From Acidithiobacillus thiooxidans ATCC 19377 (lineage in GTDB: Bacteria; Pseudomonadota; Gammaproteobacteria; Acidithiobacillales; Acidithiobacillaceae), in NCBI RefSeq assembly GCF_009662475.1, contig NZ_CP045571.1, forward strand, positions 556,501-620,500: a stretch of 64,000 nucleotides of DNA, read 5' to 3'. The position numbers and the translations under genes were made by a program. This document shows, piece by piece, positions 1 to 64,000 of this stretch (positions are counted from its first letter, which is position 1; each line of letters opens with the position of its first letter). The notes beneath the pieces are model-generated. The model made no database searches, was not told the DNA's origin, and was given only the letters and a program-made list of their open reading frames with translations.

Positions 1-247
1 TGGGTTTGTCGTCTGTGGCTGCTGCCCAAGCTTTACCGATGTCGTCGATGGCGCTCCAATGCGCCAGGGTGAAATCTTGCGTCCTGAATCCCTTCCCTTT
101 TTTGACAAGAAAACGACGTATGGCTTGAATGGCGGATGTCTTCCCGCTATTGTTTGCGCCGACAAAGAGCGTAGTCTCGTCCGCTAGATCGATCCGGACG
201 GAGTAGAGCTTACGGAAATTAGCAATTTCAATATGAGAAATACGCAT
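1..247 (-). CDS. AAA/OLD-type ATPase, N-terminal part (runs off the left edge)
   Basis: The reverse strand from the ATG at 245-247 reads MRISHIEIANFRKLYSVRI and continues in frame to base 1 (82 codons). The segment GANNSGKTS is a Walker A P-loop directly after a short N-terminal strand, the layout of SMC-like and OLD-family ATPases, which in defence loci are often joined to a TOPRIM nuclease. It lies 107 bp downstream of the DUF262-HNH gene on the same strand, so it is probably the third gene of that operon. Seen: P-loop and open frame. Inferred: ATPase with a role in the restriction-like cassette. The C-terminal half, including any TOPRIM domain, is outside the window. Confidence 0.75.
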   Translation of the reverse strand, partial: MRISHIEIANFRKLYSVRIDLADETTLFVGANNSGKTSAIQAIRRFLVKKGKGFRTQDFTLAHWSAIDDIGKAWAAATDDKP

Positions 248-354
248 TCAAAAATTTCCTCTACGAAGGGAGTTGTCCATGTAGGTAATATGCACAAGAT
301 CCAGCCCCAACCATCGGGCTCGTCCCTATACGCTCAGTATGCATTTCGCCTAAC

Positions 355-1437
355 TTATCTATCGGATTTCCTGCGATTGCATTCTCGACAGAGCATTTGT
401 CCATTAACCAATTCCGTCTTGCCTCCTTGCGACCATGGTGTTACGTGGTCTGCCTCCATCTGGCCAATCTCAAAAATTTTCAGGCATGCGGCACAAGCAC
501 CGTTCTGACGTTCGTAGAGAGTACGCTTATTCCCGTCCGTAAACTCACGGATACTCAAGTATTTCTCGTTTCTTGTAAGTAGAAACTCATATATTCCTTT
601 CTTCCTTGTCACATCGTCATCTGCCATAAGACGCGCCACCGATTCCTCCAGCGTCCTCGGATCAAGATCGTCATCCTTATATTTGTTATAAAGAATTCCC
701 CAAGCGATACCCTTCATCTCCCTACGGTACTTCGTGAAAGTGGCCTTTACCCAGTTAATAACAGTTTGGAAATAAAGCCACAGTGGATTGGCGTTTTTAT
801 CATGCTGGTGTTTTGCCATATAACCATCTATGTCACCATTATTTATCCATGAGATGGCGGTTTCTAGGTAGTCTTGGCGGTTGGGCGCACCGTTCATATA
901 TTTTTCTGAGACTATCCAGGCAGCACACTGGTTCTTGGAGAAATAGCGCTTGGCATCTGCCGTCCATGAGCCTGCGTAGACCGCGTTTCGCAACTCTTGA
1001 TCTGTCAGTTTTTCACCAGCAATATTGATAATACGAAACCAGTCCAGTTTCTCACTATCAGCGCCCTGACATTGGTACACGGTTAGTTTGTAGTTGAGGA
1101 TGCTATCTCTCTCATTATGTTGAAGGTTATGGAAGTAACGATCTTTGTAGGAAAATACACCATCCACATACTGGCAGATCGAAATGGTACGCTGTTGACC
1201 GTCGATAATCTCGAAACCTTCAGGAGTTATAGCCCAGTACATCGTGTTGAGCGGAAAGTCTCTAGTGATAGTATCGATCACCGCCTCACGTTGTTTATCG
1301 TTGTAAACAAATTCTCTCTGGTAGGGCGGGCGGATATTTAGTCTGTCGCCGAAACCGACAACTCCGGCCTCCTGATTGTCCTGGTAACCTTCGACCAAAT
1401 CTCTGATCGCGATATTATGCAGTTTTATCTCCATCAT
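355..1437 (-). CDS. DUF262 and HNH endonuclease domain protein
   Basis: A 360-aa protein. Its N-terminal half carries DUF262 (ParB-like/DndB-like NTP-binding fold) signatures PPYQREFVY near residue 38 and DGQQRT near 78. The C-terminal 50 residues form an HNH nuclease: a CAAC pair, EADHVTPWSQGG with the catalytic histidine, and CRECNRRKS closing the zinc knuckle. DUF262-HNH proteins such as the GmrSD family cut modified or invading DNA in an NTP-dependent way. The gene overlaps the end of the adenine methylase gene by four bases (ATGA), so translation is coupled. The pairing suggests the nuclease arm of a restriction-modification unit, but sequence specificity cannot be read from this. Confidence 0.85.
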   Translation of the reverse strand: MMEIKLHNIAIRDLVEGYQDNQEAGVVGFGDRLNIRPPYQREFVYNDKQREAVIDTITRDFPLNTMYWAITPEGFEIIDGQQRTISICQYVDGVFSYKDRYFHNLQHNERDSILNYKLTVYQCQGADSEKLDWFRIINIAGEKLTDQELRNAVYAGSWTADAKRYFSKNQCAAWIVSEKYMNGAPNRQDYLETAISWINNGDIDGYMAKHQHDKNANPLWLYFQTVINWVKATFTKYRREMKGIAWGILYNKYKDDDLDPRTLEESVARLMADDDVTRKKGIYEFLLTRNEKYLSIREFTDGNKRTLYERQNGACAACLKIFEIGQMEADHVTPWSQGGKTELVNGQMLCRECNRRKSDR

Positions 1438-2444
1438 TTCTCCGAAGCAATATTATGGTTGCGGATGAAAAGGCGTTTGTAAACCCGCTTTCCTTTTATA
1501 ACCGCCTGCGAAATGCCGCTTTCAGGTTTCCATAGCCCAAAAGAAAAGCCTGAGCCTTCACTTTCTGTTGCACCAATTATCTTGAATTGTTCAGGGTTAT
1601 ATTTAGTGAGGAACGTGATTGGGACGCCCATTGCGCCCTCATAATCGAGAGGAATATCCTGCGTCTTTGAGACCTCTATGGCATCATAGTTGTCATAGAG
1701 AGGATAAGCTGATTCATTGCCGTCGTAACGCTTTACCAAAATCATTTCCTCATGACGCTTGTGGTGGTCGAGGTTTGTGTACCAGACCACCCCAGATACC
1801 CGGATCATACCGTCCCGATGATCGGCGTCAGAAGCAGTATCCTTATAATGTGGTGCAACAAAATGAGCCATATTTCTTTTGAAACCGTAGCCAAGCCACA
1901 TTTTGTTGTTCTTAATGAGAGGGAAAACATCTTTATAGGTAATCGCGTTTTGGTGCCCTATGATGATGAACTTTTTATTGTGGTTGGCTAACTGCGCCAC
2001 ATATTCACTGAACAACGAAAACGGGGGATTGGTGACAACAATGTCTGATCCATTGAGAATTTCTACGCATTCCTGGCTGCGAAAGTCGCCGTCACCATTG
2101 AGTGGTGTTATGCCAATGTCGTTCGGTTTCGGCATGCTGTTTGGGGCGCCGCCAGTGTATTCCAATTTGATGGCTTCTTTTGAATCGTTCTGACTGAAAA
2201 GATCCAGCCGCTGACTCTTATAGCAGGTGGTGACGAGCCTTTTTAGCCCCAAAAATTCGAAGTTCTTGGTGAAGTATTCAAAAAATGCGCTGACATACGG
2301 ATCATCGCAGTTACAGTACACAACCTTTCCCTTAAACTGGTCTCGGTAATGCCTTAGCTCCCTCTCAACATCTACTATTTGTGTATAGAACTCGTCATTC
2401 TTGTTGCGCTTGGCTTTATGCAGGCCACTATTTTCGTTTGCCAT
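1434..2444 (-). CDS. EcoRI-family DNA adenine N6-methyltransferase
   Basis: A 336-aa protein resembling the EcoRI-methylase family. VVTNPPFSLF, with the NPPF catalytic motif at about residues 139-142, is the N6-adenine methylase signature. NDEFYTQ near residue 16 and the YCNCDDPYVS segment near 43-52 are also typical of this family. It would transfer a methyl group from S-adenosylmethionine to adenine in the target site. It is the first gene of a minus-strand operon with the DUF262-HNH nuclease (4-bp overlap) and the AAA ATPase, where it would protect host DNA. The classic EcoRI nuclease is absent and its place is taken by a DUF262-HNH protein. Confidence 0.85.
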   Translation of the reverse strand: MANENSGLHKAKRNKNDEFYTQIVDVERELRHYRDQFKGKVVYCNCDDPYVSAFFEYFTKNFEFLGLKRLVTTCYKSQRLDLFSQNDSKEAIKLEYTGGAPNSMPKPNDIGITPLNGDGDFRSQECVEILNGSDIVVTNPPFSLFSEYVAQLANHNKKFIIIGHQNAITYKDVFPLIKNNKMWLGYGFKRNMAHFVAPHYKDTASDADHRDGMIRVSGVVWYTNLDHHKRHEEMILVKRYDGNESAYPLYDNYDAIEVSKTQDIPLDYEGAMGVPITFLTKYNPEQFKIIGATESEGSGFSFGLWKPESGISQAVIKGKRVYKRLFIRNHNIASEK

Positions 2445-2773
2445 CTACGTCATCTACCTTCTTGATTGTTACTATCTGCCCCGGCCCCCGGTGTCATTGT
2501 GAAGTTCGGACGGTCCCTCATTTTGGTACACGATTGAGTTTAGGATTGAAGTAGGGGGGAACGCAAGATAAAGAAGGGGTGCCGTGCTGTCATCTCTTTC
2601 GATATCAGCCTCTTAGCAACGGCCCGCGCCTGCCGCTTCGCTCTGGCACGCCCGTTGCGACCCACCCCGGCGGCTGGCGTCATCCAGTGTGGCGCGGTGT
2701 TGGCCCTTGGCCTCGCGCTTGCAGCCGCTTTTGAAACAGTCGTGGTCCGATCCCATGGTGACAGGTTGCAACA
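2445..2773. other. Intergenic region upstream of the methylase operon
   Basis: A 329-bp stretch between the methylase start and the stop of the next minus-strand gene. It must contain the promoter of the restriction-like cassette. No convincing -35/-10 pair, RNA gene or conserved coding sequence was recognised. The open frames in it have the look of antisense or GC-bias artefacts. Confidence 0.4.
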
Positions 2774-3109
2774 TCACTGCACATTTCGGCTCTCCCGTAT
2801 CCTGGCGGCAAGGCTGACCAAATACCGATCTTTCCCAACGCCCAGTGGCACCCCAGGAAAATGTTTTGGCCATGCGGTTTCCAGCCATGATTTCCAAGCG
2901 TCCACAGCCTCCTGGTAGGTCCCTCTGGTATCGTCATCCTCCGGATACTCATCTTCAGGGTAGCAGATGGAAAAGTCGTAAATACTGGACTCGTCCGTGA
3001 TTAGACACTCCGCAATATTCTGGCCCAGAAATTCCAGAATCTCGCTGATTTCCCGCTGGTACGCTTCGGTCAAATCCTGTTCGGCGATGGTGATTTTCTT
3101 TGGTGACAT
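2774..3109 (-). CDS. Small acidic hypothetical protein
   Basis: A 111-aa protein starting MSPKKITIAEQDLTEAYQRE, with a strongly acidic middle (CYPEDEYPEDDD). An AGGAG ribosome-binding site lies nine bases before the ATG on the minus strand, which supports it as real. It is oriented like the downstream restriction-like cassette but is separated from it by about 330 bp. No family was recognised. Acidic small proteins beside restriction genes can be anti-restriction or DNA-mimic proteins, but nothing in the sequence shows that here. Confidence 0.6.
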   Translation of the reverse strand: MSPKKITIAEQDLTEAYQREISEILEFLGQNIAECLITDESSIYDFSICYPEDEYPEDDDTRGTYQEAVDAWKSWLETAWPKHFPGVPLGVGKDRYLVSLAARIRESRNVQ

Positions 3110-3289
3110 AACGTAGCACTCCTAACATGCCCCGATTTCTCCAAGAGTTGGCGACAGCCAACCGAGCGCAATAAGGGATGCATCTGTTGCAGCTTGCACC
3201 TGAAGGAGGAAACCCTTCCAGCAGACACGCCATGCGGAAACTTCGGATTAAAGACCCGAATGGTTTTGTGCTACAGGATACCACCCAAA

Positions 3290-3358
3290 CTATGCACCAA
3301 CTGTCCCTGCAGCACAGGCAACGCGGTCTTGAACGGAGGAGCGGTCAATCGTCCGCAT
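3290..3358 (-). pseudogene. YafQ-type toxin gene remnant (first codons only)
   Basis: The minus strand reads MRTIDRSS from an ATG overlapping the last codons of the DinJ-like remnant, then loses similarity and stops after 22 codons. MRTI.RSS is a common start of YafQ mRNA-interferase toxins and the 3'-overlap arrangement is the normal DinJ-YafQ order. The rest of the toxin (about 70 residues) is missing, so it is inactive. The identification rests on eight residues plus gene order. Confidence 0.4.
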
Positions 3359-3477
3359 GCAAATCCGCCATCAGATCGTCCACACTGGCGAATTTCTGGC
3401 CCTTGCCCGCTTCCAGCTCGCTCCTTGGTGTTGGTGTCAATGCGGGCGCGGACGTAGGTGTCGACGGTAGTGCTCAT
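3345..3477 (-). pseudogene. DinJ/RelB-type antitoxin remnant with internal deletion
   Basis: From the ATG at 3477 the minus strand reads MSTTVDTYVRARIDTNTKER, the ribbon-helix-helix start of DinJ/RelB antitoxins, with GGAG eight bases upstream. The frame then breaks. One frame over, the sequence reads ELEAGKGQKFASVDDLMADL ending in HADD and a stop at 3345-3347, the characteristic antitoxin C-terminus. The middle 30 or so codons are missing. This is a decayed type II toxin-antitoxin module. Confidence 0.65.
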
Positions 3478-3501
3478 GGTAATGCTCCAGGAAGGCTCAG
3501 G

Positions 3502-4398
3502 CTACACCGTGGGCAATTTTAGCTGTGTGGCATGAGTTTTGTGTTCCAGAACTTTTAATACGGCATAGTCCGTTTTTACCCCGGCATCTGTTTGCCATTG
3601 CGTGACCCGGACGCGGCAAATCAAAACGTCAGATTTTGCAAAAGATTCCTTATCGGTGTTCACTCGAAGGAGGAAGTCTGTATCCTCAATAGACACAAAT
3701 ACGGTCGCCTGCCCATCATACAGTCTCCACTTGTTGCCATCTTGAAACGCCAGATTGGCGATAGAGAAAGCCTGTGTTCGCTCTTCAGAGAACAAAATCT
3801 CATCCGTGGCTGGTGGGGTAACAAAGTATCCACGCTCCTTTTTGCTAACAGTGACATCGACAGAATCATCCCGGCCCAACGCTATAGTCTCAATGCCATC
3901 ACAGTTCAGGGGGTCCAACGCTTTTTCGAGCTTTTCCCGAAATTCGCGGTGCTGAAGCAAAATAAGAGTATATTCTTCGATTTCAAGCTGATCCTCATCT
4001 TCCGTGATGAGAATTCGTTTGTTCCCGTGAATATCTATCCTGTGAATTTTTCGTCCGCGCAACCATTTCAGAGCAGCGATGACGCCACCGCCAAAAGCCC
4101 CCAACCCCAGGAGTACCGCTGTCGCATTGGCCAGTCCTTGCCCGTCCTTACCAGCAAACCAGTTTATCGTTGACTGGAGCACGCAGGATGCCAAAGTAAG
4201 GTCTACACCAAAACTGCCGGTTTTGAACGACGCCTTGACGTTTACCACCATTTTGCTCTTCGGGCCAAACAGTGCCTGACTGGCAGCATCACAAGCGTCT
4301 GCCAGAGAGAGCAGCGCGGGAGCCAGATCCCGCACATCCATTTCGTGCGTATCCAGGGCTGGACCATCGTAGGTAATCCGAAAATGTTCAGTGCTCAT
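3502..4398 (-). CDS. Conserved hypothetical protein with one membrane segment
   Basis: A 298-aa protein starting MSTEHFRITYDGPALDTHEM. One hydrophobic stretch around residues 90-112 (ATAVLLGLGAFGGGVIAALK) could span the membrane and is followed by the basic RGRKIHRID, so the remaining 185 residues would be cytoplasmic. The rest is mixed alpha/beta with no catalytic motif recognised. It stands alone, convergent with nothing and about 25 bp from the DinJ remnant. The N-terminal wording resembles conserved proteins found in phages and integrative elements, but no function is known to me. Confidence 0.65.
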   Translation of the reverse strand: MSTEHFRITYDGPALDTHEMDVRDLAPALLSLADACDAASQALFGPKSKMVVNVKASFKTGSFGVDLTLASCVLQSTINWFAGKDGQGLANATAVLLGLGAFGGGVIAALKWLRGRKIHRIDIHGNKRILITEDEDQLEIEEYTLILLQHREFREKLEKALDPLNCDGIETIALGRDDSVDVTVSKKERGYFVTPPATDEILFSEERTQAFSIANLAFQDGNKWRLYDGQATVFVSIEDTDFLLRVNTDKESFAKSDVLICRVRVTQWQTDAGVKTDYAVLKVLEHKTHATQLKLPTV

Positions 4399-4600
4399 CG
4401 AAATTTTTGTCCGATCTGAAACTTCTCCTAGGATAGCACCATCTGCACAGATTTTCTTACGCTAGGTCGTGCGCTTCTTGGCAAATTTGTTCTCAGTCCC
4501 AACCATGCCTAGCGGGTGCTGAATTTTTCGCCATGCGCAGAGCACGAAGCCCCGACTACAGTCCTGGCTTAGTCGCGGGAGGATTCACTGTCCGCATGCT

Positions 4601-4659
4601 CCGATACCCGCCCTGAGCATGATCTATACCCTCCCATCAGCTTTCACGGGAGTATCGCC
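4601..4659 (+). promoter_or_regulatory. GATCTATACC leader element, copy A
   Basis: GATCTATACC at 4621-4630 is followed by CTCCC (4631-4635), a loop, and GGGAG (4648-4652). ATA and TAT outside these can also pair around a two-base bulge. GGGAG is the Shine-Dalgarno for the ATG at 4660. An upstream CGATACCC lies at 4602-4609, 22 bp away rather than 20. This is the first of eight copies in the window and the one furthest from the transfer genes. Confidence 0.7.
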
Positions 4660-5094
4660 ATGCCGGGTCACCTGATCCTTGTCCGTCCTCATGCGTCCTT
4701 ACTGGACGGCCCAGTCGTTGTCCACTGTCTGCATCAGATTGGCGGCCACTGCGGCTACCTCTTCGCCGTCGATCCCGATTATGCCCGCCAACCTTTCTGG
4801 CGAAGGGCGCTGTCCTGGTATGGTCGGGTCAACGGCCACCATCGCATGGTCCCTCTCGATCAGCGATCACCCATGGCGCTTCGGGTGATTCTGCGCACCC
4901 TGGAGGCGGGCCACGGAGTGGTGCTGTTCCCGCAGGGAACGGGCATTTCCAATCCGGTCCGGCCAGATCTGCCCGGAGCATCCTGGCTAGCCCGAAAATC
5001 CCGATGCTTGGTCACGGAGATTCGTCTGGATCACTCCGGATGGATTCCTCAAGTGGCGTATCAGGGGCATGAGCGCCGCGCCACTTGTCACTGA
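4660..5094 (+). CDS. PlsC-like acyltransferase domain protein, short
   Basis: A 144-aa protein with the two key motifs of glycerolipid acyltransferases: HASLLD near residues 11-16 (the HX4D catalytic pair) and FPQGTG near 90-95 (equivalent of FPEGTR, phosphate binding). Full-length 1-acyl-glycerol-3-phosphate acyltransferases are usually 220-260 aa, so this protein is short at both ends; the last residues after QVAYQGHERR run into a mobile-element end. The start follows leader copy A with GGGAG as ribosome-binding site. It may be a truncated cargo gene of the conjugative element. The fold assignment is reasonable, activity doubtful. Confidence 0.6.
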   Translation: MPGHLILVRPHASLLDGPVVVHCLHQIGGHCGYLFAVDPDYARQPFWRRALSWYGRVNGHHRMVPLDQRSPMALRVILRTLEAGHGVVLFPQGTGISNPVRPDLPGASWLARKSRCLVTEIRLDHSGWIPQVAYQGHERRATCH

Positions 5095-5141
5095 CCGGGC
5101 AATATGGCGCCACCGATGTGCGGCGTAATGGCGCCATTTCA
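5086..5141. other. Possible IS21-type terminal remnant
   Basis: Between the end of the acyltransferase frame and the break in the PIN gene lie two oppositely oriented copies of a nine-base word (ATGGCGCCA and TGGCGCCAT), next to a TGTCACTGAC-like edge. Repeated TGGCGCCA-containing sites near a TGTCA tip are what IS21-family ends look like, and a similar word sits at the break of the group II intron remnant near 49.35 kb. No IstA/IstB gene is here, so at most a solo end survives. Confidence 0.3.
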
Positions 5142-5213
5142 AAGTGTCTGAAAGCGCAACGGCGCCGGGTAGAGCACGCACGCGTCGTAGATGACGATGA
5201 AGTTCGAACCCAT
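5139..5213 (-). pseudogene. PIN-domain toxin, truncated after 24 residues
   Basis: Immediately downstream of the HTH antitoxin the minus strand reads MGSNFIVIYDACVLYPAPLR and stops four codons later. VIYDACVLYPAPLR is the first strand and first catalytic aspartate of a VapC-like PIN nuclease. The ATG at 5213 directly abuts the antitoxin stop at 5214. The remaining 100 or more residues were lost where the TGGCGCCA-rich mobile-element end begins, so the toxin is dead. Confidence 0.65.
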
Positions 5214-5678
5214 TCATTCGTACCCCATCCTGAGCGCCTGGGCTTGCTCGGCCAGTGCATCAAGGGCCTTGCTGTGCTCAGCGTCGATCCGCTCCTTGTA
5301 CGCGATCACGTCCTGGTAGCGGACACGACGGTGAGTACCGATCTTGTGGAACGGGATCTCGCCGCGCTCCAGCAACCGGACGAGGAACGGTCGCGAGACA
5401 TTGAGTACGTCCGCTGCGTCCTGTGTTGTCAGTTCGGCGTGGATCGGGATGATACTGACCGCGTTGCCCTCACCGATTTCGGTCAGGACGTCCACGAGCA
5501 GGCGCAGCGCCGACACCGGGACGCGCACCGGATGGGACGTACCCTGGTCGTTGAATATCTCGATCTGCTGGGTTTCCGCGCGGGTCTGAAGGAAGGCGGA
5601 CAACGCCCGGCCGCTCTCGCGGGCGATGGCAACTTCTTCGGCCGTCGGCAACGAATGGGTGGGAGAGAGTGTGGTCAT
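5214..5678 (-). CDS. Excisionase-type HTH antitoxin of a PIN-toxin pair
   Basis: A 154-aa protein. The C-terminal half (TTQDAADVLNVSRPFLVRLL, then IPFHKIGTHRRVRYQDVIAY) is a MerR/excisionase-type winged helix that reads the DNA. The N-terminal half (residues 10-80) probably holds the toxin. GGAGG sits six bases before the ATG. Proteins of this architecture are regularly followed by a PIN-domain toxin gene, and one begins right at its stop codon but is truncated, leaving this as an orphan antitoxin or repressor. Its promoter lies in 5679-5760 where CGAA recurs every 8-9 bp. Confidence 0.7.
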   Translation of the reverse strand: MTTLSPTHSLPTAEEVAIARESGRALSAFLQTRAETQQIEIFNDQGTSHPVRVPVSALRLLVDVLTEIGEGNAVSIIPIHAELTTQDAADVLNVSRPFLVRLLERGEIPFHKIGTHRRVRYQDVIAYKERIDAEHSKALDALAEQAQALRMGYE

Positions 5679-5725
5679 GGCAGCCTCCAGGGAGTTTCAA
5701 ACAGCATTATGGGAGGAAGTATAAC

Positions 5726-5756
5726 CGAAATAAACGAATAATCGAAACATCCGAAA
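5726..5756. promoter_or_regulatory. Four phased CGAA repeats upstream of the HTH antitoxin gene
   Basis: CGAA occurs at 5726, 5735, 5743 and 5752, spaced 8-9 bp. It lies about 50 bp upstream of the antitoxin ATG, a fitting place for autoregulation. A direct-repeat operator is an inference only. Confidence 0.25.
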
Positions 5757-5853
5757 TGGGATGGTCTTGCCGGGCAGGCAACCAAAGGGACACCTACTGG
5801 ATGCGCTCGCGGATTTTCTGCCTGATAGACAAGCGACATGGCAGATTCTATTA

Positions 5854-5874
5854 TGTGTATAGAAACCCTACACA
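5854..5874. promoter_or_regulatory. Inverted-repeat operator of the AbiE module
   Basis: TGTGTA (5854-5859) and TACACA (5869-5874) form a perfect inverted repeat with a nine-base spacer, ending 21 bp before the AbiEi start. AbiEi antitoxins are known to bind inverted repeats in their own promoter, so this is a good candidate for the autoregulation site. Confidence 0.55.
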
Positions 5875-5894
5875 ACTGTCTGGTTCGCGCGCAC

Positions 5895-6437
5895 ATGAAA
5901 CGACTGGATCTGCTGAATCGCCTATCCGCCCTGGAACAGAAGGGGCTTGTCGTCTATTCAAGACGAGACCTGGAGAAGATTTTTCCGGAAGAGGATGAGA
6001 AAGCGCTGGAGAAGAGCTTGCAGCGCATGTGCCAGGACAACCTTCTGGTTCGCGCCGCTCGCGGCATCTACCTTTTTGGTCCAGCTGTGCCGCGTCACCG
6101 GGGCTGGCTGATCGAGCGGATCGCGCAGGCCCTGCGCCCGGGAGATTTCAATTACGTTTCTCTGGAAAGTATTCTCTCGGAATATGGTGTGATCTCACAG
6201 ATTCCTGTGGATCGCTTGACGGTAATGACCACAGGCGCGAAAGGGCTCCACAAGACCCCCTTTGGGGCTATTGAATTCACGCACACCAAGCGCACTATTC
6301 CGGATCTTCTGGAAAGAACATTAGTCGTCAAGGGGCGTCCATTGCGTATTGCCAGAAAGCAGGCTGCCATCCAGGATCTCCATCGTGTAGGACGGAACAT
6401 AGACTTGATTGATCGGGACGAGGTGGATGATGAATAA
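5895..6437 (+). CDS. abiEi: AbiEi-type antitoxin
   Basis: A 180-aa protein with an N-terminal winged helix (LLNRLSALEQKGLVVYSRRD) and the AbiEi C-terminal domain (GDFNYVSLESILSEYGVISQ, then MTTGAKGLHKTPFGAIEFTH). It is the cognate antitoxin and repressor of a type IV toxin-antitoxin and phage-exclusion module. The ATG at 5895 fits the domain start; an upstream ATG at 5838 would place the inverted-repeat operator inside the gene. It overlaps the AbiEii start region by eight bases. Confidence 0.85.
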   Translation: MKRLDLLNRLSALEQKGLVVYSRRDLEKIFPEEDEKALEKSLQRMCQDNLLVRAARGIYLFGPAVPRHRGWLIERIAQALRPGDFNYVSLESILSEYGVISQIPVDRLTVMTTGAKGLHKTPFGAIEFTHTKRTIPDLLERTLVVKGRPLRIARKQAAIQDLHRVGRNIDLIDRDEVDDE

Positions 6438-7398
6438 AGAAGATTTTGCGCAATATGTAGATGCGGCCATGCGGGGTGACGGGCTGGGTTTTTTGCGTCC
6501 CGTGGTGGAGAAGGAACTGCTGCACTATGAGATTTTTAGCGCATTGGACGAAGAGGGGCTGTTAAAGGATATGGTGTTTCAGGGGGGAACCTCTCTGCGT
6601 CTATGTTATGGTTCTGAGCGATTCAGTGAAGACCTTGACTTTGCGGGTGGAAAGAATTTTTCCGCCCGGAGTATGGCTGCCGTCAAAGGCTGCATTGTCG
6701 GGAAGATTGGCAAGCGCTTTGACCTGGATATCACAGTCCGGGAGCCCAGGGATGCTCCATTTGATGGGACAGTGCGGGTAGATAAATGGATGGTCACGAT
6801 CCAGACCAGTCCGGATCGTCCGGACGTGCCACGGCAAAAGATCAAACTGGAAATCGCCAACGTACCGGCCTATTCCAGGGATATTCTTCCATTGCGGATT
6901 AACTATTCCGTTCTGGAGGGGCGTAGTCAACCTTTGGTGGCGGTCGAGTCCAGGGATGAGATTCTGGCGGACAAGCTGATTGCGCTTCCTGCTTCCATTT
7001 CCAGAATGATTGGCCAGGAGATGGAGTTTACCCCATCGCGGATCAGGCATCGGGATATTTGGGATATCGCGTGGTTATCTGGTCAGGGAGCGCAGTTGGA
7101 TACCCAACTGGTCAGAAAGAAAGTCTCGGATTATGGATTGGATGAATTCCCCCGGTTTTTGGATCGCGCCATTGCTGCGATTCCCGTGATTGCTGGTGGA
7201 GAGGGGTTTCGTGCGCAGATGGCGCGATTCCTGCCGCAAACACAACATGACAGGGTGTTTGGCAAGGAGGGGTATGAGAAATATTTCGAGAATACGGTCA
7301 GCGGATTGCTATCCAGTCTGCGGAAGGATCTGGAATTTGATCTCAAAAAAGTCCAGCAGGTGCTGCCAGGGAAGAAAAAACGTGGGCCGGAGTTATAA
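6430..7398 (+). CDS. abiEii: AbiEii nucleotidyltransferase toxin
   Basis: A 322-aa protein of the AbiEii/AbiGii family. FQGGTSLRLCYG followed by FSEDLDF (about residues 50-71) is the nucleotidyltransferase core with the metal-binding aspartates. ESRDEILADKLIAL near 178-191 is the second conserved block. AbiEii homologues such as MenT modify tRNA acceptor ends. Of two in-frame ATGs, 6430 has the better spacing to GAGG at 6419-6422. All motifs are intact, so the module is probably functional, unlike the two decayed toxin genes to its left. Confidence 0.88.
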   Translation: MNKEDFAQYVDAAMRGDGLGFLRPVVEKELLHYEIFSALDEEGLLKDMVFQGGTSLRLCYGSERFSEDLDFAGGKNFSARSMAAVKGCIVGKIGKRFDLDITVREPRDAPFDGTVRVDKWMVTIQTSPDRPDVPRQKIKLEIANVPAYSRDILPLRINYSVLEGRSQPLVAVESRDEILADKLIALPASISRMIGQEMEFTPSRIRHRDIWDIAWLSGQGAQLDTQLVRKKVSDYGLDEFPRFLDRAIAAIPVIAGGEGFRAQMARFLPQTQHDRVFGKEGYEKYFENTVSGLLSSLRKDLEFDLKKVQQVLPGKKKRGPEL

Positions 7399-7470
7399 GG
7401 CATCCTGATTTTAAAGCACAGCAGAGCAACTGCGTCTCTATGCCGGGCAGGGCGCTGCTCGGCCCGATAA

Positions 7471-7535
7471 AGCTATACCACGATCGCCCGATCTATACCC
7501 TCCAGTCGAAGATTAACTGCGCTGGAGAGTATACG
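7471..7535 (+). promoter_or_regulatory. GATCTATACC leader element, copy B
   Basis: GATCTATACC at 7490-7499; a second CTATACC at 7473-7479, exactly 20 bp upstream. The inverted repeat is the most extended of the set: TATAC (7494-7498), one base, CTCCAG (7500-7505), a 16-base loop, CTGGAG (7522-7527), one base, GTATA (7529-7533). GGAG is the ribosome-binding site for the ATG at 7536. Confidence 0.8.
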
Positions 7536-10500
7536 ATGCCCGTCCCCGCCCCATCCCCTTCAGGGAACAACACCGATAGGAAAGATCCCCGTCTTGAGCT
7601 TGCCGACCGACTGATTGAACAGATCGGGGCAGGAACTGCCTCCTGGCAAAGGCCCTGGGAAGCCGGCGATGTGTTGGCCCCGGTCAATGCAGTCACAGGC
7701 AAGCCTTACAGCGGGGTGAACTACCAAAATCTCATGATGTTCTCTCCGGACCCGTCCGATCCACGTTGGTGTACCTACAAGCAGGCCCAGGAGCAGGGCT
7801 GGCAGGTGCGCAAGGGTGAGCATGGGATTCCCATCGAAAAGTGGTCGCGTTACGAGCACAAGCGCACCGATGAGGAAATAGAGAGGCTTTGGGCGCAGGG
7901 CGCCCAGAACATCGAGCCCGTGGAGGAACGGCTTGGTGTCCGTTACTACACGGTGTTTCACGCATCACAGATAGACGGCATTCCCCCGCTGGAGCGGTCC
8001 CCGCGTCTGGAGATCGAGGGGAAACCCGATGATCGGTTGCCGAAGCTGGCCGAGCGCCTGGGCGTGGAATTGCGGTACGGCGGCGGCCGGGCGTTTTATC
8101 GTCCGTCGGAGGACCGGGTGCAGATGCCTCCCGTGGAATCTTTCGAGCAGGCTGTGGGGCATGACACCACCCTCCTGCACGAGCTGTCCCATGCCACAGG
8201 TCATGAGAGACGACTGAACCGCGATCTGAAAAACTCCTTCGGCAGTGAGAAGTACGCCATCGAGGAGTTGCGGGCGGAGATGTCCGCGGCCATGACCGCA
8301 GCGAGTTTGGGGATTGGCTTTGATCCTGCATCCCAGGACCTGGAAGAGGGGCGCGAGATGGGTAATTCAGCCGCCTATCTTGCCTCATGGCTCAAAGCCC
8401 TGCCGGAAAAAGAGCGCAAGCAGATCCTGATGCAGACCATCAAGGATGCCCAGGGGATCAGCGACTATCTGATCGAACGGACGCCGGAATTGCTGGTGGA
8501 GCAGGAGCGACCAACCGTCTCCCGTGGCGATTACGTCCGGTACAGGAATGAGATTGGGCAAGAGGTTGAGGGCGTGGTGCTTGACGCCGCCCAGCCCGGC
8601 GAAGCAACGCGACTGAGGCGCATCTACCGGTGGCCCAACGGCACCCCCGGCCTGGACGGGGCGGACGACATCGCGCCCACGGTACTGCCTAACGACCTGG
8701 TGGAACACATCCCGGGCGCTGTCACCCCCGGTCCGGATCTGGACGCCATCGATCCGCAGACCGATGCGTACCAACGCACCATAGGCATGGACGATTCGCG
8801 CGATCGGGCGGGCCTCGCCGTGCTCATGGCGGTCGAAACCGCGCGTGGGCAGCCGGAGCGGGCGGCGGCCCTGCAGGCGGCGGCCTTGCGGGCGGCAGCC
8901 TTGCCGGAACGCGCCCTGGACCCGGAGCTGATTGCGTTTCTTGAAAACCGCACCCGCATCCGGCAAGGCGAACACCCGAATTTTGCCGGACTGAGCGATC
9001 CCGTCGCCAATGCCGAAGCCTTCGTTGAGCGGCAAGGCCGTACCGATCCCCAGCGTTCCGCGCAATGGGCCAGAGCGCTACAGGAAAGCCCGGTGGCTTA
9101 CGGCGAGGCTGTGGGCCTCAGTCCGGCCACGGTGGGTCTCGTCGCGTCTCAACTGAACCAAGGCGCTCGGCGCATGGAACGACCCCAGGTCGGCGATTTC
9201 GTGCGTTTTGAACCGCATGAACCGGGCGTGACATCCAGTCCCTTCTCAGGACGGATCATCGCGGCCTTGGATACCTCTGGCGGCGATATCCGCTATCACC
9301 TGCGGGCGGAGACGGGGCCAGATCAGGGTATTGAGGCACGGGTATATGGCCGGGACGGACAGTTCTGCGAGATCGCTCTGGATCAGGCCGTGGGATTCGA
9401 CCGGGCTCTCGCTCCAGAGGCAGAGAAAGCCCCCCAGATTCAGGTCGGAGACTTCGTGATAACCCGGAGAAATCAATTCGGGGCAGACTGGGATACTCCC
9501 TCCATCGTTACCCGCATCGATGACTCCGAAGTCCGGTTGCAGGACCTCTACCGCTCTGGCCAGGAATGGGAAGTCGCCCCAGCCAGGCGAATGATGTCTC
9601 GTGAAGACTTCGATACGGCTCTCAGTCATCAGGTTAGTGGCGTGGTGCCGCCCGAGATCGCATCAGAAAAGCTCGATTTCGCCGCCAGCCGGGACCGATT
9701 CGTCGGTGTGGTCCGGGCTTTTGATGCCGAACACAGTCTCATGTACGGCAAGGCACCGGAACCTTTGACGAAGGTCCCCGACGATGTGCGGCCATTCCTT
9801 GGAGGCCAACAGGCTACGGTGACAGATCAGTTGCTCCGCAGCAGCGAAGAAAAAGGCTTTTTCTCGGACAAGATGCAGGAGTTACAGGAGATTATCCGGC
9901 AGATGCCGGCGACCTATGAGACTGACGGCGTGCCGGACAGCGAGCGCCCAGTATCCCTGCGCTATTTTGGTCCCAATGGTGCCCAGTGGTTCATCCTTGA
10001 GAAGGATCGCGGAGATCCGGCCAATGAGGGGAACGGCTTCCCGAACCAGATGCAAGCTTTTGGTCTGGCGGACTTAGGTATGGGCCATCCCGAAGTGGGC
10101 TACATCAGTATTCCGGAGATCACCCGTGCCGGGGCGGAACTCGATTATCACTTTGCGCCCCGGACCCTTTTGGAGGTGAAGCTGGAGCACTACCCAGACC
10201 TGCTTCCGCCAGAGCATCGCCCAGTGGATCCGCGCAAGGAACAGGCACTTCAGGAGTACCAGGCGTTTTACGCCCAGTTGCCACAGCGGGAAGAGAAACT
10301 GGTGACGGCGGTCCGCGAGCGCTCCGAGCGTCTGGCTCCGGCGGATTTTCGGGGCTTCTCCGACATGATGCGGGATTTCCGCACAGGCGTGGACGATACC
10401 TTTGGGATCCTCCGGGAGGGAGAAAACCGGGGATCGTCGGCCCCGGAATTACGCCTGGCGCAGGCGTTCGCTCCGGAAGAGATCTCCGATCTGCCCGCCG

Positions 10501-12686
10501 TCCAAACCGCCCATGACCAGGCAAGACGGCTTGGCGAGCGATTTCACGATCTGGACCGGGAAATCAGGGACGCTTTCAAGGCGCGGCTCAGGGAGCATGG
10601 CAAGGCACTGCTGGAATCCGGCAGCCTGCGCGAACCCCGGGAAATCGCGCAGGCGACCTACTGGAAGCACGGGATTGAGGCAAGTCCGGACAGCCCGATG
10701 ATCGGAAAAGTGGTCGGGGCGATTCAGGACAAGGATCTCAAAACCCTGCTGGGAATGATTGGCCACAACAGCCAAAACCCGGGATCGGAAGAGGTATTTA
10801 CGCACATTACGGGAGTAAAACTGGGCAAGACCCAAAAAGAACGGGTCGCACAGTTGCTGGAGTGGGCCGGTCCTGAAAAGGCGCAGGCCCTGCGCGAAAG
10901 CAATGCGCTGGCAGAGCGGGAACGGGAAACTCGGGGCTTGCGGGATGGTATGACCAGAGCGTGGGAGGATCTGAAGGGCCTGCGCGTGGAGGTCGGTGGC
11001 CAGGTGGTGAATGGACAGGAGTATGTGACGCTGAAAGTTGCGGGCGGCCAGGAGCGCATTGCTTCTGGCAAGGCGGGTGCGGCAACCACATATCATCTGG
11101 TCAATGACCAAGGCGCATATTCCCGCGTCAAGGACGTGCGGTTCACGGCCTTTGCCAGGCGGGTTTTGGCCATGGACGCCGATGGTATGGTGCGTAACGC
11201 CCTGGAGAAGGCGGACATTGTGCAAGGGATTGCGCCGGAAGGGGTTACCCCAAAACCAGCTGCTGATCTTCAGAAAGAGGAAAAAGCACCAGAAGCTCCC
11301 GGGAAGAACGCCTACGAGCAAAAAATCGAGGCGCGTAAGGAGCGCTATCGCGCCCTTTCTGATAAGACGCGGGCGCGGGCGAAAGCGCACGTCGAGCAGG
11401 CCAGGCGCATGGCGGACGCCATCCCTTTTGGTCAGCCGATCCTGGTTGGCCACCACAGTGAAGGCCGCGACCGTCGCTATCGTGAGCGCATCCACCAGAA
11501 CTTTGGCAAAGGCTTCGACCTGCTGGAGAAGGCAGCGTATTACGAGCGCCGCGCCAAGGGCGTCAACGACTACGCCATCAGCGCGGACGATCCGGATGCC
11601 GTGAAAAAACTCAGGGAGCGGGTGGAGAATCTGAAGTCTTCCCAGGAGCGCATGAAGGCGGCGAACGCCGCCATCCGCAAACATCAGAAGGATGGCCCCG
11701 AGGCGCAGCAGGCGGCCCTGGAGCGTCTGGGTTTCCAGCCAGACCAGGCAAAAGCCATTTTGACCCCGGATGTCATGGGAACCGTGGGTTTTGCGTCGTA
11801 CTCCCTCAGCAACAATAACGCCAACATCCGGCGGCTGGAAGAGCGTATTCAGATCCTGGAAAAGGCCCAGGCCCTGAAGGACCGTGAGACACCGTATGCC
11901 TGGGGAACGGTTCGGGAGAACAGGGAGATCAACCGCATCCAGTTCCGGTTCGAGGACAAGCCTGACGAAGAGGTCCGCAATCTCATGAAGTCGAGCGGCT
12001 TTCGATGGGCGCCTTCCGAGGGCGCCTGGCAACGGCAGTGGACGGGCAATGCCGTATATGCCGCGCGGGATGTCATCAAAAAGCTGGACGCGCTGATGCC
12101 GCCTGAGCAGACGGTGGCAGCACCAGAACCGGCCCAACGGCTCGACACTGTGCCGGTTTCCCAGAGCCCTGATGTGAGCCCAGGTATTACTGTCCGCGAC
12201 CCGAGCGCCGCGCTGTCTGCGGCCATCAAGGACCGCGACGGCGACTGGTACAACCTTTCCGTGCAGGAAAACGATGGCCGTCTGGTGGGGACCTTGCAGC
12301 GGCGCGATGCGGAAACGGGTCTGGTGGAGACGATGCCAGCCGGTGTTTTTCAGCCTGACGTGAATTATGGGGTGGTGGCCAAGTTTGAGCGCGAGTCCGG
12401 GGAACTCCTGGCGGTTGGCCTTTCCCGTGGTCGGGATGGCGGTGTGGATATGAAGGTCTTTTCCCAGTCGAGGGACGCCGCAGTCTTCGCCTGGCAGCGA
12501 ATTCATGAGTACCCGGGACATCTGCGGGCCAATGAAGCGCTCCAGAAGGTCCCGGATCACCCGGAGGGCAAGGTGATTGAGCAGGCTTTGGGCGTGGACC
12601 TGAAGACGCTCAACCCGGCGCGTGTTGCTCCCAAGGCCTCAGCCCGCCGGCCGGAGCAGCAGAAGCAGCAGGGTGTGGAGATATAG
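7536..12686 (+). CDS. Large ArdC-like antirestriction/polyvalent protein (1716 aa)
   Basis: N-terminal ArdC domain (about residues 18-140, with IGAGTASWQRPWEAG and TGKPYSGVNYQNLMM) binds single-stranded DNA in relatives. A zincin metallopeptidase domain follows: HELSH at 215-219 with H223 and YAIEELRAEMSAA further on. The remaining 1300 residues are strand- and helix-rich segments of large polyvalent-protein type. The last about 150 residues (from 1563) are clearly related to the end of the next protein. Such proteins travel with conjugative DNA and protect it or process it in the recipient. The start at 7536 is set by leader copy B; an upstream start would translate through the leader. Three 15-bp GC-rich units sit in frame at 8862-8906. 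Confidence 0.8.
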   Translation: MPVPAPSPSGNNTDRKDPRLELADRLIEQIGAGTASWQRPWEAGDVLAPVNAVTGKPYSGVNYQNLMMFSPDPSDPRWCTYKQAQEQGWQVRKGEHGIPIEKWSRYEHKRTDEEIERLWAQGAQNIEPVEERLGVRYYTVFHASQIDGIPPLERSPRLEIEGKPDDRLPKLAERLGVELRYGGGRAFYRPSEDRVQMPPVESFEQAVGHDTTLLHELSHATGHERRLNRDLKNSFGSEKYAIEELRAEMSAAMTAASLGIGFDPASQDLEEGREMGNSAAYLASWLKALPEKERKQILMQTIKDAQGISDYLIERTPELLVEQERPTVSRGDYVRYRNEIGQEVEGVVLDAAQPGEATRLRRIYRWPNGTPGLDGADDIAPTVLPNDLVEHIPGAVTPGPDLDAIDPQTDAYQRTIGMDDSRDRAGLAVLMAVETARGQPERAAALQAAALRAAALPERALDPELIAFLENRTRIRQGEHPNFAGLSDPVANAEAFVERQGRTDPQRSAQWARALQESPVAYGEAVGLSPATVGLVASQLNQGARRMERPQVGDFVRFEPHEPGVTSSPFSGRIIAALDTSGGDIRYHLRAETGPDQGIEARVYGRDGQFCEIALDQAVGFDRALAPEAEKAPQIQVGDFVITRRNQFGADWDTPSIVTRIDDSEVRLQDLYRSGQEWEVAPARRMMSREDFDTALSHQVSGVVPPEIASEKLDFAASRDRFVGVVRAFDAEHSLMYGKAPEPLTKVPDDVRPFLGGQQATVTDQLLRSSEEKGFFSDKMQELQEIIRQMPATYETDGVPDSERPVSLRYFGPNGAQWFILEKDRGDPANEGNGFPNQMQAFGLADLGMGHPEVGYISIPEITRAGAELDYHFAPRTLLEVKLEHYPDLLPPEHRPVDPRKEQALQEYQAFYAQLPQREEKLVTAVRERSERLAPADFRGFSDMMRDFRTGVDDTFGILREGENRGSSAPELRLAQAFAPEEISDLPAVQTAHDQARRLGERFHDLDREIRDAFKARLREHGKALLESGSLREPREIAQATYWKHGIEASPDSPMIGKVVGAIQDKDLKTLLGMIGHNSQNPGSEEVFTHITGVKLGKTQKERVAQLLEWAGPEKAQALRESNALAERERETRGLRDGMTRAWEDLKGLRVEVGGQVVNGQEYVTLKVAGGQERIASGKAGAATTYHLVNDQGAYSRVKDVRFTAFARRVLAMDADGMVRNALEKADIVQGIAPEGVTPKPAADLQKEEKAPEAPGKNAYEQKIEARKERYRALSDKTRARAKAHVEQARRMADAIPFGQPILVGHHSEGRDRRYRERIHQNFGKGFDLLEKAAYYERRAKGVNDYAISADDPDAVKKLRERVENLKSSQERMKAANAAIRKHQKDGPEAQQAALERLGFQPDQAKAILTPDVMGTVGFASYSLSNNNANIRRLEERIQILEKAQALKDRETPYAWGTVRENREINRIQFRFEDKPDEEVRNLMKSSGFRWAPSEGAWQRQWTGNAVYAARDVIKKLDALMPPEQTVAAPEPAQRLDTVPVSQSPDVSPGITVRDPSAALSAAIKDRDGDWYNLSVQENDGRLVGTLQRRDAETGLVETMPAGVFQPDVNYGVVAKFERESGELLAVGLSRGRDGGVDMKVFSQSRDAAVFAWQRIHEYPGHLRANEALQKVPDHPEGKVIEQALGVDLKTLNPARVAPKASARRPEQQKQQGVEI
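8862..8906. repeat. Three 15-bp GC-rich tandem units inside the ArdC-like gene
   Basis: Units GCGGCGGCCCTGCAG, GCGGCGGCCTTGCGG and GCGGCAGCCTTGCCG follow each other without gap and encode AALQA-like residues. The third unit occurs exactly in trbG at 35502-35516 and, with one change, in trbL at 28433-28447, but there it is read in a different frame. Confidence 0.75.
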
Positions 12687-12746
12687 AAACAGTAGGTACC
12701 GGAGTTTTTGTGAGCAATTTTTTCTGGAAATGAAAAGGAGAAAGTG

Positions 12747-13943
12747 ATGGCTACCCGAATGATGCAACGGAACAACCTGGCAGATGCTTTTGTGCTGGTC
12801 AACGATGAACAGACCAATGCCGCCCTGAAAACCGCGCGAGAACAGATTGGGGACGCGGAATGGAAGAAGGGGTACTCCCCGGAGAACAAGGCGATTGTCC
12901 GCGACGCACTGAAGGAACATGGGGCACGGTACGAACAGGCGCTGAAAGGCAATCTGGTGGGTGCGGAGGTAGCTGAAACGCAGGCCAATGGGGAGACCTT
13001 CAGGAAGTTGCGCGTCACGCTGGAGAACGAAGCCGGCAGGACCATCCTGTCGGCGGACATGGGCTCCGAGTTTGCTCAGCGGCTGATCACCAAGCTCGAC
13101 ACGGCGACGCGGGAACATGCGGGTGGCGAGGTGAGCATTGGCGCTTTTGCCAAGCAGACTGAGCGGGATGGTCGGACTTTCGTGGATCACGTTGCGACCA
13201 TGAAGGGGCCTGACGGGCAGGAAGTTCCGGCCACTCCCGGGCACTTCGAGAAGGCCAGGGAGCGGGTGGAGGCGGCGCAAAAGCCGATGCTGGATGCTGG
13301 CATGAAGGACAAGAAGATCCTGAACCAGATCGCCGCCAGCACTCGGGAGAGCTACTTCGCGGAGGTTGCCGCTGGCCTGTCTGAGCGGATGGTGGAGCAA
13401 GGGATTACGCCGAAGACCGTAGCGAACGAGCGCGGCGAATTCCCGGCCCTGGATGCGGGCATCAAGGATCGCGATGGCACCTGGCACAACATGTCCGCCT
13501 ATGAGAAAGACGGGCACCTGGTGGGGACCTTGCAGCGGCGCGGCGGCCAGCCCGGCGAGTACGAGAAGGTGCCGCTGGAATTTCACCCGGGAGAACTCGG
13601 CGGCTTGCAGGCGGAGGCACAGTTTTCGGATGGTGCTCCACTGCTGGTTTCGTTGTCCCGGTCGGAGCCCTCTGAGACACAGCCTTCCAAGGTGGATGTG
13701 CGCATCTTCGCCAAGGGCCAGGATCTGGAGGGGAAGGACACCCTGGAGCAGATTCACGAGCACCCAGGGCGTCTGCGGGCCAACGACGCGCTTCAGAAGA
13801 TCCCGGATCACCGGGAGGGCAAGGCCATCGAACAGGCTTTGGGCGTGGATCCGAAGATGCTCAACCCCCTGCCTGCGCGGGAGGCCCAAAGGGCTCCAGC
13901 TAAAGCACAGGAGAAGCAGCATTCCCAAGGGGTGCAGCTATGA
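12747..13943 (+). CDS. Hypothetical protein sharing its C-terminal module with the ArdC-like protein
   Basis: A 398-aa protein starting MATRMMQRNNLADAFVLVND, with AAGGAG six bases before the ATG (a GTG just upstream is less well placed). Residues about 238-398 (GIKDRDGTWHNMSAYEKDG, then LVGTLQRR, IHEHPGRLRANDALQKIP, EGKAIEQALGVDPKMLNP) match the end of the preceding 1716-aa protein block by block. At DNA level a 25-base stretch around 13518 is identical to one around 12285. The N-terminal 235 residues have no recognised family. It is the second gene of the leader-B operon and overlaps the next gene by four bases. Confidence 0.7.
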   Translation: MATRMMQRNNLADAFVLVNDEQTNAALKTAREQIGDAEWKKGYSPENKAIVRDALKEHGARYEQALKGNLVGAEVAETQANGETFRKLRVTLENEAGRTILSADMGSEFAQRLITKLDTATREHAGGEVSIGAFAKQTERDGRTFVDHVATMKGPDGQEVPATPGHFEKARERVEAAQKPMLDAGMKDKKILNQIAASTRESYFAEVAAGLSERMVEQGITPKTVANERGEFPALDAGIKDRDGTWHNMSAYEKDGHLVGTLQRRGGQPGEYEKVPLEFHPGELGGLQAEAQFSDGAPLLVSLSRSEPSETQPSKVDVRIFAKGQDLEGKDTLEQIHEHPGRLRANDALQKIPDHREGKAIEQALGVDPKMLNPLPAREAQRAPAKAQEKQHSQGVQL

Positions 13944-14218
13944 GCCTGGCCGAAGAACTGCTGGAGTGGGCCGAGGAAGAGCTGGAGCGAGGGGATACGG
14001 CGCACCGGGAGCGGGTTGCGCTGATCCTCGCGCAACTCCGTGAACTGCCTGACCCTGAATCGCTCCCGGTCGGGTCCACCCAGCGATTTCTCGCACAACG
14101 GCGTGTGGACAAGCTCGCCGAGAGGGCCGAAGAGCTGGGTTTTGAAACGCCCGGCAAGACGCTGAAAAAGGAGATCGGCAAACAGATTGCCGGTCATGCC
14201 TTGGGCATAGAACTGTAA
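13940..14218 (+). CDS. Small helical hypothetical protein
   Basis: A 92-aa, highly charged helical protein (MSLAEELLEWAEEELERGDT). Its ATG overlaps the previous stop as ATGA, indicating coupled translation. No family was recognised. It is the third gene in the leader-B operon and is likely cytoplasmic. Confidence 0.6.
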   Translation: MSLAEELLEWAEEELERGDTAHRERVALILAQLRELPDPESLPVGSTQRFLAQRRVDKLAERAEELGFETPGKTLKKEIGKQIAGHALGIEL

Positions 14219-14228
14219 GGAGACGGTT

Positions 14229-14600
14229 ATGTTTGGATTTTTCAAGGTGCTGACGGGTTCCCGTCAAACCCCGAAGAGGGAGGACCAGTGCAATCTGTGG
14301 ATTGGCGGTCACCCGGATCATCTACGTCCGGTGGACGATCCCCAGGGGCGGGGCGGGTATCAGCTGGCCATCGAGGCGCTGATTCGCGATGAATCGCCAG
14401 AGGTCATTTATTTTCGCTCGGAAACCGGGGATCTGTCCGTGGTTCGCAAGAGTCTGGAGTACCTTTCCCGAATCGGCGGGCAGGTCGGCGTTGCCGATCA
14501 GCTTCCCGATGAGGAGGTGGCGGCGATCTTCGGTGTCGATGTGCGTTCCTACCAGTCCGCCGTCGTGAATCCACAGGGGGATGCGGCGGCCTATCGTTGA
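14229..14600 (+). CDS. Hypothetical protein
   Basis: A 123-aa protein starting MFGFFKVLTGSRQTPKREDQ, with AAGGAGA seven bases upstream. No signal peptide or membrane segment is evident. The middle (YQLAIEALIRDESPEVIYFR) is a mixed helix/strand region. It is co-directional with the genes on either side and ends 22 bp before the next start. Function unknown. Confidence 0.6.
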   Translation: MFGFFKVLTGSRQTPKREDQCNLWIGGHPDHLRPVDDPQGRGGYQLAIEALIRDESPEVIYFRSETGDLSVVRKSLEYLSRIGGQVGVADQLPDEEVAAIFGVDVRSYQSAVVNPQGDAAAYR

Positions 14601-14622
14601 GGCAATTTTGCGCGGAGGTCAC

Positions 14623-15567
14623 ATGGCAGCACAACTGGATCACCTTTTGTCCTACGGCCCTATGGATGTAGTGGCCAGCAATGATGAGAAGAACCCAGGG
14701 CTTCACATCGTCCACATGGACGCGGAAAACCGCGCGTTCATTCCCCAGGATGACCCGCTGCATCGGGAAATCCGGAACCTCATTGACAAAAACCCGCATA
14801 GCAAAGGCTTTGTGGCCAACCAGATCCACGCACGTCTTGAGCAGGAGGGGCGCTGGGATGGGCCGGGGCATGATGCCGAGGGCCTGAGTTTCGGGCCATC
14901 CCTGAACCCGGAGAAGGAGAAGGGCGAGGCCCTGAATGTCGGAGAGACTCTGGTCCAGGGGACTGCAGGGCCAGAGATTGCGGAACCCGCACAGCCAGCG
15001 CCTGAAAAATCGGTTGAAGCGGAAATCGCGGACGCGACCGGGAAAAAGCCCGATCAGGAGCCGCAGCAAAAGACGATAACGGAACCCGACCCCCTTGCGG
15101 ATTGGCCAGGGACATCCCAGAAGTCCCCTGAGCCGCTCATGCCGCCGGAGAAACCACGATTCGAGCGCAAGAATCCGCCGGAAGTCCTCTTCGCCAATCC
15201 CAAAGGCAAGCCCTATGTGCTGGATCATGGCGACAAGGTGACGGTGACGAACCGCGCGATGCTGGGCCTGGGGCATGAAGCAGCGGAGAAGCGGCAAAAA
15301 GCGGTCGAGATTGGCCTGAAGGCCGCCGTGGACCGATTTGGGGAGCCGGTGCGCTTCCAGGGCAATCGTGCCTTCCTGGAAGAGACGGTGAAAGTTGCCA
15401 TGGAGCGTGGGATTGCCCTGGAGCCTGGCAGTCCAATGGCCAGGGACATCTACGAACGGGCGATCAAGGAGCGCGGGAATCAGCTTGGCCCGTCGAAGGA
15501 TGCCGCCCCATATCGGGCGCCGGAGAAGAAGCGAGAAGTGGACAAGGGCAAAGGCATTGGACTCTGA
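14623..15567 (+). CDS. LPD7-like domain protein of the transfer region
   Basis: A 314-aa protein; GGAGG stands four bases before the ATG at 14623. The C-terminal part (about residues 200-300: KVTVTNRAMLGLGHEAAEKR, then AAVDRFGEPVRFQGNRAFLE and VKVAMERGIALE) resembles LPD7, the polyvalent domain found at the end of relaxases and large ICE proteins. The N-terminal part is hydrophilic, and the middle is low-complexity and rich in P, E and K, probably a flexible linker. It is the last gene of the leader-B operon. A role in DNA handling at transfer is inferred from the domain. Confidence 0.6.
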   Translation: MAAQLDHLLSYGPMDVVASNDEKNPGLHIVHMDAENRAFIPQDDPLHREIRNLIDKNPHSKGFVANQIHARLEQEGRWDGPGHDAEGLSFGPSLNPEKEKGEALNVGETLVQGTAGPEIAEPAQPAPEKSVEAEIADATGKKPDQEPQQKTITEPDPLADWPGTSQKSPEPLMPPEKPRFERKNPPEVLFANPKGKPYVLDHGDKVTVTNRAMLGLGHEAAEKRQKAVEIGLKAAVDRFGEPVRFQGNRAFLEETVKVAMERGIALEPGSPMARDIYERAIKERGNQLGPSKDAAPYRAPEKKREVDKGKGIGL

Positions 15568-15571
15568 GGCC

Positions 15572-15631
15572 GGTTATCCCTCTGCGCGCTGATCTATACC
15601 CTGTCGATGTTCTTGATGACAGGGTATGGCC
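15572..15631 (+). promoter_or_regulatory. GATCTATACC leader element, copy C
   Basis: GGTTATCCC at 15572-15580, ten bases, then GATCTATACC at 15591-15600. ATACCCTGTC (15596-15605) pairs perfectly over ten bases with GACAGGGTAT (15618-15627). ACAGGG is the ribosome-binding site for the ATG at 15632; an ATG at 15626 lies inside the stem and is too close to it. Confidence 0.8.
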
Positions 15632-16423
15632 ATGGATGAACTGGACGAAATCGCACAACTGGAGGCATCAGGCCAAAAGCTGATGGCAGAACCTGTTCCC
15701 CCGCCGCGAAAGCGGGAGACGGCAGATGCAAAGCGGGCGTCCACCGCAGGGCGCAAGCCCCTTGCAGGGCGCAGCCCCAGAATGGCAGAGCGGCAGCCGA
15801 TTACGGAGGGCGACTCCGCCCATGTCGAAAGCCTGCTCGCGGAGATCCGTGATCGCCTGGATCTCCTGTTGCAAGCGAATGACCCGTCGCAGGGAGGCCT
15901 TCCTGAAAATCCGCAGCCCCCCATTGCCTCGGCGCCGGATCTTTCGGTCACTGTCGCCGAAGAGTCCGATGAACTTCGAGAAGTATTCCCGCATGAGGAT
16001 GCAGACCTGCCGGCAGCGGCCCCCGCGAACATCATGGTTTCCGATCCGGATATGACACGGTTGCTGGCCACTGTTGAGGACCGGGTGACCCGTCATGCGC
16101 TGTCCCATCATTCCTCTGTCGTCGTCCTGCTGGGCTGGGCGATGGCTCTTCTGGCAGCGGGTCTGGGCATGGGATATGGCTATATCGTCGCGTCTGGTCG
16201 GTATCCATTCTGGGAGCCGACCACCCATAGCGGCGTCCTGCCCAGGATTGCCGCCGCATATCTCGGCGCCCCGGTTGGGGTGGTCCTGCTTCCCCTGGCT
16301 GGGGCAATCATCTGGGAGGCGAGCAAGGAAGCCGGCGGTGAGAAGCAGCAAGCGATATGGAGACTGGCGGCTATCGGGATATTTCTCGCGGGTATCGCGC
16401 TTCCCTTGTCTTCGCTGTTCTGA
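15632..16423 (+). CDS. Inner-membrane protein of the transfer region, three membrane segments
   Basis: A 263-aa protein. The first 165 residues are hydrophilic and cytoplasmic (MDELDEIAQLEASGQKLMAE). Then come three hydrophobic spans: VVVLLGWAMALLAAGLGMGY, AAYLGAPVGVVLLPLAGAII and LAAIGIFLAGIALPLSSLF at the C-terminus. The stop overlaps the relaxase ATG (TGATG). Proteins of this type encoded next to a MOBP relaxase may tether the relaxosome to the membrane, but no family match is claimed. Codons at 15744-15777 contain two GC-rich repeat units in reverse orientation. Confidence 0.6.
   Translation: MDELDEIAQLEASGQKLMAEPVPPPRKRETADAKRASTAGRKPLAGRSPRMAERQPITEGDSAHVESLLAEIRDRLDLLLQANDPSQGGLPENPQPPIASAPDLSVTVAEESDELREVFPHEDADLPAAAPANIMVSDPDMTRLLATVEDRVTRHALSHHSSVVVLLGWAMALLAAGLGMGYGYIVASGRYPFWEPTTHSGVLPRIAAAYLGAPVGVVLLPLAGAIIWEASKEAGGEKQQAIWRLAAIGIFLAGIALPLSSLF
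15744..15777. repeat. GC-rich 18-bp repeat units, reverse orientation
   Basis: GCAGGGCGCAAGCCCC followed by TTGCAGGGCGCAGCCCC is the reverse complement of the 18-bp unit seen at the end of trbI and three times in traG. It is read here as AGRKPLAGRSP. Confidence 0.55.
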
Positions 16424-17973
16424 TGAAACCCAAAACACCACCTGGGCAAACCCGCAAGGGGCGCTTTCTCTCATCCACGGAAACGCTGGATGATCAGCTT
16501 TCTCCCGACCGATCCCCGCGGGGGCACAACCGCCCGGTCGCATCCCGTGTTCACAACAAGGTGCATCGAGCAAGGGGGAAACACGGATCTGGAGCGGCAC
16601 GCTCCCTGATCAAGAGCCTGCTTCCTCATGTCGGGAGCAATTTCTACAAGGCCCCGTCGTCCCGAGGGCCGGCGTTGCAGCCTGCCGGGCGTCGCTGCAC
16701 GGTAAAGGTGTCCTATGTGCGGAGCAAGGGGCCGGATCAGTGGCAAGCCCATGGCAAGTACCTGAGTCGTGAAGGCGCGCAGCAGGACGGCGAGAAAGGC
16801 CAGGGCTTTGACCGGGATTCCGAGAGCGTCAACTTGTCGTCGCGTTTGTCTTCCTGGCAGGAAGAGAACGACCCGCACCTGTTCAAGGTCATTCTGGCAC
16901 CCGAAGATCCACTCCGGCCAGAGGCGTTGCGGGATCTGACGCGCCGATTCAATGCGCGCATCCAGCGACAGATCGGGCGGGATTATGAGTGGGCGGCCAT
17001 CGACCACCACAACACCAGCCACCCACATGTTCACTTGCTGATTCGTGGCAAGGGCAAGCTGGAACTGGAGCCGGATCTGATTCGGCGGGGAATGCGTGCC
17101 GCAGCCCAGGAGATTCTCACGGAAAGCCTGGGCTACCGCAGCGAACGGGAAATCCAGGCGGCGCGGGAGCGGGAGCTGGATCAACGGCGCTTCACCAGTC
17201 TCGATCGAGGGATTCTCGACAAGGCGACGCCCGCGCCGCAAGGCGGCCGCCTGCAAGGCTATTCACTGGTCGATGAATCGCCTACCCACTTATTGGATGA
17301 CAAAGTGCGCGAAAACCGCCGACTCCGGCTCGCCCGCCTGGAAAAGCTCGTGGAATTTGGGGTGGCCGACAAGATCGGGGCGAATCTCTGGCGACTGGAG
17401 CCCGGTTGGGACAAGGCCCTCAAGGAACTCCAGGTATTGCAGACCCGGACGAAGATGCTGGCCGAGGCGCGGGCTTTGATGACGGAGCCGCGCTGTCCGC
17501 CACAGGTCACCAGGATTCGGCCAGGCGACCGCCTGGTGGGACGTGTGCTGGGTACGGGGCTGGATGAGCAATATGACCGGAGCTTCGTGCTCATCGAGGG
17601 CGTCGATAACCGGGCGCATATCGTCTACCAGACGGGATCGATAGAGAAAGCCCGTGGACGGCAGGAACTGGGGCTGCGTCATCTCGTCGCCCTCACTGGC
17701 CTCGACCGTGGCGTTACCGTCAAGGACTACGGTATCGAGATCCCGGACCAGGGCTGGAAACGGACAGAGATTCCCGAAGTGGCACTGGATGACCAACTGG
17801 CGCATGAACGACGGAATCCGCCCAAGGAAATGATGGACCCGACTAGCGGCTTTGCGGCGGAGTGGCACAGACGGCTTCTGGATCAGCGCAAGCAACAAGA
17901 GAAAGAACGGGCACGACAGAAAAAACAGGCCCGGGAACAGGCAAAGCCGCAGCGGGGATCGGAGATCGAGTAG
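16423..17973 (+). CDS. MOBP/DUF3363-type conjugative relaxase
   Basis: A 516-aa VirD2-like relaxase. CTVKVSYVRSKGPDQWQAHG near 88-107 and HHNTSHPHVHLLIRGKGK (H195/H196 and the H200-H202-H204 triad) are the metal-binding motifs of the nuclease fold. The C-terminal half (GDRLVGRVLGTGLDEQYDRS and onwards) is DUF3363. It would nick oriT, remain covalently bound through a tyrosine and lead the strand through the secretion channel. It is translationally coupled to the upstream membrane gene. oriT itself was not located. The tail is a KQQEKERARQKKQ-type basic helix. Confidence 0.85.
   Translation: MKPKTPPGQTRKGRFLSSTETLDDQLSPDRSPRGHNRPVASRVHNKVHRARGKHGSGAARSLIKSLLPHVGSNFYKAPSSRGPALQPAGRRCTVKVSYVRSKGPDQWQAHGKYLSREGAQQDGEKGQGFDRDSESVNLSSRLSSWQEENDPHLFKVILAPEDPLRPEALRDLTRRFNARIQRQIGRDYEWAAIDHHNTSHPHVHLLIRGKGKLELEPDLIRRGMRAAAQEILTESLGYRSEREIQAARERELDQRRFTSLDRGILDKATPAPQGGRLQGYSLVDESPTHLLDDKVRENRRLRLARLEKLVEFGVADKIGANLWRLEPGWDKALKELQVLQTRTKMLAEARALMTEPRCPPQVTRIRPGDRLVGRVLGTGLDEQYDRSFVLIEGVDNRAHIVYQTGSIEKARGRQELGLRHLVALTGLDRGVTVKDYGIEIPDQGWKRTEIPEVALDDQLAHERRNPPKEMMDPTSGFAAEWHRRLLDQRKQQEKERARQKKQAREQAKPQRGSEIE
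17236..17259. repeat. GC-rich repeat units, reverse orientation, inside the relaxase gene
   Basis: GCCGCAAGGCGGCCGCC and CTGCAAGG are the reverse complement of the GCCTTGCAGGCGGC family. The element encodes PQGGRLQG between the nuclease domain and DUF3363, a tolerant linker. Confidence 0.5.
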
Positions 17974-17989
17974 CGATTTGGGAGCGGGA

Positions 17990-18181
17990 ATGGACAAAAT
18001 TGGGGACTTCGCGTTCAGTGTGTTGGTATACACTTGCTACTGGATCAGCCTTGGCGTGAAAAGGCGTCAAGGCAGCGCCGAGGATCGTGTTTTGCGATAC
18101 CAGTCCGAAGTATATGGCTCCGTGATTTCGATACCCTGGGTGAACCGCCTGCTGGCGGGCTTCGGGATGGTTGTACGGTAA
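17990..18181 (+). CDS. Small hypothetical protein downstream of the relaxase
   Basis: A 63-aa protein (MDKIGDFAFSVLVYTCYWIS and onwards) with GGGAGCGGGA just before the ATG, 17 bp after the relaxase stop. The N-terminal third is hydrophobic enough for one membrane segment. No family is known. Its last codons fall inside a 21-bp sequence repeated at 62.5 kb, so the gene may be truncated there. Confidence 0.4.
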   Translation: MDKIGDFAFSVLVYTCYWISLGVKRRQGSAEDRVLRYQSEVYGSVISIPWVNRLLAGFGMVVR

Positions 18182-18192
18182 CTGAGCGGCGT
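18172..18192. repeat. 21-bp exact repeat, copy 1
   Basis: A 21-base sequence beginning TGTACGGTAACTGAG is identical at 62492-62512, next to the right end of an IS element there. It may be a fragment of a common mobile-element end. It directly precedes the promoter of the TA module. Confidence 0.5.
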
Positions 18193-18218
18193 ACTCCTCA
18201 CAACCGGACCCAGCGGCT

Positions 18219-18245
18219 TGACAGGTGTATAATTTGGGATACACT
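18219..18245 (+). promoter_or_regulatory. Promoter and operator of the first RelE/HigA-like module
   Basis: TTGACA at 18219-18224 and TACACT at 18240-18245 (15-bp spacing) could be -35 and -10; TATAAT at 18228 is too close to that -35. GTGTAT (18225-18230) and ATACAC (18239-18244) form a perfect inverted repeat over the promoter, the expected antitoxin-binding operator. The toxin ATG is eight bases downstream. Confidence 0.5.
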
Positions 18246-18252
18246 CCTCCAC

Positions 18253-18549
18253 ATGATCAGCATCAAAACGACGGCGACTTTTGATCGCTGGCTCCATGGC
18301 CTGCGGGATCGCAGGGCGAGGGCGCGCGTTCAGGTGCGAATCGATCGCATGGAGTTGGCCCATTTTGGCGACTGTGAACCCGTCGGAGAGGGCGTATCCG
18401 AGATGCGTATCCATTACGGTCCCGGCTATCGGGTGTACTTCAAGCGGTTTGGCCTGGAACTCGTCGTGCTTCTGGCCGGAGGCGACAAATCCACGCAATC
18501 GGCCGACATTGCCCTAGCATTGAAGTTGGCACGACAACTGGAGGGGTGA
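18253..18549 (+). CDS. RelE/HigB-like (Gp49 family) toxin
   Basis: A 98-aa protein of the phage-derived RelE/ParE-type addiction killer family: FDRWLHGLRDRRARARVQVR, VGEGVSEMRIHYGPGYRVYF and VVLLAGGDKSTQSADIALAL are all hallmark blocks. It would act as an mRNA interferase on ribosomes. The toxin gene precedes its antitoxin by three bases, the order typical of higBA. A paralogue with the same blocks is encoded at 32431-32727. Complete length and motifs suggest activity. Confidence 0.85.
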   Translation: MISIKTTATFDRWLHGLRDRRARARVQVRIDRMELAHFGDCEPVGEGVSEMRIHYGPGYRVYFKRFGLELVVLLAGGDKSTQSADIALALKLARQLEG

Positions 18550-18552
18550 ATC

Positions 18553-18852
18553 ATGGAAAAATTGGAATTGCACACATGGGACAGTGCCGAGCACCTGAAA
18601 ACCGAAGAGGACATCGCGGCTTATCTCGACGCCTGTTTTGAAGAGGCGGGGGATGACGCGGCCTTCATCGCCAGGGCGCTGGGTACCGTTGCCCGCGCGC
18701 GCGGCATGACCCGGCTGGCCCATGACGCCGGCATGGGCAGGGAAAGCCTCTACAAAGCCCTTTCCGGAGAAGGCAATCCCAGTTTTGCCACCATTCTCAA
18801 GGTAGCCAAAGCCTTGGGTGTGCGCATTCGCGCCGAAGCTCTGCACGTCTGA
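18553..18852 (+). CDS. HigA-like antidote protein
   Basis: A 99-aa antitoxin of the addiction-module antidote family. LKTEEDIAAYLDACFEEAGD is the toxin-neutralising N-terminus. GMTRLAHDAGMGRESLYKAL, then GNPSFATILKVAKALGVRI is an XRE-type helix-turn-helix. It probably represses the module through the inverted repeat at 18225-18244. It sits between the relaxase gene and trbB, a stabilising cargo of the element. Confidence 0.85.
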   Translation: MEKLELHTWDSAEHLKTEEDIAAYLDACFEEAGDDAAFIARALGTVARARGMTRLAHDAGMGRESLYKALSGEGNPSFATILKVAKALGVRIRAEALHV

Positions 18853-18951
18853 CCGGATCATTGCTGGGGTCATTCCGGCATCCTGTCGGCGGCTTATCGC
18901 ATCCAATCCTCTGCCACAGGTGTTTTTTGCAGTCATAGTGTCACCACCACG

Positions 18952-19266
18952 TTGTCGGCGTTGATCTCGCTGGGCCTTTCGATCCGCCCGGACTACGCCG
19001 CATTTGAAGCTGGAAAATCGTTTTTGTTTGCCTACGGATTTCTGGTGCTCTCTTCCCTGTATGCTGCGCAAACTGCGCCTCGCTTTTTGGAGACGGTAAT
19101 TTTGGCGTTTTCACTCTATTTCGTGCCAGTCGTATTTCAAGGGGTACTTGCCGCCTTTGGCGAATGGAGTCAGAAACGAGACGATCTCATGGCCTACCCG
19201 ATGTCTGTTTTTTTGCGGGATATCCGAATCCTCGAAAAGCAAAGAAAACTATTTTCCTTTGATTGA
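18952..19266 (+). CDS. Small hydrophobic protein, start uncertain
   Basis: The frame from a TTG at 18952 encodes 104 aa with two likely membrane spans (FLFAYGFLVLSSLYAAQTA and ILAFSLYFVPVVFQGVLAAF) and a charged C-terminus (DIRILEKQRKLFSFD). No good ribosome-binding site is visible, so the true start may be internal or the gene may be a fragment. It lies between the TA module and leader copy D. No family was recognised. Confidence 0.4.
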   Translation: MSALISLGLSIRPDYAAFEAGKSFLFAYGFLVLSSLYAAQTAPRFLETVILAFSLYFVPVVFQGVLAAFGEWSQKRDDLMAYPMSVFLRDIRILEKQRKLFSFD

Positions 19267-19357
19267 GGGGCGGGCTTTCGTTCGCATAGGATCCCAGCGC
19301 AGATCCCTTTGCGCATGGCCCAGTATCCGTCCCGCCGAATCTGCTGCTCCCTGGGGC

Positions 19358-19417
19358 AGCTATCGTCTCCGCGCCCGATCTATACCCCAATGGAATAATA
19401 GCTATAGGGGTAAATTC
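19358..19417 (+). promoter_or_regulatory. GATCTATACC leader element, copy D
   Basis: CTATCGT at 19360-19366 and GATCTATACC at 19377-19386 keep the 20-bp spacing. TACCCC (19383-19388) pairs with GGGGTA (19407-19412). GGGG is the ribosome-binding site for the ATG at 19418. Confidence 0.75.
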
Positions 19418-19870
19418 ATGGCACTGCCCATCACGGTAAAAATCAAACTCACAGGCAGCTACGCAGACAAGGTGCGGGTGGCGAGCGCATCCCGGCGCAT
19501 GTCTTTGGCGGCACTGACCGCCGAGTATGCCATGCGCGGGCTCGACGCAGAGGCGGAAGATGGCAGCGAACTGGCCGGTTTTGAGCGTCGGATTGCGGCA
19601 ACCATACTGGCGTCCAGAAGCGATCTCGAAGCTGTACAGGCCGAGCTCGACACTCTGGCTGCGATGCTCGACACCTTCGTCAAACTCATGCTGGTTCACC
19701 TGCCAGAACCGGGCACGGAGAAGGAGGCAACCCAGGCTTCCGCGCTGGCCCGGTATGAACGATTCATCCAACAGGTCGGCATGGCCTTTGAAGGCGACCG
19801 GCCGCAGGCCCTCAAAAAAATCGGAGAGCTGATTCAGCAGCGGATCGAAACGGCGGAGGAAAATCAGTGA
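19418..19870 (+). CDS. Hypothetical protein preceding TrbB
   Basis: A 150-aa protein starting MALPITVKIKLTGSYADKVR. Its start, with a short strand then SRRMSLAALTAEYAM, looks like a ribbon-helix-helix DNA-binding domain, and the rest is a long heptad-like helix (AVQAELDTLAAMLDTFVKLM). The stop overlaps the GTG start of trbB by two bases. The position at the head of the trbB unit recalls the small regulator TrbA of IncP plasmids, but the sequence does not establish homology. Translation upstream of 19418 is unlikely because it would read through the leader. Confidence 0.55.
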   Translation: MALPITVKIKLTGSYADKVRVASASRRMSLAALTAEYAMRGLDAEAEDGSELAGFERRIAATILASRSDLEAVQAELDTLAAMLDTFVKLMLVHLPEPGTEKEATQASALARYERFIQQVGMAFEGDRPQALKKIGELIQQRIETAEENQ

Positions 19871-20835
19871 ACATCAACGCGCACGATCAGCAGGAACAGC
19901 AGGCCCATGCCCGCCGGATCGAGCAGATGCGGCGGATTCTTGGTCTGGAGATCGCAGCCCTCTTTGATGACACGGGTGTCGTCGAGATCATGGCCAACCC
20001 CGACGGACGGGTCTTCGTCGAGCGCCTGGGGTCGGGTATATCCCACCTGGGCGAGATCGATGCAAGCCGTGTCCAGTCCCTGTTAGGGCTCATGGCCGAC
20101 TACCTGCATACCACGGTGAGTCGTGATCGGCCTATCGTCGAGGGGGCCATGCCCATCGAGTTCCTGCGCAGCCGCTTTGCCGGCGCGATTCCGCCCATGG
20201 TGGAGGGTGCGTCTTTCAGTATCCGCCTGCCAGCCCGTTCGGTGTACACCCTCGATCAGTACGTTGAGGCGGGCATCATAACTGCGGCGCAGTTGGACAC
20301 CCTTTCCGATGCCGTGCTCTCCCGCAAGAATATCCTGGTGAGCGGTGGCACGGGATCGGGCAAGACCACCCTGGCCAACGCCATCATCGACCGGATCTCC
20401 AGGCTGTCAGATATCGGTACCCGCATCGTGATTATCGAAGATACCCGGGAGCTCCAATGCACCGCTCCCAATGTGGTCCAGTTCCTGACCGACGATGATG
20501 CGGGCATCGACATGACGCGTCTCTTAAAGCTCACGCTGCGTTATCGGCCCGACCGCATACTGGTGGGCGAGGTCCGCGACAAGGCGGCCTTGGCGCTGCT
20601 CAAAGCCTGGAACACGGGACACCCGGGCGGCATCGCCACCCTGCACGCCAACAACCCCGAAGCGGCCTTATTGCGTCTCGACCAACTCTGCCAGGAAGCG
20701 GGTGTTCCCGCACAGCAGACGCTGATTCATGAGGCGGTGGACATCGTTCTACAGATTGCCCGTGACCCGAATCATCCTGCCGGCCGCAGGATTTCGGCCA
20801 TTCTTGATGTGAAAGACGGCGTGCTGATCTCGTGA
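19867..20835 (+). CDS. trbB: TrbB/VirB11-type conjugation ATPase
   Basis: A 322-aa hexameric secretion ATPase. LVSGGTGSGKTTLANAII (about 157-174) is the Walker A, IVIIEDTREL near 191-200 the Asp box, RYRPDRILVGEVRDKAALAL the Walker B region and TGHPGGIATLHANNPEAALL the His box. It powers pilus assembly and substrate transfer on the cytoplasmic side of the inner membrane. The GTG start overlaps the upstream stop. Length is as in TrbB of IncP plasmids. HicAB follows on the other strand, separating trbB from trbC. Confidence 0.93.
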   Translation: MNINAHDQQEQQAHARRIEQMRRILGLEIAALFDDTGVVEIMANPDGRVFVERLGSGISHLGEIDASRVQSLLGLMADYLHTTVSRDRPIVEGAMPIEFLRSRFAGAIPPMVEGASFSIRLPARSVYTLDQYVEAGIITAAQLDTLSDAVLSRKNILVSGGTGSGKTTLANAIIDRISRLSDIGTRIVIIEDTRELQCTAPNVVQFLTDDDAGIDMTRLLKLTLRYRPDRILVGEVRDKAALALLKAWNTGHPGGIATLHANNPEAALLRLDQLCQEAGVPAQQTLIHEAVDIVLQIARDPNHPAGRRISAILDVKDGVLIS

Positions 20836-20877
20836 TTCCTCAAACGAAGTGACGTTTTTCTCGCCAATCAGAGGTAG

Positions 20878-21285
20878 TTAAGAGGCCTCGCGGCGCAACG
20901 TCGCTAGGGCCGCGCGAGCCAGAAAACCAGAACGGCTCTCGTGACGGCTTTTGGCCGCCTCATCCACACGTCGCAGCACTCGTGCAGGCAAGGTAATATT
21001 GACTCGCTCCGCCTTGTCGGAGAGGATCGCTGGGTCCACATCCACCAGCGCCCATATCCAGTGAGCAAACTCCGGATTGGCCTGATGCTCCGTGATGGAT
21101 TTAGGTTCTGGAATATCTCCGCCCTCATCAATCTGCACCTCCAGCCACAGTTCGATGGCTTCCTTGGCCATTTGGATGGCTTCGTCTAGGGTGTCCCCGG
21201 CAGAGAAACAGCCTGGCAAGTCAGGAACCACTACCCCAAAGGCATGGGTCTCATCCTCAGATTCAATAGCGATTGGGTATCTCAT
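20878..21285 (-). CDS. hicB: HicB-type antitoxin
   Basis: A 135-aa protein. The N-terminal partially degraded RNase H-like fold reads VVVPDLPGCFSAGDTLDEAI and KEAIELWLE. The C-terminal DNA-binding part (VNITLPARVLRRVDEAAKSR) is a ribbon-helix-helix. It neutralises HicA and represses the operon. It overlaps hicA by four bases. The pair is inserted on the minus strand between trbB and trbC, a typical cargo position. Confidence 0.9.
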   Translation of the reverse strand: MRYPIAIESEDETHAFGVVVPDLPGCFSAGDTLDEAIQMAKEAIELWLEVQIDEGGDIPEPKSITEHQANPEFAHWIWALVDVDPAILSDKAERVNITLPARVLRRVDEAAKSRHESRSGFLARAALATLRREAS

Positions 21286-21479
21286 TTGCAGTTGCCCTCC
21301 TTAAGTCCGGCCTGCTTCAAAAGTTTGTGGAGCAATCCTGTGCCCAGGTCTTTACGCGGATGCGGTATCGAAAGATGCCCTGGGTGATCGGGATGCACAT
21401 AGACGTGATGCGAACCTTTTGTGCTTCGATGCAACCATCCCGCCGACTCCAGGCATTTGATCAGTTCTGAGCTCGTCAT
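21282..21479 (-). CDS. hicA: HicA-type mRNA interferase toxin
   Basis: A 65-aa dsRBD-fold toxin: MTSSELIKCLESAGWLHRST, then KGSHHVYVHPDHPGHLSIPH with the catalytic histidine of the GSHH motif, and KDLGTGLLHKLLKQAGL. It cleaves mRNA when HicB is lost. The ATG at 21479 was chosen because the operator palindrome lies immediately upstream; a longer frame would run through it. The sequence is complete. Confidence 0.9.
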   Translation of the reverse strand: MTSSELIKCLESAGWLHRSTKGSHHVYVHPDHPGHLSIPHPRKDLGTGLLHKLLKQAGLKEGNCK

Positions 21480-21480
21480 G

Positions 21481-21497
21481 GTGTGTATTATACACAC
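21481..21497. promoter_or_regulatory. Palindromic operator of hicAB
   Basis: GTGTGTATTATACACAC is a perfect palindrome of eight-base arms around one base, ending one base before the hicA ATG. It overlaps where the core promoter must be and fits a HicB-binding site. Confidence 0.65.
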
Positions 21498-21688
21498 AGA
21501 TTTCCGCAAGTCACTGTCGGGAGACTAACGGGCAACCCTCCATTTCCCTCGTTTTGTGCAAGGGGTGTATTCATGGATGTGCGTGCAACTTATTGTCGTC
21601 TGCGCCCGTGCGCTTCTGGAGTCCCGGCAGACCTTGGATGGCCAGCCTGGCAATAGCGAGCGACTGCGCGAACTTCCGGTGTAATGCA

Positions 21689-21760
21689 GGGTATACCAAA
21701 ACCCGCCGATCTATACCCGCGCAAGGACAAATGAGTGTCCGTCCACGAAAGGGTGTTCAC
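21689..21760 (+). promoter_or_regulatory. GATCTATACC leader element, copy E
   Basis: GTATACC at 21691-21697 and GATCTATACC at 21708-21717 keep the 20-bp spacing. Outer pairing TACCC (21714-21718) with GGGTG (21751-21755) encloses a second hairpin, GGACA with TGTCC at 21725-21740. AAAGGG precedes the trbC ATG at 21761. Confidence 0.75.
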
Positions 21761-22147
21761 ATGAAAAAGCGGTTGAAGGCAATATTTTCTGGAGTTCGCA
21801 AGGTCAGCGCGGCGGGCCTGATGGTCCTGGCCCCCGGCATGGCGTTCGCGTCCACGTCCGGCGGTGTGTTTTCTCCCATTGCGGGGCCGCTGAATACGGT
21901 CCTGACCGGTATGCAGGACATGGGCGGGCTGGTCGCCGCTGGCGGCGTGGTGTCTACGGGCCTTGCCTGGTGGCATGGCGGCGAGCACAAGAAGGCCATG
22001 ATGATTGGCCTGGGTGCAACGGTCGGCGGCATTGCCATGGCCAATGCGAAATCGCTCGCCACCAGCATCACCGGCGGTGCCACGATGGGGCATGTGGGCA
22101 TTATGGGCCTCGCCGCATCGCATGCCCTGCACGTCGTGGGGCTCTAG
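21761..22147 (+). CDS. trbC: TrbC/VirB2-type conjugative pilin precursor
   Basis: A 128-aa protein with a basic start (MKKRLKAIFSGVRK), a long signal peptide (AGLMVLAPGMAFAS) and two hydrophobic segments typical of VirB2 pilins, separated by a short basic loop (WHGGEHKK). After processing it would form the pilus filament. It is followed by trbD after three bases. The identity rests on architecture and gene order more than on sequence motifs, because pilins diverge quickly. Confidence 0.8.
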   Translation: MKKRLKAIFSGVRKVSAAGLMVLAPGMAFASTSGGVFSPIAGPLNTVLTGMQDMGGLVAAGGVVSTGLAWWHGGEHKKAMMIGLGATVGGIAMANAKSLATSITGGATMGHVGIMGLAASHALHVVGL

Positions 22148-22150
22148 GCC

Positions 22151-22528
22151 ATGGCGGCGGAGCTTACCCGCCGTCTCCCGCTCCACCCCTCCCTGACCAG
22201 GCCCATGCTCGTCGCTGGGGGTGAGCGGGAGGCCACATTTGCCCTTTGGTTCGTCTGTCTCTCTATACCGATTCTGGTCTCTCTCTGGTTCATCCCGGTG
22301 GGTCTCATCGTCGGCGGAGTGGGGCAGTCGTTTCTGCGTTTCCTGGCAAAACACGACCCGCAATCCTTTGGCGTTGTGCGTCGCCACTGGAGCCAGCAAT
22401 CCGTCTACCTGGGCGGGGCCAGCGCTTATGCGCCGGTCAAATACAAGGCCCCCAAAGAACAAACGCAAAGTGCCGCGTCTGGTGGCGTGCTCAGGGCCTT
22501 ATCGAAACTCATGAGGAAGAAGAAATAA
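22151..22528 (+). CDS. trbD: TrbD/VirB3-like inner-membrane protein
   Basis: A 125-aa protein with the VirB3 pattern: short cytoplasmic start with LHPSLTRPMLVAGGERE, one or two fused membrane spans (ALWFVCLSIPILVSLWFIPV and GLIVGGVGQSFLRFL), then a basic cytoplasmic tail. VirB3 proteins associate with the VirB4 ATPase, and its stop overlaps the start of trbE (TAATG). Confidence 0.85.
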   Translation: MAAELTRRLPLHPSLTRPMLVAGGEREATFALWFVCLSIPILVSLWFIPVGLIVGGVGQSFLRFLAKHDPQSFGVVRRHWSQQSVYLGGASAYAPVKYKAPKEQTQSAASGGVLRALSKLMRKKK

Positions 22529-25062
22529 TGCGCTCCCTGAAACAGTACCGCGATAAGGCCCTGGGCCTTCCCGATCTTTTGAACATCGCTTTTCTGGTGG
22601 ATGGCTGGCAGACGGATGCCGGGGAAATGGCCATCGCGCTGCAAAAAGACGGGAGCTTTCTGGCGGGGTTCCGCTATGACGGACCTGATCTCGAAAGCCA
22701 GTCCACGCAGGATCTGGAGGCGCTCTCGGCCACCTGGAACAATGCCATCGCTCGACTGGGCACGGATTGGGGCGTGCATGTCACGGCGATTCGCGAGCCG
22801 GCCGACGGCTATATCGACGAATCGGAGTGCGCCTTTCGCGACCCGGTGTCGCGCCTCATCGAGGCCGAGAGACGGGCGCAGTTTGGATCGGAAACCAATC
22901 ACTATGTGAGCCGCTATGCCATCACCATCACCTGGCGAACGCCCATCGATGCTGAAGTACAGTTGGCACAGTCCATGATCCAAAAGAAAGCCGGTAAACA
23001 ACCCGAGCAACTGGCCGATGCGGCATTCCGGGACACGCTGGCCCGCTACCGGCAGATGATCGAAGTCATCCTGGGTATTTTCAGGCACGGATACCGGGTG
23101 AAGGCCATGGATGCCGATGCCCTGCTTACCCATGTTCATGAGTGCCTGACCGGGGCCACGCATCGCGTCAATGCGCCCCGCATTCCAGCGTATCTGGATG
23201 CCCTTATTGGGCACCATGATTTTGTTGGCGGGTTGGAGCCGTCCATCGACGGGGAAGAGATCCGCGTCGTAACGGTTCTGGGCTATCCAGGCATGACCTT
23301 CCCCGAGATGTTGGAGAACCTGCATAGCCTGCCCTTTCCCCTACGCTACACGCTCCGCTTCCTGCCCCTCGATCAGTCTGATGCGGTGGCGGATATGGCG
23401 AAGATCCGGGATCGCTGGTTTGGCTCCCGGGCCAACATGAAGTCCCTGCTTACGGAGAAGATGACGGGCGAAGCCCAGGGACAGTTGTCCGCCGACGATA
23501 CGGTGGTAAACCTCGCCTATGACGCCAAGCAGGCCGTCAATGAGGCGCGGGAGGGCGCTGTGAAGTTTGGCAACTTCACGCTATCCGTCGTGCTGCGTTC
23601 CGCCAATGAAAAAGTGCTCGCTGATCGGATAAAGGCGATCAAGACCTTCTTTGACAATGCGGGCTATGTCGCCCACCTGGAAACGACCAACACGGTGGAG
23701 GCTTTTTTGGGGAGCATCCCCGGTCATCTCTATGAGAACATCCGCCGGCCCCTGATGCACTCGCTGAATTTTGCGGATTTCGCGCCCAAGACGGAGATCT
23801 GGGCCGGTGAAGCGCGTTGCCCGAGCCCACTGATGAAACTGCCGGATGGCCGAAGGGCCCTCGCAGGCGGCAAGGCCCCGCCCCTGCTGTACGCGGCGAC
23901 CACGGGAAATACGCCGTTCCGACTGAATCTCCATGTGGGCGATCTGGGGCACAGTCTGGTTGCCGGCATGACCGGGGGCGGAAAGAGTACGCTCCTGGCC
24001 CTGTTGGCGGCGCAATGGCAACGCTATCCAGACAGCCGGGCGATCGGCTTCGACAAGGGTATGAGTCTCTACGCCCTCACCGAGGCGATGCGGGGGCAGC
24101 ATTATGACCTGAACGGCCCGACGTCCAATCTGTGCTTCGCACCCCTGCAGCACGTCGATGATCCGGCAGAGGCGGCTTTTGCTGCCGATTGGGTGGAGGC
24201 GTTGGCCACCTTGCAGGGCATGACGATCACCTCTACGGAGCGTTCGGCCATTCGTGACGCCGTGCATGGCCTGGCCCGGGAATCCGGACGATCGCTCACG
24301 GCGCTGGTCCAGATGATCCAGAACCGGGGAATCAAGGATGCCTTGCAGTATTACACCCTGACCGGGCAAACGGGGAAGCTGCTTGATGCCGAGAGCGACG
24401 GACTGTCGATGGCCGATGCCAGCATGATCACTTTCGAGATGAGCCACCTGATGAATGGCAGTCCGGCGGAGCGCCGGGTAACGGTTCCGGTACTGCTGTA
24501 TCTGTTCCACCGGATCGAGCAGATGCTGGATGGGCGGCCAACCCTCATTTTGCTCGACGAAGCCTGGACCTTCCTGGACAACGAGATGTTTCTGGCGAAG
24601 TTGCGGCAATGGCTGAAGGAACTGCGGAAGAAAAATGCCGCCGTCGTTTTTGCCACACAGTCCCTGAATGACCTCAAGAACAGCCCGTTGCTCCCGGTCC
24701 TGAAGGAATCCTGCCCGACGAAAATCTTCTTGCCCAATCGGGCAGCCTCCAGTCAGGACCTCAGACCCCTGTATATCGACATGGGGCTGAATGATCGGCA
24801 AATCGATCTGTTGGCGATGTCCACGCCGAAGCAGGACTACTACCTGTCCACACCCGAGGGTCAGCGCCGGATTCAGTTTGGCATGGGTCCGGTCACCCTG
24901 GCTTTTTGCGGTGTCTCCGATCCGCGTGAGGTCAAGCGGGTAGCGGAGCTCAAGACACAGCACGGCGATCGCTGGCCGATAGCGTGGCTGAAAGAGTGTC
25001 TGTCACCCAGCATCCGGGATGGTTGGGTGAGCTATGCGGAGTCCCTTTACCAAGGAGAGTGA
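22528..25062 (+). CDS. trbE: TrbE/VirB4-type conjugation ATPase
   Basis: An 844-aa protein, the usual size of TrbE. The CagE/TrbE N-terminal domain spans about residues 180-390. AGMTGGGKSTLLALLAAQ near 480 is Walker A and LILLDEAWTFLDN near 672 is Walker B. SLNDLKNSPLLPVLKESCPT and the C-terminal block SSQDLRPLYIDMGL are conserved. It energises pilin extraction and substrate transfer. The ATG at 22528 overlaps the trbD stop, and upstream in-frame codons belong to the trbD region. Confidence 0.93.
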   Translation: MRSLKQYRDKALGLPDLLNIAFLVDGWQTDAGEMAIALQKDGSFLAGFRYDGPDLESQSTQDLEALSATWNNAIARLGTDWGVHVTAIREPADGYIDESECAFRDPVSRLIEAERRAQFGSETNHYVSRYAITITWRTPIDAEVQLAQSMIQKKAGKQPEQLADAAFRDTLARYRQMIEVILGIFRHGYRVKAMDADALLTHVHECLTGATHRVNAPRIPAYLDALIGHHDFVGGLEPSIDGEEIRVVTVLGYPGMTFPEMLENLHSLPFPLRYTLRFLPLDQSDAVADMAKIRDRWFGSRANMKSLLTEKMTGEAQGQLSADDTVVNLAYDAKQAVNEAREGAVKFGNFTLSVVLRSANEKVLADRIKAIKTFFDNAGYVAHLETTNTVEAFLGSIPGHLYENIRRPLMHSLNFADFAPKTEIWAGEARCPSPLMKLPDGRRALAGGKAPPLLYAATTGNTPFRLNLHVGDLGHSLVAGMTGGGKSTLLALLAAQWQRYPDSRAIGFDKGMSLYALTEAMRGQHYDLNGPTSNLCFAPLQHVDDPAEAAFAADWVEALATLQGMTITSTERSAIRDAVHGLARESGRSLTALVQMIQNRGIKDALQYYTLTGQTGKLLDAESDGLSMADASMITFEMSHLMNGSPAERRVTVPVLLYLFHRIEQMLDGRPTLILLDEAWTFLDNEMFLAKLRQWLKELRKKNAAVVFATQSLNDLKNSPLLPVLKESCPTKIFLPNRAASSQDLRPLYIDMGLNDRQIDLLAMSTPKQDYYLSTPEGQRRIQFGMGPVTLAFCGVSDPREVKRVAELKTQHGDRWPIAWLKECLSPSIRDGWVSYAESLYQGE

Positions 25063-25064
25063 GC

Positions 25065-26210
25065 ATGAAAAAGCAGATCGAAGTGGCGGTTCTTGGGTCC
25101 CTGTTCGCGGTCTTGCCAGTTTGTGCGCTGGGCGGCGATTCCGCGACGATAGCGCAGCTACAGGCGGAGAACGCCGCGATAATCGCAGGAAACCTTTCGG
25201 TGAACCCACAGGCGTCATTGCAGGCCATTCCCCAAGTGGGGCAGGGGGTTGGAACCGTATCCTCCGAATTGCAGGCCGTCCAGGCGGACAATGCACAGAT
25301 CCAGCGGCTTGCGAGTGATTGGGGGAACGTGCAGCAACAGGCCGCCAATTATGCGCAGGTTGCGTCTTACGCCAGACTCTCGGGCATCGGTCCGCGTGTT
25401 CAGACCCCATTCGGCATTGAGCAATGCCATAACGTGCGATGGGACGACCAGATCCGGCAACTGATCACGGGCGGATTGAATCTCGCGGGAGATGCGGAGG
25501 CGGAAGCCTATGCCATGCAGGCGATCGACACGCAGATTGTGCAGGATGTCGCCGACCTGATGAACGCCCAGGCCCGCCAGGTGTTGAAGACCTCGTCCGC
25601 GCCGAGCCTGGCCACCGTGCAGGCGGAATCGAAACGGGTGGAATCGGCGGCCGATGCCCTGGACCGTCTGCTGAACGGGGTGGGGCAGCAGATTGCGGCC
25701 GCCTTTGGGCCAAACAGTACGTTCCAACCGCTTCCTCTGGCGGGCAACTCGCACCCGGGCATTGGTAGTTACCCGAATCTCTCGGCGGTGCAGTGGATTC
25801 CGGGACCCGATGATGGGGCACCGATTGGCTGGTACCTGCGGTATTCCAATGATCTATTCCCGCGACTGGAAGATCGTTGCCCGACAGGATCGGCCAGCAT
25901 TCCCGAGATTTCGGCGTCCACCATTCTGACTTCTGCCCAGCAGGCGGTGACGGATGAACCGGCTCTGGCGCCTTTGCTTGCCAGCCTGGAGGGCGGGTCC
26001 GTGTGGAGCCTTGCTGGGGGCGGCCATGCTGGCGGCAGCCTCGCGGCGGCTGGGCCTTTGATGGGTGGGCAGTACACAGAGCGGACGCAATTGGTGAAGG
26101 CGTTGGGGTACGACATGAATCAGGTCAGCAACTACATGGTGCCCATAAACGGCGACGTGGCGAATTTCGCGGCCCAGGCCAATACGCTGACGCAATCGCT
26201 ATCGCAGTAG
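25065..26210 (+). CDS. Secreted protein of unknown function within the trb cluster
   Basis: A 381-aa protein with a clear Sec signal peptide (MKKQIEVAVLGSLFAVLPVC and ALGGD). The mature part is Q- and A-rich, with a predicted coiled coil at about 25-95 (ELQAVQADNAQIQRL, QQQAANYAQVASYARL). Four cysteines are visible including QCHNVRW and DRCPTGS, which could form periplasmic disulphides. A glycine-rich segment (LAGGGHAGGSLAAAGPLMGG) precedes the end. GGAGAGTGAG is its ribosome-binding site, two bases after trbE. It sits where IncP elements have no equivalent; a minor pilus component similar to VirB5 is possible, but TrbJ is encoded separately. Confidence 0.7.
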   Translation: MKKQIEVAVLGSLFAVLPVCALGGDSATIAQLQAENAAIIAGNLSVNPQASLQAIPQVGQGVGTVSSELQAVQADNAQIQRLASDWGNVQQQAANYAQVASYARLSGIGPRVQTPFGIEQCHNVRWDDQIRQLITGGLNLAGDAEAEAYAMQAIDTQIVQDVADLMNAQARQVLKTSSAPSLATVQAESKRVESAADALDRLLNGVGQQIAAAFGPNSTFQPLPLAGNSHPGIGSYPNLSAVQWIPGPDDGAPIGWYLRYSNDLFPRLEDRCPTGSASIPEISASTILTSAQQAVTDEPALAPLLASLEGGSVWSLAGGGHAGGSLAAAGPLMGGQYTERTQLVKALGYDMNQVSNYMVPINGDVANFAAQANTLTQSLSQ

Positions 26211-26215
26211 GCGAC

Positions 26216-26292
26216 AGGCATCTCCACCCAGCTCTGATCTATACCCATGGAGTCCAGATCATTGCGCCGGGATCGGCGCAGGGAGGTTTTCT
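26216..26292 (+). promoter_or_regulatory. GATCTATACC leader element, copy F (divergent)
   Basis: GATCTATACC is intact at 26236-26245, but the upstream half-site (CATCTCC at 26219-26225) lacks TAT, and the outer pairing is reduced to CCC with GGG. Instead GCGCC (26264-26268) and GGCGC (26275-26279) form a separate hairpin just before AGGGAGG, the ribosome-binding site of trbJ at 26293. Confidence 0.6.
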
Positions 26293-27033
26293 ATGAGCAT
26301 CCAAAGCAAGGCCGTCTTTTTGGGCATGAGCCTCGCTCTATTACCAGCGCCCGCCTTCGCCGTCAGTGAAATAGCCGGGGCCACTTTCCCAGAACAGATT
26401 GTACAGGAAGCAACGTCTGTTGAGCAGTTGGCGAAGCAGGCGCAGGAAGTGACGACACAGATCAGCATGTATGCCAACGATATCGAGCGCTATCAGAACA
26501 TGGTGACCAACACCATGGATATGCCTGCGGGCGTGTTCGCGCAGATCTGGAATCCGCTGGTGGGATCCATTCAGAAGCTCACGTCCATTTACAGCCAGGC
26601 GCAGGCCCTGGGTTATGCCGGGCAGAATATCGGGGCACAGCTGGCCCAGGAGTATCAGGGAGCGGGCAGCTCCATCCAGAACCTGTCCTCCGTCTATGCC
26701 AACTGGAACCAGACGACCAACACCGACATGGAAGACGCCTTGCAGTCCCAGCACTTGGCGGCGGCAAACTTCGCCACTCAGGACTCGTCCATGCAGACGA
26801 TTCAGAATGAAGCACAAACAGCTCAGGGCCGGGAGCAGGTGGCCGCTGCCGCCGTGGCTGCGGCCAACGTCACCACCAAGTCGATCCAGCAACTGGAGCA
26901 GATCACCATGGCTGGACAGGATGCGGTACTGGCGTATCAGCGGCAGAAGAAGGCGGAAAAGAACGTGACTGCGCAAGAAGCGTCAGACGGGCTCTTTTCC
27001 GGTGGCACGAACAACCCAAGTCTTTTGCCTTGA
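26293..27033 (+). CDS. trbJ: TrbJ-type conjugative transfer protein (VirB5-like)
   Basis: A 246-aa periplasmic protein: signal peptide MSIQSKAVFLGMSLALLPAP and AFAVSE, then helical segments with the TrbJ pattern ATFPEQIVQEATSVEQLAKQ, QISMYANDIERYQNMV, and LQSQHLAAANFATQDSSM. VirB5/TrbJ proteins are minor pilus-tip subunits. The C-terminus ends DGLFSGGTNNPSLLP, almost identical to the end of the EexN lipoprotein encoded next. It is the first gene of the leader-F unit. Confidence 0.85.
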   Translation: MSIQSKAVFLGMSLALLPAPAFAVSEIAGATFPEQIVQEATSVEQLAKQAQEVTTQISMYANDIERYQNMVTNTMDMPAGVFAQIWNPLVGSIQKLTSIYSQAQALGYAGQNIGAQLAQEYQGAGSSIQNLSSVYANWNQTTNTDMEDALQSQHLAAANFATQDSSMQTIQNEAQTAQGREQVAAAAVAAANVTTKSIQQLEQITMAGQDAVLAYQRQKKAEKNVTAQEASDGLFSGGTNNPSLLP

Positions 27034-27044
27034 AGGAGATGATG

Positions 27045-27299
27045 ATGAAAAAAGCCCTATTGCTCGCAGTACTAGGCGCCATGTTGGCCGGTTGCGCACA
27101 CCAGCCAGTATACACCGCGCATTATTATCGGACGCACAAGGCAGCGCTCAAAAAGGAAATTGCCTTCTGCGCGAAGGCTGAAAAGCTATCGGATAGCGAG
27201 GAAAAGAACTGTCGGACGGCGCACGAGGTACGGTCGGATGAAGAGGCGGCAGACGGACTCTTCTCTGGCGGCACGAACAACCCTGCATTGCTGCCATAA
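27045..27299 (+). CDS. EexN-type entry-exclusion lipoprotein
   Basis: An 84-aa lipoprotein: MKKALLLAVLGAMLAGCAHQ ends in the lipobox LAGC. The mature part has the EexN pattern YYRTHKAALKKEIAFCAKAE followed by EEKNCRTAHEVRSDEE with two cysteines. EexN proteins block redundant transfer into cells already carrying the element. AAGGAG lies six bases before the third of three clustered ATGs (27045). The tail ADGLFSGGTNNPALLP repeats the TrbJ tail. A truncated second copy of this gene is at 30.8 kb. Confidence 0.8.
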   Translation: MKKALLLAVLGAMLAGCAHQPVYTAHYYRTHKAALKKEIAFCAKAEKLSDSEEKNCRTAHEVRSDEEAADGLFSGGTNNPALLP

Positions 27300-27312
27300 A
27301 GAGGTTGGGCTT

Positions 27313-29085
27313 ATGCGTGGACTACGCAGGTTTCCGTGGGTCGTGGGCATGCTTCTGGGTGCCGTCCCCGCCATTTCATTCGCAGCGGGTTCGGGATCGT
27401 TGGGCCAGGTACAAAGCCTTTTGCGAGGCAAAATTCTTCCCTGGCAAAGTGTCATGCAAACGGCGGCCACGGATCTGTTCTACGTCCTGGCGGCGGTCGA
27501 GTTCTCCGTCCTCTTTTTGAACCATGTTCTGCAAAAGCGTGGGCACGAAGATCTCTTTGCCGGTATCATCAAGAAGGTGGTGACGCTGGGGTTTTTTCTG
27601 ACCCTGCTGGACAACTCCGGGACCTGGATTCCCGACATCATCAATGGTCTGGCCGGTGGAGCGCACGCGCTTGGAGTGACGGCTGTGACGCCCGGGCAGA
27701 TCGCGACGGAGGCTCTTCAGGCATTTCTCGGGATCGTGCTGTCTCCAATAGCTGCCGCCACCCACAACGCGAGCAATACCTTCAGCGACATTTTCAGTGG
27801 TAACTTCTCTGCGGCTTTCTCTTCTGCGGCCAAAACGGTCGCCAGCAGCAATCCGGCATCGCTCCTGGTAGAGACCCTCCTGGCGGGGATCATTGGTCTG
27901 CTGGCGGGGATGGGTATTCTGGTCATGGCCCTGGAGTTCCTGATGGTCCAGATCGAGAGCTACCTGGTGATCGCCCTGGGCGTGATCATGCTGGCCGGCG
28001 GCGGGCTGCGCTGGACGGCAAAGTATGTCGGCAGTTACTTCGATTACGCCATCAACGTGGGTGTCCGTCTTTTTGTCCTGACCGCGCTGGCGTATCTGGT
28101 GACCTACAGCATCGTGCCGCTGATCAAGACGATCCTGGAGAACGTCACCAATCCGCTCCAGGCGGGGTTCGAGGTGCTCATTCTGGGCGCGGTGATCGCG
28201 CTGCTTCCCCGAAAGGCTTCGAGTATTGCCAGCAGCCTGCTTTCCGGCCAGTCCAGCTTCTCTGGCGGGGAGCTTGCGAAAGAGGGCGGGATGATCGCCG
28301 GTGGTACGGTAGCGGCTGGAGCGGGAGTGGCGGCCCTAGGCGTTGGTGCGGCTGGCGGTCTCACCGCTGGTGGACTCTCCGCAGCGGCGGGCGCTGGAGG
28401 CGGTGCAGCCGGAGGCGCTGGCAGCCTTGCAGGCGGCGGCCTTGCCGGAGCCGCGGGTGCGGGAGAGACCAGCGCGGCGGCTGGTGTGGCGGCCCCGGAA
28501 GCTGGAGCGATGTCCGCAGGTGGTGGTGCGAGTTCCGGCGCGGGCGAGGGGAACGCTGTCCCTGCCCCCAGCGCTGGCGGTTCGACGGGTGATGAGGCTC
28601 CACAGGCATCCAGGGCTGTGCAGGCTCCAGCGACCAGCACGCAATCCACTGGCCAGCAAAACCCATCCAAGGGTGTCGAGGCACCGATCCAGGAAGCTGG
28701 AAAGGAAGCGGGCCAGGATAAGCAGAACGATCAGGAAATGAGCGCAAGCGAACCCTTTGCAGGGGGTGAACCCCATCCCGATGCGCCGCCCGCTCCGGTC
28801 AATGCGGTTCCGACTCCTAAGCCCGTCAGTGCGCCTTCCGGCGGTGGCGGTCAGGGAAGCACGGCGGCTCCGGCTCCGAGCGCGCCCGCAAGTGGCGGTG
28901 CCACGATGGACGATGTGGTCGAGCAGATGAAGCAGATGCAGGGGCAGCCGAAGGGGGTGGTGGATAAGGTGAAGGAGGACTTTGCCGATAGATTTCAAAA
29001 ACATGTGGAGGAAATAGCTACAACAAAATCAAATCAAGTCCAGAAGAACGCCATAGATACCAGTCACCCAAGAGATTTTGATTGA
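27313..29085 (+). CDS. trbL: TrbL/VirB6-type polytopic inner-membrane protein
   Basis: A 590-aa protein. Signal-like start (MRGLRRFPWVVGMLLGAVPA), then six or more membrane spans over residues 50-320 (LLAGIIGLLAGMGILVMALE, YLVIALGVIMLAGGGLRW) with the TrbL/VirB6 block. The C-terminal 270 residues are low-complexity G, A and P-rich (SAAAGAGGGAAGGAGSLAGG), as in other TrbL proteins, ending in a charged helix (VVDKVKEDFADRFQKHVEE). It forms part of the inner-membrane channel. The G/A tract contains two GC-rich repeat units at 28417-28447. The start at 27313 places it 13 bp after eexN. Confidence 0.88.
   Translation: MRGLRRFPWVVGMLLGAVPAISFAAGSGSLGQVQSLLRGKILPWQSVMQTAATDLFYVLAAVEFSVLFLNHVLQKRGHEDLFAGIIKKVVTLGFFLTLLDNSGTWIPDIINGLAGGAHALGVTAVTPGQIATEALQAFLGIVLSPIAAATHNASNTFSDIFSGNFSAAFSSAAKTVASSNPASLLVETLLAGIIGLLAGMGILVMALEFLMVQIESYLVIALGVIMLAGGGLRWTAKYVGSYFDYAINVGVRLFVLTALAYLVTYSIVPLIKTILENVTNPLQAGFEVLILGAVIALLPRKASSIASSLLSGQSSFSGGELAKEGGMIAGGTVAAGAGVAALGVGAAGGLTAGGLSAAAGAGGGAAGGAGSLAGGGLAGAAGAGETSAAAGVAAPEAGAMSAGGGASSGAGEGNAVPAPSAGGSTGDEAPQASRAVQAPATSTQSTGQQNPSKGVEAPIQEAGKEAGQDKQNDQEMSASEPFAGGEPHPDAPPAPVNAVPTPKPVSAPSGGGGQGSTAAPAPSAPASGGATMDDVVEQMKQMQGQPKGVVDKVKEDFADRFQKHVEEIATTKSNQVQKNAIDTSHPRDFD
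28417..28447. repeat. GC-rich 15-bp repeat units in the trbL tail
   Basis: GCTGGCAGCCTTGCAG and GCGGCGGCCTTGCCG, read as AGSLAGGGLAG. The same unit is read as AALPE in the ArdC-like gene, a different frame. Confidence 0.65.
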
Positions 29086-29170
29086 TGGCCTGCTCTTGAC
29101 ATGGCGGGATATCCGTGACGGTATACCACTAACAACGGGATTGGCAGAGCCACGGGCCAGGATATCTGAA

Positions 29171-29554
29171 ATGACCGCAACGATTTTTCGTTATAAACCT
29201 AATGGCGAGCGGGACCATTACCTTGAGCAGATAGAACGCGAGGTGGCGGAGCTTCACGCCCGGCCTGGGGACGGCGAGCTTTGGGCGTATATCTTCAGCC
29301 TCCCCATCAAGGCCCTCGCCTTCGTCCTGTTCCTGCCCTTCCGCTACGGCTACGGCAAGCATTTCCTGTTCCTGATTTTTGTGGCTCCTCTGCTGCTGAT
29401 ATTCGGGTGGGTGGCGGTGGAACTCGTACTGAAAATCCACGCGGAGCCTCAGGTGTTCCTGGCCCACTGGCAGGCGCATGTCATCCGGCACCCGGCAGCG
29501 GTCCATTGGACCTGGCTGGTCCGGGATCTGACGCAGACATTGGCTGCGGCGTGA
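29171..29554 (+). CDS. Small membrane protein at the end of the trbJ-trbL unit
   Basis: A 127-aa protein. A charged N-terminus (FRYKPNGERDHYLEQIEREV) is followed by two adjacent hydrophobic spans (ALAFVLFLPFRYGY and FLFLIFVAPLLLIFGWVAVE) and an amphipathic C-terminus. The ATG at 29171 with AGGA eight bases upstream is preferred; a TTG at 29078 overlapping the trbL stop would add 31 residues. No family was recognised. It may be a TrbK- or mating-pair accessory protein by position only. Confidence 0.5.
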   Translation: MTATIFRYKPNGERDHYLEQIEREVAELHARPGDGELWAYIFSLPIKALAFVLFLPFRYGYGKHFLFLIFVAPLLLIFGWVAVELVLKIHAEPQVFLAHWQAHVIRHPAAVHWTWLVRDLTQTLAAA

Positions 29555-29734
29555 CATGATTGCACCCGACCCTGTTCCTGACGTACCGGGATACATTTGC
29601 GGACACTCATCCTGTAGCGGCCCTCTGGACCTGATTGGCTCGGATGTGTGCAGGAAGGGTCAGAGACCATGTGGTCGAACGTGCTTGCGTCATGTCAAAC
29701 GTTTATGCTACAAGGAGCACGCAGGAGATTACCT

Positions 29735-30364
29735 ATGGAACGATACATGATATCAGCACCTTCGGCCTTTCCTTTCGATGCCCGGAAAGCTGCCCAAGTG
29801 GCAGCGTTCTTTCTTATTAAGGCGCGAGAGAGAGACGCAAACGTTTCCGTTCTGAAGCTCATGAAACTCATGTATCTCGCCGAACGGGAATCTTACAAGC
29901 AGTATGCTTCTCCCATGATTGGGGATGCGTTGTTTTCGATGCAACATGGACCCGTTCTATCCAATACGTTGAACCTCATCAACTCAGCACCCGATGAAAG
30001 GCAGGGTGGTGAACACTGGGATGAACTCATTTCAGAACGAAACGGGCATTATCTCTATCTACGCAGCGATGCACCGATACAACATGCTGATGACTTGCTT
30101 GAATTGAGCGAAGCGGATTTGGACATTCTTGAAAATCTATGGAATCAATTCTGTCGTTATTCGGCTCACGATATAAGGGAATACACCCATAACCCGGAAA
30201 ACTGCCCGGAATGGGAAGATCCGGGCAATTCCAGTCGCCCTATTTCTATGGAGACCATGCTGAGGAGTATGAATTACACGCCTGTAGCCATACAGGATAT
30301 TTGCGAGAACTTGGAGAAAATGGCATTTATCCAAGAAAAAACAAAAAATAACGTATTATATTAA
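29735..30364 (+). CDS. Panacea-domain (DUF4065) antitoxin
   Basis: A 209-aa protein with the Panacea/SocA-like domain: AQVAAFFLIKARERDANVSV then LKLMKLMYLAERESYKQYA, the conserved Y-L-A-E-R helix, and PMIGDALFSMQHGPVLSNTL. Panacea proteins are antitoxins with exchangeable toxin partners. AGGAG stands seven bases before the ATG. The stop is one base from the next gene, making a two-gene module. It is the first cargo after the trbL unit, and its AT content is higher than that of the tra genes, suggesting a separate origin. Confidence 0.8.
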   Translation: MERYMISAPSAFPFDARKAAQVAAFFLIKARERDANVSVLKLMKLMYLAERESYKQYASPMIGDALFSMQHGPVLSNTLNLINSAPDERQGGEHWDELISERNGHYLYLRSDAPIQHADDLLELSEADLDILENLWNQFCRYSAHDIREYTHNPENCPEWEDPGNSSRPISMETMLRSMNYTPVAIQDICENLEKMAFIQEKTKNNVLY

Positions 30365-30365
30365 T

Positions 30366-30761
30366 ATGGTTCTTTCTCCTGGCGTCGCTCTATTTATTCC
30401 AAGCGGGCCATCTGGCGATCATTTATTTGTGATTGTGTTTGGTCCCAAAAAGTTACCAGCCTACGGTGATCAGGATCAGTTCCTTTTGGTTCCAATTTGT
30501 ACTGCTATCACTGGCTGTTCTCATGAGTGCCGAGTGCCTGTTGGGTGCCACCCATTCGTCACACATGACAGCTATGCTGATTTTGCGCATGCGCAAATAA
30601 GAAATATAGTGGACCTGTGCCAGAATGTAGAAACCACACTCTTTAGACTCCACCCTGTCAGGATTGACCCGCCGACGTTACAAAAAATGATCGACATCCT
30701 TCCAAGATCAAAGCAAGTGCGCCGATTCATAAATAAAGATTTTTTTGGAGATTCACGCTGA
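30366..30761 (+). CDS. Candidate toxin partner of the Panacea antitoxin
   Basis: A 131-aa protein (MVLSPGVALFIPSGPSGDHL and onwards) starting one base after the Panacea gene stop. The first 80 residues are strand-rich (FVIVFGPKK, FLLVPICTAITG, CRVPVGCHPFVTHDSYADFA), reminiscent of an SH3-like or PemK/MazF barrel, though the catalytic signature is not evident. Three cysteines and two histidines could be functional. The C-terminus is helical and basic. By gene order it should be the toxin of the pair. No named toxin family could be assigned. Confidence 0.6.
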   Translation: MVLSPGVALFIPSGPSGDHLFVIVFGPKKLPAYGDQDQFLLVPICTAITGCSHECRVPVGCHPFVTHDSYADFAHAQIRNIVDLCQNVETTLFRLHPVRIDPPTLQKMIDILPRSKQVRRFINKDFFGDSR

Positions 30762-30767
30762 AATTGT

Positions 30768-30848
30768 GGTTGCGGGAGTCAGCAGCCAGTCTATACGGCG
30801 TATTATTATGAGACGCACAAGAAAGCGCTCCGTAGCAACTCTGGTTAA
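30768..30848 (+). pseudogene. Truncated duplicate of the EexN lipoprotein gene
   Basis: In frame the bases read GCGSQQPVYTAYYYETHKKALRSNSG and stop, in blocks: GCGSQQPVYTA then YYYETHKKAL. They match the start of the mature EexN protein (GCAHQPVYTAHYYRTHKAAL) at 27093-27155. The signal peptide and the cysteine-rich tail are missing. The stop lies nine bases before the left end of the IS element. It is evidence that this island once held a second copy of the exclusion gene. Confidence 0.7.
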
Positions 30849-30857
30849 GCCCCTGTA

Positions 30858-32114
30858 GGGCACTTCGAATAACAAAAATTTCACGACTTGAGAATGGAAT
30901 ATTCCCCTTTCCTCGCCACTTTCAGGCGATTTTTACGCATTATCCCTACTTTATCTGCGTATTTCCAGTATTTTTAGCCTTTTTCGTGGGCTTTGGACGG
31001 ATTGATCCCTACCTGGCCACCGATTGCTGCATTAAGCAGGTAAATCGCCGCATGTTATAGACCAGATTCATCATGCCGATTTTGACTTCAGCGCGAGCCA
31101 TACCAATGGTGCGCAGAAACTTACCACCCTGCTGTACCATGGCGCCAAAGGCATGCTCAACCCGTGCGCGGTGGTGTGACCGGCGCGTGTTGGCCAACTC
31201 CTGGGCCTTGGTCAAGGGGCGGTTGCGTTGCGCCTTCTCGTGGATTCGGCTGCGGTAACCTTTTTGACATAGCATTTGCTCCGCTTCCGTTGAACGATAG
31301 GCGCTGTCCGCAAAAACCTGTACGCCCTGATTCTCCGGGTCCAGAAGCGCTTCCAGGCACTGACTGTCATGCACAGCGGCATCCGTGACCATGTACTGAT
31401 GAATCAGCTTGTGGCGCTTGTCCACGTTGATATGGTTCTTGTATCCGAAGAAACTGCGGCCATTCTTTTTGGTCCAGCGGGCATCGGTGTCTTTCTGGCG
31501 GCGCTTGGCGGGCTGATCCTGCCACGTCTGGGGCGTTTCGCCCTGATTGACCTGTTCCCGCTCCTTCCGGTGCATCCGTTGCCGTGGAACCGTCACAAAA
31601 CTCGCGTCGATGATTTGCCCGGCCCGTGCGGCGTAGCCGGCTTCCCGCAGAAAAGCATGGAAGGCCGTGAACAGTCGCTCCGTCAGTTTGGCCTGGGCCA
31701 GTGATTCACGGAATAGCCACAAGGTCGTGTTATCGGGTACGGCTTCCTCCAACCCAAGCCCCAGGAAACGCTGAAAACTGAGGCGATCCCGAACCTGGTA
31801 TTCGGTTTGTTCGTCGCTGAGATTGTGCAGTTGCTGTAACACCATCATCTTGAAGAGCAGCATCCGGTCGTAGGGCTTCCTCCCTCCCGGCCCTTTGGGC
31901 TTGGCCTTCGGCACACTCTCCAGAATTGGGCGGAAGCGCTCCCAGGGAATGAGCCGGTTGAGCAGCGGCAGGCCGTCGCCCAGCAAATCCAGTTCCCGCA
32001 ACCGGCGGTCTCCGGGGAAAAATCCTGTTTGCCCTACCAGTCCTGCCATGGTTGCTCTCCCTTCCAATCGGCTCCCTGCATTTTACTGGAAATGGGGAGT
32101 TTTTCGAACCGCCC
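30858..32114. mobile_element. IS5-family insertion sequence (1257 bp)
   Basis: The left end GGGCACTTCGAATAAC and the right end (reverse complement GGGCGGTTCGAAAAAC) form imperfect terminal inverted repeats. TGTA at 30854-30857 and 32115-32118 is a 4-bp target duplication. One intact transposase gene on the minus strand fills the element. Insertion occurred between the EexN remnant and the tail of a HigA-like antitoxin gene, whose reading frame now continues into the IS. Confidence 0.85.
31009..32049 (-). CDS. IS5-family transposase
   Basis: A 346-aa DDE transposase of the IS5 family. LLFKMMVLQQLHNLSDEQTE is the DUF772-like N-terminal block, GQIIDASFVTVPRQRMHRKE carries the first catalytic aspartate, FADSAYRSTEAEQML the second, and HHRARVEHAFGAMVQQGGKF the glutamate region. 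GGGAGAG precedes the ATG at 32049. The length is complete and no frameshift is seen, so the element may be active. Confidence 0.9.
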   Translation of the reverse strand: MAGLVGQTGFFPGDRRLRELDLLGDGLPLLNRLIPWERFRPILESVPKAKPKGPGGRKPYDRMLLFKMMVLQQLHNLSDEQTEYQVRDRLSFQRFLGLGLEEAVPDNTTLWLFRESLAQAKLTERLFTAFHAFLREAGYAARAGQIIDASFVTVPRQRMHRKEREQVNQGETPQTWQDQPAKRRQKDTDARWTKKNGRSFFGYKNHINVDKRHKLIHQYMVTDAAVHDSQCLEALLDPENQGVQVFADSAYRSTEAEQMLCQKGYRSRIHEKAQRNRPLTKAQELANTRRSHHRARVEHAFGAMVQQGGKFLRTIGMARAEVKIGMMNLVYNMRRFTCLMQQSVAR

Positions 32115-32423
32115 TGTAGCCGATGGGTGACTGCTTGTGTGTGCTGGTTGGAAGGAAAGCCGCAGGCCGAGTGCCTGGGTTATTTTCAGCACCGTTACCA
32201 GGCTCGGGTTCCCTGTTCCGGAAAGGGCCTTGTCCAATCCTTGGCGGCTCATGCCTACGTCGCGGGCAAGCTGGCTGAGGTTGCGGGCGCGGGCAACGTC
32301 TCCCAGCGCTGCAAGAATCAACGCGGGGTCGCCATCATCCATCGCAGCATCGAGATAGTGCGCAATATCGTCCTCAGTCTTGAGGTAATTCACGGTGTCG
32401 TAGCGTCTGAATTGCACTTCCAT
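32034..32423 (-). CDS. HigA-like antitoxin, C-terminus altered by IS insertion
   Basis: A 129-aa protein paralogous to the 18553-18852 antitoxin: YLKTEDDIAHYLDAAMDDGD, then ARNLSQLARDVGMSRQGLDK and GNPSLVTVLKITQALGLRL. The family is about 100 residues long. Here the frame crosses into the IS right end after HPSAT, adding 27 foreign residues (GRFEKLPISSKMQGADWKGE). The core helix-turn-helix and toxin-binding parts are intact, so it may still work. The ATG at 32423 was chosen by comparison with the paralogue. Confidence 0.75.
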   Translation of the reverse strand: MEVQFRRYDTVNYLKTEDDIAHYLDAAMDDGDPALILAALGDVARARNLSQLARDVGMSRQGLDKALSGTGNPSLVTVLKITQALGLRLSFQPAHTSSHPSATGRFEKLPISSKMQGADWKGEQPWQDW

Positions 32424-32430
32424 GATAACA

Positions 32431-32727
32431 TTACTCCTTCCATTGCGTTGCAATGGCTTTTGCCAAAGCAATGTCCCGTTCCTGGCTCCCCTTGTCTCCG
32501 CCGCACAGAAGCGCCACCACAACTGGTCCGCGCCTCATGAAATAGACGCGATAGCCAGGACCGTAGTCAATCCGCATTTCCGAGATGCCTTCACCTACAG
32601 GCTTCACGTCTCCAGGATTCCCAAGGCTCAATCGGCGCATCCGCACCTGAATCCTTGCGCGGGCTTGGTGGTCGCGCAGACCTTCGAGCCATTCTCTGAA
32701 CACGTTGGTTTCTATGAGTTCAAGCAT
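32431..32727 (-). CDS. RelE/HigB-like toxin, second copy
   Basis: A 98-aa toxin with the same blocks as the 18253-18549 protein: FREWLEGLRDHQARARIQVR, VGEGISEMRIDYGPGYRVYF and VVALLCGGDKGSQERDIALA. The spacing of seven bases to the antitoxin ATG is as in the first module. Upstream in-frame residues are rejected by alignment with the paralogue. The toxin appears intact, and its antitoxin carries the IS-derived tail. Confidence 0.82.
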   Translation of the reverse strand: MLELIETNVFREWLEGLRDHQARARIQVRMRRLSLGNPGDVKPVGEGISEMRIDYGPGYRVYFMRRGPVVVALLCGGDKGSQERDIALAKAIATQWKE

Positions 32728-32793
32728 ATGACAACCATAGTTGCTATGTGCTCGCATGTCAACCGCAGTTGACAGATGTTGATCATGCCCCGC

Positions 32794-32852
32794 GATCATC
32801 TCACCCGGCCCCGATCTATACCCTCTCAGGATCCCACCTGAGAGGGTTTTCC
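32794..32852 (+). promoter_or_regulatory. GATCTATACC leader element, copy G
   Basis: GATCTATACC at 32813-32822. ACCCTCTCAGG (32820-32830) pairs perfectly over 11 bases with CCTGAGAGGGT (32837-32847) around a six-base loop. TTTT follows the stem. GAGAGGG is the ribosome-binding site of the ATG at 32853. The upstream half-site is weak (TCATCTC at 32796). It is very similar to copy H at the other side of the hypothetical-gene pair. Confidence 0.78.
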
Positions 32853-32951
32853 ATGACCAGTCCCCTGCCTGCCGGCCAGCCTGCCAATGTCTCCAATCTC
32901 TGGTTCGAGATCCGCATGGCGCGATTTGATTTGCAGGACATTGCAATATGA
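32853..32951 (+). pseudogene. 32-codon fragment behind leader copy G
   Basis: The frame MTSPLPAGQPANVSNLWFEI continues to RMARFDLQDIAI and stops at 32949-32951, overlapping the next start. It is properly placed behind a leader element, like the first gene of every other transfer unit, but is far shorter. It is probably the N-terminus of a transfer-region gene cut off by arrival of the AT-richer genes that follow. No family was recognised. Confidence 0.45.
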
Positions 32952-33352
32952 TGACGAATGACAACACGTCATCGAACTTTCTGGAGATGGCCTGTTTCGT
33001 AAATGGTTTGGTGTCAACAATCCCAACTCCCGAATGTTATCCAGTACTTGGGGCGCATGGTCACCAACCATTTATCGAGATTTCCCATGGTCAGCTGGAA
33101 GATAGGACCATCTTCTGTACAATTTATGCTGAGGTTGATGGCTGCTTCAGGCTGGGATCAATACCCGCATTCCCGAATAAGCGCGAGACCACCATTGAGC
33201 TTCCGCAGTTTGCTTACATCATCGGTCTCACAAGGCTTTTGGAATCAAAACTCCGGTGTTCCTGCAAAGTGCTGCATCCTCTGAATGATCACGGAGACTT
33301 CTTTGTAGATTGGCAGGAGGCGGTCATATCTATCATCGACGGAACTACTTGA
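32948..33352 (+). CDS. Hypothetical cargo protein
   Basis: A 134-aa protein starting MMTNDNTSSNFLEMACFVNG, no signal peptide. Recognisable features are only a few cysteines (LRCSCKVLHP) and an acidic pI. Base composition is less GC-rich than that of the tra genes. It converges with the next gene, and the two overlap by eight bases at their 3' ends. Function unknown. It lies between leader copies G and H. Confidence 0.5.
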   Translation: MMTNDNTSSNFLEMACFVNGLVSTIPTPECYPVLGAHGHQPFIEISHGQLEDRTIFCTIYAEVDGCFRLGSIPAFPNKRETTIELPQFAYIIGLTRLLESKLRCSCKVLHPLNDHGDFFVDWQEAVISIIDGTT

Positions 33353-34265
33353 TATAAATGTAATCAAGGCTATCAACGATAACGTCACAGCCACGCCCCC
33401 CAATGGCTGGCCTCCCGTAGGCGTACCACTTAATAGTTTTGTCTGGCTGGCATAGATCATTTAGCCTTTGACATAGTGCATGATGTGAGCGCGGCGAATT
33501 TTGGTTCAACAAAGCAGAAGTGTTTATCTTCACAAAAAATTGGATCTTAGCCAAATTGGGGACTTTTGCGGCTATTTCGCTAGTTATTTTGTAACATCCA
33601 TCTAAACCTATAACAACGCCTTTCCCGTGATAAATACGATCATTATTCCAATTGATATATCGGGGGGTACGGAAAGCGTCGTCATAGTTTGTATCATCGT
33701 CCAGCGTCAATGGCATTTGTTTCAGATTTTTCTTAAACCATTCGTTTCTCTTGCCTTCATGGAGATGGTCTCTCCCGAATAACTCATAGCCTTCGGCAAG
33801 AACAGCGTTGCGAACTTCTACCAATGGTTGCAATAGATATGTCCTTGGCCTTGCCAGGCCAGCAACTCCAGCCTCCCGTCGTCTTCTTCGTACTTCGTCT
33901 GGCGTCGGAGGTTCAGATCTGCTATTGCGCGCGGTATTGCTCGCTCGCGGTGCAGGACGAGTAATCAGAACTTCTGGCGCATGCATGACACTTTTCACAT
34001 AGTGTCTTTTCGTTGGTTCATTAACATGGCTTGGAACGCTATCAGGTGTTCCGTCGCACCCATATCTATGGGCACCAAACCTTGCTGAGAAGTGGGGAGA
34101 CTTCGATAGCTCTCCAGTTTCATATATCAGCACACTACTTAGCCTGATATCGCAGTATGGACAGTAAAATTTATCGAACGCGGTCTCATCCCGAAGGAAT
34201 AGAGAACGGTAGTCCCATGCGCTTAACGGTTCGCCACCTGGCTCCGTTGAGGCATAATCTGACAT
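33345..34265 (-). CDS. Hypothetical cargo protein with a zinc-ribbon-like start
   Basis: A 306-aa protein. CPYCDIRL near residue 35 followed about 35 residues later by HRYGCDG could form a zinc site. The middle is basic (PDEVRRRRREAGVAGLARPR). The C-terminal part (GKGVVIGLDGCYKITSEIAA, LAKIQFFVKINTSALL) looks globular. It lacks motifs I can tie to a family. Its AT-richer composition and opposite strand mark it as cargo placed between leader copies G and H. Confidence 0.55.
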   Translation of the reverse strand: MSDYASTEPGGEPLSAWDYRSLFLRDETAFDKFYCPYCDIRLSSVLIYETGELSKSPHFSARFGAHRYGCDGTPDSVPSHVNEPTKRHYVKSVMHAPEVLITRPAPRASNTARNSRSEPPTPDEVRRRRREAGVAGLARPRTYLLQPLVEVRNAVLAEGYELFGRDHLHEGKRNEWFKKNLKQMPLTLDDDTNYDDAFRTPRYINWNNDRIYHGKGVVIGLDGCYKITSEIAAKVPNLAKIQFFVKINTSALLNQNSPRSHHALCQRLNDLCQPDKTIKWYAYGRPAIGGRGCDVIVDSLDYIYIK

Positions 34266-34355
34266 ATGCGCACCCCCCTACAGAATTCAGCCATGACCCA
34301 AGATACCCAACATCCACTCCGCTGGATATACCCTCGCTCGCCGGGCGCGAGCCCC

Positions 34356-34414
34356 GGTTATCCCCCCACCCCTTGATCTATACCCTCTCAGGAATCATCT
34401 GAGAGGGTTTTTTC
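34356..34414 (+). promoter_or_regulatory. GATCTATACC leader element, copy H
   Basis: GGTTATCCC at 34356-34364, ten bases, GATCTATACC at 34375-34384. ACCCTCTCAG (34382-34391) pairs perfectly with CTGAGAGGGT (34399-34408), followed by T6. GAGAGGG is the ribosome-binding site of trbF at 34415. Stem plus T-run also looks like an intrinsic terminator immediately before the gene, so attenuation is possible. Confidence 0.8.
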
Positions 34415-35083
34415 ATGTCGAGCAATCCCGATTATCTGGCCGCCCGCCAGGAATGGCTTGAGCGCTACGGCTCCTACATCGCTCAGGCGCGGAACTGGCG
34501 CATCGCTGCCCTGTCGGCCATCGGCATTGCCGCCCTATTTGGGGCGGGTATGGTGTACGAGGCAGACCGTGTCCATGTGGTGCCCTATGTCGTCGAAGTG
34601 GACAAACTGGGCAAGGCTGTGGAACTGGCGCAGGCCGTGCGTGCCGGTTCTTTCGCCCAGCCGGTGGTGCAGCACATCGTTTCCCGCTTTGCCTGGTTCG
34701 CTTTTACGCGCAGCCCGGACAAGTACGTGCAAAAGCACTTCATCGACGAGTCCTATCACTACATCGCATCGAGTGCGGAACCATCGCTGGATGCCTTCTA
34801 CGCGCAGCACAATCCCTACGCGGCCTATTCCAACAAGACGCAGGGCAACACGGTCACGATCCAGAGCGCCGTTCCCGTTGGGCAGGTGACGGCCAAGGGT
34901 GGCTCGTACATCGTCGATTTCCTGGTAAAGCACTATGGCCCGCATGGCGGCATGGATGGCGAGCAGAACTGGCAAGGCACGGTCACTTACGCGACGGTCC
35001 CGCCATCGAACAACCCCAATGTCCTGAAAGGCAATCCCTTCGGCATCTATATCACGCACTTTGCTTTCAGTCCGCAGGTGTAA
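34415..35083 (+). CDS. trbF: TrbF/VirB8-type inner-membrane protein
   Basis: A 222-aa bitopic protein. Cytoplasmic start MSSNPDYLAARQEWLERYGS, one span (AALSAIGIAALFGAGMVYEA), then the NTF2-like periplasmic domain with VPYVVEVDKLGKAVELAQAV and WQGTVTYATVPPS. VirB8-family proteins link the ATPases to the core complex. It is the first gene of the last transfer unit (trbF to traG), headed by leader copy H. Confidence 0.92.
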   Translation: MSSNPDYLAARQEWLERYGSYIAQARNWRIAALSAIGIAALFGAGMVYEADRVHVVPYVVEVDKLGKAVELAQAVRAGSFAQPVVQHIVSRFAWFAFTRSPDKYVQKHFIDESYHYIASSAEPSLDAFYAQHNPYAAYSNKTQGNTVTIQSAVPVGQVTAKGGSYIVDFLVKHYGPHGGMDGEQNWQGTVTYATVPPSNNPNVLKGNPFGIYITHFAFSPQV

Positions 35084-35095
35084 GGAGAAGATGAC

Positions 35096-36271
35096 ATGAA
35101 AAACAGAACATGGCTTTCTTTGGGGCTCGCCGTCCTTCCTGGATTGGCGTTGGCAGGCGTGGATACCAGTCTGCCGCCGGTGAAGCCGATCGCTTCGCTG
35201 CAGGGGAATCCGGCAACGAAGCCTGCAGGGACGAAAACCGAAGCAGTCCATCCGTCAGCGACACCATCCGCATCTGGCGGTACCACGTCTGCGGGCCAGA
35301 AAGTCCCGGCCATCTCCCCGGAGGCTGCCGCGCAGATAGCGTCGGCGCAGGTGTGGCAACAGTCCATCGCCACACCGCCCGAGGGGCCGGAAAGTGCGGC
35401 AACCAGAGTGCTGGTCCGCCAGTCACTGGCGGCGTCCCAGGCAATGGACAACACCCCTCCGGTGATCGGCGGCGCGAACGGAACCGTCACCAGCCTTGCA
35501 GGCGGCAGCCTTGCCGGACGGCCCGTGCTGGTCTGTTCGCCACTGCATACCTGCATCATCGAACTGCCAGATGGGGTCAAGCCCGTGACAACCGTCGGCG
35601 TCAGCCCATCGGAATGGAATGTGCAACAGGCGCTGGTTGGGAAACAGCCGGAAATCTTCCTGAGCCCGAAATTCAAGGGGCTCCACCAAAACATCGTGGT
35701 GGCCGCGACCGACCAGGGCAAGCCCATCAACTATGAAATCCGTCTGGTCAGTGACGCAGTGCGCTACATTCCCGCCCTGAAGATCGAGGATAGCGGGGGC
35801 GAGGTCCGTTCCTGGAAAACAGACTTGCAGTCAGCAGACTTGCAGTCAGCAGACTTGCAGTCAGCAGACTCGCAGGCGGCAGCCTTGCAGACGGCAGACA
35901 ACGCACCAACGGATCAGTCGGCTGCCGACCTTCAAGGCAATGTACTGCCTCTGCCCAATATCCGTCTCAACCACGTCAATCTTCGCTGGTCCATTCATTG
36001 CGGTGGCGACGGATGGTTCAGTTCCAGCGACTGCAAACCGATCCGTCCATTGCGCGTGTATGACGATGGGACCCATACCTTCATCGACATGCCCCATGGG
36101 CTGGCGAGCCACGGAGGCTTTCCCATCCTGCAGGCCCGCAATGCCAGTGGACACCTGATCGGAGTCGATACCCAGATCCGGGGCAACACCTATGTCGTCG
36201 ATTCAGTTCCTGCCGAGATCCTGTTACGTCTGGGTTCTGAGGTGGTCACCATTCAGCAGAGGGGGAAGTAA
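35096..36271 (+). CDS. trbG: TrbG/VirB9-type core-complex protein
   Basis: A 391-aa secreted protein: signal peptide MKNRTWLSLGLAVLPGLALA, a linker rich in S, T and P, then the VirB9/CagX region with PVLVCSPLHTCIIELPDGVK near 140-160 and the C-terminal FIDMPHGLASHGGFPILQAR block. It contacts VirB7/VirB10-like partners under the outer membrane. It is longer than TrbG of RP4 (about 300 aa), partly because a stretch at residues 243-267 is built from five tandem 15-bp units (DLQSA repeated). Confidence 0.85.
   Translation: MKNRTWLSLGLAVLPGLALAGVDTSLPPVKPIASLQGNPATKPAGTKTEAVHPSATPSASGGTTSAGQKVPAISPEAAAQIASAQVWQQSIATPPEGPESAATRVLVRQSLAASQAMDNTPPVIGGANGTVTSLAGGSLAGRPVLVCSPLHTCIIELPDGVKPVTTVGVSPSEWNVQQALVGKQPEIFLSPKFKGLHQNIVVAATDQGKPINYEIRLVSDAVRYIPALKIEDSGGEVRSWKTDLQSADLQSADLQSADSQAAALQTADNAPTDQSAADLQGNVLPLPNIRLNHVNLRWSIHCGGDGWFSSSDCKPIRPLRVYDDGTHTFIDMPHGLASHGGFPILQARNASGHLIGVDTQIRGNTYVVDSVPAEILLRLGSEVVTIQQRGK
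35491..35516. repeat. GC-rich 15-bp repeat unit in trbG, site 1
   Basis: CAGCCTTGCAG plus GCGGCAGCCTTGCCG, read SLAGGSLAG. The second unit is identical to bases 8892-8906 of the ArdC-like gene. Confidence 0.65.
35822..35896. repeat. Five tandem 15-bp units in trbG, site 2
   Basis: Three identical GACTTGCAGTCAGCA units (35822-35866) are followed by GACTCGCAGGCGGCA and GCCTTGCAGACGGCA. They encode DLQSA three times, then DSQAA and ALQTA. Perfect identity of three units indicates recent expansion, so copy number may vary between strains. Confidence 0.85.
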
Positions 36272-36272
36272 C

Positions 36273-37274
36273 ATGCGCGACGTTGCGTTGACGATGAAAA
36301 AACGGTCTGTGTTGATTATGGCCACGATTGCCATGGCAGCAAGCGTACCCGCTTCCATGGCATCCACGGTGAAGGCGCCGGAAGTTGCTGGACAATCCTC
36401 ACCGATTGCCGGGATCGTGAACACCGCCCAGATCTTTCGGCACAGCATGAACATCCACTATGGCGAGCCTATCCAGGCGGTGGAGCAACAATCGGTGCGG
36501 GCCTTTGCCCTGGGCACGCTCTCGCAGCTCCCCGTATTCACGCGCCCAGGTGGAGAGGTCATCGTGCCACTGGGGCAAGTCCTGCCGGTGCTTCAGACCG
36601 CCCCTGGCAACTTCTCCGTGGTCATTCTGGGGAAGGGCGTCAAGCCGGTATCCCTGGTCGGCGCCCCAAGCGCCGAGTGGGTCGTGAAGGAGACCGCCGC
36701 CGGCGGGCTTGCAGCCGGCAGGCATCCCATTCTGGAAATCATGCCCCGTTTTGCCGGACTCAAAGGCAGCATCCAGATCGTGGCGACCAGCCCACATGGC
36801 TATCCGTTGACGTACACCGTGGGTTTGGTCAGCGGTGCCTCCCGGTTCACACCGGTTCTGTCCTTCTATCGCGTCCCTCACGTTATCCCCCAACCCCGGG
36901 AAGCCGTGATACGCGACCAGGACAGGCAGGCGACGGCCTCCGTCGCCAATGCTTCGCATGCCAATACTCCGCATGTGAATGCCACACATGCCGATCTCGA
37001 CTGGAAAATGCAGTGTTTCACGGGCGACTGTAAGCCTGTCCAGCCGATCAGCGTGGTCAGCGACATAAAGGACAGGATGACCTATATCCGCCTGCCTACA
37101 GGGAAACCCCCGATGGTTCTGGTGCGCAACAAGGCAGGCAAATCCTTGCTGGTGGGCTACCGCATGGAAGGGCACACGCTGGCCGTGGGGGCCATCCCCT
37201 ACCGCATCGATCTGCTCACGGGTCACTGGAGTCACCTGGCCGAAATTCGCCTCACGAACGAGGCAGGAGCATAG
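36273..37274 (+). CDS. Second TrbG/VirB9-like protein
   Basis: A 333-aa secreted protein (signal peptide VLIMATIAMAASVPASMAST after a short basic start). Its layout parallels the preceding TrbG: a segment IVPLGQVLPVLQTAPGNFSV, then PLTYTVGLVSGASRFTPVL, and the C-terminal DWKMQCFTGDCKPVQPISVV, TYIRLPTGKPPMVLVRNKAG and VGYRMEGHTLAVGAIPYRID, which match WSIHCGGDGWFSSSDCKPIR, IDMPHGL, ARNASG and VDTQIRGNTYVVDSVPAEIL of TrbG. It starts one base after the trbG stop. A tandem pair of VirB9-like proteins is unusual. A GC-rich repeat unit lies at 36703-36722. Confidence 0.7.
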   Translation: MRDVALTMKKRSVLIMATIAMAASVPASMASTVKAPEVAGQSSPIAGIVNTAQIFRHSMNIHYGEPIQAVEQQSVRAFALGTLSQLPVFTRPGGEVIVPLGQVLPVLQTAPGNFSVVILGKGVKPVSLVGAPSAEWVVKETAAGGLAAGRHPILEIMPRFAGLKGSIQIVATSPHGYPLTYTVGLVSGASRFTPVLSFYRVPHVIPQPREAVIRDQDRQATASVANASHANTPHVNATHADLDWKMQCFTGDCKPVQPISVVSDIKDRMTYIRLPTGKPPMVLVRNKAGKSLLVGYRMEGHTLAVGAIPYRIDLLTGHWSHLAEIRLTNEAGA

Positions 37275-37276
37275 CC

Positions 37277-38692
37277 ATGAAAAGCGGCAAAGACTTTTTC
37301 TCCGATTTGCTCCAGAAAAAGAAGGGGCTGCCGCCCGCAGGGCAACAGCCCGCCATGGATAGCAGCAAAGGCCCTGGCGGGCAGCAAGGTCCTAGCGGGC
37401 AGCAAGGACCACAAGCCGGTCAGCCCGGGATAGAGGTCAAGCCGGACAGGGACCGGATGGCGACGCGTATCAAACGGACGCCACTTTATATCGCGGCTGC
37501 GGTGGTTGGACTGGGCGCCTATGGCGGCTATGAGTATCTGCAAAGTCATTCGATGTTCGGGAACGCCAGGCCGCAGGCGCAGGCCAAAACCATCCGACCG
37601 GCGAACGGGACTGGCGCACCTGCCGCCCCGAAGCATCGGAAGCAGGTCCACAAGCCTACCGCTCCTGGAGGGGCTGCGGACACGCCGGCAACCGTGGCCA
37701 CGAACAGCGCGGGTGGACAGTCCCATCCAACGCCCGCCCCAGCGTCCACAGGACCCCAAAAGAATCCCTACGCAACGCAGGACGCCGCCTTCGCGTCCGC
37801 CCTGGGTACGGGAAGCGCCGGGAGCGGATCTGGTGAGGGCCTTGCCTGGAAAACGCAGGGGTCAACGCCGTCCGCGCAGGCCCCGACAGTTCTCCCTATG
37901 GCCCTGCCGGGGGCAGCCCTGGCTGATGCAGAACAAGCAGCCGATGGCGCCAGAAAAACGAAGAAAAAGACCCCGCCGCCCCTGGTGACACGGGAGACGA
38001 GCCCCTACGAGATTCTTTCTGGATCGGTCATCCCCGCCGTTTTGCAGACGGGAATCAAGAGCTATCTGCCGGGAGAGATCGTGGCGGTGGTCAGCGAGGA
38101 TGTCTATTCGTCCGTGAACGGGGCAACGCTCCTGATCCCTGCCGGCGCCAGACTGGTAGGCACCTATGATACCCAGACCGCCCTGGGCATCAACCGGCTG
38201 GCCGTTGCCTGGACACGCATCGAGTTTCCGAACGGCACCACCATGAACCTGCCGGGATACGGAGGAGCGGGCGGTTCCGGATACGCCGGCTTCGCCGGGG
38301 AGGTCAATGACCACACCTGGCTGATCTTCAGGAATGCGTTATTGATGTCGATCGTGGATGCAGGGATGGCGATTTCCTCTCCGTCCACTTCAACCAGTGT
38401 GACAGGCCAGATGTCCGGGAATGTGGCTCTTCAGGACAGCGAGCAATCCCTGGCGCAGACCTTTGGGGAAGCCGAATCCCAACTGCTGGAAAAGTACATC
38501 GACATAGCACCCACGATCACCATTCATCCTGGTTATCTGTTCTCGGTGGTGGTGGCTCACGACATGGTGTTCCCCGGCCCTTACGACCCGGCCATGCAGA
38601 CGGGATTGGCAGGCACCGAGCCTGCGCTTGGGCCGAACCTCAATCCCTATGGGCTGCGCCCTGCGAACGGGTTGCACCCTGCAAAGGGGTAA
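37277..38692 (+). CDS. trbI: TrbI/VirB10-type core-complex protein
   Basis: A 471-aa protein. Cytoplasmic start MKSGKDFFSDLLQKKKGLPP, one membrane span (TPLYIAAAVVGLGAYGGY), a long P, A and G-rich periplasmic linker, then the TrbI domain: ILSGSVIPAVLQTGIKSYLP, AVVSEDVYSSVNGATLLIPA, LVGTYDTQTALGINRLAVAW and the antenna region. It spans both membranes and gates the channel. The tail LNPYGLRPANGLHPAKG consists of two 18-bp repeat units (38652-38687) just before the stop. Confidence 0.92.
   Translation: MKSGKDFFSDLLQKKKGLPPAGQQPAMDSSKGPGGQQGPSGQQGPQAGQPGIEVKPDRDRMATRIKRTPLYIAAAVVGLGAYGGYEYLQSHSMFGNARPQAQAKTIRPANGTGAPAAPKHRKQVHKPTAPGGAADTPATVATNSAGGQSHPTPAPASTGPQKNPYATQDAAFASALGTGSAGSGSGEGLAWKTQGSTPSAQAPTVLPMALPGAALADAEQAADGARKTKKKTPPPLVTRETSPYEILSGSVIPAVLQTGIKSYLPGEIVAVVSEDVYSSVNGATLLIPAGARLVGTYDTQTALGINRLAVAWTRIEFPNGTTMNLPGYGGAGGSGYAGFAGEVNDHTWLIFRNALLMSIVDAGMAISSPSTSTSVTGQMSGNVALQDSEQSLAQTFGEAESQLLEKYIDIAPTITIHPGYLFSVVVAHDMVFPGPYDPAMQTGLAGTEPALGPNLNPYGLRPANGLHPAKG
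38652..38687. repeat. Two 18-bp GC-rich units at the trbI stop
   Basis: GGCTGCGCCCTGCGAACG and GGTTGCACCCTGCAAAGG, followed by GGTAA with the stop codon. Same family as the three units in traG and the reverse copy at 15744. Confidence 0.65.
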
Positions 38693-38702
38693 GGAGAGAA
38701 AC

Positions 38703-39005
38703 ATGCGCGGAAGCATCATCGTCCGGACGGAACACGATTGCGCCGGGCTTTCGCCTGAAAAGCGAACGGCGATCGTGACGCAGAAGGTGCGCTCTCTATC
38801 CGATGAGGGCCTGCAGGAATTGGCGTGCCGCCGGGAGAAACAGCACCCGGGGCGCCGCCTTCGCCCCATGTCGATCACCCTGCCTGCCGACGTGCTGGAA
38901 CGTCTGCAACGTTTCCAGGGAGCGAGATGGAGCGTCTCCGCGCTGATCGATCGGCTTCTGGAATCGGAAGATGCCCACCCTGAATCATCACGGAGTTCGC
39001 AATGA
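38703..39005 (+). CDS. Small ribbon-helix-helix-like protein
   Basis: A 100-aa protein. The C-terminal 40 residues (RPMSITLPADVLERLQRFQG, then WSVSALIDRLLES) have the strand-helix-helix layout of Arc/CopG-type DNA-binding proteins. The N-terminal 55 residues are basic and unassigned. It starts 10 bp after trbI with GGAGAG and overlaps the next gene by four bases. It could be a local regulator or relaxosome accessory protein. Confidence 0.6.
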   Translation: MRGSIIVRTEHDCAGLSPEKRTAIVTQKVRSLSDEGLQELACRREKQHPGRRLRPMSITLPADVLERLQRFQGARWSVSALIDRLLESEDAHPESSRSSQ

Positions 39006-39643
39006 TTCCATTACCCCAGATCAGTGCCGAATGCGCCCCTATGGTCGCTGCCCGGACGATGGCCGCCATTGTGCAGGTGGAGTCCGGGGGCCGCCCGTTG
39101 GCGATGTGGAACAACAGCACGCGGAGCATGGTCACTCCCGGCGGTCGGGCTCAGGCCATCCAGTATTTGCGGAAAGCCATGGCCGCTGGCCAGCGGGTCG
39201 ACGTCGGGCTGGCCCAAGTGGATACCGGGAACTTCGCCGCCTTCGGGCTCACTCCCAGGACAGCCTTCAATGCCTGCGCCAACCTTCGGGCTGGCGGCGA
39301 GATCCTGCACATGGATTGGCAACAGGCGCTGGCCAGCGGCTACCGGGGCCAACAAGCGCTCTACCACGCCTTTGAGGCGTACAATTCCGGGCGGCTCCGG
39401 GGCGATGCCCAATATGCCAACCGGATACTGGGTGCCGCTGGAGTACCCACGTCCGCCGGCTGCAAGCCTGCCGGCTGCAAGCCCGCCGCCTACGGCGGAT
39501 TGCGCCCCGTCTCCTGGGGCAACCAGGTCAATGCGGCATTGCCGACCAATCCCTTTCCTCAATTTCGCTGGCAGGCAAAACCTGCTCAGGCGGTAACGCC
39601 TGCATCATCAGGCGGCTCCCACTCGTGGCCGGTTCTCCCATAA
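39002..39643 (+). CDS. trbN: Lytic transglycosylase (VirB1/TrbN type)
   Basis: A 213-aa protein. AAIVQVESGGRPLAMWNNST carries the catalytic glutamate of the SLT fold, DVGLAQVDTGNFAAFGLTPR the second block and YHAFEAYNSGRLRGDAQYAN the third. It opens the peptidoglycan for assembly of the transfer channel. No clear signal peptide is visible, as in some VirB1-like proteins. The C-terminus includes two reverse-oriented 15-bp units (GCKPAGCKPA at 39462-39494). ATGA overlap with the upstream gene. Confidence 0.85.
   Translation: MIPLPQISAECAPMVAARTMAAIVQVESGGRPLAMWNNSTRSMVTPGGRAQAIQYLRKAMAAGQRVDVGLAQVDTGNFAAFGLTPRTAFNACANLRAGGEILHMDWQQALASGYRGQQALYHAFEAYNSGRLRGDAQYANRILGAAGVPTSAGCKPAGCKPAAYGGLRPVSWGNQVNAALPTNPFPQFRWQAKPAQAVTPASSGGSHSWPVLP
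39462..39494. repeat. GC-rich 15-bp units, reverse orientation, in trbN
   Basis: GCCGGCTGCAAGCCT and GCCGGCTGCAAGCCC in tandem are the reverse complement of the GGCTTGCAGCCGGCA unit in the second trbG gene at 36707. They introduce two cysteines (GCKPAGCKPA). Confidence 0.6.
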
Positions 39644-39653
39644 GGACTTCGAG

Positions 39654-42104
39654 ATGGTAAACAAGATCCATGCCCCTGACTCCGCCGTCTCAGACTACAA
39701 GGTCCAGCGTCTCGCCCGGGGCGGCAGGCTCAAGACGACGCTCGCTGGCGTTGCGGTTGGCGTCCTCGGTTACACGCTAGGCATATCCTATGTGGCCAGG
39801 GACGTGTTTCCTGGCTACCAGTGGACCGATGATTTCATCCAGAAGGCGCATGCCTACATCGCATTGCCTTACGGCTGGCGTCTATATAATCCTCTGCCTT
39901 TCCTGCGCCCCATGATCCTGAACATTCATTATCCAGTGATTCATCAGGCATTCTATGATGCCGGTCTGCCTGCCGTGGTGCTGGGAATGCTCACGGCGGG
40001 GATGCTCGGGAAAAAGCACAAGGACGCGCAAAAAGCCGTCCTGGACAATCCTGTGCATGGCTCAGCCCATTGGGCGGGCAAGAGCGACGCGATCCGCGCG
40101 GCGCTCCTGCCCTCTCCCCCGCCAAAGACGGTGATGGACTCCCTGCGCCCCTGGCTTGGCTTGCACCCTGCGAAGGGCTTGCACCCTGCAAAGGGCTTGC
40201 ACCCTGCGAAGGGGCTCAAGGGAGATTCCGACTGGACCCACTGGAAAGACCGGCAGGAAAAGCGGAAAAAGGAGGCCGCCGAATGGCGGAAGAAGAAGGC
40301 GGAGAGCGAGAAGAAACGCCTGTCAGAGATCCCGGAGCCGACAGTTTTTGACCGGTTTGACTCTCCGCATGTCTGTTATGTTGGGGCTTTTGTCGAGAAC
40401 GGGGTGGCCACTCCACTCCAGCACACAGGGGCAGAGCACATCCTGGTCTTTGCCCCGACCCGATCTGGCAAGGGCGTGGGCCTGGTGCTGCCCACGTTGC
40501 TGGACGGCTGGATGGACTCGGTGGTCGTGCATGACATCAAGGGGGAAAACTTCAACCTGACGGCGGGATACCGCAAGGCCATGGGGCACCACATCCTGAA
40601 GTTCTCACCAGGCTCGGTATCCGAAGAAGGTTGCCACTTCAACCCACTGGATGCGGTGCGTGTCGGAACCCAGTACGAAGTTAAGGACGTGATGAACATT
40701 GCCACGATGATTGTGGACCCGGATGGCAAGGGACTGAACGATCACTGGCAGAAAACCGGCTTTGCCCTGCTCACGTCCATCATCCTGCATGTGCTCTACG
40801 CCATGCCGGACAAGACCCTGCGGGGCGTTGCCGCCTATCTCAACGATCCTACGCTGGAAAGCGTGGACGTAGCCTTTGAACGCATGATGCAGACGGAGCA
40901 TGACCCGGATGAGCAATATGGTTGGAGGGACGGCAACGGCCAGTTCACCAAAGTGCATCCGGTCATCGCGCAATCCGCGCGGGAGATGCTGAACAAGGCC
41001 GAGAATGAAAAATCGGGTGTCATTTCGACCATGATGAGCTTCCTGTCCCTCTACCGGGACCCCATCGTCGCGAAGTGGACCGAGTATTCGGACTTTCGCA
41101 TCACTGACCTTCAGGACGCCGAACAACCCGTCTCTCTGTACCTGGTTACCAGTCCGGAAGACAAGAACCGGCTCAAGCCCCTCATTCGCCTGGTGCTCAA
41201 CCAGATCGCCTCCCAGTTCACCGCAGAAGAACGCCTGGAAGCGAAAGACGGGCGAATCGTCGCCAAGGGAAGGCATCGGCTGCTCTTGCTGCTCGACGAG
41301 TTCCCGAGCCTGGGCAAACTCGATGTATTCCTGGACAGCATCGCCTTCCTCGCAGGCTACAACGTCAAGCTGTACCTTATCACCCAGGACATTGCCCAGC
41401 TGGAAGATGAAGGCCACGGCTACGGCAAGGCCGGGGCCAAGACCATCATTGGCAACTGCCACATCCGGGCGGCCTACGCGCCCAACCAGGTGGAGACGGC
41501 CAAGTGGATCTCTGACATGCTGGGCACCCGTACGGTGACCATGGAAAACGACAACCAGAGTTTCGACGGCTCCATGTTCAGCCAGAACAAGGGCTATTCG
41601 ACGAGCCTCAGCTACCAGTCCCGCGCCCTGCTGACGGCGGATGAAGTCATGACCTTGCGGGGACCGGAAAAGGAAGGCGCCAATATCAAGACCCCCGGCG
41701 ATATGCTGGTATTCGCGGCGGGCTTTCACCCCATCTATGGACAGCAGCTGCTCTATTTCAAGAACCCGGAATGGCTCGATCGGGCATCCATTCGGTGGCC
41801 AGAGAAGAGCGATTCCATCCCCGGAGCCAGGAAAGACTACAAGGCCATTCTGGGTGAGTCGGGTGGAACGCTACCCATCCCCCATATCGAGAAAAAGCTG
41901 GAAGGGCAGGCGCCCAATGGGCAGGGGCCTGTCGAGGAAGTGTCAGACGCAGAGAAGGAAGCCTTGGCAGCCACTCAGTCCGAACTCAATGCCCTCGCGG
42001 GGGGAAAACCTGCTGGCGAGGGGAAATATGATACCAGCGAGCGAGACGCGGAGAGGGAATCATTTGCGGGTCTGACGGAAGATAGTAAATCAGGGCAGGG
42101 GTGA
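39654..42104 (+). CDS. traG: TraG/VirD4-type coupling protein
   Basis: An 816-aa protein. Two N-terminal membrane spans (LAGVAVGVLGYTLGISYVAR and VVLGMLTAGMLG), then FAPTRSGKGVGLVLPTLLDG (Walker A, about 264-283), VVHDIKGENFNLTAGYR, LLLLDEFPSLGKL (Walker B) and KLYLITQDIAQLEDEGHGYG. It recruits the relaxase-DNA complex to the secretion channel. It is last in the trbF unit and is the last recognisable transfer gene of the window. Residues 169-186 come from three 18-bp tandem units. Confidence 0.94.
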   Translation: MVNKIHAPDSAVSDYKVQRLARGGRLKTTLAGVAVGVLGYTLGISYVARDVFPGYQWTDDFIQKAHAYIALPYGWRLYNPLPFLRPMILNIHYPVIHQAFYDAGLPAVVLGMLTAGMLGKKHKDAQKAVLDNPVHGSAHWAGKSDAIRAALLPSPPPKTVMDSLRPWLGLHPAKGLHPAKGLHPAKGLKGDSDWTHWKDRQEKRKKEAAEWRKKKAESEKKRLSEIPEPTVFDRFDSPHVCYVGAFVENGVATPLQHTGAEHILVFAPTRSGKGVGLVLPTLLDGWMDSVVVHDIKGENFNLTAGYRKAMGHHILKFSPGSVSEEGCHFNPLDAVRVGTQYEVKDVMNIATMIVDPDGKGLNDHWQKTGFALLTSIILHVLYAMPDKTLRGVAAYLNDPTLESVDVAFERMMQTEHDPDEQYGWRDGNGQFTKVHPVIAQSAREMLNKAENEKSGVISTMMSFLSLYRDPIVAKWTEYSDFRITDLQDAEQPVSLYLVTSPEDKNRLKPLIRLVLNQIASQFTAEERLEAKDGRIVAKGRHRLLLLLDEFPSLGKLDVFLDSIAFLAGYNVKLYLITQDIAQLEDEGHGYGKAGAKTIIGNCHIRAAYAPNQVETAKWISDMLGTRTVTMENDNQSFDGSMFSQNKGYSTSLSYQSRALLTADEVMTLRGPEKEGANIKTPGDMLVFAAGFHPIYGQQLLYFKNPEWLDRASIRWPEKSDSIPGARKDYKAILGESGGTLPIPHIEKKLEGQAPNGQGPVEEVSDAEKEALAATQSELNALAGGKPAGEGKYDTSERDAERESFAGLTEDSKSGQG
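40158..40211. repeat. Three tandem 18-bp units in traG
   Basis: GGCTTGCACCCTGCGAAG, GGCTTGCACCCTGCAAAG and GGCTTGCACCCTGCGAAG encode GLHPAK three times in the linker between the membrane anchor and the ATPase domain. The first and third units are identical. Confidence 0.8.
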
Positions 42105-42330
42105 ATGGGAGGGTCGTTACGCACGCCGGGTGCCGATAGCCGAGATCGAGGAAAATGGCTATAACCTCAACATCTCCCGGTATGTCAGCACAGCCCAGGC
42201 CGAGGAAGAAATCGACCTGCAGGCGGTCCACAAGGAACTGACCACATTGGAGGACCAAATCGCAGAGGCCACGCAGCGCCACAATGCCTTTCTGCAGGAG
42301 CTTGGGCTACCGCTGCTGGGGACACCGTGA
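42105..42330 (+). pseudogene. C-terminal remnant of a type I restriction methylase (HsdM)
   Basis: In frame after the traG stop the sequence reads RRVPIAEIEENGYNLNISRY, then VSTAQAEEEIDLQAVHKELT and a helical tail ending at a stop at 42328-42330. EI.ENGYNLNISRYV is the signature of the HsdM C-terminus. The 400 or more upstream residues, including the methylase domain, are missing. The join with traG marks a recombination point, possibly the edge of the conjugative backbone. Confidence 0.75.
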
Positions 42331-42382
42331 CCGACTGCGTTATACTCTGGACGCAAGCTTTCAGTGCGAGAGGAATCGTTTT

Positions 42383-42823
42383 GTGACTGTATGGAAAATT
42401 TGGTGTGATGGGTCCTGTGGCCCAACCAATCCCGGCCCCTGTGCCTGGGGAGCAGTGATCGAGTCGCCGGATGGGGAGCGCACGGAACATTGCGGCTTTA
42501 TTCAGAAACGGGGCACCAACAATATTGCCGAACTGACAGCGGCCATTGAGTCCTTGCGCAGGATTCCCGAAGGGGCAGAAGTAATTCTTTGCTCGGATAG
42601 CCAATACACCCTGAAGGGATTGGGGGAATGGCTTCCCGGTTGGATCAGGAAGGGCTGGAAAACGGCTTCTGGATCGCCGGTACTGAACCAGGAACACTGG
42701 AAACTGCTGCACCAGGAGTACCTTACCCGCAAGGTCAGGCTGGAGTGGGTGCGTGGGCATAATGGTCATCCGGAAAATGAGACGGCAGACCAGCTCGCAA
42801 ACCGTGGATTGACCTTGGGATGA
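42383..42823 (+). CDS. rnhA: Ribonuclease HI
   Basis: A 146-aa RNase H: WCDGSCGPTNPGPCAWGAVI (first Asp), NNIAELTAAIESLR (Glu), ILCSDSQYTLKGL (second Asp) and VRGHNGHPENETADQLANR (His and last Asp). The full DEDD set is present. It degrades RNA in RNA-DNA hybrids. The GTG at 42383 with GAGAGG about ten bases upstream was chosen; an ATG at 42391 is out of frame. It may be an accessory copy linked to the element rather than the housekeeping gene. Confidence 0.88.
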   Translation: MTVWKIWCDGSCGPTNPGPCAWGAVIESPDGERTEHCGFIQKRGTNNIAELTAAIESLRRIPEGAEVILCSDSQYTLKGLGEWLPGWIRKGWKTASGSPVLNQEHWKLLHQEYLTRKVRLEWVRGHNGHPENETADQLANRGLTLG

Positions 42824-42899
42824 AGTGGGCGGGCCAGCATGTTCCCTATTTCGCCGCTGTAGCCCACAGCAAAAGAAGCACTTGGGATTCGCTGCCATC

Positions 42900-43889
42900 A
42901 TGAGAAAACGTAGCGCCAGAATAGAGGCCCTTCTGGGAGAAATGATGCCGCTCGCGCACGCGGTCGATAATGCACTGAAGCACGGTTCGGAGATGTCGCG
43001 ATTGCTGACATCGCTCTACAGCATCATGTACGAACGTGACGACGAAGCCTTTCAGGCGGTGCTTGAAACGCTCCGTGCCGAGGGTCTGACCGATCTTTGG
43101 CAATACTTTTGGGATCGGGCTACTGACATGGCTTGTGCGAAATCCTATGAAAATGACTACCGCAGCCTCCTGATTGCCGTTCCCTTCCTGGCCCCCTGGT
43201 CCGGAGAATGCCGAGCGGCTGACCGCAAGGCGCTATCCCAGGTTCTAAAGAAGCAGGGTGTCATACCCCCGCGTGGCAAAATCCACTGGGTTCAGCAACC
43301 GCAGTCGATTTACCATTTGAGAGATACCAGCCCAATGCAGCTGTGGGCATTGAACACGCCCACAGCCACAGCCCCCTATCCATGGAACTATAGCCGTGTG
43401 ACGACGCCTACCATGTACCTGTTGGTGGGGCGATTGGAGTTTCCAGAGCAAAGCAAGCTCCACTGGCCCAATCCGGAATTGCTCATCCAGGCCCAAGCCG
43501 AAGCACTGGGCTGGCCGGTAGAAACGCTCGACGCCTGTGCCCCCTTGCAATTCTTTCTGGAAAGTGTGGATGATGAACCCGATTCCAGGGAGGATCGCCT
43601 GCTAGAGATGGTCTTCTCGGTCGCTGCAGCAGCAAAAAAACAGATTGAGGAAGAGCACCTTCCTGCAAAGGACTGTAGGGTCCTCCTGGAGGATGGATTA
43701 GATAATATGATCCATATCTATCTCCAGCCCAAGCATGGACGCAGAAACCTGCTCTGCAGCCTAGACTACGAGGCCGTCAGAGTGGCTCGGACACAGATCA
43801 CGGACAAACTCAAACAAGTGCTGGAGGATTTCGGTTTCCCGGTGATCCAGAGTGGGCCTGCTGAAGCGCCCTCGACTAAGCTGCACTAA
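42900..43889 (+). CDS. Hypothetical protein
   Basis: A 329-aa soluble protein starting MRKRSARIEALLGEMMPLAH. Mixed composition, no signal peptide or membrane span. It contains an acidic helical stretch (VDDEPDSREDRLLEMVFSVA) and a block LLAVPF-like region near 90 (YRSLLIAVPFLAPW). No domain was recognised. An upstream in-frame start at 42825 exists, but 42900 fits the coding character better. It is downstream of rnhA on the same strand. Confidence 0.55.
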   Translation: MRKRSARIEALLGEMMPLAHAVDNALKHGSEMSRLLTSLYSIMYERDDEAFQAVLETLRAEGLTDLWQYFWDRATDMACAKSYENDYRSLLIAVPFLAPWSGECRAADRKALSQVLKKQGVIPPRGKIHWVQQPQSIYHLRDTSPMQLWALNTPTATAPYPWNYSRVTTPTMYLLVGRLEFPEQSKLHWPNPELLIQAQAEALGWPVETLDACAPLQFFLESVDDEPDSREDRLLEMVFSVAAAAKKQIEEEHLPAKDCRVLLEDGLDNMIHIYLQPKHGRRNLLCSLDYEAVRVARTQITDKLKQVLEDFGFPVIQSGPAEAPSTKLH

Positions 43890-44396
43890 TGGGCTACTAG
43901 GTGTGGTTGGCCAAATCTTTGGTACTCTGGCCAAGCTTTTTGAGCTATGTGCGAATCCTGGTTATAAACCCAAGAGTCGGGAGGACAAAGACCTGAGTGA
44001 CCCATGCCTGCACTGGGTTGAAAAATGACAATCGGTGAGAGGCGCATGCAGAAGGCTATGTGGCACTTCGAAAAACCCTAGTTTTTGCTGAATGCCGATC
44101 TGCAACCATTTGATTCTTTTAGGTCTGCTTTTCGTCCGGCGGAGTTATTCGGAGTGCCCTATGGTAGTAATGCGGTTGTAACCACTTTATGGAGCTATGG
44201 TCTGTGCAGCTCGTGTCAACGGTGTTCTGTGGGAATTCCAAGTTGAAGGGCCGGTACAGACTGATTGCAGACATTGGGTTGTCCAGATGCCTGTTAGCTA
44301 ATATTGAGGAACCCGATCACAATAATAATGGACGACTTGGCTCGCTGAATTGCACTATGCTTTCCCCATCACGGCATGCCAGCAGGAGAGGCCACC
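43890..44396. other. Non-coding stretch containing a MITE
   Basis: About 500 bp with no convincing gene. Its one identifiable structure is the 99-bp MITE at 44061-44159. The remainder is likely the upstream region of the small frame at 44397 or decayed sequence. Confidence 0.4.
44061..44159. mobile_element. 99-bp IS5-type MITE
   Basis: The left end TGGCACTTCGAAAAAC and the right end (reverse complement GGGCACTCCGAATAAC) are imperfect inverted repeats clearly related to the tips of the IS5-type element at 30858-32114 (GGGCACTTCGAATAAC). TATG flanks both sides (44057-44060 and 44160-44163), a 4-bp target duplication. There is no coding capacity. It would be mobilised in trans by a related transposase. 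Confidence 0.75.
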
Positions 44397-44513
44397 ATGG
44401 CAATGGCACGACAGGCTGTTCGCCGGGTATCTGTAATCGATACCTTGCTATTGGCCGAGCAGAAACTCACCAGACACAATGATACCTTCTGTCTGGTGGA
44501 GCTAACCGGGTAG
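44397..44513 (+). CDS. Possible 38-aa small protein
   Basis: A frame MAMARQAVRRVSVIDTLLLA ending LVELTG and a stop, with AGGAGAGG seven bases before the ATG. The helical, basic composition is plausible, but no homology is recognised. The end of the frame forms a hairpin, CACCAGAC with GTCTGGTG (44468-44500 region). It could be a truncated gene or leader. Confidence 0.3.
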   Translation: MAMARQAVRRVSVIDTLLLAEQKLTRHNDTFCLVELTG

Positions 44514-44699
44514 TGACTTGCAGATCCTTCGGCCCGCTCACTCAAAAGTCTCCAATATCCTCTCCCTGCATCATCACTGGAGTAGTCGTGGTGTTTGACG
44601 TACTTGAAAGAGGCGAATTGCCTTTTCCGCGTTCGCTACCGGATCCCCAGAGCATGTCGGTGCCGCCATGACGGATAGCTCTCTGGGTGGCGGGGACCA

Positions 44700-47600
44700 T
44701 TGAATTTGAAAATCATCCCGAAAATTCCCGCATTTCTCACCCGTCCCATCACTATGCCCCCCTATCGGCGGACCATATTTCTGGTCTTTTGGGGGACGTT
44801 GGTAGGGATATTGGCTTTTGCCGGATGGTATGCCTGGTTCTCCTGGCATCGCTATGAGCAGAACAGTCAATATCGCCTGACGCTGGAATCCGATATGGTC
44901 GCAACCGTCACGCAGAATCTGCTGGACGGCCACGCCTCCGGGCTCCAGTTTTTGGGGGTGCAGTTACAGCGCGCAGATGCACTCCAGCATCCGCGCCGCG
45001 CCCGGACGCTCCTGCTCGATTACCTGAAGGCCACCTCGGATATCGCCAGCGCGAATCTTATTGCACGAAATGGCCAGGTCATTGCCTCCACGGCCGTACC
45101 GGCGGGGAAGCCGCTCCTGGATTTTCGTAATAATCCGGCCAGATGGCCGGATTTTCAGAAAGTCTTGCAGGCACATGGCATGCGGGTCTACCACCCGCTG
45201 CGTGGTCCGCTGGTGGGCGATCATTGGGTCATCCGCCTGAGTCGCACGGTGTTTTCCCCTGCGGGAAAACCCTTGTTTGTGGTGGCCACGCCGCTGCGCT
45301 TCAATGATATTGAAGACTTCCTGAGACACCTGCCCTTGCGCACGGGAACGGCTGTCGGTTTGATCCGGAGTGACTTTTATATTGAAGGGCGCTGGCCCAC
45401 ACCCCAGGGTGATCTCTCCAAGAGGCTTGCCCATCCCGTGCCTGCAGGAGAAGCCTTACGGCAAGTCTTGCAGCGTGCCCCCCATGCACGTCATGGAACT
45501 TATGCGGGCGTCGTCGCGGTGGGGGCGCAGGCCTACCGCTTTGGGGCCTTTACGCGTTTGAGCCATTATCCATTGACCGCTTTCGTTTCCATCCCCAGGG
45601 ATCAATGGCTGGCCGCCTGGTGGCGACGACATATCCAATTCCCTCTGATCTTTCTGATCGTTGCTTTGGGGTTCGGCTTGGTTGCCTATCGACGCATCCT
45701 CTTCCTGGATAGCCGGCAGGATGTGCAACGCCAGACCCTGAAGCTGTTTCGTACCCTGCTTGATAATTCCAACGACGCAATCGAGATTGTCGATCCTGTC
45801 ACGTTGCGTTTTTTAGATATAAACGAGACGGAATGCCTCGCCTTGGGCTACACACGGGGAGAGCTCCTGTCCATGAGCATTTGCGACATAGACACGGCTT
45901 ACAGCGCGGATCCCCAGAAAGTGCTCGCGCAGTTACAGGAATCAGGACGCGCGTTATTCGAAACCATACACCGCCGCAAGGATGGCTCGACGTTTCCTGT
46001 GGAGGTCAACGTGGTATCTGTCGAACTCGATAGGCCTTACCTGCTGGCCATCACGCGTGATATCACCGAGCGCAAGGCGCTGGAGGCCGCCCAGCAGGAC
46101 AGCGCCAGACGCCTACAACGGATCACCGATTTCAGTGTGCTTCTTTCCAGCGCCAATGAAGCCATCGCCCAGATGGAGAACGAAGCAGATTTGCTGCGAT
46201 CCCTCTGCGAACTGGCCGTCCATCACGCTCATCTACGGCTGGCATGGATTGGTCGGCCCGATAGCGATGGCTGGTTTCAAATGCTTGCCGCCGCCGGGCC
46301 GATCGGCTATCTGGCGGGGATACGTATATCCGCGTCCGCAGAACTTCCAGAGGGACAAGGACCAGCAGGTCTGTCCTGGCGCGATCAAAAACTGGTTTAC
46401 AATGCGTCATTCACCAAAAACCCTCGCATGAAGCCCTGGGCGCAGCGTGCCGAAGCCTTCGGGATTAGTGCGAACGCCGCTCTACCCATTTTCCGTGGTG
46501 GCAAGCGGTGGGCCGTCTTGGCGATGGGTCACGGTGAAGATGATATTTTCGATGCCGATCTCCAGAAGATATTGACGGACTTGGCCAAAGACGTCGGCTA
46601 TGGCCTGGATCGCCTGGATATCCTGCGAAGGGAGCGGGAAGCCAACTTCTTCAACGAGGCGTTGCTGAACACGCAGTCGTCCGGCATCACTGTTACACGC
46701 TTTCCAGAAGGGATTCTCGAGCGGGTGAACGCGCGGATGCTGGAAATGTTTGGGGCCTCTTCGCAGGAGGAGTTTCTCGGGCACCCGATACGGGAGTTCT
46801 ACCTCAATGAGGAAACCTACGATCAGGTGACAGTAGCGAAGCAGAAGAGCCTAAGCGAAGGCCACGGGGCGCTCAGAGATATGCCTTATCGCCGTCTGGA
46901 TGGAGAGATCATATACATTGATATTTCTGTTCAACGCCTGGACGGCACGGATGGCGTGCAGCGCGTTCTCGGCACCCTTGTGGACGTGACGGAACGACAT
47001 CGATTGGTGGATGAGCTCGCGCGGCAATCGTTCTCCGACATGCTCACCGGCCTACCTAATCGCCGCGCCCTGGATGCGGAAATGGATAAGGCGCTGGCGC
47101 GGTCCGACCGCCAGGAGCGGCTCCTGGCGGTGGGGTTTCTCGATCTCGACGACTTCAAACCGGTCAATGACACCTTTGGCCATGATGCCGGTGACGACCT
47201 GCTGAAAGAAATGGCCCGCCGCCTGCAGGACGCTGTGCGTCGGATGGATACGGTCGCGCGCCTGGGGGGTGACGAGTTCGTGCTGCTGCTGGAAGGCTTG
47301 CGCGATATGAATGAACTGGATCAGGTCCTGACCCGTCTCCAGACCGCGATTGCACAGCCCTTCAACATCAAGGGGGAGATGGTCAGTATTCAGGCGAGCC
47401 TGGGACTGACTATCTATCCTTTTGACGAGGCGGATGCCGACCTGCTCCTGCGGCACGCCGATCAGGCCATGTATGCGACCAAGGCGCGCCTTGGCCGGGC
47501 GCGCGAAGGGTGGGTGCAGCTCTATCACCCTGATTTTGGCACCCTCACCGTGGGCGATGAAACGTTGCGCCAGGATTTCCTGCGGTCCTTGGCCAGCGGA

Positions 47601-48698
47601 GCGGTGACACTACGCTATCAGCCTCTGGTAGCCATGGCGACGGGTCGGGTGGCAGGTCTCGAGGCCCTGACCCGCTGGCACCGGGAGGGTCAGGAGGTCT
47701 CCCCCGATCGGTTCCTTCCTTCCCTGGGCGTGCGGGAGCGTCAGGCCTTGGGGCGCTTCGTGCTGCAAATGGGGCTGCAGCAACTCGCACAGTGGCGGGA
47801 CATGGGTCTGGACCTCTTTCTCAGCGTCAACGTCACCCCGGAAGAGCTCAACCAGCCCGGATTTGCCGATGCGGTCTTTGCCATCCTGGCCACCCAGCTG
47901 GGCATACCTCCGGAATCCCTGGTGCTGGAGGTGCTGGAAATCGGGGAAATCCTCGAACAGAAGGTCGTCATGGGGCATCTACAACGACTGCGCAGTGCGG
48001 GCGTCAAAATCGCCCTGGATGATGTGGGGAGCGCGTATGCCTCTCTCCTGCGACTCAAAAATCTGCCCATCGACGAAATCAAGATCGATCAGGGTTTCAT
48101 CCGCGAGTTGTCGAACAAACCCCAGGACCTGATTTTCGTCGAAAGTCTCGTCAACCTGGGTTTGGGGATGGGCATCCTCATCACCGTGGAAGGAGTGGAA
48201 ACTGAAGCGCATATCGCCCTCCTGCGCGAGATGAAAGTCGACTATCTCCAGGGGTATGCCATTGCCAGGCCGCTGGAGGCGGAAGCGGTAGCGAATTTTG
48301 TGAGCACCTTCGTCCTCGGCGCAGGGGATGCGGACACGCCGCTGCTGGCTTTGTACCAGCATCTGGAATGGGTGCGTGCGGCAGCAGAGTCCGCAATAAA
48401 TCATGGACTTTACGAACATGCGGAACTGGCAGCCTGCCCGATCACGACCTGGCTGCACGCCCATGCATCAGAACTGCCCGAGGTAGAGACCTTGCTGGCC
48501 GAGCACAAAACAGTGCATATCCTGGGTCGGGAAATTCTCCAGGTACGGCAAAAAGGAACACGCGAGGAACTTCATCGCCTGCTCGGCCAGTTGCATGGGC
48601 ACAGTCTTCAGTTTCAGGAAGGCTTGGGACAGGCGGTGAAGGCCATGCGGGAAAACGCAGAGGCCAAGGCACCACCTCCAGAAGGCGCCAACCAGTAA
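44700..48698 (+). CDS. Membrane sensor with PAS, GAF, GGDEF and EAL domains
   Basis: A 1332-aa protein. Span 1 (IFLVFWGTLVGILAFAGW), a periplasmic Cache-like sensor (about 45-295), span 2 (LIFLIVALGFGLVAYR), PAS (about 345-455), GAF (about 470-635), PAS (about 650-765), GGDEF (VARLGGDEFVLLLEG near 857), then EAL (GLEALTRWHREG near 987, IALDDVGSAYASLLRLK, ITVEGVETEA). Both catalytic motifs look intact, so it could make or degrade cyclic di-GMP. The last 110 residues (HAELAACPITTWLHAHASEL, LLAEHKTVHILGREI) resemble a CZB-type zinc-binding domain. The TTG at 44700 opens the frame; ATG 44754 is an alternative. It stands alone. Confidence 0.88.
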   Translation: MNLKIIPKIPAFLTRPITMPPYRRTIFLVFWGTLVGILAFAGWYAWFSWHRYEQNSQYRLTLESDMVATVTQNLLDGHASGLQFLGVQLQRADALQHPRRARTLLLDYLKATSDIASANLIARNGQVIASTAVPAGKPLLDFRNNPARWPDFQKVLQAHGMRVYHPLRGPLVGDHWVIRLSRTVFSPAGKPLFVVATPLRFNDIEDFLRHLPLRTGTAVGLIRSDFYIEGRWPTPQGDLSKRLAHPVPAGEALRQVLQRAPHARHGTYAGVVAVGAQAYRFGAFTRLSHYPLTAFVSIPRDQWLAAWWRRHIQFPLIFLIVALGFGLVAYRRILFLDSRQDVQRQTLKLFRTLLDNSNDAIEIVDPVTLRFLDINETECLALGYTRGELLSMSICDIDTAYSADPQKVLAQLQESGRALFETIHRRKDGSTFPVEVNVVSVELDRPYLLAITRDITERKALEAAQQDSARRLQRITDFSVLLSSANEAIAQMENEADLLRSLCELAVHHAHLRLAWIGRPDSDGWFQMLAAAGPIGYLAGIRISASAELPEGQGPAGLSWRDQKLVYNASFTKNPRMKPWAQRAEAFGISANAALPIFRGGKRWAVLAMGHGEDDIFDADLQKILTDLAKDVGYGLDRLDILRREREANFFNEALLNTQSSGITVTRFPEGILERVNARMLEMFGASSQEEFLGHPIREFYLNEETYDQVTVAKQKSLSEGHGALRDMPYRRLDGEIIYIDISVQRLDGTDGVQRVLGTLVDVTERHRLVDELARQSFSDMLTGLPNRRALDAEMDKALARSDRQERLLAVGFLDLDDFKPVNDTFGHDAGDDLLKEMARRLQDAVRRMDTVARLGGDEFVLLLEGLRDMNELDQVLTRLQTAIAQPFNIKGEMVSIQASLGLTIYPFDEADADLLLRHADQAMYATKARLGRAREGWVQLYHPDFGTLTVGDETLRQDFLRSLASGAVTLRYQPLVAMATGRVAGLEALTRWHREGQEVSPDRFLPSLGVRERQALGRFVLQMGLQQLAQWRDMGLDLFLSVNVTPEELNQPGFADAVFAILATQLGIPPESLVLEVLEIGEILEQKVVMGHLQRLRSAGVKIALDDVGSAYASLLRLKNLPIDEIKIDQGFIRELSNKPQDLIFVESLVNLGLGMGILITVEGVETEAHIALLREMKVDYLQGYAIARPLEAEAVANFVSTFVLGAGDADTPLLALYQHLEWVRAAAESAINHGLYEHAELAACPITTWLHAHASELPEVETLLAEHKTVHILGREILQVRQKGTREELHRLLGQLHGHSLQFQEGLGQAVKAMRENAEAKAPPPEGANQ

Positions 48699-48835
48699 TT
48701 CGGCGGTGTTTGCCAAACATCTGGCGAACAAGATTCCACAAAAACGAACGTTTTTTGACGCTTCGGTTTCATGACATTTTTGGGGCCATTTCTGGCCCTG
48801 AATCTGTCAATCGACTCGTCTATCTTTCCTATGTC

Positions 48836-49355
48836 TAGGTCGCGGTAGAGACAGTAGTTACCCACTGCCCCCCGCACAGATCCGTACGAGCGGAATTACC
48901 GCATACGGCTCCTACCTTAGGTCATGACGCGAAACCTTTGCGATGGGTAGGGATGAGCCAGTTTTACGGGAGGAAGGTATCGGTTCACTATCGGCCCAAA
49001 ACGCCGCCAAGACATTCGTACGCGCTGACTGCGTCGCCTTAACGCATGCAGCCATGCGCGAATCACTTCCGTCCGGAAGCCATTCAGCCTATCCATGTTG
49101 CCGGGGACGGCGAAGCGAAGTACGCAAAAGTACCCGCGTAGCACCGTTCCCAACCAACGGCCTGACACCCTAATGGGTTCATGCCGTCGCCGCATCAACG
49201 TTTCCCTGATAGCACGCAGCGTCTGGCGCATGCGTTTCTTGACCGTCAAGCGTTGGATTTCATACCAACCCTGCCGGTTTTGGCTGCAGCAGTGTGTGAA
49301 TCCCAGAAAGTCGAAGGTCTCCGGCTTACCCAGCCCTATTGGTGACAAAATGGCG
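48836..49355 (-). mobile_element. 3' part of a group II intron
   Basis: On the minus strand the maturase tail is followed by a segment with the domain V look: GAGCCGTATGCGG, a short loop, and CCGCTCGTACGGAT (48870-48905), then a domain VI-like hairpin GGTAACTACTGTCTCTACC towards 48840. The 5' part of the intron and most of its ORF are gone. Upstream the sequence ends at a TGGCGCCA palindrome near 49355. It is a dead fragment lying downstream of the GGDEF/EAL gene. Confidence 0.65.
48917..49345 (-). pseudogene. Group II intron reverse transcriptase/maturase, C-terminal fragment
   Basis: About 140 residues remain: GKPETFDFLGFTHCCSQNRQ, EIQRLTVKKRMRQTLRAIRE, then GRWLGTVLRGYFCVLRFAVP, NGFRTEVIRAWLHALRRRSQ and PPVKLAHPYPSQRF. 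FDFLGFTH and the LRGYF..Y..P.N block are the end of the RT thumb and maturase X domain. The palm with YADD is absent, so there is no activity. Confidence 0.8.
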
Positions 49356-49390
49356 CCATTTGGGCATCCGATGTATTTTACTGCGTGCAT

Positions 49391-49877
49391 TGGTCATTTT
49401 TGGTGCGCCCGGTCACCGCGGATTCAATGGAATTGCGCCATGGGTTGCGACGACAGCAAAACTGCATTGAAGAAAATCTGTAAACGCAGTTTTCATGGGG
49501 CTTTTCCTATCGTTAAAAACACGCATTCGATAAACCTAGCAGGGGGAGAGTTGTCGATCAGAACCGAAACCGCTACGGGGTCGAGCCCATTTGCAAGGTA
49601 TTGCAGATGGCCCCATCGGGATACCGGCACTCCGCTGCAGGTCGACGTAACCCGGCTTTACGGATCCCCCGCATCTTCCGGGATGAAGTACTACTGACGG
49701 AGATTCAACTTCATTCTTGAGCCGTCCCCATCTCGGGCCGCAGCACCTCCATCTCGCTCAGGAACTGGATCACGGCGTAATGTTCGTATTTGGATTTCGC
49801 CATGTTCAATGGCCGATTCTGCAAAACCTTTGAAACCCGAATGAATACGTGTTTCTATGGGTCTGGTCATTTTTTCG
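49391..49877. other. Region without recognisable genes
   Basis: Close to 490 bp. A second sequence resembling an IS21-type terminal repeat (TTTTTGGTGCGCCCGG near 49397) follows the TGGCGCCA word at 49353. The remainder shows no coding sequence I can support. Confidence 0.35.
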
Positions 49878-50399
49878 TTAATGGCATAATCGTTCGTTCT
49901 GCAAGAACAACCCGCCGGTAACCGGGTCGTAATAGATCGGCCTTGCGATCCGAAGCGGATAATGGATATTCAGTCGCTTGATTTCGGCACGAACCTGTTC
50001 CTTGAGCGTGTCGCGGGCGAAGACGGGTGAATAGCGGCCGGCCCTCCCGCTGTCGCCCCGCGCAAGCCCAATCAGCGCATCGAGCATCATATCGTGGGAT
50101 AGCTTCATGCCAGCCTTTGGCTCCAGGCACGCGGGATCGATCGATGCGACCGCCCATATCCCCCACAAGGCGAAAGTTTCCCGCACCGCTAGCAGAATCG
50201 TTTGGTTGGATGGTAACCGCAACTCCATCTCCTGGGGAAGATTGGTGACCGTGTGCTCATCAATCCAGGCCCCCAAGAGCCGCCCGTTGGCGAATGAACC
50301 GCCTTGGCGGCTGCGACAGAATGCGAGAAATTCCTCCACCTGGGGGCAGGCGCGGACAAGGTCGTCTGTTGTGCGGACGAAAATGAGCAGATTCGTCAT
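49878..50399 (-). CDS. Hypothetical protein downstream of the DUF6671 gene
   Basis: A 173-aa protein starting MTNLLIFVRTTDDLVRACPQ (an upstream ATG at 50435 adds 12 residues). N-terminal alpha/beta segment, a central region GIWAVASIDPACLEPKAGMK and the end PLRIARPIYYDPVTGGLFLQ. No known domain. It follows the DUF6671 gene by about 60-100 bp on the same strand and may share its transcript. Confidence 0.5.
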   Translation of the reverse strand: MTNLLIFVRTTDDLVRACPQVEEFLAFCRSRQGGSFANGRLLGAWIDEHTVTNLPQEMELRLPSNQTILLAVRETFALWGIWAVASIDPACLEPKAGMKLSHDMMLDALIGLARGDSGRAGRYSPVFARDTLKEQVRAEIKRLNIHYPLRIARPIYYDPVTGGLFLQNERLCH

Positions 50400-50496
50400 T
50401 TGACCATCCCGCGCTTCATTGGCATTCGTTCTCATGGCGCGATCCGCTCCCGTTCGTTTCGGGGCAAAGCCGCGTGATCGTCGCGCTGCTTCGGCT

Positions 50497-51348
50497 TCAC
50501 GGGTTGCACCAGTCGCAGCGGCCTACTGGAGCGGCCTTCTCCGGGCGCTCCGCCATCACCTGGTGGCCGCATCTGGCGCAACGGTGGATGTCCGCCCTGG
50601 CTTCCCGGGTCGGGGCGCCGCAATCCTCGCAAGGCAGGCCGGGGACGCGCTCCACGATCTGGAAACCGGGCGAGTTGCAGGCCGGGCATGGGGTGCAAAG
50701 CTTGCGTGCGAGATCCCGTGTGGCCTGGGCAATGATCTCCATGCGCATGGGGTTCATATGGGCGCGCACGTCGGTTTCCAGGAAGGCACAGCCATTGTCC
50801 GCCTCGCCGCAGGCCCGGCGAAAGGCCACGCGCAGTGTTTCCCAGTCGGCAATGCCTTTGCGGATGCGGGGGTCGTCCTCGTGTCGCGGGCGTACTACCA
50901 AGCCGTGTTCGGGAAAACCTGTCGCACGGGCGAATGTCTCGGCCTGCTCCCAGTTTGCGGTGAGCAGGTGAGAGAAGTTGGTCTTGCCCGAGGCAACACC
51001 GATCACTTCGATGCCCAGCGTATCGTCGATCCAGACAAGCATCTCTACGTTCATAGAAAACATCCCGGTGAACGGGTCCGGCCCGAAGCTGCCTTCGCTG
51101 GCAAGTCCCAAAGCCAGGCCCGCCAGTCCCATGCCGATGCGCGCCTTTTTCCGGGCCGCCTCGATTTGGGTGCCGGAGCGGGGAATGTCGCGGGTAAATG
51201 TGCCCAGCTGGTCGGTGTCGAAGCCGGTCACCTGCACCACTTGGCAACCGATGGTGGCAGCCAGTAAAGGAGTGACGACTTTCTCCTTGCCGTGCTGCGT
51301 GAGTAGGGCCACAGTTGAGCCCCTGTAGATAGCGTTTCCTGAACTCAT
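50497..51348 (-). CDS. DUF6671 family protein with C-terminal zinc ribbons
   Basis: A 283-aa protein. GSTVALLTQHGKEKVVTPLL, DTDQLGTFTRDIPRSGTQIE and GMGLAGLALGLASEGSFGPD are signature blocks of DUF6671. The C-terminus carries Cys pairs CTPCPAC, LPCEDC, CARC and CDWC, enough for two zinc ribbons. Function of the family is unknown to me. The ATG at 51348 overlaps the stop of the upstream NuoL-like fragment (ATGA). A start at 51375 is possible. Confidence 0.7.
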   Translation of the reverse strand: MSSGNAIYRGSTVALLTQHGKEKVVTPLLAATIGCQVVQVTGFDTDQLGTFTRDIPRSGTQIEAARKKARIGMGLAGLALGLASEGSFGPDPFTGMFSMNVEMLVWIDDTLGIEVIGVASGKTNFSHLLTANWEQAETFARATGFPEHGLVVRPRHEDDPRIRKGIADWETLRVAFRRACGEADNGCAFLETDVRAHMNPMRMEIIAQATRDLARKLCTPCPACNSPGFQIVERVPGLPCEDCGAPTREARADIHRCARCGHQVMAERPEKAAPVGRCDWCNP

Positions 51349-51758
51349 AAATTTCGTGTGCTCGAACTTATGCATCGGTTGGCCCTCAGCGGAAATCGAA
51401 GATCCCCCAGCAACGGCTTGTGGCGCGTGTAGCGGGAGACCACGAATCCGACGAAAGAAACCAGAGCGAGCATCACCAGCGTCACTGTATTGATATAGAT
51501 GCTCAGGGCCAACGCCCCCATGTCCCGGGGCAAGACAAAGAAGAATGGGGTTACCGTTAGGGCTTTCCCGCCGACCGCGTACAGCAGTGCGGCAAGGGCC
51601 GCACCGATAAAGGACAACCCTGCGGCACCGTTACTCAGGCGTGCCATCAGCCGGATATGTTCGCCGGGCAGAACACTCCCGAAAAGCCCCGTCACCCAAA
51701 GTAACAACGGCGCCCCAGAAATGAGGATAAGAATAATGAAATTCAGGTTTGATGGCAT
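51345..51758 (-). pseudogene. Truncated NuoL/DabB-like proton-channel subunit
   Basis: A 137-aa frame with three or four membrane spans. LSIYINTVTLVMLALVSFVG followed by FVVSRYTR matches the intact DabB of this window (PLSIAVNGLTLVLATLVSFV, then IAQYSVGYLDGDP) and NuoL proteins at the same place. The relationship stops at SRYTR and an unrelated hydrophilic tail of 25 residues follows. Full-length relatives are over 500 aa, so about 80 percent is gone. It lies downstream of dabA on the same strand. Confidence 0.65.
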
Positions 51759-51805
51759 GACAATCTTCCAAGAGGGTACTCATAACGGGGCTGCCATGTC
51801 AGCCC

Positions 51806-52096
51806 CTAGTCATTTTGTCTGTCTCGTAGGTACCAGTGGGGTCCGACATGACCGGCGCGGATCCATTCCAAATAACGGCGCGCTTCATCAATGCTGAGAT
51901 AAGACGGCTCTTGGCTGTGGTGATAACGCACACAGACATAACGCCCGGCCGCTCGGGCGTAGGCACCGTTGAATCCATTGTGGAGCAGCCCCACCTTTGA
52001 CACTCTGGCATCAATGGCCCGTGCAAGCTCGAAAACCACGATCTTCGAACTTTTCTGCTGGATGTCTGACATTTTCTTTTCTTTAATTTTATCCAT
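51806..52096 (-). CDS. Small hypothetical protein downstream of dabA
   Basis: A 96-aa protein (MDKIKEKKMSDIQQKSSKIV, then YVCVRYHHSQEPSYLSIDEA and RRYLEWIRAGHVGPHWYLRD). GAGAGGA precedes the ATG at 52096. It starts 85 bp after dabA on the same strand, so it is probably in the same transcript. No family is recognised. An unassigned small gene is also found in other dab operons, but homology to it is not shown here. Confidence 0.55.
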   Translation of the reverse strand: MDKIKEKKMSDIQQKSSKIVVFELARAIDARVSKVGLLHNGFNGAYARAAGRYVCVRYHHSQEPSYLSIDEARRYLEWIRAGHVGPHWYLRDRQND

Positions 52097-52181
52097 GCTG
52101 TGTCCTCTCCATATCCGAAAAAACAGCTGAAACCTGCTGCTGGCTATCAGGACTTGGGGTATGACCCCAAGTCCAGACAAC

Positions 52182-54593
52182 CTATATCGCCCCCCATTGG
52201 CCCTGCGCACGTCGCTCGAAGAGACTGCCGTCGGGAGCAATTTGGACGACGGTGAGCCAGCGATTATTCACCAGCTGACCAAGAACATTGTTATCGGCAA
52301 TGATGCGGTCCATGACCTCCGTTGGGGCCTCAATGAAGGCCGACAAACGCAAGGGTTCATGCTGCAATCCGCCACCGCTATCCCGCAGAGATTGCTCTGA
52401 AAGCCCAATACGCAGGTCGCCTCCATTCCCCTCCAGGACACCAATGGTACCGCCCACCACGTTGTGCAGGACCTTGTTGCCACATCCTTGCCGCTGGTTG
52501 TCGACGATGGAGCCGTAGTACTGCATATTGATCCAGTTGGCGACGATGAGCGGCGCGGTCATGATCAGTGTCAGGACGGCGAATTCCGGGTCCTTAGAGG
52601 CGTCGTAGTCGTGGAGGAAGGCCCGACCCGCCAGATTCATTTCCCGGGTGCGCCAGCGGGGTGCCGCGATGAAACCCGCATTGCCTGCCAGGGCCCATTC
52701 CGGACGCACCTGGGACCAATCCCGGCCACGAAAGGCCATGTTTCTGGCCACTGCCTTCTGATCCCGCATGTCTGGCTCCAGACGCAAGATTCTTTCGAGT
52801 CGGGTAAGATTGGCCGCTTTCTCCAGGGCCTCGCGCAATTCTGTAAGCAGTCCTACATCCAAACGGGGATCGTCCATCCCGCCCAGAATATCGACCCGAT
52901 CCGTGGTGGTGTCGTGGAGAGCCGGCAAAAAGCAGGCTTTTGGATCCAGATCCCAACCTTTTTCCACGAGGGACTTTCGTACCTGCGGATCATTCAGGAG
53001 GTTGGCTGCCGCCTTGGCATTCACTTCTCCCGTTTGCCCGGCACAGGCGCCACAATCCAGTCCCGCCCGGTGCGGGTTATTGGTGGTGGAACTTCCGTGC
53101 CCCACAAGCAGGACGATGGGGGCTACTCCCTGAGTCAAACCCAGACCACCCAAGATGAACTCGGCCATAGCCACTCGCTCCTGTAGGCTGAGAGATGGTG
53201 GCAACACACACTCCAAAGTGGCCCGCTCCGTTTCGGAAAGACCGGCTTCGTCCGGCGGTATGGAAGGACGGTGCCATCCTAAGGTATCTGCCAGTAGACG
53301 CCCCACATAGGAGAGTCCCGCCGTCTCCACAAAAGAAAAACAGGAAGACGCCGAGAGCTTGAACTGCTTCCATGCGGCCCCGCGTCGCAAACGGCGGAAC
53401 CGCGCCTGAATAATGGCTTCAGGGCCATTTTCCTCCACATGGACGCTGGGATTGAGCAACACCGGAGATTGCGTCCTCGCTGTGTGATCTCCTTGCCGAC
53501 GGTAATCAAGGAGTACCCCAAAAAATCCTGCGAAGCCAATGGATTCAAGATTGGGCATAACCCCTTCCAGGTGCCGGCGGAAGACCTCTGAGCGGACGTC
53601 GATACAGAAGGCGGCCTGCACTTGAGGCTTTGATGTGCCTTTTTTTCTGGCCGGCTGGCGTCGGATCCGGGTCGCCACTTGGCGACGATAGGCTATTTCA
53701 GAAGCGCGCAGGAGTACCTCACCACGCTGAGCGTCTTCCAAATCCTTGCCTTTGTTATCGAGAATCCAGCCCTCGATTTGCCGTCGCCAACGCTCCAGGA
53801 CGTTTGGCAGGACCGTTTGCCGCAGGAGGGCTTCCCAGACCATACGGATCGCCAAAAGATCGGCCAGATCCCCATGGGTGCCGCCCTGCAGTTCCGCTTG
53901 CCAAAGCAGATAACGACACCAGCTGGCCCAACCTCCGATAGACTTGAGCAGTACCAGCAAGTACGCCTCCTCAGCGAAACTGGGAATGCTCAGGGTTTGC
54001 AGGGCCCAGAGCCGGGCCTCAGTGCCATCAGCAGATACGGCCAAAAGCTGCGTACGAATGCTTTTGAGGCCCATGGGTCCCAGACTGCGGTCCGTGAGCG
54101 TATATTGGCGCCAGGCACCGAACAGACCCATCTTGGGGTCCTTGGGAAAGGACCAAAGCGACTGTCCCCGATCGTAATATGCCGCCAGGAAGTGACTGAT
54201 CTGCTCCACCACATACTGAGAGATGGAAGCATGCCCTTGCCGATCCATCAATTCGGGCAAGCGTGGCAAGCGCATAGGCAGATCAGACGCCTCACGGAGA
54301 TACGCTCTCCAGCCCTCCTCGTCAGCAGCCAGACCCAGGTCTTCGGCCGCCCGGAGGACATCGGTCATGTCGAGCTTGCCCGTTTGAAGCAGGTCCGCGT
54401 ACCAGCGCCGATCCATGAGGACCCGCTCGCCGACGGTCCCCTGGAGCTGTGCGGCTACCTGGGAGAAAGGTTGATCGGCGAAACCCCAGTAGGGGTTGAC
54501 GGCCACGAAGCTATCCAGGGGCCATACCGGAGCAATACGGCGAATCACCCGATCGAAAAGCTGCTCGGGGTTTTCAGTGGTAGTTGCAGTCAT
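52182..54593 (-). CDS. dabA: DabA (DUF2309) inorganic carbon accumulation protein
   Basis: An 803-aa protein of the UPF0753/DUF2309 family. AAFCIDVRSEVFRRHLE near residue 327 gives the Cys and Asp zinc ligands, and VLLVGHGSSTTNNPHRAGLD followed by CGACAGQTGE near 497-515 gives the His and second Cys. DabA is a beta-carbonic-anhydrase-like subunit that, with membrane partner DabB, takes up dissolved inorganic carbon driven by the cation gradient. The ATG at 54593 overlaps the dabB stop by four bases. Upstream in-frame residues belong to the dabB region. Length is typical. Confidence 0.92.
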   Translation of the reverse strand: MTATTTENPEQLFDRVIRRIAPVWPLDSFVAVNPYWGFADQPFSQVAAQLQGTVGERVLMDRRWYADLLQTGKLDMTDVLRAAEDLGLAADEEGWRAYLREASDLPMRLPRLPELMDRQGHASISQYVVEQISHFLAAYYDRGQSLWSFPKDPKMGLFGAWRQYTLTDRSLGPMGLKSIRTQLLAVSADGTEARLWALQTLSIPSFAEEAYLLVLLKSIGGWASWCRYLLWQAELQGGTHGDLADLLAIRMVWEALLRQTVLPNVLERWRRQIEGWILDNKGKDLEDAQRGEVLLRASEIAYRRQVATRIRRQPARKKGTSKPQVQAAFCIDVRSEVFRRHLEGVMPNLESIGFAGFFGVLLDYRRQGDHTARTQSPVLLNPSVHVEENGPEAIIQARFRRLRRGAAWKQFKLSASSCFSFVETAGLSYVGRLLADTLGWHRPSIPPDEAGLSETERATLECVLPPSLSLQERVAMAEFILGGLGLTQGVAPIVLLVGHGSSTTNNPHRAGLDCGACAGQTGEVNAKAAANLLNDPQVRKSLVEKGWDLDPKACFLPALHDTTTDRVDILGGMDDPRLDVGLLTELREALEKAANLTRLERILRLEPDMRDQKAVARNMAFRGRDWSQVRPEWALAGNAGFIAAPRWRTREMNLAGRAFLHDYDASKDPEFAVLTLIMTAPLIVANWINMQYYGSIVDNQRQGCGNKVLHNVVGGTIGVLEGNGGDLRIGLSEQSLRDSGGGLQHEPLRLSAFIEAPTEVMDRIIADNNVLGQLVNNRWLTVVQIAPDGSLFERRAQGQWGAI

Positions 54594-56284
54594 TGAGCAC
54601 CTCCAGATTTTCCAAGAACATCCTGATTGCGGGCAATGGTTTGAAGAGATTCCACGGCAAGATTCTTGCGTGGTAATTGCACACCGACGCGTTCTGACCA
54701 AAATCGGTGGGAGAACTGCTCTACCCAATAATCGGTATACAGGCCGTTGTAGAGATGGGTAAACATCGCCAGCTGGACTTTTCTGGGCAACAGGACACGT
54801 CCTGGCCCCTGTAACCAACTCAGGAGCAAAAAGCCAAGCGCTGTTAGCCCAACGAGTGCCAGGTAGAGACCGGATACCGTCAGCATGGAACGTGTCAAAT
54901 CGGGCGTGAACCCTAAAACGAACAACGTGTGTAAAATCAGATAGACAAATCCCATACTCGTGGCAATCAACAGCGCGGTGATCCGATCCACCAGGGCATC
55001 GAACTGAAAGCCTTTGAGCAGGATCTGCGATATCGCTATCGCCACGATAAGTATCAGTACGATCCATGCCGGGTTTTTGAGAGGATTCTCCCCGAAAAGC
55101 CAAGCGCCTCCTCCAGCAATAAATACTCCAAGAACGGTGGCAGCCATCCACGATCCCATACTGGGAATCTTCTTTCCTCCTGGCGGTACCTGTCGCAATT
55201 GATCGGTAACGCTGCCCGAGGACAGAAAGGCATGTGCCTTATAGAGGGAGTGACCGATCAGGTGCAATAACGCAAGAGGGAAGAGCCCCAACCCCAACTC
55301 CAGCGACATGAATCCCAGCTGGGCCGTGGTAGACCATGCCAACATGGATTTGATGGACGTCTGGGTGGTCATCACCAGAGAAGCAATAATGACCGTCGCC
55401 AATCCAGCTGCTCCCAAGAAAATCAACGCATCAGGAACCCGGACCAAAAGCGAACTGGTACGCAGAGCGACAATGGCGCCGCTGTACACAACACCGGCGT
55501 GCATCAGCGCCGAGACCGGGGTGGGCGCCTCCATGACCTGAATCAGCCAGCCCTGGAATGGAAAGTGGGCGCTCTTCAAAATCACTGCTGCAACGATCAA
55601 CCAGGCCGCCATCTGCAACGACACCGGTATGCTTCCCGCCTGCCCGGCAAAGTGGCGAATGGCGCTGAACTGAATGCTGCCAAGCTGTTGCCCGATCAGC
55701 ACGGTGGCCGACACCAGACAAAGATCTGCTGTTCGGGTGAAGAGAGATTTTTTATGGGCCGCCATGATGGCTTTGGGACGATCGCTGTAGAACTTGAGAA
55801 GCCTATTCAGGCTGAAACCCATGACGACGATTCCAAAGGCAAACAGACCGATATTCCCGGAAACCATCGCCACCAGGAAAAAGCCTCCCGTGAAAGCCAG
55901 CAAGCGAAAAAAAAGTGCTTGCTGCGGGTCACCATCCAGGTACCCCACGCTGTATTGAGCGATCATGACGATGACGAAGGACACCAACGTGGCCAAGACC
56001 AGGGTCAAGCCGTTGACGGCAATCGACAGGGGGAAATCGAAATGCAAACCTGGCAGTGGCAAACTTGCCACATCCAGATCGCTTCGTGCGCCCAGAAAAA
56101 AACAAAGGTCGCTGGCCAGTGCCGCGAGCAACGCCGCCACCGCCGCCCAGCGAACGCGATAGCGGGTCGACAGGGCCGATTGCCGCGTTGCCCGCACACC
56201 GGGTAAAGACGCGACGATGAGTCCCAAAGGCATCAACGCCAGGAACGCACCCGCAAGCCAAGGTATGGAAAGTACGTGAGTCAT
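54590..56284 (-). CDS. dabB: DabB proton-conducting membrane subunit
   Basis: A 564-aa NuoL/MrpA-like membrane protein with about 14 spans. VNGLTLVLATLVSFVIVMIA, GFSLNRLLKFYSDRPKAIMA, the ILKSAHFPFQGWLIQVMEAP motif with its key lysine, and GVVYSGAIVALRTSSLLVR are conserved proton-channel blocks. It forms the membrane half of the DAB complex with DabA and lacks neighbouring Nuo or Mrp genes. It is the first gene after the palindrome at 56353-56375, downstream of the CbbR-type gene. Confidence 0.9.
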   Translation of the reverse strand: MTHVLSIPWLAGAFLALMPLGLIVASLPGVRATRQSALSTRYRVRWAAVAALLAALASDLCFFLGARSDLDVASLPLPGLHFDFPLSIAVNGLTLVLATLVSFVIVMIAQYSVGYLDGDPQQALFFRLLAFTGGFFLVAMVSGNIGLFAFGIVVMGFSLNRLLKFYSDRPKAIMAAHKKSLFTRTADLCLVSATVLIGQQLGSIQFSAIRHFAGQAGSIPVSLQMAAWLIVAAVILKSAHFPFQGWLIQVMEAPTPVSALMHAGVVYSGAIVALRTSSLLVRVPDALIFLGAAGLATVIIASLVMTTQTSIKSMLAWSTTAQLGFMSLELGLGLFPLALLHLIGHSLYKAHAFLSSGSVTDQLRQVPPGGKKIPSMGSWMAATVLGVFIAGGGAWLFGENPLKNPAWIVLILIVAIAISQILLKGFQFDALVDRITALLIATSMGFVYLILHTLFVLGFTPDLTRSMLTVSGLYLALVGLTALGFLLLSWLQGPGRVLLPRKVQLAMFTHLYNGLYTDYWVEQFSHRFWSERVGVQLPRKNLAVESLQTIARNQDVLGKSGGAQ

Positions 56285-56352
56285 AGTTGCCTCCGTGGTT
56301 CAGTTGACTGGCGGAGACAATAATGGGATACGGATATTTATTCTAATTTAAT

Positions 56353-56375
56353 ATATAAATCATTGTGATTTATAT
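56353..56375. promoter_or_regulatory. Palindromic LysR-type site upstream of dabB
   Basis: ATATAAATCA (56353-56362) and TGATTTATAT (56366-56375) are perfect ten-base arms around TTG, 69 bp upstream of the dabB start and between dabB and the CbbR-like gene. CbbR sites are AT-rich dyads with T-N11-A; this is a strong candidate for CbbR control of dabBA. The surrounding 80 bp is very AT-rich. Confidence 0.65.
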
Positions 56376-56444
56376 TTATAAATGCGTTATTCTTAACCAA
56401 AACCATGGGCCAGCCTCCCCCTCGCTTGTTTGCGAGCAGGTGAT

Positions 56445-57416
56445 TTAGAGATATCGGGCCAGGTCAGGCCACAACTGCACGAGGCGGTCGGTGATGAACT
56501 GCTCTTGGGAAACGGAAAAGTCCAAGAATTTTTGTGCTGTGAGCGACAACAGCCTGCCCCGGGGGTAGACCAGAAACCATTTCCGGAGGATGGGAAAGCC
56601 CTCGACTTCCAGCACTTCAATGGGTCCGCTAGTTCCTTCCAGGGCCAGGGAATGAATGGAGAGAATGGATACCCCCAAACCACTGGCCACAGCGTGCTTG
56701 ATAGCCTCGTTGCTACTCAGTTCCATAACGATGTTGGGTCGCAAGCCCTTTTCACCAAACAACCGTAAGTAGGCATTGCGGGTGCCAGACCCCGGTTCCC
56801 GAATGAGGAAGGGGGCCTGAGCGATGGCGTCTAATGGCACGGGCTTCGCAAGCCTGGCAAGATGATGGGCTCGGGGCACCATGACCGTGAGCGGGTTCAA
56901 GGCAAAGGGGATGGCCTCCACATCGACCTCATCCGTGGGCACTTGACCCATCACATAGAGGTCATCCTCGCCATTCTGAATGCGTTGAATGATTTCATCT
57001 CGATTACTGACTTTCATGCTGAATTCAATGCCCGGGAATTGTGCACCAAAGGCAGCCAGCAACTCCGGAGCAATATACTTGGCTGTAGTCACCACACCCA
57101 GACGCAACTTGCCCCGCCGGATTCCCTTGCGGTCAGCGATTTGCGTCTCCAGGTTCTCAAAGGTGCGGAACAGGTCGCGACAGGCAGCGTATAGATCCTG
57201 CCCAGCATCAGTCGGTCGAATCTCTTTGCCAACTTGCTCGAACAAAGGGATACCAACGGCCTCTCCTAACTTTTTCATTTGCAGAGAGATAGTGGGCTGA
57301 GCCAGAAAAAGTTCTTCTGCGGCCCTGGTAAAACTCCTCGTGTGAACAACTGCAGAAAATATCTGTAATTGCCGGAAAGTAACATGGCGCAAGAGTGAAT
57401 GAGTCGATCTGGACAT
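56445..57416 (-). CDS. cbbR: CbbR-type LysR transcription regulator
   Basis: A 323-aa LysR-type protein. VTFRQLQIFSAVVHTRSFTR and AAEELFLAQPTISLQMKKLG form the N-terminal winged helix. PLFEQVGKEIRPTDAGQDLY is the linker helix region of CbbR proteins. The effector domain includes MGQVPTDEVDVEAIPFALNP and SGLGVSILSIHSLALEG. CbbR activates CO2-fixation genes in autotrophs. Unlike the usual divergent layout, it is encoded upstream of and in the same direction as dabBA. Confidence 0.88.
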   Translation of the reverse strand: MSRSTHSLLRHVTFRQLQIFSAVVHTRSFTRAAEELFLAQPTISLQMKKLGEAVGIPLFEQVGKEIRPTDAGQDLYAACRDLFRTFENLETQIADRKGIRRGKLRLGVVTTAKYIAPELLAAFGAQFPGIEFSMKVSNRDEIIQRIQNGEDDLYVMGQVPTDEVDVEAIPFALNPLTVMVPRAHHLARLAKPVPLDAIAQAPFLIREPGSGTRNAYLRLFGEKGLRPNIVMELSSNEAIKHAVASGLGVSILSIHSLALEGTSGPIEVLEVEGFPILRKWFLVYPRGRLLSLTAQKFLDFSVSQEQFITDRLVQLWPDLARYL

Positions 57417-57466
57417 ACTCTTTTTTTAATTATTACTCATGAAAAATAATGGGTACTCCATGGTCA

Positions 57467-58039
57467 GCCATTAAGGAAGCCCTGATCTGAACGGAAAAGC
57501 TCCTTTTTCGGAACACGAAAATTCCACTCAATGATGGGTTTCCCACCGAAATTCGCGCTATCTGAGGGCCATCGGCAGATTTTGGGCGCAGTGCGCTTCT
57601 GGCGGCTAGCAAATGCCGCATCAGCAGGTAAAGATTGGCTAGGGCGAAGGGCGTGGTCAGCTGAGCACCGTTCTTGTCCAGCCCCTGGTAGCGGGTCTTG
57701 GGGTAGCCGAACGGACACTTCAGCACCCGTAAGGCATGCTCTCCCAAGGCACGGATATGGGCTACGCCCCGGCTGCAGCGCTTCATCACCGCCAGCCCTT
57801 TCTTTTGCCCCATATATCGACGCAAGGCCACGGCATCCTGGGTTCCCTAGGCGGCCAAATGCTCGTAGACCGGGGGATAATCATAGCCCCGGTCCACGAG
57901 GACTACCGATTCTTCTCCGGCCAGCAACCGGCCCAAGACTTGATGGACCAGTATTTTCTCCGCCGTGCAGCCACCGCATGGTCCGCTTCCAGGGAAAGGA
58001 AAGATCCTCTTCTTCCGCAAGAGTCATCTGCCCGGACAT
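57467..58039 (-). pseudogene. Decayed IS5-family transposase
   Basis: Pieces in different frames on the minus strand: MSGQMTLAEEEDLSFPWKRT at the start, LVDRGYDYPPVYEHLAA followed by an in-frame stop near 57848, then DAVALRRYMGQKKGLAVMKR and LKCPFGYPKTRYQGLDKNGA with QLTTPFALANLYLLMRHLLA at the end. The second catalytic Asp region (VDRGYD) and the final helix block (FGY.K.RYQGL.KN..QL) are recognisable. Frameshifts and a stop make it inactive. Terminal repeats were not identified. Confidence 0.7.
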
Positions 58040-58209
58040 ACTATCTCCCCTGTGCATCGTTGATGCTTACCAGTATACCACAACACCAGGTGACAAATTC
58101 CTGAATTTTGAATCAGTCCAGTACGGCGTGCAGATCGGATTCGTAATTGAACAGCGAAGCGCCTGCACCTTATTATCCAGCTCAAGCGCCATCTGCTGAG
58201 GGAAGCACT

Positions 58210-59259
58210 GTGCAAGAACTAACCCTGACCCGCCCCGATGACTGGCATCTCCACCTCCGGGATACAGACCTGATGGCGTCGGTACTGCCAGACAGTGCTC
58301 GCCGCTTTGCTCGCGCCATTGTTATGCCCAATCTGCGACCGCCGGTAACGACGGTGGATCTGGCAGCCGCCTATCGGGACCAGATTAAGCGCGCACAAAA
58401 AACCAAACACGCCTTTGAACCGCTCATGACCCTTTATTTAACCGACAACACCCCGGTCAGCGAAATAGAAAAAGCCAAAAAAAGCGGCTTCGTACATGCC
58501 CTCAAATATTATCCGGCAGGAGCCACCACCCACTCAGAAAACGGTGTCACAGACCTGAAGCGCGCGTACAAGGTACTGGAAGCCATGGAAAAACTGGAAA
58601 TTCCGCTGCTCTTGCATGGTGAAGTCACTGACCCCACAGTGGATGTGTTTGACCGCGAAGCCGTCTTCATCGAAAGGCATCTCGACCCGCTGATTCGAGC
58701 TTTACCAGGCCTGCGCATGGTGCTTGAACATATTACCACTGCCACTGCCACTGCCACCCAGTTTGTTGCCGATGCAGGGAGTCAAATTGCGGCCACCATC
58801 ACCGCCCATCACCTGCTGCTCAATCGCAACGCCCTCTTTGTAGGCGGAATCCGTCCTCATCATTACTGCCTGCCGGTACTCAAACGGGAAATCCATCGTC
58901 AGGCATTACTTGCCGCCGCCACCAGCAGCAATCCCAAATATTTTCTTGGCACGGACAGCGCCCCTCACCCCCGCCATGCCAAGGAATCCGCCTGCGGCTG
59001 TGCCGGCATTTACAGTGCCCATGCCGCTATTGAACTGTATGCAGAAGCGTTTGAAAGCGCAGGCGCTTTGGATCGCCTCGAACCCTTCGCCAGTTTTCAT
59101 GGTCCAGACTTTTACCGCCTGCCCCGCAACACGGATAGCATCACCCTTGAAAAACAAAGCTGGACCGTGCCAGAAACCTTAGACTGCGGCACCGACACCT
59201 TAGTACCTCTGCGCGCCGGGCAAGCCATAGCCTGGCGCATGAAAGCCGAAGCGTCATAA
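58210..59259 (+). CDS. pyrC: Dihydroorotase
   Basis: A 349-aa class II dihydroorotase. LTRPDDWHLHLRD holds the first zinc histidines, ALKYYPAGATTHSENGV the carboxylated lysine, LLLHGEVTDPTVDVFDREA and VLEHITTATATATQFV further ligands, and FLGTDSAPHPRHAKESACGC the catalytic aspartate. It converts carbamoyl-aspartate to dihydroorotate in pyrimidine synthesis. The GTG at 58210 with GAGGGAA upstream is favoured over a start at 58147, which would add 21 residues not typical of the family. A housekeeping gene, marking chromosomal sequence. Confidence 0.93.
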   Translation: MQELTLTRPDDWHLHLRDTDLMASVLPDSARRFARAIVMPNLRPPVTTVDLAAAYRDQIKRAQKTKHAFEPLMTLYLTDNTPVSEIEKAKKSGFVHALKYYPAGATTHSENGVTDLKRAYKVLEAMEKLEIPLLLHGEVTDPTVDVFDREAVFIERHLDPLIRALPGLRMVLEHITTATATATQFVADAGSQIAATITAHHLLLNRNALFVGGIRPHHYCLPVLKREIHRQALLAAATSSNPKYFLGTDSAPHPRHAKESACGCAGIYSAHAAIELYAEAFESAGALDRLEPFASFHGPDFYRLPRNTDSITLEKQSWTVPETLDCGTDTLVPLRAGQAIAWRMKAEAS

Positions 59260-59529
59260 CCTATGCAATCGCGCTTCATCCAGCAAGGGGCGCTCTGATG
59301 GCAAAAATCTGGCAAAACTGAATGGTATAGCTTTCTCGTGAACCCTCTATCTTGCGTTCGCTGAAGTGCGTCGCCGCGACGCACTTCCTCCCACGCTGCG
59401 AGCCTGGAGAGTGCAACGAAGGGACCACTCAAGGCCCGGCGGTAGCCCTGGTCATGGTCAGCCCTCCAAAAAGCCAGCGCGATCTTTCGACGTGAAGAGA
59501 GAGCACATTCATCCCTGCGATCGCCGTTC
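59260..59529. other. Intergenic region after pyrC
   Basis: About 270 bp between pyrC and the IS256-type remnant. No gene I can support. The sequence AGTGCGTCGCCGCGACGCACTT at 59366-59387 is a strong inverted repeat (AGTGCGTCGC with GCGACGCACT) that could terminate pyrC transcription, although no T-run follows directly. Confidence 0.4.
59366..59387. terminator. Hairpin downstream of pyrC
   Basis: AAGTGCGTCGC and GCGACGCACTT form an 11-bp perfect, loop-less palindrome about 105 bp after the pyrC stop. As RNA it would fold with a small loop. It lacks a clear U-tract, so the terminator role is only suggested. Confidence 0.35.
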
Positions 59530-59815
59530 TACGCAACGAAAATACCAGAACCGCATAGCCTGTTGCGTATTCCGGGGCATCGTGGGCATCCATTCCGTTT
59601 GATCGTGGGCAGTGATTCTACAGGGCCCAGGGCAGTCATGATCTCTCGCTCCGGCAGGTGGCCGTTACGAACGACCGCCTGACGACCATTGACCATCCGT
59701 ACAGCAGAAAACTCTTCCAGCAATACGGCCACCTCTGTCTCTATGGCCTGTTCGATCAGGGAACGTGCCGCTCGCCGCAGCACGCCCTCTATCCCCAAGC
59801 CCAGCTCTTTTTACA
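59530..59815 (-). pseudogene. IS256-type transposase, N-terminal remnant
   Basis: On the minus strand EGVLRRAARSLIEQAIETEV then AVLLEEFSAVRMVNGRQAVV and RNGHLPEREIMTALGPVES. VVRNGHLPERE.MT.LGPV is the conserved N-terminal block of IS256-family transposases. The frame loses similarity after GPVES and the catalytic DDE domain is missing. Possible extra N-terminal codons (SSELTVMFSKLVTMAVK) lie one frame away up to about 59900. Confidence 0.65.
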
Positions 59816-59956
59816 GCCATGGTGACGAGTTTCGAGAACATGACGGTCAGTTCGCTGGACGACTGCTTACGCTGCAGAGCGTTCCTTCGCGAGTCAGGCA
59901 ACCAGAGCCAACGTATTCCGCTGGGATGGGGTGCGAAAGATTTAATGTGCCTCAGC

Positions 59957-59994
59957 TTGATAGGTCTCGACTTGTGTATTATATTGTGTACACA
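59957..59994 (+). promoter_or_regulatory. Promoter and operator of the Phd/PIN module
   Basis: TTGATA (59957-59962) and TATATT (59980-59985) are spaced by 17 bp, a credible sigma-70 promoter. The palindrome TGTGTACACA (59985-59994) lies over the start region and fits autorepression by the antitoxin. Confidence 0.55.
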
Positions 59995-60016
59995 TCGCGG
60001 CAGAAAGGAGGCGATC

Positions 60017-60277
60017 ATGAGCCTGCGTGTAGGAGTGCGAGAATTACGCGACAAATTGGCCGAATATCTCGAAGCCTCAATGCCCATTGAGGTGACACGA
60101 CATGGGCAGACCATCGGCTTTTACATCCCGGTTCCTAAAAAACCCAGCCAATCAGAAAGAGATGCTTTGCTCGAAGCAGGACGGCGAATGCGTGAAGAAA
60201 TGGAACACATGGGTATCACAGAGGACGAACTGGTAGCGGGGTTCAAGGAATGGCGCAAAAAAGCTCATGCCGCGTAG
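60017..60277 (+). CDS. Phd/VapB-type antitoxin
   Basis: An 86-aa protein. MSLRVGVRELRDKLAEYLEA then MPIEVTRHGQTIGFYIPVPK is the Phd/YefM DNA-binding fold. The C-terminal helix (DALLEAGRRMREEMEHMGIT and KEWRKK) would wrap the toxin. AAGGAGG lies just upstream. It overlaps the toxin gene by 11 bases. The ATG at 60017 is the only start compatible with the fold. Confidence 0.85.
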   Translation: MSLRVGVRELRDKLAEYLEASMPIEVTRHGQTIGFYIPVPKKPSQSERDALLEAGRRMREEMEHMGITEDELVAGFKEWRKKAHAA

Positions 60278-60692
60278 GCGGTTGGTTGTAGACGCCAACA
60301 TCCTGATTCGTGCTGTCTTGGGGCTGCGAGTACGATTACTCATCGCCGATGCATGTGACAGGGTCAGTTTCTATGTGGCCGAAGAAAATTATGACGAAGC
60401 CAAGCACTACTTAGCAGAATTGGCTCCCGCCCGGGGGATATCCGAAGTGGTGTGGCGGGACGCGTTAGATACGCTTATGACGGCCATACAGTTGATTGGC
60501 CAGGAAACATTGTCGCCTGTAGAAATTGCCGCAAAAGCCAGAATTGCCCGGAGAGACGAACGGGATTGGCCGGCGGTAGCGGCGTCCCTGCTGCTGGATT
60601 GTCCGATCTGGACGGAGGATCGAGATTTCTTTGGTGCCGGTGTGGCAACCTGGACGACAGAAACCATATCTATATATCTTGATAGCTGCTGA
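60267..60692 (+). CDS. vapC: VapC-type PIN-domain ribonuclease toxin
   Basis: A 141-aa PIN protein. RRLVVDANILIRAVLG carries the first catalytic aspartate, FYVAEENYDEAKHYLAEL the acidic helix, RRDERDWPAVAASLLLDCPI and WTEDRDFFGAGVATWTTE the remaining acidic residues. VapC toxins cleave tRNA or rRNA. It is co-transcribed with the Phd-like antitoxin. All catalytic positions appear intact, in contrast to the truncated PIN gene at 5.1 kb. Confidence 0.87.
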   Translation: MPRRRLVVDANILIRAVLGLRVRLLIADACDRVSFYVAEENYDEAKHYLAELAPARGISEVVWRDALDTLMTAIQLIGQETLSPVEIAAKARIARRDERDWPAVAASLLLDCPIWTEDRDFFGAGVATWTTETISIYLDSC

Positions 60693-60857
60693 AGGCTGCT
60701 CTGCCTCCATTAGGTTCTGATCGGCGGTACCAGACATTGGGTTACGCTAAAGTTTAGCTATCGGGAGGATTGGCTAGGCCCGAATTCTGGAGTGTCTGTG
60801 AAAGACTGATTACGGTCATTCAGCAGCGGAAAAAGCCGAGATTTTTTTGCGCCTCTT

Positions 60858-61064
60858 TTGGCCGCGATGTTATCAGGCCAGCGGCAAATCGCCCGCACCT
60901 GTAAACTCTCCAAGGGTGCCGTTGGCAAGTATCTGCAACGGGCGGCAGATGCGAAGATCACCTGGCCCTTGTCGGCGGGGGTGTTCCCGGCGGATTTGGA
61001 ACGTTTGCTGTGCCCACTCAGGCAAACAGGAAGTAATGGCAGAACAGGTAAGACCGTGGTCTGA
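60858..61064 (+). pseudogene. IS21-family IstA remnant (HTH region)
   Basis: In frame: SGQRQIARTCKLSKGAVGKY then LQRAADAKITWPLSAGVFPA and DLERLLCPL. R.IAR...LSK..V.KYL.RA....ITWPL is the start of IstA transposases (HTH plus linker). About 400 following residues, including the DDE domain, are missing and istB is absent. Its presence supports the idea that IS21-like elements were once active in this replicon. Confidence 0.65.
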
Positions 61065-61236
61065 ACAGCCCGAAGTTACCGAGGCACCCAGAGTGCGTGT
61101 AAGCGATAGAGGCGTAGACCAGCGAAGCCCATCAGGGACAGCGATTGTATCTCGCAGCGAAAGTCCGCATGTACGGGAGCAACCTTTTCCTTATCTGATC
61201 ATCACGAATCGATTGTTTGGCAAACTGGAGACGTCC
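61065..61236. other. Sequence between the IstA remnant and the IS element
   Basis: A short frame with an AGGAAG site starts at 61036 (MAEQVRPWSEQPEVTEAPRV) and runs to 61248, entering the IS end. No family was recognised and it may be part of a degraded mobile element. Confidence 0.25.
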
Positions 61237-62486
61237 GGGCACCTCTAAAAACCGGCGCTCAGAACGAAGAATAATCTGAAAAATCAGAATTCAGGTTATT
61301 TTCCTGCTGTTTTGATGCCGAATGCTGTTCTTTACGGCTGTTTTTCCATAATTTGCCGCATTACGGGCAAGCCACCGCCCTCATAGGACCTACTTCGAGA
61401 AACACCAGTCGCTTGATGTTGTAGGTAACCGCCATCATGGTCAGCGCAAAGTCGGCCCGCGCCTGGCCTATGGTCCGGATACACTTGCCGCCCATCTGCT
61501 CCATGGCGCCGAATACATGTTCTACGCGCGCCCGCACTTTGGCGATTTTATGGTTGCGCCGCTGTTGGCATTCGGACAGTGGGTGGTTGCGGCTGCCTTT
61601 CCGTTGGATACGACTCCGGTAGCCTTGGGCCTTGAGTTGTTCTTCCCGCTCCTGACTGGGGTAGCCTCTATCCGCATACACTTCCGCACTGGTATTCCAG
61701 TCATCCAGTACGACTTCAAAGTGTCGGCTGTCATGGACAGAGGCCGTGTCGGTCACCAGCTTGCGGATCAGTTTGTGTTTGCGATCTACTCCGATAGAGA
61801 GCTTGAAGCCATAGGTGCTTTTGCCATGCTTCTTCGTCCAGGTCGCATCCAGATCTTTCTGACGGCGTTTCGCTGGGCTCCAGTCGGCAGGCATAGCGTT
61901 TTTTTTGATCTGTTCCTTGTCATCTCTGGAGAAATGTTGCTTGGGTGCCGGTACCAGCGTGGCATCAATGATCTGGCCCCCCCGGGCCACATAGCCGTGC
62001 TGCAGGATTTGCTGCTCGACTGCCGCGAACAGCGCTTCGGCACCGGCTACGCCAATACGGTTTTCAAAGTGCCAGATGGTCGTGCGATCCGGAAGACGTG
62101 CAGCATCCACCAGACCGCAAAAACGCTGATAGCTATGGCGATCCAGCAGCTGATACTCCATCTGCTCGTCTGAAAGATTGTAAAGGCGCTTTAACACCAA
62201 TATCCGCACCATGGTTTCCGTGGGATAAGGAGGGCGACCGCCCTGGGGACTGGTCGGACGAGGGGCCACACGATCAACCTCTGCCGCCAGGGCAGGAAAG
62301 TCGATGCAGGAAGCGATGCGCAGCAATGGATCACCCAACTGATCCAGTTTCTGCTGGTGGAAATCCGCTGCAAACAGGTCGGTTTTGATTGCGCTCTTTC
62401 GTGGTGTCATCCGGAATACCCCATAATATTCAACTGGTTATATTTTATCATATACAGCCGAAATGGGAAGGTTTTTCGAGGCGCCC
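61237..62486. mobile_element. IS5-family insertion sequence (1250 bp), intact
   Basis: The left end GGGCACCTCTAAAAACC and the right end (reverse complement GGGCGCCTCGAAAAACC) are terminal inverted repeats. GTCC at 61233-61236 and 62487-62490 is the 4-bp target duplication. One full-length transposase lies on the minus strand. The tips share the GGGC...AAAAAC pattern with the 30858-32114 element and the MITE at 44061, but the transposases differ clearly. Confidence 0.87.
61361..62410 (-). CDS. IS5-family transposase
   Basis: A 349-aa DDE transposase. ETMVRILVLKRLYNLSDEQM is the DUF772-type block, ARGGQIIDATLVPAPKQHFS has the first Asp, EVYADRGYPSQEREEQLKAQ the second, and KVRARVEHVFGAMEQMGGKC the Glu region. 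The ATG at 62410 fits the family length. Complete frame, probably functional. Confidence 0.92.
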   Translation of the reverse strand: MTPRKSAIKTDLFAADFHQQKLDQLGDPLLRIASCIDFPALAAEVDRVAPRPTSPQGGRPPYPTETMVRILVLKRLYNLSDEQMEYQLLDRHSYQRFCGLVDAARLPDRTTIWHFENRIGVAGAEALFAAVEQQILQHGYVARGGQIIDATLVPAPKQHFSRDDKEQIKKNAMPADWSPAKRRQKDLDATWTKKHGKSTYGFKLSIGVDRKHKLIRKLVTDTASVHDSRHFEVVLDDWNTSAEVYADRGYPSQEREEQLKAQGYRSRIQRKGSRNHPLSECQQRRNHKIAKVRARVEHVFGAMEQMGGKCIRTIGQARADFALTMMAVTYNIKRLVFLEVGPMRAVACP

Positions 62487-62491
62487 GTCCA

Positions 62492-62512
62492 TGTACGGTA
62501 ACTGAGCGGCGT
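62492..62512. repeat. 21-bp exact repeat, copy 2
   Basis: Identical to 18172-18192. It follows the target duplication of the IS by one base, so it was present before the IS landed. Confidence 0.5.
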
Positions 62513-63018
62513 TGTATCTCTGATTTTCCTATGTGGAGAATAGACTTCTGGAAACAGCCAAGGAGCCTATGAACTATGCAATTGGATACACGGAGGAGAT
62601 ACCAGCGGCGTAGCGCGGAAGCGTGATTGCAGCCGATGCCGGTATTACGCTTCTCTGTGCTCAACTGCTGATACTTCCGTCCCATTCCTCACCTCCGATC
62701 TCTTTTGACGATCGGTGTTGCGCATTATTATTGAGCGAGTCCGCGTTGATTAGGCTGTAGATTATACATTCTCATGGATCATAATAACTCATATGAAATA
62801 TTTTTTATGATTTCGTGACCTAATTGTAATAAGCTGTAACAATGTTTCACATTGTTACAATTTGCGGGGTTGACGTAGTTTAATAGCGTGTCTAATGTCA
62901 AACAATCGCCCAAATAAAATGGATAACTTATTGGCCATATTATTTATTTGTAATTCAGTTGTTGTGCTGTTCTTTGCGATATCCATCGCATGTCTTTAGC
63001 GCTTTAGGAGGAAGTATT
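62513..63018. other. Upstream region of the tetH-like gene
   Basis: About 500 bp, AT-rich from 62750 on. No gene is supported. It contains the 25-bp palindrome at 62835-62859, a TTGACG hexamer at 62870-62875 and TCTAAT at 62891-62896 (15-bp spacing) as a possible weak promoter. A short minus-strand frame at 62619-62685 (MGRKYQQLSTEKRN) looks like the very start of an IS30-type transposase. Confidence 0.45.
62835..62859. promoter_or_regulatory. 25-bp palindrome upstream of the tetH-like gene
   Basis: TGTAACAATGT (62835-62845) and ACATTGTTACA (62849-62859) are perfect 11-base arms around TTC, ending 11 bp before the TTGACG hexamer. The position suits an activator acting from just upstream of -35. 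Tetrathionate hydrolase genes of Acidithiobacillus are known to be controlled by two-component regulators that bind inverted repeats, but the sequence here is not the one I recall from A. caldus. Confidence 0.6.
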
Positions 63019-64000
63019 ATGAAAACCAGAAAAATCGTCGTTTTATCCATAATGTGCAGCGTGATTTCCGGCACGGCTTGGGCACAGACCGCCATGGTCC
63101 CGCAGGACCCGGCCAATAATGCGTTAGACCCGCAAAGCCCCTTCGCCACACTTTACCTGCCGCAAAACGCACCCGCGCCAGATGATCAGGTCGGCCCCTC
63201 CGAGTGGACCCATGCCTACGGAAATCCTCAGCATAATGCGGGGTTCCGGGTTCCGGCCAGCGCGCCAGCCTGGGTTCGCGAGGGCGTGCGCTGGAATTTC
63301 CCGGAGGCGCGTGCCTGGCCGTTGAGGGATTCCCACCCTTGATGGAGAAAAAGTGGATGGCCTCAAGGAAGCCCTGCCAGTACAAACCCAGTTTTACGGC
63401 AATGCGCTTGGGGTTTCTGTCGTCAACGGCGTGGTTTACGCTGAGAGCGATGACATGTTTGCCTATGCGGTCAATGCGCGGACGGGCAAGCTGATCTGGA
63501 GAACCAGCCCGGTCGCTAACACTTTGATGGGTAACCCCTTGGTGATCGGCAAGCATGTATACCTATCCGCCGGCAGTGTGTCTTTCAATTTTACCAACGT
63601 GATGGAATACGCTAAGCATCCGACTAATGCGGGGCGCGGCAAGGACATCAGTTACAATGGGATATTCTGTCTGGACCGGACCGACGGCAAACTGCTCTGG
63701 AGCTTCAAAACGGCCGGTGACGCTATGCCAACTCCGGCTTATGCGGATCATGCCCTCTTTATCAGTACCGGGGATGGCAACATTTACCGTATTCGCTCGG
63801 CGGACGGCCAGAAAATGTGGCGTACCCATGTTGGCGGCATCGCCAACATGGCGAGCCCCGTCGTGTGGCGTGGAAAAATTTTCGTTTCCATGTCCGTCAT
63901 TCCTGGTCTTTATGCCCTGAGTGCTCGTACGGGTAAGGTCTTGTGGAAGGGTGAGATTCCCGGTGCCGTGAATACGGGGATGGGGGATGTATCACCTGCC
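63019..64000 (+). pseudogene. tetH: Tetrathionate hydrolase-like gene with a frameshift, cut by the right edge
   Basis: GGAGG lies seven bases before the ATG. The first frame gives a signal peptide (MKTRKIVVLSIMCSVISGTA, cleavage after AWA) and the TetH-like start of the mature protein, then stops at 63340. From about 63326 the +1 frame continues without interruption to the edge: VQTQFYGNALGVSVVNGVVY and four PQQ-type propeller repeats (GKLIWRTSPV, GKLLWSFKTAG, GQKMWRTHVGG, GKVLWKGEIPG). TetH is a secreted acid-stable enzyme that splits tetrathionate during sulphur oxidation. The shift equals one extra base in GAGGGATTCCCACCC at 63324-63338, either a real mutation or a base-call error. Confidence 0.75.

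Follow-up and report, generated by a model that had tools for sequence, protein, structure and literature searches.

The DUF262 defence systems listed in a 2023 review are GmrSD, BrxU, SspE, Menshen, Dazbog and PD-T4-2, with no others (PMC10952713). In GmrSD, BrxU and SspE, the motif DGQQR is the one that binds and hydrolyses NTP (PMC4619093, PMC8565348, PMC10952713). Type III restriction-modification (R-M) systems divide their labour between two proteins: Mod recognises DNA, while Res hydrolyses ATP and cuts (PMC4490356). The exchange of target recognition domains (TRDs) is known from both type I and type III systems (PMC3983042). Our literature search, which was not exhaustive, found no characterised system joining a DUF262-HNH protein to an EcoRI-family methylase. 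The pair that we describe here, named M for the methylase and R for the nuclease, already appears in annotation, yet is apparently uncharacterised.

We analysed a stretch of 64,000 nucleotides, hereafter the window (C1:556501-620500), from the 3.42-Mb single-contig genome of Acidithiobacillus thiooxidans ATCC 19377. At its left end lie the genes of M and R, both on the minus strand, whose frames overlap by 4 bp. A third frame on this strand, starting 107 bp beyond R, has a P-loop of the OLD/AAA_15 type. The first-pass annotation had described this arrangement correctly; it had also suggested that the ATPase may be the third member of a distinct NTP-dependent defence cassette. Our data favour a different picture, which taken as a whole we consider somewhat more likely than not: a two-gene unit, in which a methylase with an exchangeable TRD would direct R, sits on a conjugative element side by side with an independent, IS-disrupted Gabija system.

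Coordinates of the features discussed (window positions unless a locus is named).
Feature	Position	Strand	Evidence
M, EcoRI-family N6-adenine DNA methyltransferase, 336 aa	1434..2444	-	Pfam PF13651 EcoRI_methylase, E 7.6e-129; PADLOC MTase_II, 2e-120
M catalytic motif NPPF, residues 139-142	2019..2030	-	N139, P140 and P141 invariant in aligned relatives
Likely target recognition segment of M, residues 183-221, exchanged between loci	1782..1898	-	Identity contrast; exchange between near-identical loci
Second variable segment of M, residues 285-314	1503..1592	-	20-residue windows; divergence of L060 and L066
R, DUF262 (GmrSD_N, ParB/Srx fold) with C-terminal HNH nuclease, 360 aa	355..1437	-	Pfam, PADLOC, weak fold matches
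R motif DGQQR, residues 79-83	1189..1203	-	Invariant in 51 aligned relatives
R HNH nuclease domain, residues 315-360	358..495	-	Pfam HNH, 4.3e-12
gajA 5' fragment (Gabija), outside the R-M unit	1..247	-	PADLOC GajA, 1.3e-52
IS256-family element interrupting gajA, 1415 bp	L003:8905-10319 = G000:C1:554905-556319		Transposase NF033543, E 4.6e-93
Groups with near-identical R and unlike target segments	L034/37/38/41/45/47; L060/66; L070/80/81/89; L085/196

R as query gave 80 loci in genomes and 20 on viral contigs, and later 79 more viral-contig loci that partly overlap the first set. As expected of type II R-M, M and R are separate, linked genes: at 78 of the 80 genome loci M adjoins R on the same strand, lying upstream in 77 of the 78; the two remaining loci both end near a contig edge. 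The median overlap of the open frames at the genome loci is 7 bp. M is also present at 77 of the 79 later viral-contig loci, and the two adjacent genes are also seen on small plasmids. Within 6 kb of R, every other protein family is confined to fewer than four of the 80 genome loci. Altogether, sequence comparison identifies M and R as a conserved two-gene restriction-modification unit, and a genome scan yielded at least 578 R-related stretches.

Some Paludibacteraceae loci and L066 have an extra gene of about 300 codons between M and R; considered as a third component, it was rejected as not general. In the former (L034, L037, L038 and L047, at about 8994-9947) it is a 318-aa frame with a helix-turn-helix-like start; in L066 a different, 282-aa gene separates the pair. 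The host genome itself holds a second, degraded M-R copy (C1:1473548-1474738, L127), in which the EcoRI-family methylase is split by a frameshift and has a different target segment; behind it lies a decayed DUF262-HNH remnant with one stop.

R carries a DUF262 domain with DGQQR, as membership in the GmrSD family requires (Pfam GmrSD_N/DUF262, E 3.3e-18). Its nuclease domain is HNH (PF01844), and no DUF1524 domain was found with Pfam; residues D330, H331, N345 and N354 are invariant in 51 relatives. The same Pfam architecture sets R apart from the type III Res subunit, with its superfamily 2 helicase and endonuclease domains. The PADLOC REase_II model PDLC03418 covers R over its full length (1.2e-131). 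The structure model of R (pLDDT 87, pTM 0.63) gave weak PDB matches to BrxU, which came out on top, and to ParB-CDP, an HNH nickase and the SspE fold, so the domain assignment relies mainly on sequence. Among solved structures, the sequence search for relatives of R returned HNH domains only, and none of full length.

In M, the catalytic N139, P140 and P141 are kept in every member of the alignments with 14 and 42 relatives. The sequence search found no solved full-length relative of M, and the fold search with its model gave no PDB match at E 0.001 or better, weak ones only.

The pairing of an EcoRI-family methylase with an NTP-binding DUF262-HNH nuclease, which the first-pass annotation had singled out, is real; its supposed rarity did not hold up. 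A search that started from M gave 80 viral-contig loci: DUF262-HNH is present at 52 of them, an EcoRI nuclease at 6, and neither partner at the other 22. This sample is weighted by a query alignment with more DUF262-partnered than EcoRI-partnered members. DUF262-HNH is thus a common partner of these methylases. On a tree of the M body, the nuclease type changes 2 times, against a shuffled mean of 12.6. True EcoRI pairs on plasmids have the nuclease gene first. On one Rhodococcus plasmid (NZ_CP066854.1, L183), an EcoRI nuclease and methylase are followed, about 840 bp downstream, by a larger DUF262 protein of 596 aa.

Residues 183-221 of M are likely its TRD, judging from their conservation contrast and from their position after the NPPF motif. 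Mean pairwise identity in this segment is 0.31-0.44 for DUF262-partnered M, against 0.72-0.80 for EcoRI-partnered M; the catalytic block of DUF262-partnered M has an identity of 0.88. About a dozen segment types recur, next to singletons, and whole alternative segments reappear across distant lineages. Eight DUF262-partnered M bear the segment type of EcoRI-partnered M. The second variable segment of DUF262-partnered M shows identities of 0.11-0.47 in overlapping 20-residue windows.

The putative TRD varies almost independently of R. Identity in M residues 185-220 correlates with R identity at r = 0.10 only, compared with 0.60 for residues 10-80, 0.52 for 40-180 and 0.36 for 226-284. Residues 10-80 track R although their codons are more distant from the R gene than those of the segment, so simple linkage does not explain the difference. 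Mapped on the R tree, TRD class changes 47 times, against a mean of 54.4 and a minimum of 47 in 200 shuffles. In pairs whose R identity is at least 0.9, the median for M residues 40-180 is 0.89, while the TRD stands at 0.20-0.26.

Four independent groups of loci make the decoupling most visible: their R are about 90-99% identical and the rest of M about 89% alike, and their TRDs are unlike, down to 17% identity. In four further near-identical-R groups, drawn from distinct contigs, the segments are alike. At the DNA level, identity between L060 and L066 is 92-99% in the 5' part of M. It falls to 55-77% across the TRD segment, returns to 97% behind it, drops to 39% at the second variable segment, and from there on through R is 89-100%. 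Their R proteins are 97% identical, their TRDs 28% alike. The four decisive groups all come from metagenome-assembled or viral contigs, and assembly chimeras may be a source of such swaps; against this, other lineages carry the swapped segments too, and the reading frames are unbroken.

R itself shows little that would answer these changes. Near-identical pairs with unlike TRDs have R that are 97-99% identical and differ at 4-10 scattered residues, and none of 360 R sites tracks TRD class convincingly (largest z about 2.5). The best 20-residue window, residues 11-30, has a partial r with the TRD of 0.088 (null sd 0.024); this weak positive correlation may reflect a small TRD-matched element within R. 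M paired with true EcoRI nucleases served as control and showed no decoupling: 0 of 45 pairs, from 10 loci, had TRD identity below 0.5, at nuclease identities of 0.52-0.83, none of them reaching 0.9, unlike the decisive DUF262 pairs.

This pattern suggests that M, not R, supplies the specificity of an NTP-dependent HNH nuclease, by a logic like that of type III. M would methylate adenine at a site read by its exchangeable segment. R would be a GmrSD/BrxU-like, NTP-dependent DUF262-HNH nuclease, devoid of a matching site specificity of its own. M would then direct R to unmethylated sites, most likely inside an M-R complex, as Mod does with Res, and the pair would in this way restrict phage DNA.

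A classical type II system, in which R alone recognises the palindrome of M as R.EcoRI does, is what the PADLOC labels REase_II and MTase_II and the two adjacent genes on small plasmids would suggest. A type II nuclease should change along with the target segment, and R does not: it stays 97-99% identical beside M of unrelated TRDs, TRD class is nearly random on its tree, and no R position follows that class. We hold this explanation to be quite unlikely. It would regain ground if the variable segment were not a TRD at all, for instance a surface selected by phage-encoded inhibitors, since R could then still match the site of M. The weak PDB matches of the M model and the sequence-based TRD assignment leave some room for this. 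The segment is nonetheless strongly conserved in M with true EcoRI nucleases, is placed after the catalytic motif and recurs as whole alternative versions across distant lineages, which makes such a role very improbable.

A stronger competitor, though in our view still unlikely, is an SspE-like mode of action, in which R would read the general methylation state of DNA (6mA at any site), much as SspE senses phosphorothioate. Host methylation would switch its NTPase and nicking activity, leaving an unmethylated invader to be attacked, and R would need neither a site match nor a complex with M. This mode accounts for the decoupling equally well. The DUF262 domain of SspE senses DNA modification, and that of Dazbog was suggested to recognise methylated DNA (PMC10952713); R, too, has DGQQR and weak fold matches to BrxU and SspE. 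On the other side, R identity tracks the M body strongly (r = 0.60 for residues 10-80), and the phylogeny of M outside the segment predicts the nuclease type, for which physical contact is a better fit; shared descent could also yield this. Both direction of R by M and SspE-like sensing fit the sequence data, and both are unlike classical type II.

The ATPase frame next to R belongs elsewhere. Extension of the contig to the left, beyond the window edge, shows that the gene is gajA: it resumes past an IS256-family element and there encodes an OLD TOPRIM domain (PF20469). A UvrD-type gajB comes after it, with frames overlapping by 4 bp. The locus thus has the adjacent gene pair that defines Gabija, an OLD ATPase with TOPRIM beside a UvrD-type protein, with PADLOC scores of 1.3e-52 for the N-part of GajA, 7.2e-220 for its C-part and 7.2e-247 for GajB. 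The gajA gene is not intact here, being split by the IS256-family insertion. A perfect 9-bp target duplication, AATTCGCGA, flanks the element; once the element and one duplication are subtracted, the span measures 2325 nt, which divides into whole codons, and the gajA frame is kept. Duplication and frame together mean that everything follows from simple insertion of the element into a once intact gajA. With its P-loop part severed from the TOPRIM part, the Gabija system beside M-R is probably inactive. The genome carries about 20 copies of the element, 99-100% identical; it was recently active and probably continues to shape the chromosome. Upstream of the Gabija remnant lies a D12-class adenine methylase (PF02086; L003:3845-4735) with no obvious nuclease adjoining.

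That M, R and the ATPase form a single three-gene system is almost certainly wrong. The shared strand and the 107-bp spacing speak for it in this genome, and no other examined locus shows the linkage, in either direction of search. None of the 80 genome loci and none of the 99 viral-contig loci has a GajA or GajB relative near R. Conversely, R and M are absent from about 8 kb on each side of Gabija at all 17 GajAB loci examined outside this genome, 10 of them in genomes and 7 on plasmids, and no GajA relatives were found in viral contigs. The first-pass annotation had itself named homologues of the ATPase unlinked to the other two genes as the finding that would refute its proposal, and this is what both searches returned. 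In addition, the ATPase is an interrupted GajA with a GajB of its own, and base composition differs: G+C is 45% in the R-M genes, 51% in gajAB and 59% in the surrounding conjugative element.

The neighbourhood in the window is that of a conjugative element; relaxase-like genes and genes for type IV secretion are seen there as long frames. Window positions 3502-4398 match the PADLOC candidate defence family PDC-S42 over the full length (E 2.4e-97), with no Pfam family. An AbiEi/AbiEii pair with overlapping frames occupies 5838-7398 (E 1.3e-69 and 1.8e-103). Further on, 7440-12686 encodes a protein of 1748 aa with an ArdC N-terminal domain, a zincin-like MPTase-PolyVal domain, DUF3560 and DUF2958: a large anti-restriction-type polyprotein, carried by the restriction system's own element.

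We tentatively propose, at somewhat less than even confidence, that these pairs represent a widespread and misfiled kind of R-M: an EcoRI-family methylase with a plug-in TRD module would guide a compact, GmrSD-like, NTP-dependent HNH nuclease, following type III logic with unrelated machinery and outside types I-IV as now defined. If so, several hundred annotated 'type II' pairs would retarget by exchanging about 40 residues of M with the nuclease untouched, which would account for fast retargeting of a small mobile system. The pair would also let one test directly whether a DUF262 nuclease can adopt the specificity of a partner, and would offer a compact retargetable nuclease. For this locus, the apparent ATPase partner is to be corrected to a broken Gabija system.

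Compared with EcoRI, M belongs to the same methylase family and is 45-50% identical to M paired with EcoRI nuclease. The nuclease here is unrelated, with DUF262-HNH instead of the EcoRI fold; the order is M then R, whereas EcoRI pairs run R then M; and nuclease and target segment are uncoupled. With type III systems such as EcoP15I Mod-Res, the M-R pair would share its logic, proposed here from sequence, of a methylase with an exchangeable TRD serving a constant NTP-dependent nuclease (PMC4490356, PMC3983042). In this comparison, made by genes alone, R differs from Res in having neither a helicase nor a PD-(D/E)XK domain, and M is of the EcoRI family. SspABCD-SspE likewise pairs modification genes with a DUF262 nuclease; here the modification is methylation rather than phosphorothioation, there is one modification gene, and the nuclease domain is HNH in place of DUF1524. 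For Gabija the comparison concerns the neighbouring genes: the ATPase is a full-length match to GajA, and the helicase to GajB, except that gajA is IS256-interrupted. With the type IV enzymes GmrSD and BrxU, R shares DUF262 with the invariant DGQQR and a His-Me-finger/HNH nuclease, BrxU being the top PDB fold match; R departs from them by its HNH domain (PF01844, not DUF1524), its size of about 360 aa and its obligate place beside a methylase, and dependence on modification is not indicated.

Follow-up and report, generated by a model that had tools for sequence, protein, structure and literature searches.

Why should one 10-mer, GATCTATACC, stand ahead of gene after gene in a conjugative element of Acidithiobacillus thiooxidans ATCC 19377? 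A sequence-only reading of a 64,000-nucleotide stretch of this genome (here, the window) had offered two answers, an RNA hairpin masking the Shine-Dalgarno (SD) sequence or a promoter, and had proposed that the repeat coordinates conjugation genes. Its eight exact copies were recovered at the same coordinates, all on the plus strand and all ahead of start codons, against a chance expectation of 0.05 in the window (largest number in 100 dinucleotide shuffles, 1). The distance from motif start to ATG is 39 to 57 nt, and each ATG has an SD-like stretch. The copies and their surroundings, all on the plus strand, are as follows.

Copy A: GATCTATACC 4621..4630; -10-like TATACC 4625-4630; predicted start A 4636; arms CTCCC 4631-4635 / GGGAG 4648-4652 (stem p=0.066); acyltransferase-like gene downstream, ATG 4660.
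Copy B: GATCTATACC 7490..7499; -35-like AGCTAT 7471-7476; -10-like TATACC 7494-7499; predicted start G 7505; arms CTCCAG 7500-7505 / CTGGAG 7522-7527 (stem p=0.034); ArdC-like polyvalent protein gene downstream, ATG 7536.
Copy C: GATCTATACC 15591..15600; -35-like GGTTAT 15572-15577; -10-like 15595-15600; predicted start G 15606; arms ATACCCTGTC 15596-15605 / GACAGGGTAT 15618-15627 (stem p=0.002).
Copy D: GATCTATACC 19377..19386; -35-like AGCTAT 19358-19363; -10-like 19381-19386; predicted start G 19392; arms TACCCC 19383-19388 / GGGGTA 19407-19412 (stem p=0.004); trbB unit downstream.
Copy E: GATCTATACC 21708..21717; -35-like GGGTAT 21689-21694; -10-like 21712-21717; predicted start A 21723; SD-masking stem not significant in the shuffle test (p=0.52).
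Copy F: GATCTATACC 26236..26245; -10-like 26240-26245; predicted start A 26251; SD-masking stem not significant (p=0.93); trbJ downstream.
Copy G: GATCTATACC 32813..32822; -10-like 32817-32822; predicted start A 32828; arms ACCCTCTCAG 32820-32829 / CTGAGAGGGT 32838-32847 (stem p=0.002); 32-codon reading frame downstream.
Copy H: GATCTATACC 34375..34384; -35-like GGTTAT 34356-34361; -10-like 34379-34384; predicted start A 34390; arms ACCCTCTCAG 34382-34391 / CTGAGAGGGT 34399-34408 (stem p=0.002); trbF downstream.

The arms quoted earlier for A, B, C, D, G, and H read as given, and in B, C, D, E, and H the TAT of the half-site precedes TATACC by exactly 17 bp, as had been claimed. The label "relaxase pair" was not confirmed: B heads the ArdC-like polyvalent protein and C a protein without a Pfam match. 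The longest reading frame drawn at this locus, from 7440, includes copy B, and the gene therefore probably begins at ATG 7536. The gene behind copy E occupies the trbC position; the profile scan gave no TrbC match for it.

The repeat belongs to a family of ICEs

In the whole genome, 16 of 17 copies of GATCTATACC lie inside one 101-kb ICE, which sits in tRNA-Pro: 8 in the window and 8 outside it, with 1 copy elsewhere in the genome. One ICE copy (G000:C1:631756) is located within coding sequence. When the shorter string CTATACC was followed through the ICE, a called gene start lay no more than 110 bp away from 12 of the 16 sites with GAT and from none of the 8 without GAT; three of the four remaining GAT-CTATACC sites (B and a divergent pair) precede starts overlooked by the gene caller. 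Four other genomes carry 13 (G005, G007, and G022) or 10 (G029) copies, which in G005 are dispersed across contigs. Copies ahead of homologous genes in related elements, which the sequence-only reading had named as a check, were found: GATCTATACC also heads orthologous genes in other Acidithiobacillus ICEs. Together with the concentration of copies in the ICE, this makes the coordination of conjugation genes well supported.

The constant part of the repeat looks like a promoter

The constant part of the repeat looks like a promoter rather than an RNA leader, since a purine and a pyrimidine-purine (YR) step occur where transcription is expected to start after a -10 box. Among 45 deduplicated copies of GATCTATACC, the sixth base past TATACC is a purine in 42 (binomial p 4e-10), and 34 have a YR step there; at each of the 28 other positions counted, 1 to 16 of the 45 do. 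An initiating purine with a pyrimidine before it is expected 5 to 8 nt after the -10 hexamer, and it was found at the sixth nucleotide. The YR step is absent at the predicted starts of B, where A precedes, and F, where G precedes. Outside the search string, position -18 is C in 36/45 copies and position -17 is a pyrimidine in all 45. A sigma70 -10 box is expected to have T at -7, which TATACC lacks. TATACC would be the -10 box, and RNA would begin at the purine six bases on, here called the predicted start.

Two promoter classes were separated by eye. Class I has a -35-like YTAT-type half-site 17 bp upstream (5/8 window copies) and serves several trb genes and the ArdC-like gene. Class II, found at ssb, topB, the par operon, and others, lacks the upstream YTAT repeat and instead has, six bases ahead of GATC, TGACCC or a close variant. 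Because both classes share the GATCTATACC core, the ssb, topB, partition, and T4SS units would form one regulon through a common promoter family.

Diverged sister elements contain 39 CTATACC sites, 32 of them with a start codon, and the bases preceding CTATACC vary among elements. A TAT/TAC half-site is kept 17 bp upstream at 19 of these 32, of which 17 have a purine at the start position and 15 the YR step; at the A. sulfurivorans locus L058, the half-site was found at none of four sites. The start-site signature and the -35/-10-like pair, kept at many sites in sister elements where the hairpin is rare, support the promoter model of the earlier reading.

We consider it probable that GATCTATACC is the core of an ICE-family promoter, perhaps read by a diverged sigma-like factor; at some genes a hairpin may block translation of read-through RNA. 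The leading alternative, which we regard as unlikely, is that GATCTATACC and the YTAT repeat 20 bp away form an operator bound by a regulator of the ICE (g96 or a BisDC/SetCD-like activator, for instance), with a host sigma factor making the promoter. At some sites (B, and at L060, L099, and L100), CTATACC indeed recurs at an interval of exactly 20 bp, g96 heads the par operon, and SXT/R391 elements are described as solving ICE control by ICE-wide activators (PMC4344509). However, the site overlaps the -10 position and is not upstream of -35, the upstream repeat is missing from class II sites, and g96 had no family match in our scans. Neither a SetCD-like or FlhDC-like activator pair nor a BisDC homologue was found among the subset of ICE proteins scanned.

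A candidate reader of the promoters

If the constant part is an ICE-family promoter, RNA polymerase with an element-encoded, highly diverged sigma-like factor may read it. The most likely such factor is g18, which lies in the following order.

Genome 548649-549845: g18, in the order DUF1376, dnaC, g18, dam-like gene, ssb promoter.

No match to g18 was found in Pfam, NCBIfam, PHROG, or PDB sequences, and hhalign gave nothing against host sigma factors or dam-adjacent sigma-like ORFs; the 16 Sigma70_r2 matches in the genome all lie outside the ICE. The predicted core of g18 (pLDDT 77) best matches sigma domain 2, over ∼99 residues at ∼3 Å, with Z of 6.5 to 5.0 for ranks 1 to 30, below the level that the tool treats as telling for helical folds, and a Foldseek E of ∼1. 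Two runs of a second structural look placed entries titled as sigma or RNA polymerase-sigma at ranks 1 to 29 and 1 to 30, respectively. The PDB contains many sigma chains. With the whole protein, the first Foldseek rank was a 14-3-3 protein.

In two other elements, the position directly before a dam-like gene is occupied by a sigma-like ORF (L124:2345-3280 and L101:9306-9827); these ORFs match TIGR02937 with E values of 1.4e-6 and 2.4e-6, below the curated cutoff. A g18 match was absent from G005, G007, G022, and G029 despite their 10 to 13 copies of GATCTATACC. The predicted fold and the gene slot are suggestive of g18 as a candidate sigma-like reader of these promoters. Sigma-like genes occur on mobile elements in Gram-positive hosts, such as SigN of pBS32 and Orf7 of Tn916.

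An inverted repeat accompanies a subset of leaders

The inverted repeat exceeds chance, in a subset of leaders only. Stem significance was assessed by shuffling the right side of the leader, with a cutoff of p<0.05, which B, C, D, G, and H pass (5/8 window copies) and A, E, and F do not. In a set of 63 distinct leaders from several ICEs, the stem is significant in 18, versus 4/60 control genes; the enrichment is marginal in A. montserratensis (p=0.057) and is not seen in sister elements, where significant stems are rare (2/21 leaders). Across 14 of the 16 ICE copies, own arms outpair swapped arms (14.07 versus 10.85, sd 0.73, p=0.0002). Compensatory change, which had been taken as a sign of a selected structure, was present in the trbF-type stem, at two pairs only; as a separate argument it is weak, because 54 of 500 shuffles equalled it.

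The left arm ends before the predicted start in A, C, and D, at it in B, and one base after it in G and H. Since almost none of the arm would be transcribed from the predicted start, the hairpin could form in read-through RNA only. We propose that in about a quarter of leaders an SD-masking repeat, with its left arm ∼10 bases before to at most 1 base after the predicted start, makes translation depend on where the RNA began: promoter-started RNA, without the left arm, would be translated, and RNA entering from upstream would fold and would not. For C, D, G, H, B, and topB, but not for A, E, and F, modelled SD exposure is higher when RNA begins at the predicted start. It also increases for lyz (0.21 to 0.60) and g102 (0.22 to 0.50), neither of which has a significant stem, and so the shorter RNA accounts for part of the effect. 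An annotated divergent gene lies upstream of 7/14 copies (A, G, H, topB, g100, g109, and lyz), and read-through is therefore not obvious at those copies.

The other model of the sequence-only reading was an RNA hairpin that masks the ribosome-binding site. In the form weighed here, transcripts would begin upstream of GATCTATACC, and GAUCUAUACC with the hairpin would be a cis-acting translational switch for an RNA-binding protein. The above-chance stems in a subset and the two two-sided changes between related leaders agree with such a switch, but it is improbable, and as a general function it fails. The stem p is at least 0.05 in 45/63 leaders, and 19/21 sister leaders have no significant stem; the constancy of the 10-mer follows from selection by the search. 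The spacing to YTAT, exactly 17 bp, and the YR step that follows TATACC belong to DNA or to a promoter, and no Rfam match above the gathering score was found in window positions 4000-36000. Slightly less probable still is an epigenetic switch of the regulon at transfer through methylation of the core GATC by the ICE's own Dam-like methylase: in the GATC ICEs compared, the ssb copy has a Dam-family gene immediately upstream, but sister elements that carry dam-like genes have GTGC, CGC, or CTGC in place of GATC, and GATC in the ICE (654 observed versus 675 expected) is neither enriched nor depleted.

Comparison with known systems

The combination of promoter and hairpin proposed here resembles the leaders of T4 gene e and I-TevI, in which an SD-masking hairpin is described as holding the promoter in its 5' arm; RNA started at that promoter is then translated but read-through RNA is not, and the phage-encoded sigma factor gp55 reads T4 late promoters (PMC3014915). 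As in gene e, the start, here predicted from sequence, would remove the left arm of the SD hairpin in a subset of leaders. Unlike in T4, the core is GATCTATACC, it is ICE borne and serves conjugation genes, and only a subset of leaders has the hairpin. A T4-late-like ICE program is an extension that we offer tentatively, as less than an even prospect: a minimal, fast-evolving sigma factor, represented by g18 and its slot-mates and once fused to a Dam-like methylase, would recognize a strict 10-bp extended -10 element whose sequence shifts from lineage to lineage, and hairpins at some promoters would make translation start dependent. If this is true, each lineage would have a transfer regulon insulated from its host as well as from any sister element that shares the cell.

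ICEs with known control, such as SXT and ICEclc, are reported to start transfer via their own activators (PMC4344509, PMC7423338). SetCD of SXT/R391 is described as one element-encoded regulator acting on a group of ICE promoters, some of them back-to-back and divergent, that make poor sigma70 promoters (PMC4344509), and the proposed regulon is similar in that a single element-encoded regulator would serve many ICE promoters, divergent pairs included. SetCD boxes are placed immediately upstream of or overlapping -35 (PMC4344509), whereas here the invariant sequence is the -10 region. In the BisR/BisDC cascade of ICEclc, a late regulator activates transfer genes; the main text of that account does not use the words motif, binding site, or consensus and so offers no site to compare (PMC7423338). 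An ICE sigma factor with a private -10 box, if true, would be a different route to silent-then-block activation of conjugation and might account for the coexistence of several ICEs in one Acidithiobacillus cell without cross talk. The promoter-in-hairpin layout suggests a simple safeguard against read-through from neighboring genes.

Conjugative elements described from this genus include ICEAfe1 and the Acidithiobacillus caldus ICEs. The transfer genes of ICEAfe1 are reported to form four operons induced by mitomycin C, with promoters predicted by general software, and the portions of the ICEAfe1 and A. caldus ICE accounts consulted name no element-wide common motif (PMC6370655, PMC3826726). 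The motif described here provides a handle for annotating transfer regulons in this biomining genus.

Distribution of the motif in the element

The 10-mer GATCTATACC, which contains GATC and ends in TATACC, occurs eight times in the window (copies A to H), always on the plus strand and where the sequence-only reading had placed it; 0.05 copies are expected by chance, and allowing one mismatch adds four further sites. In the whole genome (3.42 Mb, one contig) it occurs 17 times, versus 2 for its reversed control. Of the 17 copies, 16 fall between 550.7 and 643.7 kb, inside an ICE of 101 kb that is delimited by a 50-bp direct repeat:

543342, repeat copy at the end of a tRNA-Pro gene
644578, second repeat copy

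The element carries a tyrosine integrase, trb genes, a coupling protein, topB, and parAB. One copy of the motif (L010:11256; genome 631756, minus strand) falls within the coding sequence of the traB nitrilase-like gene and recurs in the matching stretch of three other ICEs (L021, L033, and L049); it is either an internal promoter or a codon coincidence.

A putative start-site signature downstream of the motif

The sequence-only reading had offered two models for the motif, a promoter or an RNA hairpin that masks the Shine-Dalgarno (SD) sequence. From 110 copies with flanks, 94 leaders were kept by an SD/start-codon rule, supplemented by 15 manually chosen loci; removal of those ≥60% alike left 45, among them three doubtful members (L034 7060, L041 1729, and L042 3832). 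Taking TATACC as positions −12 to −7, as is conventional, C is found at −18 in 36/45 leaders and a pyrimidine at −17 in all 45, both outside the search string. The base directly after TATACC is C in 34/45. The sixth base after it is a purine in 42/45, preceded by C in 27, and a pyrimidine-purine step occupies that place in 34/45, compared to a maximum of 16 among 28 other steps counted. In the window, copies B and F show the purine without the step. We read TATACC as a putative −10 box and the purine as the predicted transcription start, which for window copies A to H falls at 4636, 7505, 15606, 19392, 21723, 26251, 32828, and 34390, respectively. It is very probable that GATCTATACC marks a real, ICE-wide promoter family. 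The promoter model is supported by this signature; the hairpin does not hold as a general function, being present in a minority of leaders.

A partial hairpin over the Shine-Dalgarno sequence

The inverted repeat whose right arm covers the SD was examined in several ways. For 14 of this ICE's 16 copies (two by hand; 550745 and 631756 omitted), an arm-swap test placed own-arm pairing above swapped-arm pairing (p = 0.0002); the same test on 14 copies from Acidithiobacillus montserratensis (G008; L042 3832 dropped) was marginal (p = 0.057). Among 63 distinct leaders of 34 to 66 nt, a set that does not include those of topB and the ICE gene g100, an SD-side stem was found in 18 at p < 0.05 and in 13 at p < 0.01, versus 4 and 1 among 60 control genes without the motif. 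Leaders from sister elements had a stem at p < 0.05 in 2 of 21 cases, and Rfam gave no matches in window positions 4000 to 36000. The earlier argument from compensatory change is weak: two pairs of the trbF-type stem changed on both sides, a count that was reached by 54 of 500 shuffles. The SD stem is thus genuine, though limited to some leaders, and an RNA leader as the general function is rejected, since most leaders have no stem.

The left arm spans from ∼10 bases before to ≤1 base after the predicted start, so RNA made from the promoter itself could not form the stem. According to PMC3014915, T4 gene e and I-TevI have the same layout: the 5′ arm of an SD-masking hairpin harbors the late promoter, and early read-through RNA is untranslated. 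In folding models, SD freedom rises when the RNA begins at the predicted site for C, a gene without a Pfam match (0.00 to 0.62), D, the trbB unit (0.21 to 0.54), G, a 32-codon frame (0.11 to 0.62), H, trbF (0.19 to 0.44), B, the ArdC-like gene (0.10 to 0.35), and topB (0.25 to 0.61). The SD became no freer in A (acyltransferase-like gene), E (trbC-position gene), and F (trbJ). Modeled freedom also rises in two other ICE copies without a significant stem, those of lyz (0.21 to 0.60) and g102 (0.22 to 0.50), so the shorter RNA explains part of the change, and SD exposure was set aside as hairpin-specific evidence. For the same reason, we lowered our estimate for a T4-like role of the repeat at some genes from an even chance to slightly below, and regard that role as plausible. 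An annotated divergent gene lies just upstream of 7/14 copies, including G and H, and a restriction of the stem to genes with a codirectional upstream neighbor did not come out cleanly.

Conservation in other ICEs

GATCTATACC occurs 19 to 39 times in each of four same-genus genomes (G008, G009, G011, and G014), 13 times each in G004, G005, G007, and G022, and 10 times in G029. It exceeds its reversed control in most genomes counted, so a few background copies per genome are expected. As the sequence-only reading had anticipated, further copies stand ahead of homologous trb genes: in the fetched stretches from other ICEs they head the trbB unit, the trbC-position gene, trbJ, and trbF. The genes headed by the motif across these stretches also include ssb, topB, g96 of the par operon, and the ArdC-like and acyltransferase-like genes; a divergent pair ∼40 bp apart recurs as well. 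Behind the ssb-type copy of this ICE there is no intact ssb, only a C-terminus-like stretch (L009:14245-14440); in other ICEs, ssb follows the promoter (e.g., 164 aa in L013). Judged by their titles and the opening of their abstracts, none of the papers that contain GATCTATACC as text deals with a conjugative element. Among the matches listed for the motif and for sigma factors on plasmids, in conjugative transposons, and in Acidithiobacillus ICEs, with most subscription journals outside the coverage, neither a sigma factor carried by such an ICE nor this motif is described; sigma factors together with ICEs gave no paper.

Sister elements with other bases before the −10 box

Relatives of TrbE at 45 to 74% identity are found in Acidithiobacillus and in unclassified proteobacterial records. 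In elements that do not belong to the GATC family, other bases precede TATACC.

Bases preceding TATACC in sister elements
L057: GGTC at 3/3 sites with a start codon
L058 (A. sulfurivorans): GTGC at 3/4 sites, ATGC at the remaining one
L061: GCGC at 4/6 sites
L059-L063, L070, L099, and L100: mostly CGC, TGC, or AGC

The sister set comprises 39 CTATACC sites from 11 of 12 loci scanned, the C before TATACC being part of the search string; L057 and L063 belong to one genome, and L099 and L100 are near-identical elements. A start codon lies downstream of 32/39 sites, and in 19 of these 32 a TAT or TAC precedes TATACC at a spacing of exactly 17 bp, counted from end to start; 17 of the 19 have the purine and 15 the pyrimidine-purine step. 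The half-site is found at none of the four L058 sites. Within the ICE of the window, CTATACC without GAT lies ≤110 bp from a called gene start in 0/8 cases, and with GAT in 12/16. These observations indicate that a −35/−10-like pair predates this ICE family and that the sequence directly ahead of the −10 box is lineage specific. The GATC within GATCTATACC could also let a Dam-like methylase switch the regulon; this explanation is weakened, since dam-like genes also occur in elements whose motif has no GATC and GATC frequency in the ICE shows no bias.

A candidate reader of the promoters

None of the 16 genomic Sigma70_r2 matches lies in 543 to 645 kb; the ICE has no recognizable sigma gene, and a classical sigma factor inside it was rejected. 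Our candidate reader is the product of g18 (399 aa), which lies in the order DUF1376, dnaC, g18, dam-like gene, ssb promoter; L013, L018, L024, L040, and L051 likewise have dnaC, g18, and dam side by side in this order. g18 has no family match, profile comparison with host sigma factors or with the sigma-like open reading frames (ORFs) of L124 and L101 gave nothing, and its sequence gives no proof that it is a sigma factor. AlphaFold2 reached a pLDDT of 51 for the whole protein and 77 for a 191-residue core modeled with nine relatives. For the core, Foldseek placed sigma or RNA polymerase-sigma entries at ranks 1 to 16 (E ∼1); for the whole protein, rank 1 was a 14-3-3 protein and sigma entries were mixed with 14-3-3 proteins (E ∼1). 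VIA-align ranked sigma entries 1 to 29 for the whole protein and 1 to 30 for the core (Z 6.5 to 5.0, ∼99 residues, ∼3 Å), Z values that are common for helical folds.

Gene neighborhoods add weight to g18 as a sigma-like reader. An A. sulfurivorans frame (L098:6241-8055) fuses a g18-like domain to a Dam-like methylase (tblastn E 1.7e-6), and in L099 and L100 the slot directly before the dam-like gene holds slot-mates at 21 to 22% identity. In two further loci, sigma70-like ORFs lie directly before a dam-like gene, with matches below cutoffs: L124:2345-3280 (TIGR02937 E 1.4e-6; Sigma70_r2 E 9e-4) and L101:9306-9827 (E 2.4e-6 and 2e-4, respectively). A sigma-dam pair seems recurrent in Acidithiobacillus elements. 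The g18 profile matches in 9/31 genomes of the order, those in L099 and L100 by construction, as both entered the alignment by slot and 21 to 22% identity. In G019, a genome of another genus, both g18 (at 42% identity) and a copy of GATCTATACC upstream of ssb are present. That g18 reads the GATCTATACC promoters is likely but unproven; for an element-encoded diverged sigma factor as the reader of the family, we judge the case evenly balanced.

Other features of the element

Three further features were observed in the ICE:

L010:8586-17693 (genome 629086-638193), 13 sites of the palindrome CGTCTACCGGGTAGACG with ≤3 mismatches
Window 35096-37271, an adjacent CagX/TrbG-like gene pair (391 and 333 aa) downstream of trbF
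Window 44700-48698, a PAS/GAF/GGDEF/EAL protein of 1332 aa

All 13 palindromes are confined to the par/traB/topB arm, several at or inside promoter leaders, and are perhaps partition or repressor sites. CagX/TrbG-like pairs in other loci match each other at 25 to 28% identity.
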